Positions 1-64,000 of a stretch of DNA of 64,000 nucleotides are shown here, piece after piece. The position numbers and the translations under genes were made by a program. Numbering within the stretch: position 1 is the first letter of the stretch; every line of letters starts with the position of its first letter. Source of the DNA: Artemia franciscana (taxonomy: Eukaryota > Arthropoda > Branchiopoda > Anostraca > Artemiidae); assembly GCF_032884065.1 (NCBI RefSeq), contig NC_088873.1, forward strand, positions 33,987,600 to 34,051,599. Direction: 5' to 3'. The notes under the pieces are model-generated. The model worked only from the letters and a program-made list of their open reading frames with translations, ran no database searches and had not been told where the DNA came from.

Positions 1-475
1 AAACATTCCCTGTGTCCCCGTCGTCACTTATATATCCCCCTGTGCCCTCTGGCGTCCGCGATGTAGTTGTTTCCCTGTGTCCCGGTCGTCATTTGTGTCC
101 CGGTGTCCCAGTCTGTAATTTCTCTTTGAGGGTCAGGGTCGTCATTTATATTCCCTGTGTCCCGGTGTCCCGGTCACTTGTGTCCCGGTCGTCATTTTTG
201 TCCCGATGTCCCGGTCTGTAATTTCTCTTTGAATGTCCCGGTCGTCATTTATATTCCCTGTGTCCCGGTCGTCATTTGTGTCCCGGTGCTTTGTTGATGG
301 TGATTGCTAATCGAACATTCCCTGTGTCCCTTCGCTTTCTCTTTTAGTGTCCCGGTCGTCATTTATATTCCCTGTGTCCCGGTGTCCCGGTCGTCATTTG
401 TGTCCCGATGTCTCGGTCTGTAATTTCGTCAGTCCAAAAACATGACATCAGTCGACACACAAACATGACGTCAGT
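1..475 (-). repeat. Helitron-derived CCGGGACAC minisatellite
   Basis: The stretch is an irregular array of a unit of about 20-35 bp, reading TGTCCCGGTCGTCATTT with variants TATATTCCC and GTGTCCC. A short block at about 285-330 (GCTTTGTTGATGGTGATTGC) is the reverse complement of Helitron helicase motif V codons (TINKAQG). The same unit occurs in every Helitron derivative in the window and resembles sequence inside their 3' terminus. I infer expansion from Helitron sequence. It has no coding value. Confidence 0.75.
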
Positions 476-495
476 CAACAGACACACACAAACAA

Positions 496-497
<2 letters not shown>

Positions 498-582
<85 letters not shown>
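498..582. repeat. (AT)n microsatellite
   Basis: Uninterrupted TA dinucleotide run between a Helitron 5'-type end on the left (AACAACTTAT) and helicase 3' codons on the right. Confidence 0.95.
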
Positions 583-585
<3 letters not shown>

Positions 586-588
586 TTT

Positions 589-655
589 AACTCCGTAAAA
601 CTTGCAAATTTACAACGTTCTTAGCTGTCCCATTGTCTGTGCATATAGATAGATT
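589..655 (-). pseudogene. Helitron helicase C-terminal remnant
   Basis: The minus strand reads a degraded form of the helicase tail ([13 protein letters not shown]-like) and the bases up to its stop. Only about 20 codons remain, directly abutting the (AT)n tract. Other derivatives show the same arrangement. Confidence 0.6.
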
Positions 656-1104
656 GACAATCGAACATTCCCTGTGTCCCGTTCGTCATTTATATATCTC
701 ACCTGTGCCCCCGGCGTCCCCGTTGTAGTTGTGTCCTTGTGTCCTTGTTGTGTCCCTTGTGACGACAAACATGACGTCAGTTGACAAACAATTTCATGAC
801 GGCATAATGGTCAATCCTAATAATGACGTCAGTCGACAAACATGACGTCAGTCGACTCGAAAAACATGACGTCAGTCGACAGTCGACAAACATACATGAC
901 GTCAGTCAACACACAAACAACTTATTTTTATTTATATAGATAAACAACCCAAGTATTTGCTCAGTATTGGTGGGGGCGCCATTTGTGTCCCGGTGCTTTG
1001 TTGATGGTGATTGCTAATCGACAAACATACATGACGTCAGTCAACACACAAACAACTTATTTTTATTTATATAGATAAACAACCCAAGTATTTGCTCAGT
1101 ATTG
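656..1104 (-). mobile_element. Helitron 5'-end fragments, partly duplicated
   Basis: This region holds several copies of the Helitron 5' region: TGACGTCA octamers spaced by GTCGACA, then AACAACTTATTTTTAT running into ATAGATA. On the minus strand this gives the 5' TC terminus. A block of about 85 bp at 886-970 is repeated at 1020-1104, with a CCGGGACAC unit and helicase motif V remnant between. There is no ORF. Confidence 0.65.
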
Positions 1105-3220
1105 TAAAACCTCACTTGTTAATAAATACACTGCCTGTAAAAATGAGTGAAAATAGAACCCTGTGTAAAAATGAGTCGGTGCAAAAACGATCAGAGTGCA
1201 AAAAGTGACAGATTCAGTAAAAGAAAACAAAAAAAACAATCTTTTGATGACCACTACCATACTGTCTTACTACCAAGCTCCCATTAATCAACACCCATTA
1301 ATCGGCACGTTCTTATTTAGGCATTGATGATAAACTGAAAATAACAGTGTGTATTATTTGCTCAGATTCGGTAGTAAGACTATCAATAGATCATAATGGG
1401 TTACGAGAAAGTAGCAGTTGGGGTCGTAGATTCCTGCAACAATCTTCTTATTTTGTCTTATTTCTTCGAATTCCCCTAAGGTGTTTGCACCAAACAGACG
1501 GGTTTGGTTGATAAAGGATCCATTCAATTTACCACTTTCATATTTAGCTACTTTCTATTGCTAGAAATTTGGAATATATCATCATGGCGGGGTCTTTCAA
1601 TATCTTTTTGCCAAAATTGAGACAAAAATCCAAATACATCGACTACGTTACAACGATAAATCGTTATAAAGATATTTCAATGATAACTTTTAATTTTTCT
1701 CAACACTTACTAAAGAGTCTCTTAAAAAAATTAATAAAATCTTGCACAGAAAGTCCTTGCATGTTTTTACGGATATCTCGTAAATGAAATTTTACACACA
1801 AAATGAATTTTCAATAATCGGCCCTTAAAATATCAAAAATGATCTTTGGAAGTCCCTAAATTTGAGTAGGTCAAATAAAAAATTAAAAAATTGGAGTAAA
1901 ATAACAAGTCTGGCTTTCTAAGTTTCAAAATGCTGGATCTAAGTTCAAAGAAGAAATTTCGTTGCGCTGATTTAAAGTTGCACTTCGGGATACATGTATT
2001 GTAACTAGTTATTGCAACTATCCTCAATTAGAATGTCCAAGGCTTTTAATGCATTACCTTAATTACCTGTAGACTATTTACCTTCTTAATTATCCTCTTT
2101 GCAGTTCAGTTGTAAATAAGGTAGATTGCCTTAGAAATTGCTCACTTATTCTGTAGTTAGAGAGTAGTCAAAATTACATCTTTATCCAATTATGTTGAGA
2201 AAAAATTATGCCTCATAAAAGTAATTATATAGTTTTCTTTGTAGTAAAGGCAATTCTCGTTAAGCTATTATGTAATTTTGATCTAGTTTTTAAATACTAA
2301 AAACGTGAGCTATGATCAATTGTGAATAGATAATTGTTCTTCAATAATGTTTCTGGCGTTTTTTTTTTAAATTCCCCAGCTAGTACTGTCTAAGAAAAAA
2401 AATTCAAAGAATGACCAAATTGATGTTTAGGAGAGGGGAGGGGGAACTACTTTCCAGTTTCAGAGGCTTTTATGAAATTTTTTGGCCTCGATCTTCTCAT
2501 AATCCTGCAAATAAAATTTGAAAAGGGGTAAATTCACCCTTGCTTCTCAACCAGAGAAGCGTTTTTCTTTTTGTCGTAGTTCTATATAATAATTCAATAT
2601 AAAATGTTATATATAATAATCCTGTCGTAATTTTGTCGTAAAGTGTCGTAATTCATGCAATTTTTTTACGGCCTTTCAGTTTCAGATGCTGTAGTAAAAC
2701 TTTAACGGCCAAATCCTCTAGTATTCTACTCTCCATAAAAAATGAAGGGGAGTAACTTCATCTCCTATCCTTCCAGCCAGGGAAGTGTCATTATTTTGTT
2801 GAAATGTATATAATCTTCCATTTTCAGATGCTATAATGCAATTTTGTACTTTCGTGTATTTTTGGTTTTCTAGGAGATAGTTGTTGGGGGTGGAATAATT
2901 CATTTGTATCCTTTTCGTTACTGTCATCAATCATGTCATTCTTATATCTCTTCGCGCTATAATAGCGACGAAGACCTTTCCATTACAAACACCAAAAACA
3001 AGAAGAACAATAGGGAATTTCTCAAGACAGTTAGAAACAAATTAGAATGAACTTTTCGGTCCTATGTCCAAGGGTCGTCCTCAGCAATACAAAAATATAT
3101 AAGAAGAAAGAACTTACAACAGGATAAAATCAATAAAACTAAAATGAAAAGTTTTCCAAAACAGTCCCAGCATATCCTTACCTCAGCAAAGTTCAACCAG
3201 GACTCTAGGTTGACCGATTG
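1105..3220. other. Unrecognised AT-rich DNA
   Basis: I see no convincing coding exon. Around 2445-2900 a unit of roughly 195 bp is repeated imperfectly (CAGTTTCAGATGCT blocks), suggesting an old tandem duplication. Short ORFs here have no recognisable domain. Confidence 0.4.
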
Positions 3221-3224
3221 CCTA

Positions 3225-3365
3225 TAATTTTAGGCTATTTAAAAATTTATAAATTAAAACAATGACCATTGTTTTTATTTGAACAGTGGAAACTTGCCAT
3301 TTCTTTGCTGGATTGCAATATTCCATGACAATTCCAAGTCCTTGACATTCAATGGCTGACAAACG
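3225..3365 (-). repeat. Dispersed repeat copy
   Basis: The reverse complement of this block resembles 20690-20830 and 7190-7385. They share words such as GTGTCAGCCATT, TGTCACAGG, GGAACATCGCAATGTA and TTTATAAATTTA. A further piece is at 3555-3660. The family is unclassified and non-coding. Confidence 0.55.
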
Positions 3366-3530
3366 ACACTATCTAAAATGAATTATCACTTATATGACAT
3401 TTTTTGAGCATTTACCTGCAAAGATATTCGTTTTCACTAGAATCGATCATTTAAGCATAATGAAAAATCCCACCTAGCGTTTTATCTTGTGACTCCTATA
3501 ATTTGAGGGCAGAGTGGCACAATGTATCAG

Positions 3531-3545
3531 CCCCCCCCCCCCCCC
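3531..3545. repeat. Poly-C run
   Basis: Fifteen consecutive C (G on the minus strand) at the edge of the dispersed repeat. The run could be length-variable or a sequencing-error hotspot. Confidence 0.9.
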
Positions 3546-3639
3546 TAATAAGACCCTTCTGGTGAACCTAATCACACCTAAGGGTTTTTCAACATTTTTA
3601 CCCTTAAAAATAAATTTATAAACTAAAAAATGATCGTTG

Positions 3640-4160
3640 TTTTCATTTAAGCTTTTTGTGTGCTGATTTTTGTTCCTGAAACTTGTTGTATGTTGATTTT
3701 TATCTTCGCGAAATTAGTAAATTGATTTTCTTCTTCGCGGAACGGATTTTGTTCGTGGAGCTTATTGCATGCTGACACTGCTCATGGAACCTGTTGTATG
3801 CCAATTTTGTTTGTGGAACTTGATGCGTTCTGATTTTTTTGGTCGTAGAAACTATTTGCATGTTGATTCTTTCGTGTAACTTGTACATGGATTTTTCTTC
3901 TCTTGAAACTTCTTTGGTTTATGGAGCACGTCGCGTGCTGATTTTTCTTCGTGGAACTTGTTGCATGCTGATTTTTCTCTTCGTAAAACTGATTTTGTCA
4001 ATGGAACTTATTGCATGTTGATTTTTTGTTCATGGAATTTGTTGCATGCTTACTTTGGTTCATGAAACTTGTTGCACGTTGATTTTCCTCTTCGTTAAAC
4101 TTGTACGTTGAATTTTCTCATCACGAATCTGAATTTGTTCATGGAACTTGTTGCGTGCTG
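3640..4160. repeat. Degenerate tandem repeat of about 40 bp
   Basis: Roughly a dozen diverged units with the core GTTGCATGCTGATTTTT followed by CTTCGTGGAACTT. Unit length and sequence drift throughout. No conserved reading frame. Confidence 0.7.
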
Positions 4161-4169
4161 ATTCCTTCT

Positions 4170-7100
4170 TACATTATACCAAATACTCCTTACAAAAAAA
4201 AAACAATTCTTAAAAAACAGAAAAGCATCTTAAAAGATCACAAATGATTCTAACAAAATAAAAAATTTATCACAAAAAATCAGAGATTGTTCCTACAAAA
4301 TACAAAACGCTTGTTAAAAAACATTTCTTACAAAGCAAAAACAACTTTCAAAAACAAAAATACATCCTAAGAAATTACAATTTCTTCTTACATCATACAA
4401 AACACTTCTTCAAAAACAAAAAAATATTTCTTAAAAAACAAGAATACATCCTAAGAATCAGAGATTGTTGTCACAAAATACAAACTACTTGTTACAAATC
4501 AAAAAATACTTCTTACAAAACAAAAAACAATTCTTGTAAAACAAAATTACTTCCTTAGGAAAGACAAATTCTTCTTACATCATACATATTGATTCTTAAG
4601 AAAAAAAAATATTACAAAACAAAAATACATCCTAAAACATCAGAGATTTCTCTTACAAAGAATAAAATATTTATTAAAAAACAAAAAATACTTCTTACAA
4701 AGCAAAAAATAATTCTTACAAAAGAAAAAATGCATCCTAAGAAATCAAAAATTCTTATTACAAAATATATATTACTTGTTACAAAACTAAACATACTTCT
4801 TACAATCAATAAATAATTCTCAGAAACAAAAATACATCTTAAGAATTATTACAAATAAGAAATACTTCTGACGAAGACAAGTAGGTATTACAATACAAAA
4901 ACACTTCCTAAATTTCAGAGATTCTTCTTAAAGAATACAAAATACTTGTTACAAAACAAAAAATACTTGCTTGCCTTTTAAGAAGTATTTTTTATAATGA
5001 AGTATTTTGTATTTTGTAAGAAGAATCTCTAATTTCATAGGAAGTATTTTTGTTTTGTAAGAACTATTTTTTGCTTTGTAAGAAGTATTTTTGTTTTGCA
5101 ACAAGTATTTTGTTTCTTTTATTAAAAATTCGTGATTTCTTAACATGTCTTTTTTTGTTTTTTAAGAATTATTTTTTGCTTTGTAAGAAGTATTTTTTGT
5201 TTTAAAAGATGCATTTTGTATTTTTTAAGAAGAATCTCATATTTTTAGGATGTATATTTGTTTTGTAAGAAATTTTTTTCTTAAGAAGTATTTTGTATTA
5301 TGTAAGAAGAATCTATGATTTCTTAGGATTTATGTTTGTTTTGTAACAATCATTTTTTGCTTGTAAGATGTACTTCCGGTTTTGTAACAATTATTTGGCA
5401 TTTTGTAAGAACAATCTCTGATTCCTTAGGATGTATTTTTTTTGTAAAAATTTTTTTTTATTTTGGAAGAAGTATTTTGTATGATATAAGAAGAATTTAT
5501 GATTTCTTAGGATATATTTTTGTTTTGTGAGAATTAATCTTGCTTTGTAAGAAGTATTTTTGTTCTGCAGCAAGTATTTTGTAAGAACAATCTCTGATTT
5601 TTTTAGATGTATTTTATATTTAGTAAGAACAATTTGTTATTGTTTTGGATGTATTTTCGTTTCGTAAGATGTATTTTGTAAGAATAATTTGTGATTTCTT
5701 AGGATGTATTTTTGTTTTGTAAGAATTCTTTTTTTTGTTTTGTAAGAAATATTTTGTGTAATGCAAGAAGAATTTTGTATTTTGTAGGAACAGTTTGTGA
5801 TTGTTTAGGATGTATAAAATAAGAAATACTTCTTATGAAAAAATAGTTATTACAACACAAAAGTCCTTTCTAATATTTCAGAGATTCTTCTTAAAGAATA
5901 CAAAATATTTCTTACAAAACAAAAAATACTTGCTTGTTTTGTAAAAAGTATTTTTTTTTATGAAGTATTTTCCATTTTGTACGAACAATATCTGATTTTG
6001 TATTTTGTAAGAACCATTTGTGATTGTTTAGGATGTATTTTCGTTTTGTAGAAATTAATTTTGTTTCGTAAGAAGAATTTGTGATTTCTTAGGATTTCTT
6101 TTATGTTTTGAAAGATTTTTTTTTGTTTTATAAGAAGTATTTTGTATTTTGTAAGAAGAATTTGTGGTCTTTTGGAATGTATTTTTGTTTTCTAAGATTT
6201 TTTTTTTCGTAAGAAGTATTTTGTATTATGTGCAGATTTTGTGATTTCTTAGGATGTCTATTTGTTTTGTAAGAATTTGCTTTTTAAGAAGTATTCTTTG
6301 TTTTTTAACAAGTATTTTGTGTTTCTAAGAACAATCTCTGATTTTTTAGGATGTATGTTGTATTTTTTAAGAATTGTTTGTGATTGTTTAGGATGACTTT
6401 CTTTTTGTAGGAATTATTTCTACTTCGTAAGAAGAATTTTTGATTTATCAGGATTTATTTGTATTTTGTATAATTTATATTTGTATATTTTGTATGGATG
6501 TATTGTAATTTATGACCTTTTGGGATGTAATTTTGTTTTGTAAGAGCTATTTTTGTTTTGCAAGTATTTTGTATTTTGTAGCAAGTACTATGCATTTTGT
6601 AAGAACAATTTGTGACTATTTAGGATATGTCTTTTCGTTTTTTAATAACTATTTGTAGCCTTGAAAGAAGTATTTTAAGTTTTATAAGAATTATTTTGGT
6701 TTTGTAGCAACAATCTCTGATTTTTGATTGTTTTTTTTGTTTTGTAAACCTACTTTTTTATTTTTTAAGGCTTATTTTTTGTTTTGTAAGAAGTATTTTT
6801 TGTTTTAAGAAGTATTTTAGTTTTGAAATAAGAATTTGTGATTTCTTAGAATGTATTTTTGTTTCGTAAGATTTTTTTTTGCAATAATTATTTTTGTTTG
6901 TTTGGTAAGAAGTATTTTTGTTTTGTTACCTGTATCTTGTATTTTGAAGGAACAGTTTGTGATTGTTAAAGATGTTACTTTTGTTTTGTAAAATTCTGTG
7001 TTGCTTGTAAGAAGTATTTTTTGTTTTGTAAAAAGTTTTCTATGATTCTTCGGAACAATCTGAAAATCGGAACAAACTCTGATTTTTCGATGTTTTTTGT

Positions 7101-7190
7101 TTTAAGAATTATTTAGGATGTATTTTGGCTTTGTAAAAATCATTTTTTTTTTGTTTTGTACGAAATATTTTTGTTTTGTAATAAGAATTT
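4170..7190. repeat. A/T-rich satellite with strand switches
   Basis: About 3 kb of a degenerate unit of roughly 20-25 bp. Up to about 4976 it reads TTCTTACAAAACAAAAATAC; it then switches to the reverse complement (GTATTTTTGTTTTGTAAGAA). It flips back briefly near 5815-5936 and returns to the reverse strand until 7190. The two flip points share a longer common block (4850-4990 and 5815-5960), so there is a higher-order period of about 960 bp. ORFs inside are lysine/phenylalanine-rich by-products. Confidence 0.75.
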
Positions 7191-7385
7191 GTGATAAATG
7201 CCATGTGTGCAAAATTACCTGCTAGAGGGTGCCATATACTAGCCATTCAATGTCATAGGCGAGGAATTACCATGGAACATTGCAATGTAGCAATAAAATA
7301 GTAAGCTCCCGCTTTTCAATTATAGAAGCAATGGTCATTTTTAGTTTATAAAGTTATTTTTGTTGGAATAAAGGTTGAAAAACCC
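7190..7385 (+). repeat. Dispersed repeat copy
   Basis: Shares GCTAGAGGGTGCC, AGCCATTCAATGTCA, GGAACATTGCAATGTA and GTTGAAAAACCCTTAGG with 20690-20860 and, inverted, with 3225-3365. It is non-coding and abuts the end of the satellite. Confidence 0.55.
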
Positions 7386-7451
7386 TTAGGCGTGATTTTT
7401 TTGCGCCAGAGGCATGCTATATTGCATCAAAGGGATGTCTTTTACCCGCCA

Positions 7452-7711
7452 CAGATAACCACGGAGGTAGCCGCATACAAAATTTTGGAATTTGCGGAAC
7501 TTGGAGCGGAATTGGCGGAATAGTAATTCTGGAATTGGGGGGAAGATGTGGGGAATCCGGAACTGACACAACCCGAGCCAGATTTGGAGTTGGGATCAGA
7601 GTTGGCATAGTGGGACTGGAATTGGTTGAACCAGGGTAGAAGCCAGCAGAATCGGATGTGGAACCATTGTAAACAGGGGCAGAAACAGGGGGAAGCGGAA
7701 GTGGTTATCAC
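7452..7711 (-). CDS. Possible exon, Pro/Ser-rich, unknown gene
   Basis: On the minus strand an open frame of about 85 codons reads a Pro/Ser/Thr-rich peptide (pieces: [54 protein letters not shown]). It ends at a possible donor, GGGTAAAAG. The upstream edge is the (AT)n tract, where TTAAAAAG could serve as a poor acceptor. GC content is higher than the flanks and it is not part of any repeat I can see here. No domain recognised. It could equally be chance or part of an unknown transposon. Confidence 0.25.
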
Positions 7712-7712
7712 C

Positions 7713-8100
<388 letters not shown>

Positions 8101-8174
8101 ATTGTAGGTTCTTCAGTCATTTTACAATTAGAAATTTCTCTTTCAACGGTCTTCTTACAATTAAAAATTTGTAC

Positions 8175-8345
8175 AATTTAAATACCTGTGTCCTGGTCGT
8201 CATTTATATTGCCTGTGTTCCGGTCGTCATTTGTGTCCCAGTATCCCAGTCTGTAATTTCTCTTTGAGTGTCCCGGTCGTTATTTATATTCCCTCTGTCC
8301 CGGTCGTCATTTGTGTCCCGGTCTGTAATTTCTCTTTGAGTGTTT
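8175..8345 (-). repeat. CCGGGACAC minisatellite
   Basis: Same unit as at 1-475, inside the rearranged Helitron. Confidence 0.7.
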
Positions 8346-8406
8346 TTTCTTTTTAGTATTTTTTAGTTTTTTACATTTTTTCTTTTTTCAGTTTTCTTTT
8401 TCTTCT

Positions 8407-8757
8407 TTATTTTTCAGCTTCACTATGAAATACATATCGCCGAACCTTTGTTTTTTTAACTAAAATCTGGTAGGCATTGATGACCTTATCCAAGTCAAGA
8501 TCCCAAACCCAATCATCATCGCTATCATTTTCAGTTTTGATATGTTTTGACTCTCGCTGTCCAGGTGGATCTTCATCTAACTGCGCGGTTTTGCGTTCTT
8601 TAGCCTCAAGCCTGTTTCCTTGCTGTTCTTTTGATTCCTCGGCACGCTTTTTTTTTTTACTTTCTCTATCAGCAGCAAGTTTTTTGGCATAGACTCTTTG
8701 AGCATCTTCATCGGCTTTTGCCATTGTAAGTTCATCAGTCATTTTAAACTTAAACAT
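8407..8757 (-). CDS. Helitron ORF1 N-terminus fused to a novel acidic tail
   Basis: This 116-residue ORF opens MFKFKMTDELTMAKADEDAQ. Residues 6 to about 35 match the start of the larger Helitron ORF1 at 15785, followed by just over one charged repeat unit (RAEESKEQQGNRLEA). From about residue 52 the sequence departs from ORF1 (AQLDEDPPGQRESKHIKTEN, DSDDDWVWDLDLDKVINAYQ) to a stop at 8407. The tail is not in the larger copy and I recognise no domain. It may be captured host sequence, a divergent Helitron lineage or a frameshifted region. The frame is intact, but expression is unproven. Confidence 0.45.
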   Translation of the reverse strand: MFKFKMTDELTMAKADEDAQRVYAKKLAADRESKKKKRAEESKEQQGNRLEAKERKTAQLDEDPPGQRESKHIKTENDSDDDWVWDLDLDKVINAYQILVKKTKVRRYVFHSEAEK

Positions 8758-9004
8758 TAATAGATTTCTACGTGAACATATATGTCTTAAATATCTTTAA
8801 TGACGTCACCGTCATAGCAAAAATGACGACAACTAACTTCATGACGCCAGTCGACACAGAAACATGACGTCAATAATTCTAAAATTGTCAGGTAATTTTC
8901 TATTTTGAAATAAAAACTAAAAATTATTGCTCAGACAACATAAATATTTTTTTATATTTACATAATAGCTTTAGTGGTTCTGGACTGAAAACTAAATATG
9001 CTAA

Positions 9005-9140
9005 TCAAATTGGGAATTGCAATCTTTTAGGATGAAAAGGCAGATCCATTGGAATCATGAGAATGCGTGGAATAAGAAAAGCCTCACCCTCAAAAGGCCC
9101 TGTCAAGATTGTTGCCTCTATTACGTTATAACAGACATAA
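9005..9140 (-). pseudogene. Helitron helicase internal fragment
   Basis: The minus strand encodes IEATILTGPFEGEAFLIPRI and a degraded MDLPFHPKRLQFPI. These match the segment just before helicase motif V in the copy at 13772-12372. It ends before the motif itself. Confidence 0.75.
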
Positions 9141-9337
9141 CACGTCATTTGTGTCCCGGTGTCCCGGTCTGTAGTTTCGTTAGTCGACAAACATGACGTC
9201 AGACGACAAACAACTTCATGACGACATACAGCTCAATCCTTATAATGACGTCAGTCGACAAACATGACGTCAGTCGACACACAAACATGACGTCAGTCGA
9301 CAGACAGACAAACAACTTATTTTTATATATATAGATA

Positions 9338-9660
<323 letters not shown>

Positions 9661-9745
9661 CGAAGAAGCTGAGTTCGTAAAGCGTTATGTTCCAGATTCT
9701 AGGTCCGAGAGGTTCCAGGTTCGAACCTTGGCTTTAGCATTAATA
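9661..9745 (+). mobile_element. tRNA-like SINE head
   Basis: AGCTGAGTTCGTAAAGCG resembles a D-arm/A box, and AGGTTCGAACCTT at about 9718-9730 is a good B box. A clean acceptor stem and an anticodon stem are not apparent, so I do not call a tRNA gene. It is followed at once by an A-rich CTAAAAAA array, as expected for a SINE tail. The same layout occurs at 16105. Confidence 0.5.
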
Positions 9746-10139
9746 CAAAAGAAGAAAAAAACTAAAGAAGGTAAAAACTACAAAAAAATAAAAAGAAAAC
9801 ACTAAAAAAACTAAAAAAGCTAAAAAACTAAAAAAAATAAAAAAGGTATAAAACTAAAAAAGAAAAAACTAAAAAACTAAAAAAAGGTAAAAACTAAAAA
9901 AAAAAGAAAAAAAACAAAAACCAATAAAAAAACAAAAAAAAACTAAAAACTGAAAAAGAAAAAAAAGAAAAAAAGGAAAAAACTGAAAAATAAAGGAGAA
10001 AAAGAAAACTAAAAAAAAACTAAAAAAGATAAAAAACTACAAAAAAAACTAAAAAGAAAAAAGAAAAAACTAAAAAAACTTAAAAAAGATAAAAACCAAA
10101 AGAAAAACTAAAAAGAAAAAAAGGAAGAAAAACTAAAAA
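9746..10139 (+). repeat. A-rich CTAAAAAA array
   Basis: Low-complexity array of A runs broken by CT, GG and GAAA. It starts immediately after the tRNA-like head, so I infer an expanded SINE tail. Confidence 0.7.
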
Positions 10140-10625
10140 TTTATTTCATCATATACCAATTCAAAAACGAATGTATATACAGACCGGGACACTGGGGTAC
10201 AAATGATGGCCTGACGAAATTACCGACTGGGACACAAATGACGACCGGGACACAGGGAATATAAATGACGACCGGGACACTCAAAGAGATACTACAGACT
10301 GGGACACCGGGACACAAATAACGACTGGCACACAGGGAATATAAATGACGACTGGGACACAGGGACACAACTACAACGGGGGCGCCGGGGGCACAGGGGG
10401 GATATATAAATGACGATGGGGACACGGGGAATGTTTGATTAGCAATCACAATCAACAAAGCTCAAGGGCAATCATTAGAATCATAAGGTATAACTAAAAA
10501 AACTAAAAAAAGATAAAAAAACTAAAACCTAAAAAAAAGACCAATTCAAAAACGAATGTATATACAGACCGGGACGCCGGGACACAAATGACGACTGGGA
10601 CACAAGGAATATAAATGACGCCCGT
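10140..10625 (+). repeat. CCGGGACAC minisatellite with helicase motif V remnant
   Basis: Array of GACCGGGACACAAATGACG units broken by a second short A-rich stretch (10495-10545). At 10431-10490 the sequence encodes a degraded [15 protein letters not shown], the helicase motif V segment. Confidence 0.7.
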
Positions 10626-10651
10626 CATTTATATATCATATATATATATAT

Positions 10652-10745
<94 letters not shown>

Positions 10746-10763
10746 TAGATAGATAGATAGATA
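10626..10763. repeat. (AT)n and (AGAT)n microsatellite
   Basis: AT run followed by five AGAT units that abut the minus-strand Helitron CTAG at 10764. Confidence 0.9.
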
Positions 10764-11429
<666 letters not shown>

Positions 11430-11443
11430 TATCTATCTATCTA

Positions 11444-11511
<68 letters not shown>
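11430..11511. repeat. (CTAT)n and (AT)n microsatellite
   Basis: CTAT repeats grading into AT between copy C and the small Helitron at 11512. Confidence 0.9.
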
Positions 11512-11512
<1 letters not shown>

Positions 11513-11837
11513 TAGCTGTTGGGGTGGCGCTTCGCGCCACCCCAACACCTAGTTGGTGGGGCGCTTCGCGCCCCCCCACAAGCCCACCGCGCGCGTAAAT
11601 CGTTACGCGCCATATTAGTTACGCGCCATTGTAGTTGTGTCCCTGTGTCCCACCTGTGAATATAGATAGATTTATATATGTGTTTCAAACTACGTAAAAA
11701 TTGCGAATATACAACATTCTTGGCTTTCCCATTGTCTGTCCATATACAAAGCCGTATGTACTAATAATGACGTCATATGCAAACGCTCTTTTTACAAACA
11801 AACAAACATGCATACACACAACTCGTTTTTATATAGA
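11512..11837 (-). mobile_element. Short complete non-autonomous Helitron (326 bp)
   Basis: The minus strand starts TCTATATAAAAACGAGTTG at 11837 after an A and ends CTAG at 11515-11512 before a T, fitting insertion at A^T. The inside holds one TGACGTCA octamer, about 20 degraded codons of the helicase C-terminus (11750-11691) and the 148-bp 3' terminal region (11659-11512) with the double hairpin. It is the most compact intact-looking element in the window. Confidence 0.75.
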
Positions 11838-11861
11838 TAGATAGATAGATAGATACAATAC

Positions 11862-12360
11862 AAATTAACTACGTAAAACTTGTGAATATACAACAGTCTT
11901 CGCTGTCCCATTGTCTGTGCGTATAAATAGATTGTCAGGTTTACCGACCCTCAAAGATGCAACATACAATTGTACATTGGTAAAGCAATCTGTATTAAGA
12001 TCTATACCGCATTTTTCTAGTGATTGCCCTTGAGCTTTGTTGATGGTGGTTGCAAATGCTAATCAAATTGGGAATTGCAATCTTATAAATTGAAAAAGCA
12101 GATCCGTTGGAATCATGGGAATGCGAGGAATAAGAACAGCCTCACACTCATAAGGCCCTGTCAAGATTATGGCCTCTATTAGGCTTTCCATTGTTTTTTT
12201 TTACGGCAAGTCGCGTGCCATTGCAAAGCTTTGGTGGGTTGATATTTCTTAAAAGTATTATTGGTACGCCTATTTTTAGTTGTAGCACGTGTGGTGGAAA
12301 CCCTGAAGGATCTATGGAATTTAAAAATTCAGATGTATAATTAACCGCTTCATTTGGTTC
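11862..12360 (-). pseudogene. Duplicated Helitron helicase C-terminus
   Basis: This segment repeats the last part of the helicase. It runs from VLEPNEAVNYTSEFLNS-like codons through LKIGVPIILLRNINPP, LCNGTRLAVKK and [15 protein letters not shown] to a degraded QLYVASLRVGKP and the stop. It joins head to tail with the main helicase: the trailer AATACAAATTAACT occurs both here (about 11866) and at 12363. A frameshift near the AVKK codons and an insertion-free but mutated motif VI show it is not functional. I infer a local tandem duplication of about 490 bp. Confidence 0.8.
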
Positions 12361-12371
12361 CAAAATACAAA

Positions 12372-13772
12372 TTAACTGCGTAAAACCTGCGAATATACAA
12401 CATTCTTCGCTGTCCAATTGTCGCTGCATATAAATAGATTGTCAGGTTTACCGACCCTCGAACATGCAACGTACAATTGTCCATGGGAAAAACAATCAGT
12501 ATTAAGATCTATACCACATTTTTCTAATGATTGACCTTGAGCTTTGTTAATGGTGATTGCAAATGCTAATCGAATTGGGAATTGCAATCTTTTAAATTGA
12601 AAAGGCATATCCGTTGGAATCATGGGAATGCGAGGAATAAGAACAGCCTCACCCTCAAAAGGCCCTGTTAAGATTGTGGCCTCTATTAGGTTTTCCATTG
12701 TTTTTTTTACGGCAAGTCGAGTGCCATTGCAAAGCTTTGGTGGGTTTATATTTCTTAAAAGTATTATTGGTACACCTATTTTTAGTTGTAGCACGTGTGG
12801 TGGAAACCCTGAAAGATCTATGGAATTTAAAAATTCAGATGGATAATTAACCGCTTCATTTGGTTCCAAAACTGTGTCGACTGACTTGTAAAGGACTGCC
12901 TGGTCTCGAATCTTGGTCAAAACAATATTGTTGATTTCGTGGACGTCTATATTTTTGGGTGCGAGAATCGCTCTTTCACTTAGCCATTTATTATTTTTAT
13001 AATTTTTTAGAATATTCGGAAATACTTTTTCAATCAATTCATTTTTGGACGTCACTAAATTACAGAAATCAGCAGGTAGTTGTATACGTCCTGAAATTGA
13101 GTCTACTGGGAGCTTTCCGTTTCCCATTGCCAGCAATTGATCTGAAAATGTTTGACCAGAGTCATCGTTTTGCAATCGGACACGCATATTTGTAGTTAAT
13201 TTTAATGTTTTTACGTGTGCCCATAAATTAGAATTTTTCAGGCAAGCATTCATTTCGTCTGCAGGAGTTGATCTAGGTATTATAGGTAATGTTTGCCTGA
13301 AATCTCCCGCAAGCAATATTAATGTGCTGCCAAAGGGTTTCGACTTCCCTCGCAAATCTTTCAAGCATTGATCCAGAGCCTCGAGCGATTTTTTGTGTGC
13401 CATTGTGCACTCATCCCAAATAATAAGTTTGCATTGCTGCAATACTTTACCCATCCCAGATGATTTGGAAATATTGCACGTGGGAGTTTCTGTAGAATGC
13501 AAGTTCAGAGGCAATTTCAAAGCGGAATGAGCAGTTCTTCCACCAGGCAGCAATGTTGCGGCTATTCCGGACGACGCAATTGCCAACGCTATATCATTTT
13601 TTGATCGAATTGATGCCAGAATCAGTTTTATCACAAACGTTTTACCAGTACCTCCTGGCGCATCCAAAAAGAAAATTTCTCCAACGTTGTTATCGACACA
13701 ATGCATTATCGTATCATAAATGTCTTTTTGTTCCGACGTTAACTTGGAAATGTTATTTTGTACATACGACAA
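12372..13772 (-). CDS. Helitron Pif1/RecD-like helicase domain
   Basis: 466 codons of open frame encoding the 5'-to-3' SF1B helicase half of a RepHel protein, which unwinds donor DNA during rolling-circle transposition in the nucleus. Visible motifs: Walker A LDAPGGTGKTFVIK (near residues 37-50), a Q/Ia-type SSGIAATLLPGGRTAHSALK, Walker B CKLIIWDECTMAHKKSLE, motif III LILLAGDFRQTLPIIP, motif [21 protein letters not shown] and motif [17 protein letters not shown]. It stops shortly after [10 protein letters not shown], as do all derivatives. The frame has no stop, but it is cut off from Rep by a 1-base frameshift near 13796 and by the Rep deletion. The ATG at 13772 is internal, not a true start. 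Confidence 0.9.
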   Translation of the reverse strand: MSYVQNNISKLTSEQKDIYDTIMHCVDNNVGEIFFLDAPGGTGKTFVIKLILASIRSKNDIALAIASSGIAATLLPGGRTAHSALKLPLNLHSTETPTCNISKSSGMGKVLQQCKLIIWDECTMAHKKSLEALDQCLKDLRGKSKPFGSTLILLAGDFRQTLPIIPRSTPADEMNACLKNSNLWAHVKTLKLTTNMRVRLQNDDSGQTFSDQLLAMGNGKLPVDSISGRIQLPADFCNLVTSKNELIEKVFPNILKNYKNNKWLSERAILAPKNIDVHEINNIVLTKIRDQAVLYKSVDTVLEPNEAVNYPSEFLNSIDLSGFPPHVLQLKIGVPIILLRNINPPKLCNGTRLAVKKTMENLIEATILTGPFEGEAVLIPRIPMIPTDMPFQFKRLQFPIRLAFAITINKAQGQSLEKCGIDLNTDCFSHGQLYVACSRVGKPDNLFICSDNWTAKNVVYSQVLRS

Positions 13773-14041
13773 TAGATCACTCGTACTGTAATTTGCTCAC
13801 GATCCAATTCTACACATGTCGAAACAACAGCGATACGGTTAGGTGAAGGCATTCCCAAATCCTGAAGAGGTTTCTTTGCCATACGTACGCACAAATCTTC
13901 TATAACAACTAAAGTGTAGTTATAAATTTCTGATGTAAAATCAAAAGTCATATCTGACGTCTCTAACTGTTTTCGATGGAGTATATCTTCGGACATTTTT
14001 GACTTATATTTTTCCCATAACTCTGTAGGAGCTGATGGAGA
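13739..14041 (-). pseudogene. Helitron pre-helicase linker
   Basis: The minus strand encodes LWEKYKSKMSEDILHRKQ, then DMTFDFTSEIYNYTLVVIED and KPLQDLGMPSPNR, the conserved linker between Rep and helicase in animal Helitrons. A 1-base frameshift near 13796 separates it from the helicase: the other frame reads NYSTSDLLSYVQNNIS in continuity. Its upstream edge at about 14041 is the deletion junction with Rep. Confidence 0.8.
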
Positions 14042-14049
14042 GCAAGTTG

Positions 14050-14702
14050 TTAAAATGATGCCATAAATGTAATAAATAAATCTGGACGACCATAGAGACG
14101 AACATACGCAATAGCATCTTGAGCATATTCATGCATATGACGGGGACTGCCAGCATATGACGAAGGTAAAATTGTTAATCTTCCAACGTTTGTGGTATTA
14201 CCGTCATTTATAACTGCATCTCGCAAATGAATGTATTGTTCAGAGCGAAGCTTGGTCTGATTCAGGCGGATATATAGCAAACGTTCTGATTCAATTTTAG
14301 CATACATATCAACGACGAATTGGTGAAACAATTCACGGCATTTTAAAATATAATTTTCTTCATCCTGCCGAATCATTAGTCTATAGGAATAATAATGCAT
14401 TGCACTGCATTTCTTATTCATTTCTTTGTTAGTGGCGGGATTCATCAATTTAATATTAAAGTGATAGCCGTCGGCTCCATCCCAAAAAATGATAGGATAT
14501 TGTAGGGCTTCGTAGCATCGATGAGTTTCAACAATTCTTAACAACTGAGCGTTTCGCTTATGAAGAATAATATCTCGAGGTAAAAACTGATCACCGACCA
14601 TAACGATTGCCACTTCGTCGATAGTTGGAGCATTGTATCTACGCACATGTTGGCCAGGAGGCGTTTTGTCAGCGGAAATAACAATTTTATGCGTATCAGA
14701 AG
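14050..14702 (-). pseudogene. Helitron Rep N-terminal (helicase-like) domain, truncated
   Basis: The frame continues ORF1 after a 1-base frameshift near 14700 (SDTHKIVISADKTPPGQHV, VRRYNAPTIDEVAIVMVG). It includes FWDGADGYHFNIKL, MHYYSYRLMIRQDEENYIL and LPSSYAGSPRHMHEYAQDA, ending YVRLYGRPDLFITF. These are hallmarks of the 'Helitron helicase-like domain at N-terminus' family. The frame then breaks at about 14054, where TCNP would be expected. All later Rep parts, including the HUH and Y motifs, are absent. Confidence 0.85.
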
Positions 14703-15785
14703 CATCAAATCGATGGCTGTTTTGAACAGACGCACTAAATTATTATTTTCGTAGAAAAGATGTTGCAATTGGGAAACGATTGTCCTTTCAACGTTGGGAG
14801 AAATTTCGCAACGTGCATTCAATTCAGAATTTCTATCACTGATGAAGTACAATTGTAAAAATTTATGATTCTCGCCTGAGAATGGTAGAAGGGACCCTGC
14901 TCTATGATAAATTTGCCCTTTTACTTTGAAAGTAGACATAAATTGATCTGGATTTTCGATTTGGGCTCCAAACGACGTCATTTGGAAACATGAGTTGTAT
15001 TTTCTGATTTTTGACAAAAAACGCTTAGATTCTGACGTAGTTCCAGTAAGGAAAGTCTTCAATGGCTCTGGTGGTGCAGCCAATAGAGGAAGTTTAACTT
15101 TTCCTGAGGCGCAACACATTCCCATTGTTTCACCATTGAATTTCAAGGCCTTGCAATAGGGACAAATTTTAGACATTGTCCCGATTTGAACACATCTACT
15201 CAAGCTATAATCATCGACTGGGTTGTACCTGAATGCCAGGCGATAACTTTCAGGTTGCTCTGATTCCTCGGCACGCTTTCTTTTCTTACTTTCTCTATCA
15301 GCAGCAAGCCTGATTTCTTGCTGTTCTTGTGATTCCTCGGCACGCTTTCTTTTCTTACTTTCTCTATCAGCAGCAAGCCTGATTTCTTGCTGTTCTTGTA
15401 ATTCCTCGGCACGCCTTCTTTTTTCACTTTCTCTTTTAGCAGGAAGTCTGCTTCCGCGTTGCTCTGGTAGTTCCTCGGCACGCTTTCTGTTCTTTCTTTC
15501 TCTATCAGCCTCAAGCCTGTTTCCTTGCTGTTCTTTTGATTCCTCGGCACGCTTTCTGTTCTTTCTTTCTCTATCAGCCTCAAGCCTGTTTCCTTGCTGT
15601 TCTTTTGATTCCTCGGCACGCCTTCTTTTTTCACTTTCTCTTTTAGCAGCAAGTCTGCTTTCGCGTAGCTCTGGTAGTTCCTCGGCACGCTTTCTTTTCT
15701 GACTTTCTCTATCAGCAGCAAGTTTTTTGGCATAGACTCTTTGAGCATCTTCATCGGCTTTTGCCATGGTAAGTTCATCAGTCAT
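14703..15785 (-). pseudogene. Helitron ORF1/Rep N-terminus with charged repeats and zinc motif
   Basis: Starts MTDELTMAKADEDAQRVYAK at 15785; the same start is conserved at 8742. Residues 22-182 are seven tandem 23-residue units, consensus LAADRESKKRKRAEESKEQQ plus 3 residues, predicted to form a long charged helix. A C-x2-C...CC cluster (ICPYCKALKF, MGMCCASGK), typical of Helitron Rep N-termini, follows. Then come SFGAQIENP and FKVKGQIYHRAGSLLP, the usual conserved region. Near 14702 a frameshift (FKTAIDLM) forces entry to the next frame. Probably DNA-binding and inactive as it stands. Confidence 0.85.
15240..15722 (-). repeat. Seven 69-bp in-frame repeats in ORF1
   Basis: Seven head-to-tail 69-bp units, each encoding 23 residues around RESxKRxRAEExxEQ. 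Neighbouring units 3/4 and 6/7 are almost identical, so copy number has changed recently. The fragment at 8757 retains only one to two units. Confidence 0.9.
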
Positions 15786-15940
15786 TGTAAACTTAAATAT
15801 TAATAGATTTCTACGTGAACATATGTCTTAAATATCTTGAATGACGTCAACTAATTTCTATGACGTCAGTCAACACAGAAACATGACGTCACCTGATCCA
15901 CAGATAGACACACAGACAGACAACTTATCTATCTATATAA
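15786..15940 (-). promoter_or_regulatory. Helitron 5' region with TGACGTCA octamers
   Basis: Between the ORF1 start and the 5' end lie three TGACGTCA palindromes (about 15841, 15862 and 15886). The same octamer recurs in all other 5' ends here. TGACGTCA is the canonical CREB/ATF site. A promoter role is inference. Confidence 0.5.
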
Positions 15941-16104
15941 AAATAAGTTGTCTGTCTGTGGATCTGTGGATCAGGTGACGTCATGTTTCTGTGTCGGCTG
16001 ACGTCATGAAATTAGTTGTCGTCATTTTTGCTTTGACGATGCTTAGTATATTGTAAAACACATTAATTTGGTTAATAATATACCATTTAAAACACCAAAA
16101 TGAA

Positions 16105-16185
16105 CATGCTGGAGTAGTCATTCGGTGAGAGAGGGTGTCAGAACGGAGAATGAAGGTCCCAGGTTCAAATCCTGGTTAGGCTAAA
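16105..16185 (+). mobile_element. tRNA-like SINE head
   Basis: TAGTCATTCGGTGAGAG looks like an A-box/D-arm and AGGTTCAAATCCT (16161-16173) is a canonical B box. It lacks a clean tRNA fold and is followed directly by an A-rich array. The layout parallels 9661-10139. Confidence 0.5.
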
Positions 16186-16630
16186 AAAGGTAAAAAACTA
16201 AAAACTAAAAAAAAAAAATAAAAAAACTAAAAAAAGGCAAAAACTACAAAAAAAAACTAAAAACTAATAAAAAAGCTAAAAAACTAAAAAAACTAAAAAA
16301 ACTAAAAACTAAAAAAAAAACTTAAAAAAAAGGAAAAAACTGAAAAATAGAAGAGAAAAAGAAAACTAATAAAATTAAGAATAAAAATAAAAAAAATAAA
16401 AAACATAAAAAGTAAAAAAAAAGTAAAAAGAAAAAACGAAAAAAAACTAAAAAAGCTAAAAAAAAAGGTAAAAACCAATAAAAACTAAAAAGAAAAAAAG
16501 GAAAAAAACTAAAAAAAATTTTCATCTAAAAAACTAAAAAAAATAAAAAAGGTAAAAACTAAAAGAACTAAAGAAGAAAAAAAAACTAAAAAACCTAAAA
16601 AAAGGTCAAAACCAATAAAAAAAACTAAAA
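16186..16630 (+). repeat. A-rich CTAAAAAA array
   Basis: Low-complexity array following the tRNA-like head; similar arrays make up most of 28130-36660. Confidence 0.7.
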
Positions 16631-16694
16631 GGGGAACACTGGGACACAAATGACGACCGGGCCACTGGGAATATAAATGACGACCGGGACACAG

Positions 16695-16836
16695 GGAATG
16701 TTCAATTAGCAATCACCATCAACAAAGCTCAAGGGCAATCATTAGAATCATGAGGTATAGATCTGAATATGGATTGTTTTTCCCATGGACAATTATATGT
16801 TGCATGTTCAAGAGTCGGTAAACCTGACAATCTAAA
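16695..16836 (+). pseudogene. Helitron helicase C-terminal remnant
   Basis: Encodes [15 protein letters not shown], a TGA, then GIDLNMDCFSHGQLYVACS and RVGKPDNL: motifs V and VI preserved in one frame apart from the stop. It is preceded by the CCGGGACAC array rather than by the normal upstream helicase codons. Confidence 0.8.
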
Positions 16837-16994
16837 TAAATGACGACACTCAAAGAGAAAGCGACCGGGACAAAAGGAATGTTCGATTAGCAATCAACAA
16901 AGCACCGGGACACAGGGAGTATAAATGACGACGACCGGGACACAGGGACATAACTACAAAGGGGACGCCGGGGTGCACAGGGGGATATATAAAT

Positions 16995-17152
16995 GACGAC
17001 GGGGACACAGGGAATGTTCGATTAGCATTCACCATCAACAAAGCTCAAGGGCAATCATTAGAATCATGAGGTATAGATCTGAATATGGATTGTTTTTCCC
17101 ATGGACAATTATATGTTGCATGTTCAAGAGTCGGTAAACCTGACAATCTAAA
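16995..17152 (+). pseudogene. Helitron helicase C-terminal remnant (repeat)
   Basis: A near-identical repeat of the previous remnant and its flanks (16840-16925 recur at 17155-17235), so this is a tandem duplication of about 310 bp. Confidence 0.8.
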
Positions 17153-17364
17153 TAAATGACGACACTCAAAGAGAAAGCGACCGGGACAAAAGGAATGTTC
17201 GATTAGCAATCAACAAAGCACCGGGACACAGGGAGTATAAATGACGACCAGGACATAAGTAAAAAAAACTAAAAAAACTAAAAAAAAGGTAAAAACTACA
17301 AAAAAACTAAAAAGAAAAAAATATATAAAATACGATGGATATATAAATGACGATGGCGACTCAG

Positions 17365-17572
17365 GGAATGGTCGATTAGCAATCACCATCAACAAAGCTC
17401 AAGGGCAATCATTAGAATCATGAGGTATATATCTGAATACGGATTGTTTTCCCATGGACCATTATATGTTGCATGTTCAAGAGTCGGTAAACCTGACAAT
17501 CTATTTATATGCACAGACAATGGGACAGTAAAGAATGTTGTATATGTTGTATATAAGTTTTACATAGTTAAA

Positions 17573-17573
<1 letters not shown>
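17365..17573 (+). pseudogene. Helitron helicase C-terminal remnant joined to 3' end
   Basis: Motifs V and VI continue to a degraded [15 protein letters not shown], then the AT tract and Helitron 3' terminal region. This shows the natural order: helicase end, AT, terminus. Confidence 0.8.
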
Positions 17574-17574
<1 letters not shown>

Positions 17575-17665
<91 letters not shown>

Positions 17666-17673
17666 ATCTATAT
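17575..17673. repeat. (AT)n microsatellite
   Basis: AT run ending in CTATCTATAT immediately before the Helitron 3' region; the CTAT edge is shared with 11660 and 32521. Confidence 0.9.
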
Positions 17674-17820
17674 TCACAGGTGGGACATAGGGACACAACT
17701 ACAATGGCGCGTAACTAATATGGCACGTAACGACTTACGCGCGCGGGGGGCTTGGGGGGGCGCGAAGCGCCCCCACCAACTAGGTGTTGGGGTGGCGCGA
17801 AGCACCACCCCAACAGCTAG
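17674..17820 (+). mobile_element. Helitron 3' terminal region, copy E
   Basis: 147 bp from TCACAGGTGGGACAT to CTAG. Both GC-rich hairpins are present; one A replaces G in the distal stem (AGCACCACCCC). Confidence 0.85.
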
Positions 17821-17829
17821 TTTTTATAT

Positions 17830-18600
17830 ATATAGATATGTGTGTGTGTGGGTCTGTCGGGTGACGTCACGTTTGTGTGTCGACTGACTTCATGTTTCGA
17901 ATGACATCGGCACATAGGGAATATAAATGACGACCGGGACACTCAAAGAGAAAGCGACCGGGACACAAGGAATGTTCGATTAGCAATCACCATCAACAAA
18001 GCACCGGGACACAAATGACGACCGGGACACAGGGAGTATAAATGACGGCCAGGATATAAGTAAAAAAAAACTAAAAAAAATAAAAAAAGGTAAAAACTAA
18101 AAAAAAACTAAAAAGAAAAAAAACTAAAAACTAATAAAAAAAACTAAAAAAGCTATAAAAATAAAAAAAAATTAAAAAAAAAAAAATGAAAAAAGGAAAA
18201 AAAGGGGGATATATAAATGACGACGGGGACAAAGGGAATGTTCGATTAGCAATCACCATCAACAAATCTCAAGGGCAATCATTAGAATCATAAGGTATAA
18301 CTAAAAAAACTAAAAAAAGGTAAAAAACTAAAACCTAAAAAAAAGACCAATTCAAAAACGAATGTATATACAGACCGGGACGCCGGGACACAAATGACGA
18401 CCGGGACACAAGGAATATAAATGACGCCCGGGACCCTCAAAGAGAAATCACAGACTGGGACACCGGGACACAAATGACGACCGGGACACATGGAATATAA
18501 ATGACGACTGGGACACAGGGATACAACTACAACGGGGACGCCGGGGGGCAAAGGGGGATATATAAATGACGACGGCGACACAGGGAATCGTCGATTAGCA
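17830..18600 (+). mobile_element. Helitron-derived mosaic
   Basis: Starts with a 5'-type TGTGTGTGTGTGGGTCTGTC and TGACGTCA. CCGGGACAC arrays (17900-18060, 18360-18560) and A-rich arrays (18060-18200, 18300-18345) follow. No gene. Confidence 0.6.
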
Positions 18601-18776
18601 ATCACCATCAACAAAGCTCAAGCGCAATCATTAGAATCATGAGGTGTAGATCTGAATACGGATTGTTTTCCCATGGACCATTATATAGAGTCGGTAAACC
18701 TGACAATCTATTTATATGCACAGACAATGGGACAGCAAAGAATGTTGTATATTCGCAAGTTTTACGTAGTTAAAAC
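18585..18776 (+). pseudogene. Helitron helicase C-terminal remnant with deletion
   Basis: Encodes the motif V region and the [15 protein letters not shown] end, but a 13-base deletion at about 18687 removes the LYVACS codons of motif VI. The remnant runs into an AT tract. Confidence 0.75.
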
Positions 18777-19784
<1,008 letters not shown>

Positions 19785-20700
19785 AAATGTCTTAAGAATG
19801 ATGAGGAAGTAATAGAGGGTGCCAAAGGGCCAGTCATTGTTTGGCACAGTGGCGTAAAATAACATGTATTTAACAAGAAAACATCCAGAAAATGTCCTAG
19901 GAATTATGATAAGGGGCTAGAGGGTACAAGAAGAACATTAATAAAGTGGCACGGTGGTGTGAATTGACAAGGTGTAGGTTTGGGTTGTAAAAACATGAAG
20001 CAATAGATTTAATGTGGGATTTTTAAGAAGAAAATGTCTGGAAAAGGTCTTAGAAGTAATGAGTGGTGGTAGAGGGTGGAAGTGGGTCAGTATTAGTTTG
20101 GCACGGTGGTGTGAATTGACTTGGTGTATCACGGAGGGTTCGTTTCCGAAAACATAAACTAATGGATTTAACACATGATTATTAAGGAAAAATATATTGA
20201 AAACGTCAGGAATGATGACAGGGAACTAGAGGGTGCCAGAGGATTAGTCCTAGTATGGCAGGGTTGTGTGAATTAACATGGTGTATAACGGAGGGTTGGG
20301 TTACGAAAATATGAACCAATGGATTGAACGCCTGATTTTGAAAAAGAAAATATCTGGAAAATGTCTTAGGTATAATGAGGTGATGGTTGAGGATACCAGA
20401 GGCCCAGTCATAGCGTGGAACAGGTTATGAATTGACAGGAATGATATAAAAAATCTATCGAGGTATTCAAACGTCAGAAGACTTTTAAATGATGATGAAG
20501 GGTGCCAAAGATTGCCACGAGGGCCAGTCGCATAGTTTCATGGTAGTGTGAACTTTTTTTTTTGGGGGGGGGGTGTGATTAAAGCAAATGCGTTTGCTTA
20601 AGAAAGACGCAAACCAATGGAGTTGATGCGTGATTTTAAACAATAAAACGTCTTAGAATACTTTAGAAATGATGAAAAGTGCTAGAGGTTGCTGTGTGTC
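19785..20700. repeat. Satellite of about 150-180 bp units
   Basis: Four to six diverged tandem units sharing AATGTCTTAG, GAATGATGA, CTAGAGGGTGCCAGAGG, CCAGTCAT, TTTGGCACGGTGGTGTGAAT and ATGAACCAATGGATT. The end grades into the dispersed repeat also seen at 7190 and 3225. Confidence 0.7.
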
Positions 20701-23590
20701 AGCCATTAATTGTCACAGGCTGAGGTGGTATGGAACATCGCAATGTAATGATGAAATGGCAGGTTCCCGCTGTTCAAATAAAAACAATAATTATTTTTTC
20801 AGTTTATAAATTTATTTTTTTTAGACAAAAGGGTTGAAAAATCCTTAGGGTGACAATGTGCCACCTGAGGGTGTCATCAGGGCTTGTACATCGTGCCAAG
20901 CTGGCTTCCTTTGCTAGGTGTCATCAGAAGAAACGCTAATGGGGATTTTTTCATTAAGTTTTAAAGGATTGATTTTAAAATATTTTAAACAAGGTATTTT
21001 AATAAGAATGCCTTAAGTGCGACAGTTCCTGCTAGAGGGTGCCTTGTGTCAGCCATTGAGTGTCACAGGATGGGAATTGAGAGAAAATAATACCACGAAA
21101 AAAGGAACAAAATAGAATTAAGTCACGTGTCTTGTCCCCTATTTTCCTATTTTTTGAGCAAACTTCTCTAACCATTCATTTCAAACTTCTCTAAGAAAAC
21201 ATCTCTATACATTCCATATGATGGAGTATATTCCTATGTTTTGAACAAGTTCATATCATCCCCTATAAGAACATCTCTAGAAAAACTCTTAGATGGAACC
21301 CGAAAATGCTAGGAGCATATTCCTAAGAAGTGAAGAATCGCTTTGTCTGGGTTTATAAAACCCTTCTAAAGTGTTGCTTAGCAAGCAAGTGCACTTCAAA
21401 TATAACCAAACTCTAGTGATCGATTTTCAACTCTGCATCTCAATTATTGCAGTCACTGGAAACACGTAATTAATAGCTTAATCATTCTAGTGAGCGGGAC
21501 AAGGATTTCTCCATGGGTTGAATAGGTTATTTTGTAGAAACTGTTTCCTGAACCATAGACTTCCGTAGCCCAGCGGGTTAACACTCCATTCCAGTGAATC
21601 GAAATGCCTTTTTGAATCCTAATGGGGACAAAAATCATTAGAATATAAAGGTTCCCTCCGAAAAAATGTATTGGAAGAAAAATGAAATCTCAAAGAATAA
21701 AAAAAAGCGCCCTGAAAAAAAAATCGTGAAGAAATAAAAACACCTTGAAAGAAGAATAAAAACGCCTTGACAGAAAAAGAAATCCCAAAGAAGAATTATC
21801 TTAAAATATTATGTAAGGCCGATGTGTGTACCGTCATTACGTAACACCCCACGTGTTTATTCTCCACAGTTACAAGCGGGGATCCCCCATGGGGCCTGAA
21901 AAAAACAAGTCACGTTAGAATGCGTCATCCTTAACATAAGTAAACATTCCCATATTACATAACAACCAAAGAAATCTTGAAACCTCTTGAAAAGCACCCT
22001 ATCAGTGAGTGGGCCCTAGAGGTTTTTAAAGACACTCTATTACGTAACAATCTTAAAAATCTTGAATGTTTTTCCCCTGACCATCGTAGGTTTTTTAAAC
22101 ACTCTCTATTACATAAAAAGCACCTGCATCTCTTAGAAAACATTCCCTATGACATAACTTGCACTTGTATCTCTTAGAAAATTAATAACACTTGCGTCTT
22201 GATGGGATCGCCGTTCATCTCAATTTATTAAAGGAAGAAAGGAGCATTAGCTATCGGTGTTGTTGAACCAAAATGACGGTCATCCTTGACGCTTCCCCTT
22301 GGAAGGTAGAAATTGTAAATGTAAGGATGGAGGTTAGCTTTACATTTCAAAGTCCCAAATTAAAAGAGCTACTTTTGCACAAACGTCATTCAATGAGAGG
22401 GGCGGCCTCCTTTTTGCTTACAAACATCCAAACAAGCCCGTATTCTCATAGTATTTTGTCCTGAAAGTTAAACTTTTGCGTAATATTAAAATTTTATTTG
22501 TTTTTATCAGATGTCATATATATTCATTGTGTTTATACAATGTAAATGTTCAAAACACATGTGAAAACTATACCTTAAAGAAAAAAAAAATGTTTTTTCA
22601 AAAATCTTACTAAGAATTAGTGCCTTAACATGATATAAGCAAAAGGTAAGACAATGTGTTTTGTTTTTACTAGAAATTTTTTATAAGATTCATTGGTCTC
22701 TTGATTATTTTTGAATTGTTTTTCTTAAACATTGCGTATAGTCAGTGTGGTCTTAGAACGTAAATTCTTGAACTGAATATGACCCCTCTTTTTTAAAAAC
22801 TGTTTAAAGACCAAATGTTGCATACTGGAAAAATATTTCGGCTTTTCTTAGCAGGAACTAGCAAAGAGCGATCTGCATTTTAATCGCTGTTACCCAAGAC
22901 ATCCTTTAAAGTGAATTAATCTTATTCTAATTGGGTATTCATTAGGTGTTTTCATTGATCTTCTTTCATTGATCTTAGTTGTAGTGATCCAATTGATCTT
23001 CTTGTGGAAGCTGCAATCTGTAGCTTTCTTTTTTCTGGTTCTTACTCCCAGGAATATGGCCTTCTTCTTATATCTTGTACTTTTTACATCGTTTATTGTT
23101 GTAACCTTGTAATCGTTATGGTTGTACTGAGTATCGTCTGGTTCTTACTCCCAGGAATATAGCTTTCTTCTTGTATCTTGTACTTTTTACATCGTTTATG
23201 GTTGTAACCTACGATTATGACGTCATTAATCATCTTGTATACGAAACTGCAGTTTTTGTCCAAATAGCTATTTATTTTAAATATTGTACTTTGTTAACTG
23301 CCAAAGCACGTGTGTTTAGCCTTTCCTTCCAAATGAGCCCTTAAAAAGCTTTCTATGATGTTCCAGTGCCCAAATAGCAGTGAAGAAGGAACAAACTGAC
23401 AAAATAGATGCTTCCCATGCAAAAAGTGATTTTCGTAGTTGTTCAGTTCAACAGACTTTTCCTTGTCATTTGAGACACAATTTTTGGATGGTTTCAGGCT
23501 CTTTTTATTTTGAAATCTTTTATTTTTATATGAAGTTTTAATGACTCTAGTTAAAATTTGTAATAAGTTTTCTATGTATTTTCAGCTTCG
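20701..23590. other. Mostly unrecognised DNA
   Basis: 20700-20860 and 21000-21070 are copies of the dispersed repeat. 21555-21640 has a tRNA-like A box (GTAGCCCAGCGGGTTAACAC) and a weak GAATCC match, possibly a decayed SINE head. 21960-22180 has loose repeats around ATTACGTAACA. At 23034-23213 a unit of about 102 bp starting TCTGGTTCTTACTCCCAGG is tandemly duplicated. No exon can be supported. Confidence 0.4.
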
Positions 23591-23599
23591 TGATCCTTT

Positions 23600-24073
23600 T
23601 TGTTAGCAAAATCATGGATTACAAATGGGGGCACCTTTATCCGGGCTACTGGCGAATATTTATGTCTAGAACCTTGAAAATTGTGCATTAAGTTCTTATT
23701 TTTTACAACAAGTCTATTGCGGTCGCTATATGGATGACATAACTTCCCTTTGGAATTAAGGGGAAGCTGAACTTCAGGGTTTCTTAGGTCTTCTTAATAC
23801 TTATGACCGAAATTTGCAGTTTACCCTAGAAGTCAAAATTGAAAATAAACTACCATTTTTAGATATATTAGTTATTAGTAATACTGATAGTTTTACTGTC
23901 TATCGAAAGCCAACGCAAAACAATAGATATCTTCGTTTTAATTCAAATCAACCCAACAAGTTAAAAGAGCAGTTGTAACTTCTCTCATTGATCGTGCCCT
24001 GAACATTTGCTCCGATTCTTATATAAATGCACAAATAAATTTTATCAGAGATATTCTTTTTGGTAGTGGTACA
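23600..24073 (+). pseudogene. Penelope-like element reverse transcriptase remnant
   Basis: Plus-strand codons read NHGLQMGAPLSGLLANIYV, a stop, CGRYMDDITSLWN, a stop, then ENKLPFLDILVISN, FTVYRKPTQNNRYLRFNS and NQPNKLKEQ. After a -1 shift come RAVVTSLIDRALNICSDS and FIRDILFGSG. The order (PLSxxLANIY, YMDD, LPFLD, YRKPT, NxP, RAxxICS) is that of Penelope-like RTs. Two stops and one frameshift make it dead. No GIY-YIG endonuclease part is seen. Confidence 0.75.
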
Positions 24074-24773
24074 CTGCCGTGTTCACACGTCGCATGAGTT
24101 ACAAACCTTCTCCCAGTAATGGGTTAAATTGCATGGTGATGCAGAACACCATCATGGGAGGATCCTCTATAGGAGGACAACTGTGGCAGGGCGTAAGATC
24201 CAGATTTTTGGAAAACGGCTTCTGTAAAGGGCTGCCTCGACTCTTTCGGTGTACCTGCAAGATTGGGAACCTTGCGGTCAATTTTTCCCACTTGAGGAGT
24301 GGCGCCCCTTGAAGAAATTATAGCCTAGTAAACAACACAGCACTCGTACGGGATTCTGATTATTGGATATTTTTCTGGGCTTGGTTTGTTTTGATGGGCT
24401 TTTCGGGCTGAAAAACCTCTTCCTAGCTAATTTATCCACTATGGGTTGCCTCCCCGTAGTATCATAATATTTGTAGGCATGAATATACAATGAGTCGGAG
24501 GTAATAGGCTTGGGACTGTCTGCGTAGGATTTCAACTCTTGTTGATAGAAGAGCATCGCCAAGTGCTGAAAACCATGATGTGACCAAGATGGGCCCAGGA
24601 TTGCACAAAGCCTCCAACTTACTGGAGGTCCCAGGGACTTATTGCTGTCCGGTTCTTAGCCGGCTTAAGCACTTCGGTGTAGACTTGAGAAGATATGTTG
24701 GTCCCCGTCCAGCACTGGTATCCGGGATCGTTGCTTTTCCTGAAGCCAAAATAATTTCAGCTATTTAAAGAAC
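24074..24773 (+). other. LINE upstream region
   Basis: From about 24570 the sequence (GGGCCCAGGATTGCACAAAG onward) runs directly into the LINE endonuclease start, so it is probably 5' leader. 24074-24560 is of unknown origin; short ORFs on both strands have no domain. Confidence 0.4.
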
Positions 24774-25645
24774 ATGAAAATTGGAACTTGGAATGTTACG
24801 ACGTTAGAAAATGACTACCGTATCGACATTTTGACTGACGAATTCAGGCGATTCGAACTGGATTTATTAGGAGTTTCAGAAACTCATATTCCAGGGGTAG
24901 GAAGCATGAAACTAGGTGACATAGAATTTGTTTACTCAGGCAGGAAGGATGGGGTACATAGACAGGGAGTAGGGCTCATGATGAATAAGGAAGCTGCTAA
25001 GTCTTGTTTAGGCTGGGAAGGTATTAATAATAGAATACTAATTGCTCATTTTATGACTAAAAAGTTCAGGGAATCAGTTATAGTAGTATATGCCCCCGTT
25101 GAACCAACTGATGGAGATACTAGTGACTCAGATGAATTTTACTTACAGTTACAGGAGCAAATAGACAGGGTACCAGGTAGAAATACGGTGTTTTTACTAG
25201 GAGATTTTAATGCCCAGGTTGGTAGAAATAGGGATAGGTGGTATCCTAGCCTAGTTAAACTTGGTGTTGGAAAAGAAACAGTAACGGCTATAGGCTTTTG
25301 CAATTTTGTCGGTATAACAACCTAGTTATAACCAATACGGTGTTTGGTCACAAAATGGCATATAAGTTGACATGGTATTCACGTGATGGTAAGACAGCAA
25401 ACCTTATTGATTATGTTAATGTAAGCAGAAGACTAGCAGGATCAATACAAGATACTAGGGTGTATAGGAGTGCTCATATTGATGTTAAAAGTAAAGATCA
25501 TCATCTAGTAGTGTTTAAGGTTAATTTAAAGCTGAAATTTGGGAAGGGTAACTACCTCTCGGAAAGTTATGATGTTGGTAGAATCCAGGATGAAAATTTG
25601 AGAAAAAACTTCCAGGAACAGTTAATACTAAACTCGAGAGTTTAA
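24774..25645 (+). pseudogene. LINE endonuclease domain
   Basis: Starts MKIGTWNVTTLENDYRID. Endonuclease motifs: DLLGVSETHIPG (catalytic E), FLLGDFNAQVGRNRD, KLTWYSRDGKTANLIDYV and KSKDHHLVVFKVNLKLK (catalytic DH). A frameshift near 25300-25320 moves the reading from one frame to another, and the frame ends at a stop near 25645. Cleaves target DNA to prime reverse transcription in intact elements; inactive here. Confidence 0.85.
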
Positions 25646-27219
25646 AATTTGACAATGTGGAAGATGGATGGAATAATTTCAGAAAAACAATTTGTGAAGT
25701 TGCTGATGGTGTCTTAGGGAAGAGTGCTAAGACTGCAACTAGGAATATTAGTGAAAAGGCTTTAGGTTTAATAGAGTAGAAGGGGTTTATATAAGAATTA
25801 TCTGAGTGATAGGTCGTATGAAAACAAAAGGAATGTAAGGAAAGTGGAGAAAACATTAAAATATGAACTAAGGAGATGTGAAGTGGAGGCCATGGATAAA
25901 ATTGCTGAGGATCTGGAAGATGCGGCTAGACGGCATAATAGTAAAATATTATACTGGCATATTAATAAATTGAAAGGAAGTAGCCAATCCGGACTGGTCC
26001 TAGTTAAAGATAGAAATGGGGCCACAATTATGATAAGGAAAAAGTTAAAGAAAGATGGGTGGAACATTTTGAGAATGTGCTAAACCGAGATACAGTTGCA
26101 GGAAAAGATATAGATGAATATGAAAAAGCTTGTGATACCTTGGATGTGAAGGAATATTTGTTTAGTGAGGAAGAATTAGCGACAGTACTAAAAGGATTAA
26201 AAAATAATAAGGATCCAGGTGCTGATAGTATGATTAATGAGTTTCTTAAATATGGTGGCTCTGAGGTGTGGAATAAGCTACTGAAGATTATGAACATGAT
26301 TTTTGAAAAAGGGGAAGAACCCAATGATTTTAGGAAAACCTTAATTAAACCACTGTATAAGAAAGGTGACAAGAGTGAGTGTCGTAATTATCGAGGCATT
26401 AGTCAGGTTTCTGTAGGTAGCAAATTACTGAGTAATATGATACTTTTTAGACTAAGTAGAAGAAGAAGCTGTAGACAAAGTTTTAAGGGAAGAACAATGC
26501 GGTTTTAGAAAAAGGTAGAGGATGTGTCGACCAAGTTTTCACTCTTAGGTTAATAATTGAGAAGTCCCTTCGTTGTCAAGCACCTTTGGTCCTCAGTTTT
26601 ATCGATTATGAGCAAGCTTTCGATTCTGTTGATAGAAGAGCGTTAACAAAGGTCTTATCGTTATATGGTATACCAGAAAAATACATTAAAGTGATTTGTG
26701 CTATGTACGAGAATAATACTGCTGCGGTTAAGATAGGAAATGAGGTTAGCAACTTGTTTTGTATTAAATCAGGAGTTAATCAGGGTTTGTGTTCTATCCC
26801 CCTTTATATGGATCATTTTGACGGACTTCGTCCTAAGGAGCACAGGAAAGGCAATTGGAGACCACGGAATCAAATGGAGAGTAAAAACGCTCCTGGAGTT
26901 AGATAATGCTGATGATTTAAGCATATTAGATGAAAATGTGAGCAAAATGAATGAAGTTTTAGAGGTTTTGCGAGTTCAGGGTGCTAAAAGAGGCTTGAAA
27001 ATTAATGTTAAGAAGACTAAATCACTAAGGCTAGGAATAAGTGAAGATGAACAGGTGACATTAGGTAACGAAGAGATTGATCAGGCTGGGAGCTTCAGTT
27101 ACCTTGGTAGTATGATTAGTAAAGATGGTGGGAGCAGTGAAGCTGCTAAAAGTAGAATAGCTAAGGCTCAGTGTTTTCTTTTCACAGTTAAAAAAAGGTT
27201 TGGAAGAATAGAAAGATAA
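25646..27219 (+). pseudogene. LINE reverse transcriptase domain
   Basis: Several frames cover the RT: a charged linker (25844-26083), NNKDPGADSMINEFLKYGG, FRKTLIKPLYKKGDKSECRN, YRGISQVSVGSKLLS, CGFRKGRGCVDQVFTLR, LSFIDYEQAFDSVDRRAL (catalytic Asp block) and CVLSPFIWIILTDFVLRS. The second catalytic block reads LDNADDLSIL, with Asn for the usual Tyr. Frame changes fall near 26050, 26450, 26510, 26790 and 27190. The element is dead. Confidence 0.85.
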
Positions 27220-27511
27220 GTCTGCAAACCAAGATTAGAATATTGGAAGCCACAGTGATGACAGTGGTCAAATATGGTTCTGAAGCATGGGCGCTCCGAA
27301 AAGCAGATGAAAATTTACTAGATGTTTTCCAGAGAAATTGCCTACGCAATTGATTTTTTGACGACAGCTTAGCAAACGATCTTCGGCAATTACCTCTGAT
27401 GTGTAAATACATTCTTAAATGCATTGATTTCTAAGTCAGCAAGATAACAAAAAGAAACTGTAGGTTTAAGAGAAAGGTGACTGCGAGAAGGTTTATTGAG
27501 AGAAGGGTAAT

Positions 27512-27830
27512 GATGCCAAGGCAAAACTGATAAGAAAAGAAAACAAAAGAGGAATTAAAGCTACGCCGTTTACATTTAGAAAGTTTTCAAGCAAGTGCAC
27601 CCCAACAACAGCGTTTCTAGCAAGGAAATGAGCATCACGAATAGCTTCGTCAACCATATCTTTGAAAGATTGCCGCGGAAGCTTCTCGTCTAGCTCACTA
27701 CAACAAGAGGTCCACCAACACTAGCAGAGAGGTTCAAACTGCTGTGAGGCTACTCCTACCCGGGGAACTTGCCAAGTACGCTGTTAATAAAGGCACTGAA
27801 ACTGTAACAAAATACCCAAGCTTCAAATAA
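27512..27830 (+). pseudogene. Histone H2B pseudogene, left arm
   Basis: Reads GKTDKKRKQKRN, stop, SYAVYI, stop (TAG in place of the usual Tyr codon), [31 protein letters not shown] 1-base deletion near 27670 follows, then [38 protein letters not shown] and [14 protein letters not shown], ending TAA at 27828-27830. This covers nearly all of H2B from the basic tail to the C-terminal helix. Two nonsense codons and one frameshift make it inactive. No clear histone 3' stem-loop follows. Confidence 0.85.
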
Positions 27831-27968
27831 GGGACTTTTCCTGTCTATTACCGCCCAATCAGCCGGTCCCTCCCAAATAGGGTGACAGTTGCAACCTAGT
27901 AAAGTACGAACACGGTTTTTTGTAACCAAAATAAAAGATCAAACAAACACAAAGTAGAAACAATGGGG

Positions 27969-30425
<2,457 letters not shown>

Positions 30426-30478
<53 letters not shown>
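30426..30478. repeat. (AT)n microsatellite
   Basis: Short AT run between two head-to-head Helitron 5' ends. Confidence 0.9.
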
Positions 30479-30486
<8 letters not shown>

Positions 30487-32305
30487 GTTGTCTGTGGATG
30501 GATGGATGGATGTGTCAGGTGACGTCACCTGAAAAACTGGATCTGGTGACGTCAAAACTGAAAAAACTAAAAAAAGGCAAAAACTACAAAAAAAACTAAA
30601 AACTAATAAAAAAAATAAAAAAGCTAAAAAACTAAAAAAACTATAAAGGTAAAAACCAATAAAAAACTAAAAAAAAAAACTGAAAAAACTAAAAAAAGGC
30701 AAAAACTACAAAAAAAAACTAAAAACTAATAAAAAAAGTAAAAAAGCTAAAAAACTAAAAAAACTAAAAAAACTAAAAAAAGGTAAAAAACTAAAAAAAA
30801 TAAAAAATAAAAAAAAATAAAAAAAAGGAAAAAACTGAAAAATAAGCTAAAATAAAGGTAAAAACCAATAAAAAACTAAAAAGAAAAAAAGGAAAAAACT
30901 AATAAATGACGACACTCAAAGAGAAAGCGACCAGGACAAAAGGAATGTTCGATTAGCAATCAACAAAGCACCGGGACACAGTGAGTATAAATGACGACCA
31001 GGACATAAGTAAAAAAAAAAAAACTATCTATATATATAAAAATAAGTTGTCAAACTAAAAAAAGGCAAAAACTACAAAAAAAACTAAAAACTAATAAAAA
31101 AGCTAAAAAACTAAAAAAACTAAAAAAAAGGCAAAAACTACAAAAAAACTAAAAACTAATAAAAAAAAATAAAAAAGCTAAAAAACTAAAAAAACTAAAA
31201 AAACTAAAAAAAGGTAAAAAACTAAAAAAACTAAAAACTAAAAAAAACTAAAAAAAAGGAAAAAACTGAAAAATAAGCTAAAATAAAGGTAAAAACCAAT
31301 AAAAAACTAAAAAAAAAACTGAAAAAACTAAAAAAAGGCAAAAACTACAAAAAAACTAAAAACTAATAAAAAAAGTAAAAAAGCTAAAAAACTAAAAAAA
31401 CTAAAAAAACTAAAAAAACTAAAAAAAGGTAAAAAACTAAAAAAAATAAAAAATAAAAAAAAACTAAAAAAAAAGGAAAAAACTGAAAAATAAGCTAACA
31501 TAAAGGTAAAAACCAATAAAAACTAAAAAGAAAAAAAGGAAAAAACTAAAAAAAAATTTCATCTAAAAAACTAAAAAAAACTAAAAAAGGTAAAAACTAA
31601 AAGAACTAAAAAAGAAAAAAATAAATGACGACACTCAAAGAGAAAGCGACCAGGACAAAAGGAATGTTCGATTAGCAATCAACAAAGCACCGGGACATAG
31701 GGAGTATAAATGACGACCAGGACATAAGTAAAAAAAAAATTAACAAAACTAAAAAGAAGGTAAAAACTACAAAAAAACTAAAAAGAAAAAAAAAATAAAA
31801 ACTAATAAAAAAACTAAAAAATCTAAAAATCTAAATAAACTAAAAAAGAAAAAAAAAGGAAAAAATAAAGGAGAAAAACAAAACTAAAAAACGAATGTAT
31901 ATACAGACCGGTACACCGGGATACAAATGACGACCGGGACACAGGGAATATAAATGACGACCGGGACACAGGGACACAACTACAACGGGGACACCGGGGG
32001 AAACAGGGGGATATAAATGACGACCGGGACAAAAAAACTAAAAAGAAAAAAAACTAAAAACTAATAAAAAAACTAAAAAATCTAAAAATCTAAATAAGCT
32101 AAAAAAGAAAAAAAAAGGAAAAAAACAAAGGAGAAAAACAAAACTAAAAAACGAATGTATATACAGACCGGGACACCGGGATACAAATGACGACCGGGAC
32201 ACAGGGAATATAAATGACGACCGGGACACAGGGACACAACTACAACGGGGACACCGGAGGAAACAGGGGGATGTAAATGACGACCGGGACACCGGGACAG
32301 GGAAT

Positions 32306-32502
32306 GGTCGATTAGCAATCACCATCAACAAAGCTCAAGGGCAATCATTAGAATCATGAGGTATAGATCTGAATACAGATTGTTTTCCCATGGACCATTA
32401 TATGTTGCATGTTCAAGAGTCGGTAAACCTGACAATCTATTTATATGCAAAGACAATGGGACAGCAAAGAATGTTGTATATTCGCAAGTTTTACGTAGTT
32501 AA
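32306..32502 (+). pseudogene. Helitron helicase C-terminal remnant
   Basis: Encodes [15 protein letters not shown], then after a TGA GIDLNTD-like codons, a degraded motif VI region and [14 protein letters not shown] ending at the stop TAG/TAA before the AT tract. Best-preserved example of the helicase-end/AT/terminus order. Confidence 0.8.
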
Positions 32503-32530
32503 AACCATATATATATATATCTATCTATAT

Positions 32531-32679
32531 TCACAGGTGGGACATAGGGACACAACTACAATGGCGCGTAACTATTATGGCGCGTAACGACTTACGCGCG
32601 CGGGGGGGCTTGGGGGGGGGCGCGAAGCGCCCCCACCAACTAGGTGTTGGGGTGGCGCGAAGCGCCACCCCAACAGCTA

Positions 32680-32680
<1 letters not shown>
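32531..32680 (+). mobile_element. Helitron 3' terminal region, copy G
   Basis: 150 bp, TCACAGGTGGGACAT to CTAG. The terminal 13-bp stem is perfect with a GAA loop; the first hairpin and its own CTAG lie just upstream. Confidence 0.9.
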
Positions 32681-32710
<30 letters not shown>

Positions 32711-32711
<1 letters not shown>

Positions 32712-33918
32712 TAGCTGTTGGGGTGTTAGTTTGGCAATTAAATTTTATTAGTTTAAAACTAATAAAATTAGTTTGGCAATTAAATTTTATTAGTTTTCTT
32801 TTTCTCTTCTATTTTTCAGTTTTTTCCTTTTTTTTAAGTTTTTTTTTTAATTTTTAGTTTTTTTAGTTTTTTTTCCTTTTTTTCTTTTTAGTTTTTTATT
32901 GGTTTTTACCTTTTTTTTAGCTTTTTTAGTTTTTTTCGTTTTTTCTTTTTACTTTTTTTTTTAGTTTTTATCTTTTTTATTTTTTTTTATTTTATTCTTA
33001 ATTTTATTCATTTATATATCCCCCTGTGCACCCCGGCGTCCCCTTTGTAGTTATGTCCCTGTGTCCCGGTCGTCGTCATTTATACTCCCTGTGTCCCGGT
33101 GCTTTCTTGATTGCTAATCGAACATTCCTTTTGTCCCGGTCGCTTTCTCTTTGAGTGTCGTCATTTATTTAGATTGTTTCTCCTTTATTTTTCAGGTTTT
33201 TTCCTTTTTTTAGTTTTTTTTTCTTTTGTAGTTCTTTTAGTTTTTACCTTTTTTAGTTTTTTTTAGTTTTTTAGATGAAAATTTTTTTCAGTTTTTTTCC
33301 TTTCTTTCTTTTTAGTTTTTTATTGGTTTTTACCTTTTTTTTAGCTTTTTTAGTTTTTTTCGTTTTTTCTTTTTACTTTGTTTTTTAGTTTTTATCTTTT
33401 TTATTTTTTTTTTATTTTTATTCTTAATTTTATTAGTTTTCTTTTTCTCTTCTATTTTTCAGTTTTTTCCTTTTTTTTAAGTTTTTTTTTAGTTTTTAGT
33501 TGTTTTAGTTTTTTTTTCCTTTTTTTCTTTTTAGTTTTTTATTGGTTTTTACCTTTTTTTAGCTTTTTTAGTTTTTTTCGTTTTTTCTTTTTACTTTTTT
33601 TTTAATTTTATCTTTTTTATTTTTTTTTATTTTATTCTTAATTTTATTAGTTTTCTTTTTCTCTTCTATTTTTCAGTTTTTTCCTTTTTTTAAGTTTTTT
33701 TTAGTTTTTAGTTTTTTTAGTTTTTTAGTTTTTTTAGTTTTTTTAGTTTTTTAGCTTTTTTATTTTTTTTATTAGTTTTTAGTTTTTTTGTAGTTTTTGC
33801 CTTTTTTTAGTTTTTTCAGTTTTTTTTTTTAGTTTTTAGTTTTTTACCTTTTTTGTGGATCGTCACCTGATCCACAGATCCACAGATCCACACACAGACA
33901 ACTTATTTTTATATATAT

Positions 33919-33921
<3 letters not shown>
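32711..33921 (-). repeat. Second copy of the palindrome right half
   Basis: Begins with only 15 bp of a minus-strand Helitron terminus (CTAGCTGTTGGGGTG) fused to TTAGTTTGGCAATTAA. It then repeats 29240-30425 almost base for base and ends at a Helitron 5' GA (33920-33921). Confidence 0.8.

Positions 33922-33991
<70 letters not shown>
33922..33991. repeat. (AT)n microsatellite
   Basis: AT run between a minus-strand 5' end and the next minus-strand CTAG. Confidence 0.9.
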
Positions 33992-33992
<1 letters not shown>

Positions 33993-34140
33993 TAGCTGTT
34001 GGGGTGGCGCTTCGCGCCACCCCAACACCTAGTTGGTGGGGGCGCTTCGCGCCCCCCCCAAGCCCCCCCGCGCGCGTAAGTCGTTACGCGCCATAATAGT
34101 TACGCGCCATTGTAGTTGTGTCCCTATGTCCCACCTGTGA
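33992..34140 (-). mobile_element. Helitron 3' terminal region, copy I
   Basis: 149 bp, reverse complement of TCACAGGTGGGACAT...CTAG, with both hairpins perfect. Confidence 0.9.
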
Positions 34141-34282
<142 letters not shown>

Positions 34283-34485
34283 TTTTAACTACGTAAAACT
34301 TGCGAATCTACAACATTCTTTGCTGTCCCATTGTCTTTGCATATAAATAGATTGTCAGGTTTACCGACTCTTGAACATGCAACATATAATGGTCCATGGG
34401 AAAACAATCTGTATTCAGATCTATACCTCATGATTCTAATGATTGCCCTTGAGCTTTGTTGATGGTGATTGCTAATCGACCATTC
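34283..34485 (-). pseudogene. Helitron helicase C-terminal remnant
   Basis: The minus strand reads the motif V block ([15 protein letters not shown]), a degraded motif VI and [10 protein letters not shown]. It is the inverted counterpart of 32306-32502. Confidence 0.8.
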
Positions 34486-36755
34486 CCTGTCCCGGTGTCC
34501 CGGTCGTCATTTACATCCCCCTGTTTCCCCCGGTGTCCCCGTTGTAGTTGTGTCCCTGTGTCCCGGTCGTCATTTATATTCCCTGTGTCCCGGTCGTCAT
34601 TTGTATCCCGGTGTCCCGGTCTGTATATACATTCGTTTTTTAGTTTTGTTTTTCTCCTTTATTTTTTTCCTTTTTTTCTTTTTTAGCTTATTTAGATTTT
34701 TAGATTTTTTAGTTTTTTTATTAGTTTTTAGTTTTTTTTTCTTTTTAGTTTTTTTGTCCCGGTCGTCATTTATATCCCCCTGTTTCCCCCGGTGTCCCCG
34801 TTGTAGTTGTGTCCCTGTGTCCCGGTCGTCATTTATATTCCCTGTGTCCCGGTCGTCATTTGTATCCCGGTGTACCGGTCTGTATATACATTCGTTTTTT
34901 AGTTTTGTTTTTCTCCTTTATTTTTTTCCTTTTTTTTTCTTTTTTAGTTTATTTAGATTTTTAGATTTTTTAGTTTTTTTATTAGTTTTTAGTTTTTTTT
35001 TCTTTTTAGTTTTTTTGTAGTTTTTACCTTCTTTTTAGTTTTGTTAATTTTTTTTTTTACTTATGTCCTGGTCGTCATTTATACTCCCTGTGTCCCGGTG
35101 CTTTGTTGATTGCTAATCGAACATTCCTTTTGTCCTGGTAGCTTTCTCTTTGAGTGTCGTCATTTATTTTTTTCTTTTTTAGTTCTTTTAGTTTTTACCT
35201 TTTTTAGTTTTTTTTAGTTTTTTAGATGAAAATTTTTTTTAGTTTTTTCCTTTTTTTCTTTTTAGTTTTTTATTGGTTTTTACCTTTATGTTAGCTTATT
35301 TTTCAGTTTTTTCCTTTTTTTTAGTTTTTTTTTATTTTTTATTTTTTTTAGTTTTTTACCTTTTTTTAGTTTTTTTAGTTTTTTTAGTTTTTTTAGTTTT
35401 TTAGCTTTTTTACTTTTTTTATTAGTTTTTAGTTTTTTTGTAGTTTTTGCCTTTTTTTAGTTTTTTCAGTTTTTTTTTTAGTTTTTTATTGGTTTTTACC
35501 TTTATTTTAGCTTATTTTTCAGTTTTTTCCTTTTTTTTAGTTTTTTTAGTTTTTAGTTTTTTTAGTTTTTTACCTTTTTTTAGTTTTTTTAGTTTTTTAG
35601 CTTTTTTATTTTTTTTATTAGTTTTTAGTTTTTTTTTGTAGTTTTTGCCTTTTTTTTAGTTTTTTTAGTTTTTTAGCTTTTTTATTAGTTTTTAGTTTTT
35701 TTTTGTAGTTTTTGCCTTTTTTTAGTTTTTTTAGTTTTTTAGCTTTTTTATTTTTTTTATTAGTTTTTAGTTTTTTTTGTAGTTTTTGCCTTTTTTTAGT
35801 TTTTTCAGTTTTGACGTCACCTGATCCAGTTTTTTCAGGTGACGTCACCTGATCCACGATCCACAGATCCACAGACAACTTATTTTTATATATATAGATA
35901 GTTTTTTTTTTTACTTATGTCCTGGTCGTCATTTATACTCCCTGTGTCCCGGTGCTTTGTTGATTGCTAATCGAACATTCCTTTTGTCCTAGTCGCTTTC
36001 TCTTTGAGTTTCGTCATTTATTTTTTTCTTTTTTAGTTCTTTTAGTTTTTACCTTTTTTAGTTTTTTTTAGTTTTTTAGATGAAAATTTTTTTTAGTTTT
36101 TTCCTTTTTTTCTTTTTAGTTTTTTATTGGTTTTTACCTTTATTTTAGCTTATTTTTCAAGTTTTTTCCTTTTTTTTAGTTTTTTTTTATTTTTTATTTT
36201 TTTTAGTTTTCTACCTTTTTTTAGTTTTTTTAGTTTTTTTAGTTCTTTAGCTTTTTTACTTTTTTTATTAGTTTTTAGTTTTTTTTTGTAGTTTTTGCCT
36301 TTTTTAGTTTTTTCAGTTTTTTTTTTAGTTTTTTATTGGTTTTTACCTTTATTTTAGCTTATTTTTCAGTTTTTTCCTTTTTTTTTAGTTTTTTTTAGTT
36401 TTTAGTTTTTTTAGTTTTTTACCTTTTTTTAGTTTTTTTAGTTTTTTTAGTTTTTTAGCTTTTTTATTTTTTTTATTAGTTTTTAGTTTTTTTTGTAGTT
36501 TTTGCCTTTTTTTAGTTTTTTTAGTTTTTTAGCTTTTTTATTAGTTTTTAGTTTTTTTTGTAGTTTTTGCCTTTTTTTAGTTTTTTTAGTTTTTTAGCTT
36601 TTTTATTTTTTTTATTAGTTTTTAGTTTTTTTTGTAGTTTTTGCCTTTTTTTAGTTTTTTCAGTTTTGACGTCACCTGATCCAGTTTTTTCAGGTGACGT
36701 CACCTGATCCACACATCCACAGACAGACAGACAACTTATTTTTATATATATAGAT

Positions 36756-36889
<134 letters not shown>

Positions 36890-37027
36890 CCCTATTATTT
36901 CTACTTTGTGTTTGTTTGATCTTTTATTTTGGTTACAAAAAACCGTGTTCGTACTTTACTAGGTTGCAACTGTCACCCTATTTGGGAGGGACCGGCTGAT
37001 TTGGCGGTAATAGACAGGAAAAGTCCC

Positions 37028-37348
37028 TTATTTGAAGCTTGTGTATTTTGTTACAGCTTCAGTGCCTTCACTAACAGCGTACTTGGCAAGTTCCCCGGGT
37101 AGGAGTAGCCTCACAGCAGTTTGAACCTCTATGCTAGTGTTGGTGGACCTCTTGTTGTAGTGAGCTAGACGAGAGGCTTCCGCGGCAATCTTTCAAAGAT
37201 ATGGTTGACGAAGCTATTCGTGATGCTCATTTCCTTGCTAGAAACGCTGTTGTCGGGGTGCACTTGCTTGAAAACTTTCTAAATGTAAACGGCGTAGCTT
37301 TAATTCCTCTTTTGTTTTCTTTTCTTATCAGTTTTGCCTTGGCATCAT
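37028..37348 (-). pseudogene. Histone H2B pseudogene, right arm
   Basis: Inverted copy of 27512-27830 with the same TAA, TAG and 1-base deletion, so both derive from an already broken copy. The C-terminus is closer to canonical H2B than the left arm: [20 protein letters not shown] here, [14 protein letters not shown] there. Both copies point toward the middle of the inverted duplication. Confidence 0.85.
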
Positions 37349-37497
37349 TACCCTTCTCTCAATAAACCTTCTCGCAGTCACCTTTCTCTTAAACCTACAG
37401 TTTCTTTTTGTTATCTTGCTGACTTAGAAATCAATGCATTTAAGAATGTATTTACACATCAGAGGTAATTGCCGAAGATCGTTTGCTAAGCTGTCTT

Positions 37498-38350
37498 CAA
37501 AGAGAGGATCAACAGGGGAATGCGATTAAGAAGTCTTTGAACATAACGCCCTTCTCCTCTCTTTGAAAACAGCTTAGAAAGTAGCTTTAACAGCTATTTA
37601 AGAGGTAAGATTGCGTCAGATACAACTTTTGGGCATGGCAGTGACAGTGTCAAGAGGTTGCTACACCATTCGATGGCTAAATGGCGACAACTGTCCAATT
37701 CAGAATAACAAATTCATATTTAATACTCCATAAGAAATAATGACAACTTCATAAGAAATAATGACGTATTATCAAATGAATAATACCCGTTTGTGGGCCC
37801 TCAAGACTATAATTAAGCTGTTAAGTAATTTGTTCATGGTTTTAAGGCTACAAAATGAACATGATTCGAAAAACATGATTTCAGTGAATCATTATTGTTC
37901 AGCATTTTTAAGGACAAATGCCATGAAGGCGGTAACTATCTAAAAAAATAAGTAAAATACTTGTTAAATATCAATAAAACTTCTTTTTATTATATACTTC
38001 TTGAATATTTATTGATACCTGGTAATGCAGAAAAAAAAATTGAAAAGAGACTTCAAGCTGAAAATTTCAATGATTATTCCAAGCTTTTAGAAAACAAACT
38101 CTTACAGCTTCTTCTTTTCGGAGCTAAGAGAATTTATTAAGAAATACTCTACTTTATAATAAGGTCTTTGGTTTTTTCATTTTATAAGTCCAAATTTGCA
38201 TTATTCTCAAATTGAGAAACATTTTGCTTCCGAAATTCCATAGTAAAATTATCTGCTATTGAAAAAGGGAGTAAAATTATTCTGGTGAGTTTTTTTCTGT
38301 GCTACTTTCAAATAAAGTGCCAGTTTCTTGTTTTATTAAATAAAAAACAA
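37498..38350. other. Unrecognised DNA
   Basis: Beyond the right arm the sequence is AT-rich and non-repetitive here. A 60-codon ORF at 37761 has no recognisable features. Confidence 0.4.
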
Positions 38351-38610
38351 AAATTAGTTGAAAGTAAGGAGCGACATTAAAAATTAAAACGAACAGAAAT
38401 TACTCCGTATATGAAATGGGTTGTCGCCTCCGCAATCCCTCGCTCTTTACGCTAAAGCTTTTAATTGTTTTAAAAAGTAGAATTGTGGCAGAGTCAAACT
38501 TTAGCGTAAAGAGCGAGGGATTGCGGGGGGGACAACCCATTTCATATACGGAGTAATTTCTGTTCGTTTTAAGTTTTAATGTCGCCCCTTACTTTCAGCT
38601 AAAAAAATTA
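38351..38610. repeat. FBR fold-back 1
   Basis: Arms of about 105 bp (38351-38457 and 38497-38610) around a loop of about 40 bp. The inner arm ends are CTCGCTCTTTACGCTAAAG and its complement; the outer ends are GAAAGTAAGGAGCGAC and its complement. Confidence 0.85.
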
Positions 38611-40085
38611 GTTTTTTTATTTAATTTCTGAACGTTTTTGAATTAATGCATGTTTGGTTTTGGCTCTCCGCACATAAATTATTAAAATTAAATTTGTATA
38701 TTAATTCTTTTTTTTGGCTAAATGGCTTTCTCTTAGTTTTGATCAGACGATTTTGAGAAATCAGGGGTGGAGAAGGAGGTCTAGTTGCCCTCCAATTTTC
38801 CGGTTACTTAAGAAGGCATCTAGAACTTTTAATTTTTAACGAATATTTTTATTAGTAAAAAATATACGTAACTTAAGAATTAACTTACGTAATAAACTTT
38901 CATAATCTTATATTTTTATTATGTATACGAGGGGGTTTGTACCCTCGTTAATACCTCGCTCTTTACACTAAATCGTAAGTTTTGTCCCAATTCTTTAAGA
39001 ATGACCCCTGAATCAGAAAGGTCGTAGAATAAATAGTTGAAATTACTAAAAATACTATAGCATAAAGAGTGAGGTATTTATTTCCTCCTAAATACCTCGC
39101 TCTTTATGCTAAAGTATTTTTAAACCCTTCATATGCGTAATAATCTCTGTTCGTTTTAAGTTTCAATGCTACTCCTTCCTTTCATTTGAAAAAACGTTTT
39201 CATGTTTATTTTCCATTGTTTTCTTATAGTAATGCTAGAAAATGCTGCGCCCTTTTCATTGAATTTTTCTTCCCCCATGACAGATTCCTCCAAGGAAAGA
39301 TCCTCCAACATAGCCCCCTCCCTTCAGTCCCACCCCCAAACAAAATAAAATTCCCCCTGAAAACGTCTGTACACTTCCCAATAACCATTACTATATGTAA
39401 ACACTGGTCAAAGTTTGTAACTTGCAGCCCCTCCCCCAGGGATTGTAGGGGAGTAAGTCATCCCCAAAGACATGGTTATTATGGTTTTTGACTATGATGA
39501 ACAAAATGGCTATCTCAAAATTTTGATCCGTTTACTTTGGGAAAAAATGAGCGTGGGAGGGGGCCTAGATGCCCTCCAATTTTTTGGTCACTTGAAAAGG
39601 GCACTAGAACTTTTCATTTCCGTTAGAATGAGCCCTCTTGTGACATTCTAGGACAATTTGGTCGATACGATGACCCCTGGGAAAAAAACAAACAAAAAAA
39701 ACAAACAAAAAAAAGGCAAATAAACACGCATCCGTGATCTGCCTTCTGGCAAAAAATACAAAATTCCACAATCTTGCAGATAGGAGCTTGAAACTTCTAC
39801 AATTGGGTTTTCTGATATGCTGAATCTGATGGTGTGATTTTCGTCCAGCTTCTATGACTTTTAGGGGGTGTTTCCTCCTATTTTCTTAAATAATGCAAAT
39901 TTTCTCAGGCTCGTAACTTTTGATAAGTAAGACTAAACTTGATGAAGCTTATATATTTAAAATCAGCATTAAAATGCGATTCTTTTGATGTAGCTATTGA
40001 TATCAAACTTCAATTTTTTAGAGTTTTGGTTATTATTGAGCCGGGTCGCTCCTTACTACAGTTCGTTACCACGAATTGTTTGATC
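38351..40085 (-). mobile_element. FBR element, copy 1
   Basis: Non-coding repeat of about 1.7 kb. At the low-coordinate end is a long fold-back (38351-38610). The body follows, and the high-coordinate end is GAGCCGGGTCGCTCCTTACT then a small hairpin (CAGTTCGT/ACGAACTG-type arms, here with ACGAATTG) and TTTGAT. The same order appears in copies 2, 4 and 7. No ORF above background; unclassified, probably a non-autonomous DNA element. Confidence 0.7.
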
Positions 40086-40160
40086 TTGTTTCATTTTTCG
40101 TTTGATCTTGCTTTAATTCCATTTAAATTATACTAAAATATTAAAAGAGAACCAACTCAC

Positions 40161-40348
40161 ATAGAAACCACAACAACTGGTCCATAATCACTTCTTTGTC
40201 TCCATCGTTCAACCATATTCATCAATTCAACCAAACTATTAGTTGAAGTAGGCACTTTGTGACCTTCTGGCCAGCAAGTAAGCTGGAATAGTTGACAGGT
40301 CTTTGGAACTGCTTTTACTCCAGCCATGAGCTCAGTCAAAGACACAAT
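40161..40348 (-). CDS. Receptor-type protein tyrosine phosphatase exon (D2-like)
   Basis: A 188-bp exon between a good acceptor (CATACTTATAG) and donor (GTGAGT at 40160-40155). It encodes IVSLTELMAGVKAVPKTCQL, FQLTCWPEGHKVPTSTNS, LVELMNMVERWRQRSDYGPV and VVVS. The FQLTxWP...P/S...ExxNMVERW...GPVVV pattern is the WPD-loop strand, following helix and strand leading to the catalytic P-loop. WPE instead of WPD is typical of catalytically weak membrane-distal D2 domains. The P-loop itself should lie in the next exon at lower coordinates, which I could not find. Cytoplasmic part of a membrane receptor. Confidence 0.7.
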
Positions 40349-40480
40349 CTATAAGTATGCACAATTAATGAACAATTTTTGACAGTTAGTAAGTAGCGTC
40401 TAGCATACTGGAAGGAGGGGTGGAGTGATATTTCTTCCGAGCCTTCGAATCTTCCGACACTTTTAAGGTATCCAGAGATT

Positions 40481-40580
40481 NNNNNNNNNNNNNNNNNNNN
40501 NNNNNNNNNNNNNNNNNNNNNNNNNNNNNNNNNNNNNNNNNNNNNNNNNNNNNNNNNNNNNNNNNNNNNNNNNNNNNNNN
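40481..40580. other. Assembly gap (100 N)
   Basis: Exactly 100 N, so probably a fixed-size scaffold gap of unknown true length, inside the PTP intron. Confidence 0.99.
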
Positions 40581-41019
40581 ACTTCGGGGAGAATCCGGGC
40601 CCAAAGGCCCCTCCCCCTGCGTACGTACCAGCCCAAATTATATATTTTCCATGTATTTCGTCACTTTTCTTTGTCTTGTCTCACGCTAAGCTGACAGAAT
40701 CTAACCAAAAACAAGTTATGCAATGCGTAAATGAATGAACAACTTGAGCTGTAGGGGTTATTTCACACAAGTACCCTTTTTCTTTTCCCGAAATTTTATT
40801 ATTAATCATTTTTCTCTTTTTAGTATCTTTGTATTCCTTGTTATTTCAAAGGAGGGCTGGGGCAAGTGGCATTTAACCCATTTCCATTAATGTTAGATCA
40901 AAATTTCGCAAAAAAACTTCCTTCTGTTGTCAATAAACTAATAAAAAAAAATATCCTGGAAAAAGGGTCCTACTAAGTTAAGTTCTATAAATCGTTTTTT
41001 TGTAAACAAATTATATTAC

Positions 41020-41135
41020 CTGAAATTCAGCTTTTAGCAAAACAGGAAATTTTTTTCGTTGGTCATAATGTTTTGGAAAGTCTTTTAACTCAACAGACTT
41101 GTCTGCTATTGCTGCAAGTGCACCACTTTCCTCGG
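41020..41135 (-). CDS. Receptor-type PTP, upstream exon
   Basis: A 116-bp exon between acceptor TTTTTTTTTCTAG and donor GTAATATAA. It encodes EESGALAAIADKSVELKDFP, KHYDQRKKFPVLLKAEFQ and ends in phase 0. The exon at 40348 starts in phase 0, so the two join in frame (LKAEFQ|IVSLTEL). It fits the region just N-terminal to the WPD-loop strand, although I recognise it less securely than the next exon. No further upstream exon was found before the FBR block at 41956. Confidence 0.6.
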
Positions 41136-41139
41136 CTAG

Positions 41140-41955
41140 AAAAAAAATTAAATGAAAAAAATTATCACTGTAAATACTAAAAATGTTTTATTATTTAGCC
41201 TAATCAAAAATTCCGTGACGATGGGCAAACATTTATTTTACATTTTTTATAAGTTTCAAATGAAGTTTTTTAAAGAAAAATAAAGGTCTATTTTAACAGC
41301 TAAGACGAGGAGAAATGAAGTCATATAATATTTCAAATTTAAAACCAATAAAAATTACTATTGAAAAATAAATAAAAAGCAAAAGAAATAGAAATAAAAA
41401 TAAATATTAACAACAAACATAAGGATGCAAGGTGCTTCAATAGATAAATGAAAGAATCCTTAAACGAGCCTAAATCCTAAAAATATTAAAATGAATAGTC
41501 ACATCTAACTTAGAATAAATGGAATTTAGCCTAAACAAGAGTAGGCCTACTGCTAAAAAACCTTTTTGCTTACCAAACATAAAAGATTTTTTTGGGTTAT
41601 GTGATCGGATGTAAGTTGAAGGCTGCACATAAGAAGCCCTTTAGTTTGATTGCACCAAAAATCAGTGGGTGTGTTTGATTGCACCAAAAACCAAATTGCA
41701 CCAAAACCAGTATTTGGGAGTTAATTGTGCAGAGAAACGACGATAAATTCCTTTCACAATCTTTCTAGCGGATTGTAAACAGAAAACATGAAAAGTATTA
41801 TGAACTATGGGTAATGTTTGGTAGCAGCACAATTAGGTATGTATAATACCAAGGTATCTATACTTGAGTTTAGCGCTGTAGGTCACCTACACTCAACAAG
41901 TAATAGATCCCATTATTTGATTAGATCACTGAGACTTGTAATAATAATCACAGAG
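41140..41955. other. Intronic or intergenic DNA
   Basis: AT-rich, without recognisable exons. 41903-41958 (AATAGATCCCATTATTTGAT onward) recurs at 46757-46813, marking a host repeat into which FBR copy 2 inserted. Confidence 0.45.
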
Positions 41956-43458
41956 TAATCAAACAGTTCGTGGTAACGAACTGTAGTAAGGAGCGACCCG
42001 GCTCAATAGTAAACGAAACTCTAAAAAACGGAATTTAGATGCTAAAAGACACATCAAAAGAATCAGATTTTCATGCTGATTCTAAATATATTAAATAAAA
42101 AAAAAATAATTTTTTTAGCTGAAAGTAAGGAGCGACATTAAAACTTAAAACGAACAGAAATTACTCCGTATATGAAATGAGTTGTCCCCTCCGCAATCCC
42201 TCGCTCTTTACGCTAAAGCTTTTAATTTTTTTTTTTAAAGTAGACTTGTGGCAAAGAGTCAAACTTTAGCGTAAAGAGCGAGGGATTGCGGAGGGGACAA
42301 CTCATTTCATATACGGAGTAATTTCTATTCGTTTTAAGTTTTAATGTCGCTCCTTACTTTCAGCTAAAAAAATTATTTTTTTTTTATTTAATTTCTGAAC
42401 GTTTTTGAATTAATGCATGTTTGGTTTTGGCTCTCCGCACATAAATTATTAAAATGAAATTTGTATAATAATTCTTTTTTCTTTGCTAAATGGCTTTCTC
42501 TTAGTTTTGATCAGACGATTTTGAGAAATAAGGGGTGGAGAAGGAGGCCTAGTTGCCCTCCAATTTTTCGGTTACTTAAAAAGGCAACTAGAACTTTTAA
42601 TATTTAACGAACGTTTTTATTAGTAAAAAATATACGTAACTTAACAATTAACTTACGTAACAAACTTTCATAACCTTATATTTTTAATATGTATACGAGG
42701 GGGTTTGTACCCTCGTTAATACCTCGCTCTTTACACTAAATCGTAAGTTTTGTCCCAATTCTTTAAGAATGACCCCTGAATCAGAAAGGCCGTAGAATAA
42801 ATAGTTTAAATTACTAAAAATACTTTAGCATAAAGAGCAAGGTATTTATCTCCTCCTAAATACCTCACTCTTTATGCTAAAGTATTTTTAGAACCCCTCA
42901 TATGCGGAATAATCTCTGTTCGTTTTAAGTTTCAATGCTACTTCTTCCTTTCATTTGAAAAAACGTTTTCATGTTTATTTTTCATTGTTTTCTTATAGTA
43001 ATGCTTGAGAATCCTGCGCCCTTTTCATTGAATTTTTCTTTCCCCATGACAGATTCCTCCAAGGAAAGATCCTCCAACATAGCCCCCTCTCCTCAGCCCC
43101 ACCCCCAAGCAAAATAAAATCCCCCTGTAAACGTCTGTACACTTCCCAATAACCATTACTATATGTAAACACTGGTCAAAGTTTGTAACTTGCAGCCCCT
43201 CCCCCAGGGATTGTGGGGGAGTAAGTCATCCCCAAAGACATAGTTTTTATGGTTTTCGACTATGTTGAACAAAATGGCTATCTCAAAATTTTGATTCGTT
43301 GACTTTGGGAAAAAATGAGCGTGGGAGGGGGCCTAGATGCCCTCCAATTTTTTTGGTCACTTAAAAAGGGCACTAGAACTTTTCATTTCCGTTAGAATGA
43401 GCCCTCTTGCAAAATTCTAGGACCACTTGGTCGATACGATGACCCCTGGGGAAAAGAA

Positions 43459-43489
<31 letters not shown>

Positions 43490-43857
43490 ATAAACACGCA
43501 CCCGTGATTTGTCTTTTGGCAAAAAATAGAAAATTCCACATTTTTGTAGATAAGAGCTTGAAACTTCTACAGTAGGGTTCTCTGATACGCTGAATCTGAT
43601 GGTGTCATTTTCGTTAAGATCCTACGACTTTTAGGGGGTGTTTCCCCCTATTTTCCTAAATAAGGCAAATTTTCTCAGGCTCGTAACTTTTGATGGGTAA
43701 CACTAAACTTGTTAAAACTTATATATTTAAAATCAGCATTAAAATGCAATTCTTTTGATGTAGCTATTGATATCAAAATTCAATTTTTTAGAGTTTTGGT
43801 TACTATTGAGCCGGGTCGCTCCTTACTACAGTTCGTTACCACGAACTGTTTGATATA
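41956..43857 (-). mobile_element. FBR element, copy 2, with the end hairpin at both sides
   Basis: The only copy with the TCAAACAGTTCGTGGTAACG end at both extremities, giving about 130-bp terminal inverted repeats (41956-42090 and 43720-43857). The left one is joined directly to the fold-back (42091-42391); the body runs minus-oriented. No ORF. The left boundary is confirmed by the uninterrupted relative of its flank at 46757-46820. Confidence 0.7.
42091..42391. repeat. FBR fold-back 2
   Basis: Arms of about 125 bp (42091-42219 and 42265-42391), almost perfectly complementary; one visible difference is GAACAG against CTATTC. Confidence 0.9.
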
Positions 43858-44923
43858 AGTTTCACCAAATTTAATCTTTGTCATCAAAAGTTACGAGCCT
43901 GAGAAAATTTGCATCATTTTGGAAAATAGGGGAAAACACCCCATAAAAGTCATAGAAAATCACACCATCGCATTCGGTGTATCAGAGAACCCTATAGCAA
44001 AAATTTCAAGCTCCTGTCTACAAAAATGTAGAATTTCGTATTTTTTGCCAGAAGACAAATCACGGGTACGTGTTTATTTGTTTTTTTGTTTTTTTTCCCA
44101 GGGGTTATCGTATCGACCAAGTGGTCCTAGAATATTACAAGAGGGCTCATTCTAACAGAAATGAAAAGTTCTAGTGCCCTTTTTAAGTGACCAAAAATTT
44201 GGAGGGCATCTAGGCCCCTTCCCACGCTCATTTTTTACCCAAAATCAACGGATCAAAAATTTGAGATAGCCATTTTGTTTCGCATAGTCGAAAACCATAA
44301 TAACTATGTCTTTGGGAATGACTTTACCCCCAAAATCCCCAGGGGAGGGGCTGCAAGTTACAAACTTTGTCCAGTGTTTACATATAGTAATAGTTATTGG
44401 GAAGTATACAGACGTTTTCAGGGGGATTTTTTTGGTCTGGGGGTGGGGTTGATGGGAGGGGGCTATGTGGGAGGATCTTTCCTTGGAGGAATATGTCATG
44501 GGGGAAGAAAAATTCAATGAAAAGGGCGCAGAATTTTCTAGCATTACTATAAAAAAACAGTGAAAAAATAAACATGAAAAGGTTTTTTCAATTGAAAGTA
44601 AGGAATAGCATTGAAATTTAAAACGAACAGAGATTATTACGCATATGAGGGGTTCAAAAAATACTTTAGCATAAAGAGCGAGGTATTTTAGTAGGAGATA
44701 AATACCTCGCTCTTTATGCTAAAGTATTTTTAGTAATTTCAACTATTTATTCTACGGCCTTTTTGATTCAGGGGTCATTCTTAAAGAATTGGGACAAAAC
44801 TTACGATTTAGTGTAAAGAGCGAGGTATTAACGATGGTAAAAACCCCCTCGTACACATAATAAAAATATAAGAATATAAAAGTTTGTTACATAAGTTAAT
44901 TCTTAAGTTACGCATATTTTCAA
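43858..44923 (+). mobile_element. FBR element, copy 3, truncated both ends
   Basis: Plus-oriented body from ATAAGTTTCACCAAATTTAA to TAAGTTACGCATATTTTC, cut by the start of copy 4. Contains the internal 30-bp fold-back ATACTTTAGCATAAAGAGCG and its complement at about 44660-44733. Confidence 0.7.
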
Positions 44924-46667
44924 ACAGTTCGTGGTAACGAACTGTAGTAAGGAGCGACCCGGCTCAACAGTAACCAAAACTCTAAAAAATGGATTTTTGG
45001 TACCAATTAGCTATATCAAAAGAATCGCATTTTAATGCTGATTTTAAATATATACGTTTCATCAAGTTTAGTCTTACCCATCAAAAGTTACGAGCTTGAG
45101 AAAATTTGCGTTATTTTAGAAAATAGGGGGAAACACCCCCTAAAAGTCATAGGAGGAAACACCATCTTAACGAAAATAAAACCATCAGATTCAGCGTATC
45201 AGAGAACCCTACTGTAGAAGTTTCAAGCTCCTATCTACAAAAATGTGAAATTTTATATTTTCTGCCAGAAGGCAGATCACGGATGCGTGTTTATTTGTTT
45301 GTTTTTTTTGTTTGTTTTTTTCCCCAGGGGTGATCCTATCGACCCAGCTGTCCTAGAATGTTGCGAGAGGGCTCATTCTAACGGAAATGAAAAGTTCTAG
45401 TGCCCTTTTTAAGTGACCAAAAAAATTGGAGGGCACCTAGGCCCCCTCCCACGCTAATTATTTTCCCAAAGTCAACGGATCAAAATTCTGAGATAGCCAT
45501 TTTATTCTGCGTAGTCGAAAAACCTTATAACTATGTCTTTTGGGACGACTTACTCCCCCACAGTCCCCGTGGGAGGGATTACAAGTTCAAAACTTTGACC
45601 AGTGCTTACATATACTAATGGTTATTGGGAAGTGTACAGGCGTTTTCAGGTGGATTTTTTTGGTTGGAGGCAGGGGTTGAGAAGAGGGGGATATGCTGGG
45701 GGAACTTTCCATCGAGCAATTCGTCATGGGGGAAAATTTCCATGAAGGGAGCGCAGGAATTACTAGCATTACTTAAAAAAAAAACAATGAAAAAATAAAT
45801 ATAAAAAAGTTTTTTTTCAGCTGGAAGTAAGCAGCAGCATTAAAACTTAAAACGAACAGAAATTATTACCCATATGAGTGGCTCACTTCCTCCTAATACC
45901 TCGCTATTTACGCTAAAGTATTTTTAGTAATTTCAACTATTTATTCTGCGGCTTTTGTGATTCAGGGGTCATTCTTAATGAATTTGGACAAAATATAAGC
46001 TTTAGTGTAAAGAGCGAGGTACTGACGAGGGGGAGAACCCCCTCATATCTGTAATAAAAACATGAGAATACAAAAGTTCTTTACGTAAGCTAATTTATAA
46101 GTTACTTATATCTTTTACTTATAAAAAGATTCGTAAAAAATTAAAAGTTCTAGTTGCCTTTTTAATTAACCGAAAATCGGAGGGCAACTAGGCTTCCTCC
46201 CCCGCTCTTTTTTCTTAAAATCATTCGATCAAAATTATGAGAAAGCCATTTAGCCAAAAAAAATCAATATACAAATTTCGTTTTAATTATTCCTCTGCGG
46301 AGAGCCAAAATCAAAACATGCATTGATTCAAAAACGTTCAGAAATTAAATAAAAAAAACAAGTTTTTTAAATGAAAGTAAGGAGCGACATTAAAACTTAA
46401 AACGAACAGAAATAGCTCCGTATATGAAAGGTGATTTTCCTTCTCAACGCCCCGCTCTTTACGCTAAAGTTTTTTACTGTTTTAAAATGTAGAGTTAAGA
46501 GAAAGAGTCAAACTTTAGCGTAAAGAGCGGAGCGTTGAGACGGAAAATCCCCTTTCATATACGGAGTTTTAAGTTTTAAAAGTTTTAAGTTTTAAGTTTT
46601 AAGTACATTTCTGTTTTAAGTTTTAATGTCGCTCCTTACTTTCATTTAAAAAACTTGTTTTTTTTAT
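44924..46667 (+). mobile_element. FBR element, copy 4, complete type
   Basis: Starts TCAAACAGTTCGTGGTAACG and ends with the fold-back 46348-46667. About 1.74 kb, non-coding; same order as copy 7. Confidence 0.7.
46348..46667. repeat. FBR fold-back 3
   Basis: Arms 46348-46470 and 46511-46667. The right arm contains an expansion of AAGTTTT units (46562-46605). Inner arms read CTCAACGCCCCGCTCTTTA and its near complement, differing from fold-backs 1 and 2 in the same way on both sides. Confidence 0.85.
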
Positions 46668-46678
46668 TGTAATAAAAG

Positions 46679-46918
46679 GCTTGACAGACGAAGGGTCTTT
46701 TTTGCACTGACTTGTTAAACTGAATAGAACTGAATATTTAGCATAATGGATTTGTAATAGATCCCATTACTTGATTAGACCACTGAGACTTGTGATAGTA
46801 ATCACGGAATAATAAATAAATAAAATCACGTCATAAAGGGCTCGACAGGCGAAGGGTTTTTTTTCGCACTGACTTGTTAAACTGAACAGAACTGAATATT
46901 TAAAATAACGGATTTGTA
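46679..46918. repeat. Tandem duplication flanking an empty-site relative
   Basis: GGCTTGACAGACGAAGGGTC onward (46679-46757) recurs as GGGCTCGACAGGCGAAGGGT (46838-46918). The spacer 46757-46813 matches the left flank of FBR copy 2. Confidence 0.75.
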
Positions 46919-48424
46919 TATACTTATTACTATGTTTAATTTCATAAGAACACTATTCTGCGTGCCATTAACTGTGAACACAGTTAATACTCTTCTTGAT
47001 GGCTTCGCAAACTGTGTGTTTTTGTCTGTGTTGTTTCATAGTGGATTAAAGACGCTTCTTGTCTATTATGGTCCGTGTGTCTACCCTGCAATATGTTGCT
47101 TTAGCCGGGGTTCTTAAGAGACATAGATACACTTCTTTGAATATATCCACAAAAATCCCCCACAGGGAACCCAGCTCGAAGGGCTAGGTAGAATAGACAC
47201 AACAAAAGAATTAAACATATTTTGAAAGAAATATGGGAGAGAGAGAGAATGAAAGAAAGGGCGAGAGAAAAAGAAAAATAAACAGCAAATATAGTAAGCA
47301 ATTACAATATTGACCATTATTAAGCGCATCAGCTTAAGAGAATTTTCAATTAAAATTTTTATCATTTATGCTTGACAACAAATCCGGATATTTTTGATAT
47401 ACGTAATTAGCAGGTAACGTGAGATCACCCTGACTTCGGTGACTTTTTTCTCCAAAAAGTCATAGTGGCCTATAGAGATTAACTTCCTTAAAAATGTTTC
47501 AAATGGTTCGGTATACTTATAAAAGACATAACTGCCATTAGAATCACTGGAAAGCTTCCCTATTAAAGACACCAGTTGATCTTTGAACTTACTATAGCCT
47601 GTCTTAAGATCCTTCTTCTAGACCCTAGAGGGAATTCCAAGAGCCACAGCATAAATTGGACAGTCATATTATGTTTTTACATAGGCCTTAACTAAGGGTA
47701 TTTTCAAGCTGGAAAGGAAAAAGTACTACCATTTTCAAATGTAAAGAGACCAAACAGTATAAGTGGGCACTGGTGGGGGGCAGTTGTGTGGCTCTGAAAA
47801 CTCAGCCACCGTGGGTCTGCAGAACTTACGGTTTTAAAAGTCATCAAGTAACAATTAAGTTTCGAATGCTAGATAAGGCAGAGGAACCCATGGTCCTGCA
47901 AGAGCAAGAAGAAGAAGAAGAAATAGGCACTTTTTGAAACATCTGCGAAGGAAAGAATCCCCTAAGAATCAAAGATCATCAGCTCTCTTCAGAGTCTCTG
48001 CATCAAAATGTCTTTTTTCCTTGACAGTACTAGTTGAATCTAAAACATGTTTACGAACATACTAATTCCGCAAAAAGTTTATTATTGACTTCCCTCCAGC
48101 CCTCTTACTTCCCCTGATTTAACTTTAAAGCCGTAACCAGCATTTTCATCAAGCTCCTCACCATGTGCTAATGTATTGTTGTGTAAATTTATTGAAAGGT
48201 ATCTTAGTCTTTGTTCATTTCGTTTCTCAACCTTCTTACATGACGTCAGTTCCGTTGCACTTTGCCAACAGGAATGCCAGGAATTTTTCTTTGCTGAGGT
48301 TGCTTTGAGAACTGGCTTTGGAAACGTAAAGGGCATCAGATTCAAATTAGTTTGCCGTTTTGAAGATTAATTAAAAAGACAATTTTGAGCGAGACTGCAG
48401 TTGAAAACGGCCACCAACAATTCT
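46919..48424. other. Unrecognised DNA with small ORFs
   Basis: A minus-strand frame at 47605-47366 (KLSSDSNGSYVFYKYTEPF, LISIGHYDFLEKKVTEVR) is compositionally protein-like, but I recognise no family and see no clear splice sites. A minus-strand ORF at 48345-48082 is similar in status. Everything else appears non-coding. Confidence 0.35.
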
Positions 48425-49090
48425 TTCCATTATGGTGCAGGGCTGGAGCTCAAACATATCTTATTGCTTAAGATGTTTGTTCCTATTATGGTGCAATTCC
48501 TCCCATTACGGTGCAGGGCCAGAGCTCAAACATTTTTTATTGCTTAAGATGTTTGTTCCCATTATGGTGCAATTCTTCCCATTACGGTGTAGGGCCGGAG
48601 CTCAAACGTTTCTTATTGCTTAAGATGTTTGTTCCCATTATGGAGCAATTCTTCCCATTATGGTGCGGGGCTGGATCTCAAACATTTCTTATTGCTTAAG
48701 ATGTTTGTTCCCATTATGGTGCAATTCTTCCCATTATGGTGCAGGGCTGGAGCTCAAACATTTCTTATTCCTTAAGATGTTCGTTCCTATTATGGTGCAA
48801 TTCTTTCCATTATGGTGCAGGGCTGGAGCTCAAACATTTCTTATTGCTTAAGATGCTTGTCCCCATTATGCTACAATTCTTCTAATTATGGTGCAAGGCT
48901 TGAGCTCAAACATTTTTTATTACTTAAGATGTTTGTTCCCATTATGGTGCCATTCCTCCCATCATGGTGCAAAGCTAGAGCTCAACAATTTCTTATTGCT
49001 TAAGATGTTTGTTCCCATTATGCTACAATTCTTCTCATTATGGTGCAAGGCTGGAGCTCAAACATTTTTTATTGCTTAAGATGTTTGTTT
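48425..49090 (+). repeat. 76-bp tandem repeat
   Basis: Nearly nine head-to-tail units of about 76 bp with the core CATTATGGTGCAGGGCTGGA, GCTCAAACATTTCTTATTGC and TTAAGATGTTTGTTCC. 76 is not a multiple of three, so the overlapping ORFs here are by-products of the period. Confidence 0.9.
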
Positions 49091-49990
49091 CGTAGGAGCT
49101 TTATATTTTTTAAATATTATGAGATTTTGGATCTTTTGTCTTCCAAAGACAATTTCACAAATGGATAAAATAGGAAGAAATTTGAGATCCTTAAATTTTG
49201 GGACCCTCATTGGCATTCTGAGCTTACTAGTATACCGAAATCCATTACCTTCCTTAGGAGGGGGAGGGGTGTATTCTAAAATAGATTCATGATGGAAACG
49301 TCGTTTAAAATTTTTGTAATTTGGACAAAGTTGTGTTTTTGAAATCAGTGAAAAAGGGAAATGCGGGAACATTTAAAATTTGATGTCAAACTTGTGTTTA
49401 TCTTATCCTGAACACCAGATGAAAACATTTTTTTCTAACGATAACTGTTTATTAGTTATAATTCAAATCCTTAAATGATTTTTTGGCTTTTTCTTCTCCC
49501 GTAGAATTCATTTTTGTAACATGATGTCTTCTGAATTATCACGTCCGATTCGGCACAGTTTCTTGTATTTGGTGAATTTTAAGCAGTTGCATCTGTAATT
49601 ATTATTAAAGTATTTTAACCTCTGGCAGTGGCGTATCCAGGGAGTAAAACATGTAGTTTTGGCCCCCAATCACTCGAAATTTTGCTCGGACTTGTAAATT
49701 GATCTTAAAATATAGTGAAGAGAGTATTCCTCTTGCAAAAACTAGAAAATATTTATCCATGTTCAGCAGCCACCTCAAAAAAATCTTTGATAATGCCCCC
49801 TCCAGAACAAAAATTATGGGTACAGTTCTGGCTTCTAGTGTTACATTCTACAATTTTTTGCTTGTTTTGAAGTTAGTTTTCAAGATATGCTTTAGCAATA
49901 CTCATTACAACATTGGAGGTGAATGGAGTTTGTCCGGAATGAGGCAGACTCTGTCTGCTGACCACGTGCCTCTGGATATGGGGTTTCTCC
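49091..49990. other. Unrecognised DNA
   Basis: AT-rich. From about 49920 it may be 5' leader of the LINE that follows. No exon supported. Confidence 0.4.
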
Positions 49991-50027
49991 CCTAACTAAA
50001 CACTCCGATCAGGACGGCTGCAACCTT

Positions 50028-51030
50028 ATGTGGCAGGTAGGGCCCACCCCGGGAATCTCAGTAACTAGGTCTCGATCATCGCGCGTCAAGGGACATGCTG
50101 ATGACGTCAGAAAGACTGACAGACTAAGCCTTATGGACCAAAGGATTCTAGGGACAGCCACCTGGAATGTCTTGACTCTTAATGCACCTGCGTCAAAGAA
50201 CCTACTCTCCGAAGAACTTCGCAAGAATAAAGTGTCAGTTGCGGGTCTTAAAGAAACCCGTTTTACCGGAAGTGGAGAAGAGCAAATAGGTAACAAGCAT
50301 CTTCGAGACCTCACAGAAAATAAAACTCCCGCCTTGGGTCCAGTCCTGTCAAGGGATGGGGCACTTCTTTCTGATGAAGGTTCTTGTCTTGAGAGGTGGA
50401 AGAACCACTTCTGTTCGCTCCTCAACAGTGCCTCTCCTCAGTACTAACTCATCTGTGCTCCCTAATGATAGTCCCAGCTAACCTTGCAGTCAAAGATCTG
50501 AAACAGATGCTCCTCAGACGAGCCTTTCAGCCCCTCAGAAATCGGATATGCAGTAAAAAGGCTCAAGAATAATAAAGCTGCTGGTATCTGCGGCTTAAGC
50601 TCAGAGCTACTAAAATATGGAGGCTCTGCAATGCTCTTGTTTCTCCACACCCTGTTCTCTACAATCTGGCAAACGGAGATAATTCCCAAGGATTGGCGGA
50701 AGGGTGTCATCTTCCCCTTATGGAAGAGGAAAGGCTCAAGAAGCGACTGCTCCAATTATCGGGAATAGCCCTACTGTCAGTCCCCGGCAGACTGTTTTCA
50801 ATGGTCCTGCTGGATCGATGTCGGAATATCATTCGAAAAGTCCGGCGACCGGAGCAAGCTGGTTTTATGTCGGACCGTTCAACCATCGAGCAGATTTTCA
50901 CGATTCGAAAAATAGTATAGAAGACCACAGAGTTCCAACAGAAAACATTTATTGCTTCGTCGACTTCTGTCCTGCATTTGACTCAGCATTCTGTCCTGTT
51001 TTTGACAGAGTAAACTTGACTGGCGTATAA
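50028..51030 (+). pseudogene. LINE pseudogene with internal deletion
   Basis: A second non-LTR family. The endonuclease start (RILGTATWNVLTLNAPASKN, VAGLKETRFTGSGEEQI) jumps at about 50288 to a pre-RT linker (LLSDEGSCLERWKNHFCSLL), so most of the endonuclease is missing. From 50530 RT codons appear in shifting frames: LKNNKAAGICGLSSELLKYG, TIWQTEIIPKDWRKGVIFPL, CSNYRGIALLSVPGRLFS, QAGFMSDRSTIEQIFTIRKI and IYCFVDFCPAFDS (catalytic Asp block, degraded). It ends near 51030 before the YxDD block. Confidence 0.8.
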
Positions 51031-54000
51031 TACATAAGTGCCCCTAGCAGTTCCTGAGATATTGCAGATACGCCCTATAGAGCATATAAAGTCTTTAGAT
51101 TTATTTTTAAGTCTCCCTCAGCATTCCGTGAAATTTTCAACTTATTGGACAATAAGAAAATCATGTTCTTGCTGTAAGTGAATACAGACTGAGGTAGCTC
51201 TGAGATTCAGAGATGATAAGAGAAGAATGGACAATAAATGAGAATGAAGAGATCGTGTACCTTTTTGCTGTAAAAAGGTCAGTCAAAACAATAAGAACTG
51301 AAATTGATAAAATGAAGAACAAGAGCCAACGCTCTGACTTCGTCTGTAATAAAGAGCTATACGTCCTTAACGTGTTATATAATTTTTCCCCCAACACATC
51401 TAATAGAAAACGCGGTAATTACAAATTTGGAGGGGCTCATTTGATTGGAAGTTGAAACTTCCAATACCCTTTCTCTGGAGTCAAAAGTGACTGGATGGTT
51501 ACCAAACATCCCCTTCATGTGCCCTATCTCTTCTCAGTACCCTTTAATCCCTAAAGATATAAAAAAGATTTGTGACAGTATTTTACTCAGAATAGCAAAA
51601 AGGTTCAATTAATACGCCTTCTGAATGGCTCAAATCCGGTGTAACAAGGGCAGTAAATAATGTAAATTGCAAGTTATTGGATTTTATTTTGATAAAGGAG
51701 GCCTTGTGCGATTTTGTATAGGCGAGTTGATCGAAACTTTTAAGGATCGTCATTTGACTAAAAAAAAAAAAAAACATTTTGTCGTGGAGAAGGGGGGCAG
51801 GGTTTGTAAATGGGCTTAAAAGGTTCTAGTCCCTAATAAGTTTTAGAACTGCAGCCGTAAGGCATTGAGCCAAAAGGAACCTAATGTATAAATAGTTCCG
51901 CTGCAGCCCATCCTTCCCCATTAAAAGATAAATTTGGCCCCAAAAAGGCCCGAAAAGGCTATTTTTTATCGGCTTGAAACTTCAATCCTTTACTCTTTGG
52001 GCTAAGGGGAAAATACTGCAGGTGAAAAATAGAAAATGAATTCCCTATAAAATGGGACTGACATTGGGATAGAATAGCCCAAAACCGTTGTTCAGCAGAA
52101 ACTTCTCATGGAATGGTGATCATAGAAACTTGAGGAAAACCAGTCTCCCTAACGCATGTTTTTTTATACCCAGGCCTCGTAAGTCTAATGGTATTGGATC
52201 CAAATTCTGAGACACTGATTTCTGTTCACTAAAATGTCTAATTACCATGCCTCTTAGGTCAACTTGATAAGGTCCACAGCCCGACGGGCAATAATCCTAA
52301 ATTACATAAACTAACAATTTTTCACATATAGGCTTTAGTAGAAAAAAAAAATGCTCGAGATTGTTCAATAGGCCAAGATTCCAAGAATTTCGCAAGGATA
52401 GAATCTGTACCCGACACGGATACCTGAGTATATCAAAAGACACTAATAATGCACCTGCTTATCCACAGCAAGTAAACCACTTAGCGACTTGGTATCCACT
52501 AGTTTCTATCCACTTAGTATCCACTTAGCGACGAAGAACACATTGCCTTTCCGTCATAAAACCGATAACAGGTCAAACAATCGGAATTTATGAAAGACAA
52601 TGAATTTTTTTAACCTTTGAATATGAACATTTTGGTTCTGCATCAAAGGGCCATCCTCATACATAAATAAAATGAGACTTATAGTAAAATGCGATCGTCA
52701 AAACTAAAATTAAAAAATTAGAAAATTCCCAGAATTATTATTTCAAGGAAATTCGACTAATATTGAAGAAAAAACAGCACGAAGTGAGGCAATCCATTCA
52801 GGTAAATACAAATCAAGACTATATTTTTAATGCTATTCTTGCTTTTATAGCAGATATATAGCAGCTTTTATGGCAAATAAAACCAGCTTATAGCAGCTAT
52901 ATATAGCAGCTTTTATGGCAGATAAAAATGCAGTTTACTAGCAAGTAGAGCAATTGCAGAATTGAAAAAAGACTCAATCTGCTCATTAAGAGCAATGGAA
53001 TATGCCGTTTTTTCTTGCTTTTACCAGTGTGGTTCCTATTGCTGAGATCGTTTCTTTTTTCAAACAGGACTGAAATAAGTGAACTGAAATAATAGTGAAC
53101 TGAAATAAGGACTGAAATAAGAACTGAAATAAGATAGTTGAAAATCAGAAAGGGACAACCTGAGATAACCTCTCATGATTTTAATTAGCTAATAAAACAA
53201 AACATGTGTCCAAATCAAAACAATTCAAATGGTTCAAGACGGAGAAAGGGATAAATCAAAACAATTCAAATGGTTCAAAGTTAATATAAATTCAAATGTT
53301 CAGAAGTTTGAGCTTTTGAGCAATTCATATGCAAAAAAAGGAAGAATGTAAAGTATAAAATTCAAAGTTAATGGAAAATGGCCAAAAAATTAGGAGGAAA
53401 AATTACTTTGTATGTGGGGACACATACTTGAATCTGTCAAAAACTACGAGAAGTAGGAAACACGAGATCACGGAAAACATCAATGAACATTTTCCAATCA
53501 GATTATTAAATTAATAAAGCCTTATATGAAAAGAAGAATTAAAAACTGAAGTTTGGAAGTGAAAAATAACTAATAAAACTGAAAATTCAAAATTCGTAGT
53601 CTTGTATGAAACCTAAAAGAAGGAATCAAAATCGAAGCCATTTGAAGAAGCTCTCTGCCAAAACATTAATTCTTTTCTCAAATTTTGCCCCAATTGTGAA
53701 ATCTAGCTCGTTGTTTGGGCAACGAGGAAGATTTACGTGACGTAAATGTTCTTTTACGTTAGGTTGTTCTTACTAACCTAATAAGGTTTCGACAAACTTA
53801 CGTAATACAAAACTCTGGCCAAATTGAAATTCAAGCCTTATATATACAGTAAAATGTTTTTTTTTTTTCAAATTGCTCTAGAATTCCTTAAAAAATGTGT
53901 AAATTATACTAATCACTTTGGATTTTTTTTTCTTAATAGGCTAAGACGGAGAAATCCCTAAGACAAGGAGCCAGTTTACCAAAATTCCATTGGATTTTTT

Positions 54001-54320
54001 TCATAATGGGCTAAGACGGAGAAATCTCCAAAATGAGGGGTCTGTTTAGCAAAATTACATGAATAATTCATGTTATATCTTATAAATGCAAAAGCGAAAT
54101 ATAAATCCAGGAATATAGTAATTCCAGGCCCGTTATAGCCTCTTTCAAAATGTAGGATCGACAGATATTACCCCCTTATTTATTCCCTCTAATTTGCAAG
54201 TAAAAATACTAGATGAGTTGTCATCTTATGTTTATTCATGGCTGTTGAAATAATTATCAGAAGGCTGTCTGAAATATTATAGGCAGCGCAAAGCCTAAGT
54301 AATGAGCGATGGGGCAAAAT
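51031..54320. other. Mostly unrecognised DNA with small local repeats
   Basis: 51430-51540 resembles 54390-54470 (CAAAAGTGACTG context). Local repeats: TATAGCAGC blocks at 52845-52925; five GAACTGAAATAAG-like units at 53065-53135; a duplicated AATCAAAACAATTCAAATGG at 53212-53280; a repeat of about 75 bp around GCTAAGACGGAGAAATC at 53920-54060. No exon supported. Confidence 0.4.
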
Positions 54321-54370
54321 GTTTTTTATTTATTTTTTTAACCAAGGCACTTCGCATAGAAGTTCTCGTA
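54270..54370 (+). repeat. Dispersed repeat end
   Basis: ATAGGCAGCGCAAAGCC, GAGCGATG and ACCAAGGCACTTCG match the block at 63900-64000, which runs off the window. Confidence 0.5.
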
Positions 54371-54519
54371 GAAACTTCGGAAGGAACTCATTCGATTGCA
54401 AATTCAAAGTTCTAGTTCGCTGTTTAAGAGTCAAAAGTGACTGAAGGGAAGCCAACCCACTTTCAGGGAATACATAAAAGGGAATACAAATTGACCAAAA
54501 GTTAATATCCGCATGGTAT

Positions 54520-55420
54520 TAATAATACTACCACCGCTGCTGCTACTTCTACTACAACCACTCAGGTTACTATTTCTAATGCTAAGGTTAAGAGTATGAA
54601 GACGAAAATTTTAGGGAGTGTTGAGAGGGAAGCTGGACTAAATTAAAGCACTCTTTGAACTGGTTTTCAAAAAGGCGTGTGAGCAATATCATAGCAATAG
54701 TTAATTGTATTAAGTTGAAACTTGTATTAAAGGGATGAAGGGGATGTTCCATGGACCAAAAGGCAATATGTTAATGCTCCTGCTGCTACTAGTACTAGTT
54801 CTTTTACTGTTAATACTATTACTAGTTCTAAAACTATTACTACTGCTATTCCTAGCACCACTACTAATACAGCAATAGTTCAGGGCCTGAAAATGAAATC
54901 TTCAGGGAATATTGAGAAGAGGTTGAACTGAATCAGAACACGCCGTCTGTATGTAGGTTGTCGTATGAGCAATATCTTAGGAACGGCTTGATTTTTGAAG
55001 TTCGAACTTCCAGAGCTTTTTATGGAGCATGTTAAGCTAACAAAAAATAAATATTTGCATCTTACTTGTACTGCTTCTGCTAATACTGCTACTGCTACTA
55101 AAGCTAAGGCTACTACTTCTAATTCTACTGCTTCTACTACTGCTATTTTTACTACTATTAGCCTTTTAGTGGTATACCAAGAAGTTCCCATTTCCAATAG
55201 ATCTTTACTTATGATATCCTCCCAACCCATTCGGAGGCGAACTGCTTTTCGTTTGGCCCTGGAAGGTGGGTGAAAAGGAGAATTTCTGCCAATCTTTCGT
55301 CCTTTGTTCTAAAACTAAGGGTATTAAGGCGAAAAGTATTGGATTTGTCGAATCAGAACTGAACTAAACCAAAGCACATTACGCGCATAAAAGTTGTCAA
55401 GGGGATGTATCAGCAAAGGC
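54520..55420 (+). repeat. Trinucleotide-rich tandem units
   Basis: Three diverged units, each with an ACT/GCT-rich run (54525-54580, 54775-54870, 55065-55160) and a partner block around GGGTATTAAGGCGAAAA, ACTGAACTAAACCAAAGCAC and GAGCAATATC. Short ORFs with Thr/Ala or Val/Ala runs come from the trinucleotide bias. Confidence 0.6.
55185..55265 (-). pseudogene. LINE C-terminal fragment
   Basis: The minus strand encodes PSRAKRKAVRLRMGWEDIIS, KDLLEMGTSWYT, the kind of C-terminal segment expected to follow the RT of the LINE at 24774-27357, where it is missing. About 27 codons only. Confidence 0.7.
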
Positions 55421-55617
55421 TATTTTTTTTTTATTCATTTTTATTTAATAACAATTATTGACAAAAGAATTAACATAAACATACCCCCTCCAAATGTCAA
55501 AGCATGATATGGAAGAAGGATTACCAAACAAAAAAAAAAAACAACAAAAACGAAAAACTAAACAAAAAACAACTTAACATGAACCTAAGAAGGGCTTTAA
55601 GAACAAAACAAAACTCC

Positions 55618-56513
55618 ATCAATTTTAATGCTGCTCGTCACTTTCAGTAGAAAAAACTTTTCATATTTATTTTTTCATTGTTTTTTTTTTTAAATAATGC
55701 TAGAAAATCCTGCGCCCCCTCCATTGAAAGTCTTTTCCCCATGAGAAGCTCCTCCATGGAAAGATCCTCCCACGTAACCCCTCCCCTAACAAAAAAAAAA
55801 TCCCCCTGAAAACGTCTCTACACTTCCCAATAACCATTACTACATGTAAACACAGGTCAAAGTTTGTAACTTGCAGCCCCTCCCAAGGGAACTGCGGGGG
55901 AGTAAGTCGTCACAAAAGACATAGTTATTGGGTTTTTCGACTATGGTGAATAGAATGGCTATCTCAGAATTTTGATCCGGTGACTTTGGGGGAAAATGAG
56001 CGTGGGAGGGGGCCTAGGTGCCCTCCAATTTTTTCTGTCACTTAAAAAGGGCACTAGAACTTTCAATTCCGTTAGAATGAGCCCTTTCGCGACATTCTTG
56101 GACCACTGAGTCGATAAGATCACCCCTGGGAAAAAAAAACAAACAAATAAACACTCGTCCGTGATTTGTCTTCTGGCAAAAAATGCGAAATTCCACATTT
56201 TTGTAGATAGGGGCTCAAAACTTCTACAATAGGGTTCTCTGATACACTGAATCTGATGGTGTGATTTTTGTTAAGATTGTATGACTTTTAGGGGGTGTTT
56301 CCCCCTATTTTCTAAAATAAGGCAAATTTTCTCAGGCTCGTAACTTTTGATGGGTATAGCTGATCTTGATGAAATTTATATATTTAAAATCAGCATTAAA
56401 ATACGCTTCTTTTGATGTAACTATTGGTATCAAAATTCCATTTTTTAGAGTTTCGGTTACTATTGAGCCGGGTCGCTCCTTACTACAGTTCGTTACCACG
56501 AACTGTTTGATAT
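55618..56513 (-). mobile_element. FBR element, copy 5, truncated
   Basis: Minus-oriented body starting near TTTTAATGCTGCTCGTCACT and ending with the hairpin terminus CTGTTTGATA. It lacks the fold-back and splits a duplicated region (55265-55617 and 56935-57240). Confidence 0.7.
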
Positions 56514-57585
56514 AATTTTTCCCCCAAACACATCAAATAGAAAATGCAGTATTCAAGATACTTCTGATGCAAGAGCTTCTGATACAGAAGTTAGAACATC
56601 AAAAGCAGAAAACTTATTACAGATTCTTAAATGCAAGTTTTTGTCTTGCATTAATAAATCATATTTATTTATCGTTTTGTCTTATATTAACAAATGGCCA
56701 ATCAATCGAGAGCTACTATTAGCCTTTTAGTGGTACTTTTACTACTACTACCAACAACTCATTGCAGCACCAATCCATCTGAGGCTAACACCGGTCCGCA
56801 GGCTCCTCTTCTGTCCCAATCTATCCAAGGTATCCCTTTTTACACTCTACCAAGAAGTTCCCATTTCCAATAGATCTTTATTTATGATATCCTCCCAACC
56901 CATTCGGAGGCGAACTGCTTTTCGTTTGGCCCATTTCTGCCAATCTTTCGTCCTTTGTTCTAAAACTAAGGGTATTAAGGCAAAAAATATTGGATTTGTC
57001 GAATCAGAACTGAACTAAACCAAAGCACATTACGCGCATAAAAGTTGTCAAGGGGATGTATCAGCAATGACTATTTTTTTAATCATTTTTATTTAATAAC
57101 AATTATTGACAAAAAAAAATTAACATAAACATACCCCCTCCAAATGTCAAAGCATGATATGGAAGAAGGATAACCAAAAAAAAACGAAAAAAAAAAGAAA
57201 CAACTTAACATGAACCTAAGAAGGGCTTAAGAACAAAACACAACTACAATATCACATACCTTGCTACCACTCGCTTATCACTCCACACTCAACTTCTTTC
57301 TTAACACACCTCAATAGAAATAAAACATACCTTTAATTATTTAATACCAATTTATTCTATCAAGTGTGCATCCTATTAATTTAACCATTGAAATCATATT
57401 TAGAAAAAAATTCATTCTTCAACAGCCTTTTAAATTCACTTAAATTGCTATTTTTGATATTTAACGAATTCCATAGTTCAGTCCCTCAAAAAATAAAAGG
57501 AAACCTGACCCAGAAGTAACCAAATTATTAACACAAATTTTGCTAATTGACCTTGTACCATGGGAATGAACTTATGCGTGAATGC
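56514..57585. other. Duplicate of 55155-55617 plus unrecognised DNA
   Basis: 56715-57240 repeats 55150-55617, including a second LINE C-terminal fragment (minus strand, 56925-56843) and the AACAATTATTGACAAAA block. 57241-57585 is unrecognised. Confidence 0.65.
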
Positions 57586-58262
57586 ATCAAACAGTTCGTG
57601 GTAACGAACTGTAGTAAGGAGCGACCAGGCTCAATAGTAGCCGAAACTCTAAAAAACGGAATTTCGATAACAACAGTTACATCAAAAGAATCACATTTTA
57701 ATGGTGATTTTAAATATATAAGCTTCATCAAGTTAAGTCTTACCCATCAAAAGTTATGAGCCTGAGAAAATTTGCCTTATTTTAGAAAATAGGGGAAGAC
57801 AACCCCCAAAAGTCATTTAATCTTAACGTAAATCACACCATCAGACTCAGCGTACCAGAGAACCCTACTGTATAAGTTTCAAGCTCCTATCTACACAAAT
57901 GTGGAATTTTGTATTTTCTGCCAGAAGACAGATTACGGATGCGTGTTTATTTGTTTGTTTGTTGTTTTTTTTGCTTTTTTTTCCAGGGGTGATCGTATCA
58001 ACCAAGTGGTCCTAGAATGTTGATAGAAGGCTCATTCTAACGGAATTTAAAAGTTCTAGTGCCCTTTTTGAGTGACCAAAAAAATTGGAGGGCACCTTGG
58101 CCCCCTCCCACGCACATTTTTTTCCAAAGTCACCGGATCAAAATTTTGCGATAACCATTCTGTTCAGCCTAGTCGAAAACTCAATAACTATGTCCTTGGG
58201 GACGACTTAATCCCTCACAGTCCCCGGGGGAGGGGCTGGAAGTTACAAACTTTGACCATTGT
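57586..58262 (+). mobile_element. FBR element, copy 6, truncated
   Basis: Starts TCAAACAGTTCGTGGTAACG and is cut at 58262 by the start of copy 7 in the same orientation. Confidence 0.7.
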
Positions 58263-59980
58263 CAAACAGTTCGTGGTAACGAACTGTAGTAAGGAGCGAC
58301 CCGGCTCAATAGTAACCAAAACTCTAAAAAATGGAATTTTGATACCAATAGCTACATCAAAAGAATCGCATTTTAATGCTGGTTTTAAATATATAAGTTT
58401 CATCAAGTTTAGTCTTACCCATCAAAAGTTACGAGCCTGAGAAAATTTGCGTTATTTTAGAAAATAGGGGGAAACGCCCCCTAAAAGTCATAGAATCTTA
58501 AAGAAAATCACACCATCAGATTCAGCGTATCAGAGAACCCTACTGTAGAAGTTTCGAGCTCCTATCTACAAAAATGTGGAATTTTGCATTTTTTGCCAGA
58601 AGGCAGATCACATATGCGTGTTTATTTGTTTTTTTGTTTTTTTTTTTTTGTTTTTTTTCCCAGGGGTGATCGTATCGACCCAGTTGTCCTAGAATGTTGC
58701 AAGAGGGCTCATTCTAACGGAAATAAAAAGTTCTAGTGCCCTTTTTAAGTGACCAAAAAAATTGGAGGGCACCTTGGCCCCCTCCCACGCTAATTATTTT
58801 CCCAAAGTCAACGGATCAAAATTCTGAGATAGCCATTTTATTAAGCGTAGTCGAAAAACCTTATAACTATGTCTTTGGGGACTACTTACTCCCCCACAGT
58901 CCCCGTGGGAGGGGCAACAAGTTACAAACTTTGACCTGTGCTTACATATAGTAATGGTTATTGGGGAGTATACAGGCGTTTTCAGGAGGATTTTTTTGGT
59001 TTGGGGGAGGGGTTGAGAAGAGGGGGATATGCTGGGGGAACTTTCCTTCGAGAATTTGTAATGGGAGAAGAAAATTTCCATGAAGGGAGAGCAGGATTTA
59101 CTAGCATTATTTAAAAAAACAATTAAAAAATAAATGTGAAAAAGCTTTTTCAGCTGGAAGTAAGGAACAGCAATAAAACTTAAAACAAACAGAATTTATT
59201 ACCCATATGAGGGGCTCACCTCCTTCTAATACCTCGCTCTTTACGCTAAAGTATTTTCGGTAATTTCAACTACTTATTCTACGGCTTTTGTGATTCAGGG
59301 GGTCATTCTTAATGAATTGGGATACAATTTAAGCTTTAGTGTAAAGAGCGAGGTACTGACGATGGGGCGAATCCCCTCATATATGTAATAAAAACATGAG
59401 AATACAAAAGTTCTTTACGTAAGCTAATTTATAAGTTACGTAAATCTTTTACCAATAAAAAGATTCGTAAAAAATTAAAAGTTCTAGTTGCCTTTTTAAT
59501 TAACCAAAAAATCGGGGGGCAACTAGGCTTCGTCCCCCGCTCTTTTTTTCTCAAAATCATTCGATCAAAATTATGAGAAAGCCATTGAGCCAAAAAAAAA
59601 ATATGCAAATTTCGTTTTGATTATTCCTCTGCGGAGAGCCAAAATCAAAACATGCATTGATTCAAAAACGTTCAGAAATTAAATAAAAAAAACAAGTTTT
59701 TTCAACTGAAAGTAAGGAGTGACATCAAAACTTAAAACGCACAGAAATTACTTCGTATATGAAAGAGGCTGCTTCCTCATCAACGCCCCGCTCTTTACGC
59801 TAAAGTTTTTTACTGTTTTAGAAAGAAGAATTGAGAGAAAGAGTCAAACTTTAGCGTAAAGAGCGGGGCGTTGATGAGGAAGCAGCGTCTTTCATATACG
59901 AAGTAATTTCTGTGCGTTTTAAGTTTTGATGTCACTCCTTACTTTCAGTTGAAAAAACTTGTTTTTTTTTTATTTAATTT
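58263..59980 (+). mobile_element. FBR element, copy 7, complete type
   Basis: About 1.72 kb from the hairpin end TCAAACAGTTCG to the fold-back 59679-59980. Non-coding. Confidence 0.7.
59679..59980. repeat. FBR fold-back 4
   Basis: Arms 59679-59805 and 59849-59980, nearly perfect. The variants GTGAC/GTCAC, CGCACAG/CTGTGCG and ATCAACGCC/GGCGTTGAT set it apart from fold-backs 1 and 2 symmetrically in both arms. Confidence 0.9.
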
Positions 59981-60571
59981 ACATATAGTAATGGTTATTA
60001 TGACATGTACAGACGTTTTCAGGGAGACTTTTTCGCGTTGGGGCGGGATTGGGTCGGGGAAAAGGGTTCCGTGGGAGGATCTTTCCATGGAGGAATTTAT
60101 TATGAGGGAAGAAAAATTCCATGAAGGGGGCGCAGGATTTTCTAGCATTATTTAAAAAAATGAGAAAATAGATAATTTTTTTCACCTGGAAGTAATGAGT
60201 AGCATTAAAACTTAAAAGAGCACAAAATATTATGTATGTAAGGGGGGTCTTCTCCTCCACAATACCTAGCTCTTTAAGCTAAAGTATTTTTAGTAATTTC
60301 AACTATTTATTCTACGGCCTTTGTGATTCAGGGGTCATTCTTAAAGATTTTGGATAAAACTTAAGCTTTAGTGTCAAGAGCAAGGTATTGACGAGGAGCA
60401 AACCCCCTCATATACGTAATAAAAATAAATAAATATAGAAGTTCGTTATGAAAGTTAATTCCTAAGGTACGTATGTTTATTACTAACAAAAACGTTCGTA
60501 CAAAAAATATAAGAAATCTAGTTGCATTTTTAAAAAATAAAAAACTGAAGGGTAACTAGGCCTCCTACCTG
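59981..60571 (+). mobile_element. FBR element, copy 8, partial
   Basis: Resumes inside the body at ACATATAGTAATGGTTATT and ends near GGTAACTAGGCCTCCTACC; no terminus. Confidence 0.65.
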
Positions 60572-61243
60572 TATTATTAGCTTACGGTACCATCAATCCA
60601 AGCAAGATTCAAATAAAGCAAAATCCATAAAATATTGTTCCCGCGCAGAATTCAGTCTAGCAGAACTCAATTCAAGCAAAGGCAACCATCGCAATAACTC
60701 TTGATAGTGGAGAAATTGTGGGAGCACCAGAAAGATAGCAGGTGCTGGTAGCTAAGGCTATGGAGAAATTTTCAGGGTAAATTTGCAGGGCATGTAAATT
60801 ACGGTAATAAAATCGACAGCAATGTCAACGACAGAGAGGATGACGGAGAGGTTATTGGTGAACATAGCTGAAAAATAAGACAACCAATGATATTCAGGTT
60901 CAGTGAGACCATCACGACCTGGATGCCCCTCAGATGAAGTTCCAGCCAGATCCCAACTGCAAGCGAGGTAAAAGCTTTGTGTCCTTGTTGTACAACTTCA
61001 GGTAATATCTTACACGTATATTTTTTTGTTGAGTTGAGTTTTCTTGGTTTAACTTTTGCAGGTTCGGATTTTACTTGAGCTAAATTATTGTTTTCCAGGA
61101 TTTAGTTTTACTAGGTTAGGTTTTGCGTAGACTGAGATATGTCGTATTTAATTTATGTAAAACAAATTCTTTGGTTGAAGTTAGCAAGAATATCAAATTA
61201 AATTGAAATTAAACTGAAACTAAATAACAGTTTTAAGACTCAC
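60572..61243. other. Probable intron of the minus-strand gene
   Basis: No repeat or exon recognised. It lies just downstream of the donor at 61243. Confidence 0.35.
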
Positions 61244-61836
61244 CAAACGAAAGCAATCCAGTATTCAACATCGAGAGCTTAATAGTGGTTGGGATTGATC
61301 CAAACGAAGTGCTAGCAGAGCCAAAATAGCTTCTTGGTTTTTTTGCACTTCCCTTGAGACGAGTCACAGATATAGACCTGGGCTTTTTGATTTTTTCCTT
61401 TTTTTGTTTTTCTGGGCTCTTTTCACTTTCACTTTTCAGTGGGAAGGAATATCTTGAAGGGGAAGGGACTTCAAGATCATCATGAGATATTCTGTGTGCA
61501 CGAAATTCTGCTGGAATCTGATCATAATAATTTTGATTGATTTTGTCTTTTTTTTGTTTCTCTTGGCTCTTGTCACTTTCACTTTTTAGTGGGAAGGGAT
61601 ATCTTGAAGGGGAAGGGACTTCAAGATCATCATAAGATATTCTGTCGGCACGAAATTCTGCTGGAATCTGATCATAATGATTCTGATTAACACCATGCAT
61701 AGCTGATCCAGACCATGAGTTTGGCCGGTTGATATTGTTCATTGTGTTAATGAATTCAATCCATATGATGAGTCAATGATATCAAACAAGTTTCATACAT
61801 ATCAATCAATTCTTCCATAAATATAAACCATGATAT
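61244..61836 (-). CDS. 5' coding exon of an unknown gene
   Basis: The acceptor (pyrimidine-rich, ending TTTTTTCTTATAG at 61837) and the strong donor G|GTGAGT (61243-61238) define the exon. Translation starts at ATG 61742, the first Met after an in-frame TGA. About 166 codons: MNNINRPNSWSGSAMHGV, then a 50-residue unit twice (NQNHYDQIPAEFRADRIS... and NQNYYDQIPAEFRAHRIS...), each ending in a Lys/Glu-rich EKQKK stretch, then KKPRSISVTRLKGSAKKPRS and TTIKLSMLNTGLLSFG. It is hydrophilic with no signal peptide, and I recognise no domain. It may be the N-terminus of a cytosolic or membrane protein continuing at lower coordinates. Not linked to the PTP exons by evidence. Confidence 0.55.
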
Positions 61837-61892
61837 CTATAAGAAAAAATATAAAAGTAATTAATAATCCTATAAAAGTGTAAGAGGATATG

Positions 61893-62265
61893 GTTTGAAT
61901 TAACCGAGTCAGAACAGTGGTGCTAATTTACTATATATTTACTCTATTTTATTTACTCTATATATACTCTATATTTACTCTATATATTTATTTACTCTAT
62001 ATATTTTGAATGAACCGAGTCAGAACAGTGGTGCTAATTTACTATATATTTACTCTATTTTATTTACTCTATATATACTCTATATTTACTCTATATATTT
62101 ATTTACTCTATATATTTTGAATGAACCGAGTCAGAACAGTGGTGCTAATTTACTATATATTTACTCTATTTTATTTACTCTATATATACTCTATATTTAC
62201 TCTATATATTTATTTACTCTATATATTTTGAATGAACCGAGTCAGAACAGTGGTGCTAATTCACA
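61893..62265. repeat. 111-bp tandem repeat
   Basis: Three full units and a fourth of about 35 bp, each starting near TTTGAATGAACCGAGTCAGA with an ACTCTATATATT-rich remainder. Units are almost identical. As 111 is a multiple of three, a 91-codon ORF runs through, but its Tyr/Leu/Ile composition reflects the repeat. Confidence 0.9.
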
Positions 62266-64000
62266 TAATAACATAATTTAAATTTTACACAATATAAATA
62301 CATTTTAGATCTTACATTTAACTTATACATTTTATTAAATTTGGCTTATTTGACGATTCCTTTGACTTAATAAACAAAAAAAAAATATTAAACTCTAAGG
62401 AATGAATTTCAGCATATGTGTATTAAACTGACAGTCCATGGTTATTTCATTTTTTTGATTATTGAAGTAAAAATTGTGTTCTTGTCTTAAGAAGGCATGG
62501 GGTTTGTCAACCCTACTCTTGTTAATTTTGCGTGTTTTGAGTTTGACTCGGCTATTTATTGTAATTTCTGCTCTTTTTCTGTTTCAGTGGCAGTGCTATT
62601 GCGCTGTTACTGACGGACGTTTGAAAATAATATTGGCGAACGGTTTTTTTGGGTTACCAACTACTACACCGTAATAAATGCAAAACTTTGAAGCACCACT
62701 AAAAAAAAAATAAATAAAGATGAATAAATAAATCATGAAATTCCTCACACTAATCTAGGTGACTCATCATCCTTCAAGAGCTGAAATATTTTCGGGTAAT
62801 ATTTATATTAACAATCTATTCAGATAGATAATAAAAAAAAACTACCTACATAGTCAGAATTGTATACTGAATCCAAGTCTAACATTTATTTTCGTCGGAA
62901 AAGTTTAAAGTTACCCCGATATTCAGACTTGCAATCCAAATTTAAAATTCATTTGTCCCTCTAATATGCAAATATATGCTCTCAATTGGAATATACTCTG
63001 AATTTTTGTGTATAAGGATAGGGGTAAAGTTTATTTTTATCGCAAATGAATGTTAAATTTGGAATCAGGATACAATTCTGACTATAGAGACAAGTTTGTT
63101 TCTTAGGTATATGAATAATCTATTAATATAACCATTACACATATTGTCACACGACTTTATTCACCCAACACTAATATTTTCAGACCAAAAAGTAGTAAAA
63201 AGAGAAAAACTAGGACACAAACTTCGTAGCCTAAACTGATTCTTAGAGAACGTGTGTCACCAACAGTCAATGTATATTAACTGGAGAAATGCTGGAGCAC
63301 CTGGAGCTAGTTCCGGAGAGAAGTCACTAAACTTCCCCAGGACTTGGAACCATTTCTGCGAACAATCGAATCACCAAGGAGACTAAAAGAACTTTTTCAA
63401 TACCTTGTTTGTACTTTAGAAATGAGACAATGGGGATTCCGGAGTTGCTTTTAAGAGATGAAAGTTAGAAAATAGAAAAAAAGTAACTGAAGTAAAGTGT
63501 TATAATTAAATCTTTAGACTATTTTAAAGATTACTGCTACTATTGTCGATGATAAAGCGTCACTTATCTAGTGACGTATTTCGTCTTTGAAAACTTCTTC
63601 TTTGTTTTACGGTGTAATCATCCTCACAGCTGCATTTCATTATTTCTATAACTCGTGGCGCATCACGAACAGTTAGTTTAATTCAGTAAGAACAGGATAA
63701 GGTAAATAGTAGCAAAAAAAGCATCTAAATCAAGCAGAAGTTCAAAATCTATCCTCAGACCCAAAGAGACAAAGAGAAAATCAGTTTAATAGGAAAAAAC
63801 AGAAGGAACAAATTACTTATATAAAAAGATTGAGTCGATAAGTTCTAAGGAGCCTCTGAAGCAAAAAGAAAACAATTTCTAAATAAAAAGCAAACGTATC
63901 ATAGGCAGTGCAAAAGGGCTGACTAAGGAAAGAGCGATGTGGAAAAATTTATTTTCGTTCTTTTCTGACCAAGACACGTCGTTTAAAAGAAGTTGTTGTA
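62266..64000. other. Unrecognised AT-rich DNA
   Basis: No exon supported; the final 100 bp match the dispersed repeat end at 54270-54370. Confidence 0.4.

What the first reader, a model, noticed from the sequence alone, without database searches (positions are those of the whole stretch)
38351..59980. Fold-back arms that change together between copies
Four FBR fold-backs (38351, 42091, 46348, 59679) have arms of about 105-130 bp. Differences between copies are mirrored in both arms: AGCGAC/GTCGCT versus AGTGAC/GTCACT; GAACAG/CTGTTC versus GCACAG/CTGTGC; GCAATCCCTCGC versus TCAACGCCCCGC with their complements. Matching changes imply arm-to-arm copying (hairpin-templated correction), repeated de novo formation of the fold-back, or selection for a duplex. 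It could be a transposon end recognised as a hairpin or a source of double-stranded RNA.
Basis: partly seen in the sequence, partly recalled or inferred. Interest (0 to 1): 0.75.

Follow-up and report, generated by a model that had tools for sequence, protein, structure and literature searches.

The report
Jumping DNA with self-matching hairpin end
In the brine shrimp genome, thousands of copies of a rolling-circle-type jumping element end in a 130-base-pair hairpin whose two arms change in step, apparently because one arm is copied from the other in the lineage that jumps, after which each copy decays in place.

Summary
The four fold-backs are one end of a non-coding ~1.75 kb mobile element with Helitron2/HINE-like anatomy: a 12-bp inverted repeat inside the hairpin, its partner beside a small 3' hairpin, and precise insertion without target duplication. 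Its exact 39-bp 3' end occurs 16,730 times. In both young subfamilies sampled the consensus arms pair perfectly (130 and 131 bp). On a tree from the body alone, internal branches carry 17 mirrored and 1 single-arm core change; tips carry 11 and 41. Mirrored changes run near the body's rate, too fast for independent compensation. Copies picked by body sequence show about the mismatch expected of freely decaying arms (13 seen, 16.8-23.5 expected), though most were also in the first sample. In 5 Mb typed by exact strings, 37 hairpins matched on both arms and none was mixed. The loop inverted once. Best explanation: arm-to-arm copying (template switching or hairpin repair) in the source lineage, probably in a single-stranded transposition intermediate; that timing is inferred. 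Not shown: autonomous partner, small RNAs, hairpin function. New variant of a known kind.

The parts
38336..40083 (+). Element 1 (flipped-loop lineage, sister to group A): hairpin at left end, body, 3' ATIR and small 3' hairpin
38354..38602 (+). FB1 hairpin, arms 38354-38460 and 38496-38602; 5' ATIR GTAAGGAGCGAC at 38364
42091..43853 (+). Element 2 (group A, flipped loop), inserted in an older copy 41959-42090 | 43854-44919
42090..42392 (+). FB2 hairpin, arms 132 nt, 98% complementary; 5' ATIR at 42125
43815..43853 (+). 3' end of element 2: ATIR GTCGCTCCTTAC, small hairpin 43829-43848, TTTGA; this 39-bp string occurs 16,730 times exactly in the genome
41959..42090 (-). Older element copy, 3'-terminal part, cut by the insertion of element 2
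   Evidence: joined-flank comparison (2-bp difference in a TA run)
43854..44919 (-). Same older copy, continuation; it ends where element 3 begins (whether it goes on beyond element 3 was not tested)
44920..46669 (-). Element 3 (ancestral loop orientation); right boundary approximate
46348..46668 (-). FB3 hairpin; outer arm carries a roughly 30-bp insertion of TTAAAACTTAAAAC-like units
58262..59977 (-). Element 4 (group B, ancestral loop orientation), inserted without duplication into an older copy 57587-58261 | 59978-60566
59685..59969 (-). FB4 hairpin, arms 124 nt, 99% complementary; carries AGTGAC and GCACAG in both arms
58262..58300 (-). 3' end of element 4: small hairpin 58267-58286 and ATIR 58289-58300
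59139..59392 (.). Probable relic of an older hairpin inside the body: 59139-59210 is 76% complementary to the outer arm; pieces of 59195-59251 still pair with pieces of 59334-59392

Best explanation
The fold-backs are the 5' hairpin of a non-autonomous rolling-circle (Helitron2/Helentron-type) element that spread widely in Artemia. SHOWN in the samples taken: one end is a ~290-bp hairpin holding the 5' subterminal inverted repeat; the other is the matching repeat plus a small hairpin; insertions with a recognisable empty site show no target duplication; in two young subfamilies the hairpin is perfect in consensus; core changes on internal branches are mirrored; changes on tips are mostly one-armed; the loop is inverted in one lineage. 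INFERRED: when the element's single strand folds during transposition, one arm is copied from the other, by polymerase template switching or mismatch repair of the folded hairpin. A one-arm mutation is then either erased or spread to both arms, which gives mirrored substitutions at about the neutral rate; a switch that runs through the loop inverts it. The hairpin probably persists because it marks or terminates the 5' end in transposition, as proposed for the short 5' hairpins of Helitron2.
For: Consensus arms complementary over 130 of 130 (A, 29 copies) and 131 of 131 (B, 28 copies) pairs. At the seven pairs picked because they vary by mirrored states, 194 of 196 cells in 28 B copies are Watson-Crick pairs, with one gap and one mismatch. 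Body-tree parsimony on 97 core columns: internal 17 mirrored and 1 single, tips 11 mirrored and 41 single; Fisher p 4e-8, or 8e-13 if all tip mirrored changes but one are dropped. Mirrored rate 17/97 = 0.175 per pair against 282/1325 = 0.213 per body site on internal branches. Body-picked sample: 26 of 30 loci usable, 13 mismatches in 2,521 pairs; expected 16.8 from private and 23.5 from total body divergence. Four older copies mismatch at 7-18% within the element. Loop inverted relative to the body in the 30 A loci and FB1; not inverted in the 30 B loci, FB3, FB4 and 6 further hairpins whose body side is known. Exact-string typing: 37 concordant, 0 mixed; derived GCACAG in both arms of 44 hairpins, 12 arms unpartnered, 0 seen paired with the listed GAACAG string in the part that both lists cover. 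Gap-free empty sites for L039, L042, L045 and L047. Template switching homogenises inverted-repeat arms and inverts spacers (PMC8604942, passages) and can maintain hairpins (PMC8794818, passages).
Against: No transposition intermediate was observed; timing rests on internal versus tip branches. Twelve of the 17 internal mirrored changes lie on the two deep branches between A and B, so they may not be 17 separate events. The outer 31 AT-rich columns were left out of the tree counts; there, and at one CpG pair of the core, one search lists single-arm variants shared by 2-6 copies (10 variants in A, 8 in B), some of which may have passed through transposition unchanged. Overall one search counts 49 single-arm and 4 mirrored cells in A, 61 and 53 in B. 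The 60 tree loci were chosen by hairpin similarity, which lowers tip mismatches (27 seen, 81 expected); the body-picked check concerns group A only, and 20 of its 26 loci are also hairpin-picked ones; the 6 others have 5 mismatches where about 10 are expected, about half of that from L098. Eleven mirrored changes map to tips: 5 on FB3's long branch, 5 on L040 and L053, whose hairpin and body disagree, 1 on L050; so copying in situ is not excluded. The two arms of L025 do not group together in the arm tree. No autonomous partner with these ends was found. The 5' ATIR lies about 28-35 bp from the 5' end, not 0-2 bp as described for Helitron2. In group B1 the 5' ATIR changed in both arms while element 4's 3' ATIR did not.
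Confidence: 0.7

Rival explanations
1. Selection only: imperfect hairpins cannot transpose, so source lineages are always perfect, and mirrored changes are compensatory double mutations.
For: Internal branches show one single-arm core change, in a segmental duplicate; a 5' hairpin is thought to matter for Helitron2 (PMC3627910, passages).
Against: Mirrored changes run at 0.175 per pair against 0.213 per body site; two independent hits per site would be far rarer, and simulation gives 0.13 on average. The loop inversion is unexplained.
Confidence: 0.1
2. Copying occurs in the resident chromosomal copy (cruciform or replication-fork template switching), with only perfect copies later serving as sources.
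For: Some mirrored changes sit on tips (11); two mirrored changes two bases apart are private to L028; hairpin-picked copies have fewer mismatches than expected (27 against 81), though that sample is biased.
Against: Body-picked group A copies show 13 one-arm mismatches against 16.8-23.5 expected without correction (20 of 26 loci overlap the first sample); four older copies mismatch at 7-18%.
Confidence: 0.23
3. Repeated de novo formation: the hairpin is rebuilt from one arm each time a subfamily arises.
For: The body carries a decayed hairpin related to the present one, so a hairpin may have been gained more than once.
Against: The loop is homologous in the sampled subfamilies, and within group B mirrored changes arise a few at a time on successive branches.
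Confidence: 0.07
4. Assembly artefact: polishing made the arms alike.
For: Hairpins are hard to assemble, and the arms attract each other's reads (general knowledge).
Against: Mirrored states are consistent clade by clade across many loci; older copies keep mismatches; artefacts would choose an arm at random in each copy.
Confidence: 0.03

Closest known systems
Helitron2 elements (Bao and Jurka 2013, PMC3627910, passages read; Fusarium Helitron2, PMC5148889, passages read)
   Same: 5' hairpin that includes the 5' ATIR; 3' ATIR immediately upstream of a small 3' hairpin, ending 27 nt before the 3' end; 5' T; no target duplication; compensatory changes in terminal structures of two related elements noted in PMC3627910
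   Different: 5' ATIR about 28-35 bp from the end instead of 0-2 bp; arms of ~130 bp where the Fusarium 5' stems are a few bp; no RepHel gene in the element; partner unknown
HINE / DINE-1 (Helentron non-autonomous elements; PMC4067079, passages read)
   Same: Non-coding, 12-15 bp subterminal inverted repeats, 3' palindrome, T-rich insertion sites, no target modification, high copy number
   Different: No 130-bp hairpin in the passages read; A^T-like junctions in group A here (24 of 25, 19 of 24) rather than TT
Foldback transposons (general knowledge; only search listings seen)
   Same: Long inverted arms with a loop
   Different: Here the fold-back is one end only, the other end is unlike it, and no target duplication was seen
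Template-switch homogenised inverted repeats (PMC8604942, PMC8794818; passages read)
   Same: Arm homogenisation and loop inversion
   Different: Those described are short and resident; here it appears on the transposing lineage of a mobile element over ~130 bp
Parvovirus rolling-hairpin termini (recalled, no call)
   Same: Terminal hairpin repair from the other arm and inversion
   Different: Flip/flop every cycle would give mixed loop orientations; here each sampled subfamily has one (30 of 30 in each)

Membership tests
Helitron2 / HINE (non-autonomous) | Subterminal inverted repeats of 8-15 bp (ATIR/subTIR) | tested here: met
   GTAAGGAGCGAC / GTCGCTCCTTAC, 12 bp, in the FB1, FB2 and FB3 elements; FB4's hairpin has one mirrored change in it
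Helitron2 / HINE (non-autonomous) | Small hairpin near the 3' end, just after the 3' ATIR | tested here: met
   CAGTTCGTTACCACGAACTG then TTTGA at the 3' ends
Helitron2 | 5' hairpin involving the 5' ATIR | tested here: met
   ATIR lies in the outer arm of the 130-bp hairpin
Helitron2 | 5' ATIR 0-2 bp from the 5' end | tested here: not met
   about 28-35 bp from the TTAAAT start in the window copies
Helitron-like (all) | No target-site duplication; precise empty sites | tested here: met
   Of 50 loci tried, 7 gave a usable empty site: gap-free for L039, L042, L045, L047; L029 and L068 have gaps only away from the junction; L009 differs by 2 bp in a TA run. L054 and L055 only matched each other's filled site
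Helentron / HINE | Insertion in TT dinucleotide | tested here: inconclusive
   Group A: A at -1 in 24 of 25, T at +1 in 19 of 24; group B: G, T, A, A, A at -5 to -1 in 24-25 of 25
Helitron1 (canonical) | 5' TC and 3' CTRR ends | tested here: not met
   Ends are TTAAAT and TTTGA
Helitron2 / Helentron | Mobilised by a RepHel protein of an element with the same ends | not tested
   Genome is rich in Helitron_like_N (150 of 150 scored candidates over cut-off), but no flanking DNA could be fetched
Foldback / TIR DNA transposon | Long inverted repeats at both ends and target duplication | tested here: not met
   Hairpin at one end only; no duplication at the 7 usable empty sites

The most novel reading that the evidence does not exclude
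A rolling-circle transposon that proofreads its own terminus: at each transposition the ~130-bp 5' hairpin in the single-stranded intermediate is made perfect by copying one arm from the other, so the hairpin is renewed at every jump and decays only while resident. The degree of arm mismatch would then be a built-in clock of time since insertion for each copy.
Probability: 0.38. Interest if true: 0.75.

Novelty: new variant of a known kind. Interest (0 to 1): 0.57.

Why it matters
How rolling-circle transposons define and keep their 5' end is poorly understood. Here tens of thousands of arm strings in one genome offer a natural experiment on hairpin-templated correction during transposition: mirrored changes would mark events in the source lineage, one-arm changes the time since insertion. 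It also gives a case where covariation in a hairpin is best explained by copying and not by selection on RNA structure, a caution for inferring RNA function from covariation.

Tried and rejected
Homologues elsewhere: none in plasmids or phages by distant blastn with element 2; none in viral contigs for one 18-mer; 8 prokaryote contigs share another 18-mer and were taken as chance without further study. tRNA origin: ARAGORN found none in the window. Coding element: only frames of 150 aa or more were listed; the one in this region, 157 aa at 44245-44718, lies inside repeat copies. Rolling-hairpin (flip/flop each cycle): rejected, loop orientation is fixed in each sampled subfamily. The in-window PIF1/Rep element at 12372-15827 as partner: not supported, since the small 3' hairpin of this family was not found near it with up to 4 mismatches. 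In-situ correction: the deficit of mismatches (27 against 81) is at least partly selection bias; the body-picked sample does not show it clearly. The tool's pair count was not obtained, because I twice typed a structure string of wrong length; I computed similar measures in a script.

Rows dropped: the hairpin alignments leave out L026, L043 and L062 (end motif not found); the arm set skips L019, L031, L042 and L067; the tip comparison leaves out duplicates L034 and L055, L012, L022, L053, L057 and L064 (masked or truncated bodies) and FB3; the outer 31 arm columns are left out; one search leaves out 4 of 30 loci without an intact outer arm start (L081, L082, L083, L095).
Full report
WHERE. 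The window is C11:33,987,600-34,051,599 of an assembly of 1,270,528,402 bases in 6,468 contigs. Contig C2 is 67,337,973 bp long, exactly the longest scaffold reported for the female Artemia franciscana assembly (PMC11492255, passages read). That paper reports 1,270,721,445 bp in 6,486 scaffolds, and our C1 is longer than C2, so this is a closely related version and not surely the identical one. The paper puts rolling-circle elements at 8.81% of the genome. The window holds an APC13-like frame and Helitron and reverse-transcriptase fragments, so it is eukaryotic.

OBSERVATION. Four fold-backs are present; three have arms 94-99% complementary, and in the third of the four a roughly 30-bp insertion splits one arm.

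WHAT IT IS. Each fold-back is one end of a unit. In all 30 loci fetched with FB2 as query the hairpin adjoins body sequence on one side, and so it does in all 30 loci fetched with FB4. The unit reads TTAAATAAAA - hairpin - about 1.4 kb body - GTCGCTCCTTAC - TACA - GTTCGTTACCACGAAC - TGTTTGA. The outer arm holds GTAAGGAGCGAC, the exact inverse of the 3' repeat. Flanks of 50 loci were examined (25 A, 25 B); 7 gave a usable empty site. Joined flanks match an uninterrupted relative without any gap for L039 (the window's FB4), L042, L045 and L047; L029 and L068 have gaps only away from the junction; L009 (the window's FB2) differs by 2 bp in a TA run. In group A the base before the unit is A in 24 of 25 and the base after it T in 19 of 24. 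The exact 39-bp 3' end occurs 16,730 times (8,388 + 8,342; reversed control 0), and the exact 43-bp arm string holding GAACAG 25,890 times.

HOW THE ARMS EVOLVE. Consensus arms pair perfectly over 130 bp in group A (29 aligned copies) and 131 bp in group B (28 aligned copies), although A and B differ from each other by 13.2% in the body (175 of 1,327) and by about 16% in the arm core (L010 against L041). Cell by cell, one search counts 49 single-arm and 4 mirrored deviations from consensus in A and 61 and 53 in B; mirrored ones expected by chance are below 0.1 in each. It also lists single-arm variants shared by two or more copies (10 in A, 8 in B), most of them in the AT-rich outer end where the alignment is unsure. 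At the seven B pairs picked because they show mirrored states, 194 of 196 cells pair. Parsimony on a tree made from the body alone, for the 97 core columns, gives 17 mirrored and 1 single-arm change on internal branches. Twelve of the 17 lie on the two deep branches between A and B and five within the groups; the single one joins L033 and L034, which share flanks and so are a segmental duplicate. Tips have 41 single-arm and 11 mirrored changes: 5 on FB3's long branch, 3 on L040, 2 on L053 and 1 on L050. The difference between internal and tip branches has p = 4e-8, which treats changes as separate events. Mirrored changes occur at 0.175 per pair and body changes at 0.213 per site on internal branches, as expected if a one-arm change is spread or erased with even odds; independent double hits would give about 0.13 events.

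DECAY AFTER INSERTION. In the hairpin-picked loci arm mismatches are scarcer than body divergence predicts (27 against 81), but that sample was selected for good hairpins. In a second sample picked by the 3' body end, 26 of 30 loci could be used, and 13 mismatches were found in 2,521 pairs, against 16.8 expected from private and 23.5 from total body divergence. Twenty of these 26 loci are also in the first sample; the six others have 5 mismatches against about 10 expected, half of that from the one divergent copy L098. Other copies met in the fetched DNA have a within-element mismatch of 0.073 to 0.175 (L056b, L012b, L025, L067), 0.031 (L021) and 0 (L012a, of the young type); L062's outer arm is largely lost; L025's two arms do not group together in the arm tree. 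So arms are near perfect in young copies and mismatched in older ones.

UNSELECTED TYPING. Lists of exact 26-mers in C1 (first 100 places of each) give, between 1 and 5,050,614, 15 hairpins with the A string in both arms, 22 with the B string in both, and none mixed. Arms without a partner (44 of 74 A, 56 of 100 B) have changed somewhere in the other arm's 26 bp or lost it. The derived GCACAG string occurs 5,084 times; of the first 100 places 88 form 44 hairpins and 12 lack a partner, the last of them at the end of the list.

LOOP. The loop is homologous in the sampled hairpins. Relative to the body it is inverted in the 30 group-A loci and FB1, and not inverted in the 30 group-B loci, FB3, FB4 and 6 further hairpins with known body side (L026 was misoriented by my script, and L043 and L067 were missed by its pattern and read). 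In the body-picked loci 26 of 30 are inverted, 3 have no readable loop and 1 is unclear. One inversion on the A/FB1 lineage explains this. Spacer inversion is a known by-product of template switching between inverted-repeat arms (PMC8604942, passages), and its rarity argues against a hairpin that is turned over at every cycle.

MECHANISM. Shown: mirrored core changes on internal branches, mostly one-arm changes on tips, and one loop inversion. Inferred: copying happens in the transposition intermediate, where a rolling-circle element is single-stranded and the hairpin can fold. Helitron2 elements have a 5' hairpin that includes the 5' ATIR, and a role in ending replication has been proposed (PMC3627910, passages). 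The element here fits that plan but for its very long arms and the 28-35-bp distance of the ATIR from the end. The 5' ATIR of group B1 changed in both arms while element 4's 3' ATIR did not, so strict ATIR-to-ATIR complementarity is not required.

PRINT. In 8 library searches I saw no description of this Artemia family or of a Helitron-like element with arms this long; they cover the held open-licence papers only, and most papers were seen as listing and start of abstract. Passages were read in PMC4067079, PMC11492255, PMC8604942, PMC8794818, PMC5148889 and PMC3627910.

Noticed in passing
window 11360-11600: Two canonical Helitron1-like 3' ends (GC-rich hairpin followed by CTAG, label recalled) face each other across a (TA)n run, near a Rep/PIF1 Helitron frame at 12372-15827.
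   Followed up: no
L039, L042, L045, L047, L062, L067, L068: By their flanks seven of 30 group-B loci appear inserted at the same body site (TATGTAAA^CA-like) of different older copies; group B also has GTAAA directly before the unit in nearly all of 25, so microhomology or a fixed 5' extension is possible.
   Followed up: partly
L040, L053, L058: Hairpin haplotype and body clade disagree, which suggests exchange of hairpins between copies or an unsure tree.
   Followed up: no
window 46570-46610: The outer arm of FB3 carries repeated TTAAAACTTAAAAC-like units, a complex local duplication.
   Followed up: no
window 42684-42980 and 59139-59392: Decayed hairpin-like sequence related to the terminal hairpin inside the body, which suggests that a new 5' end was once stacked outside an older one.
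   Followed up: partly
window 40481-40580: A run of 100 N, an assembly gap or a withheld stretch.
   Followed up: no
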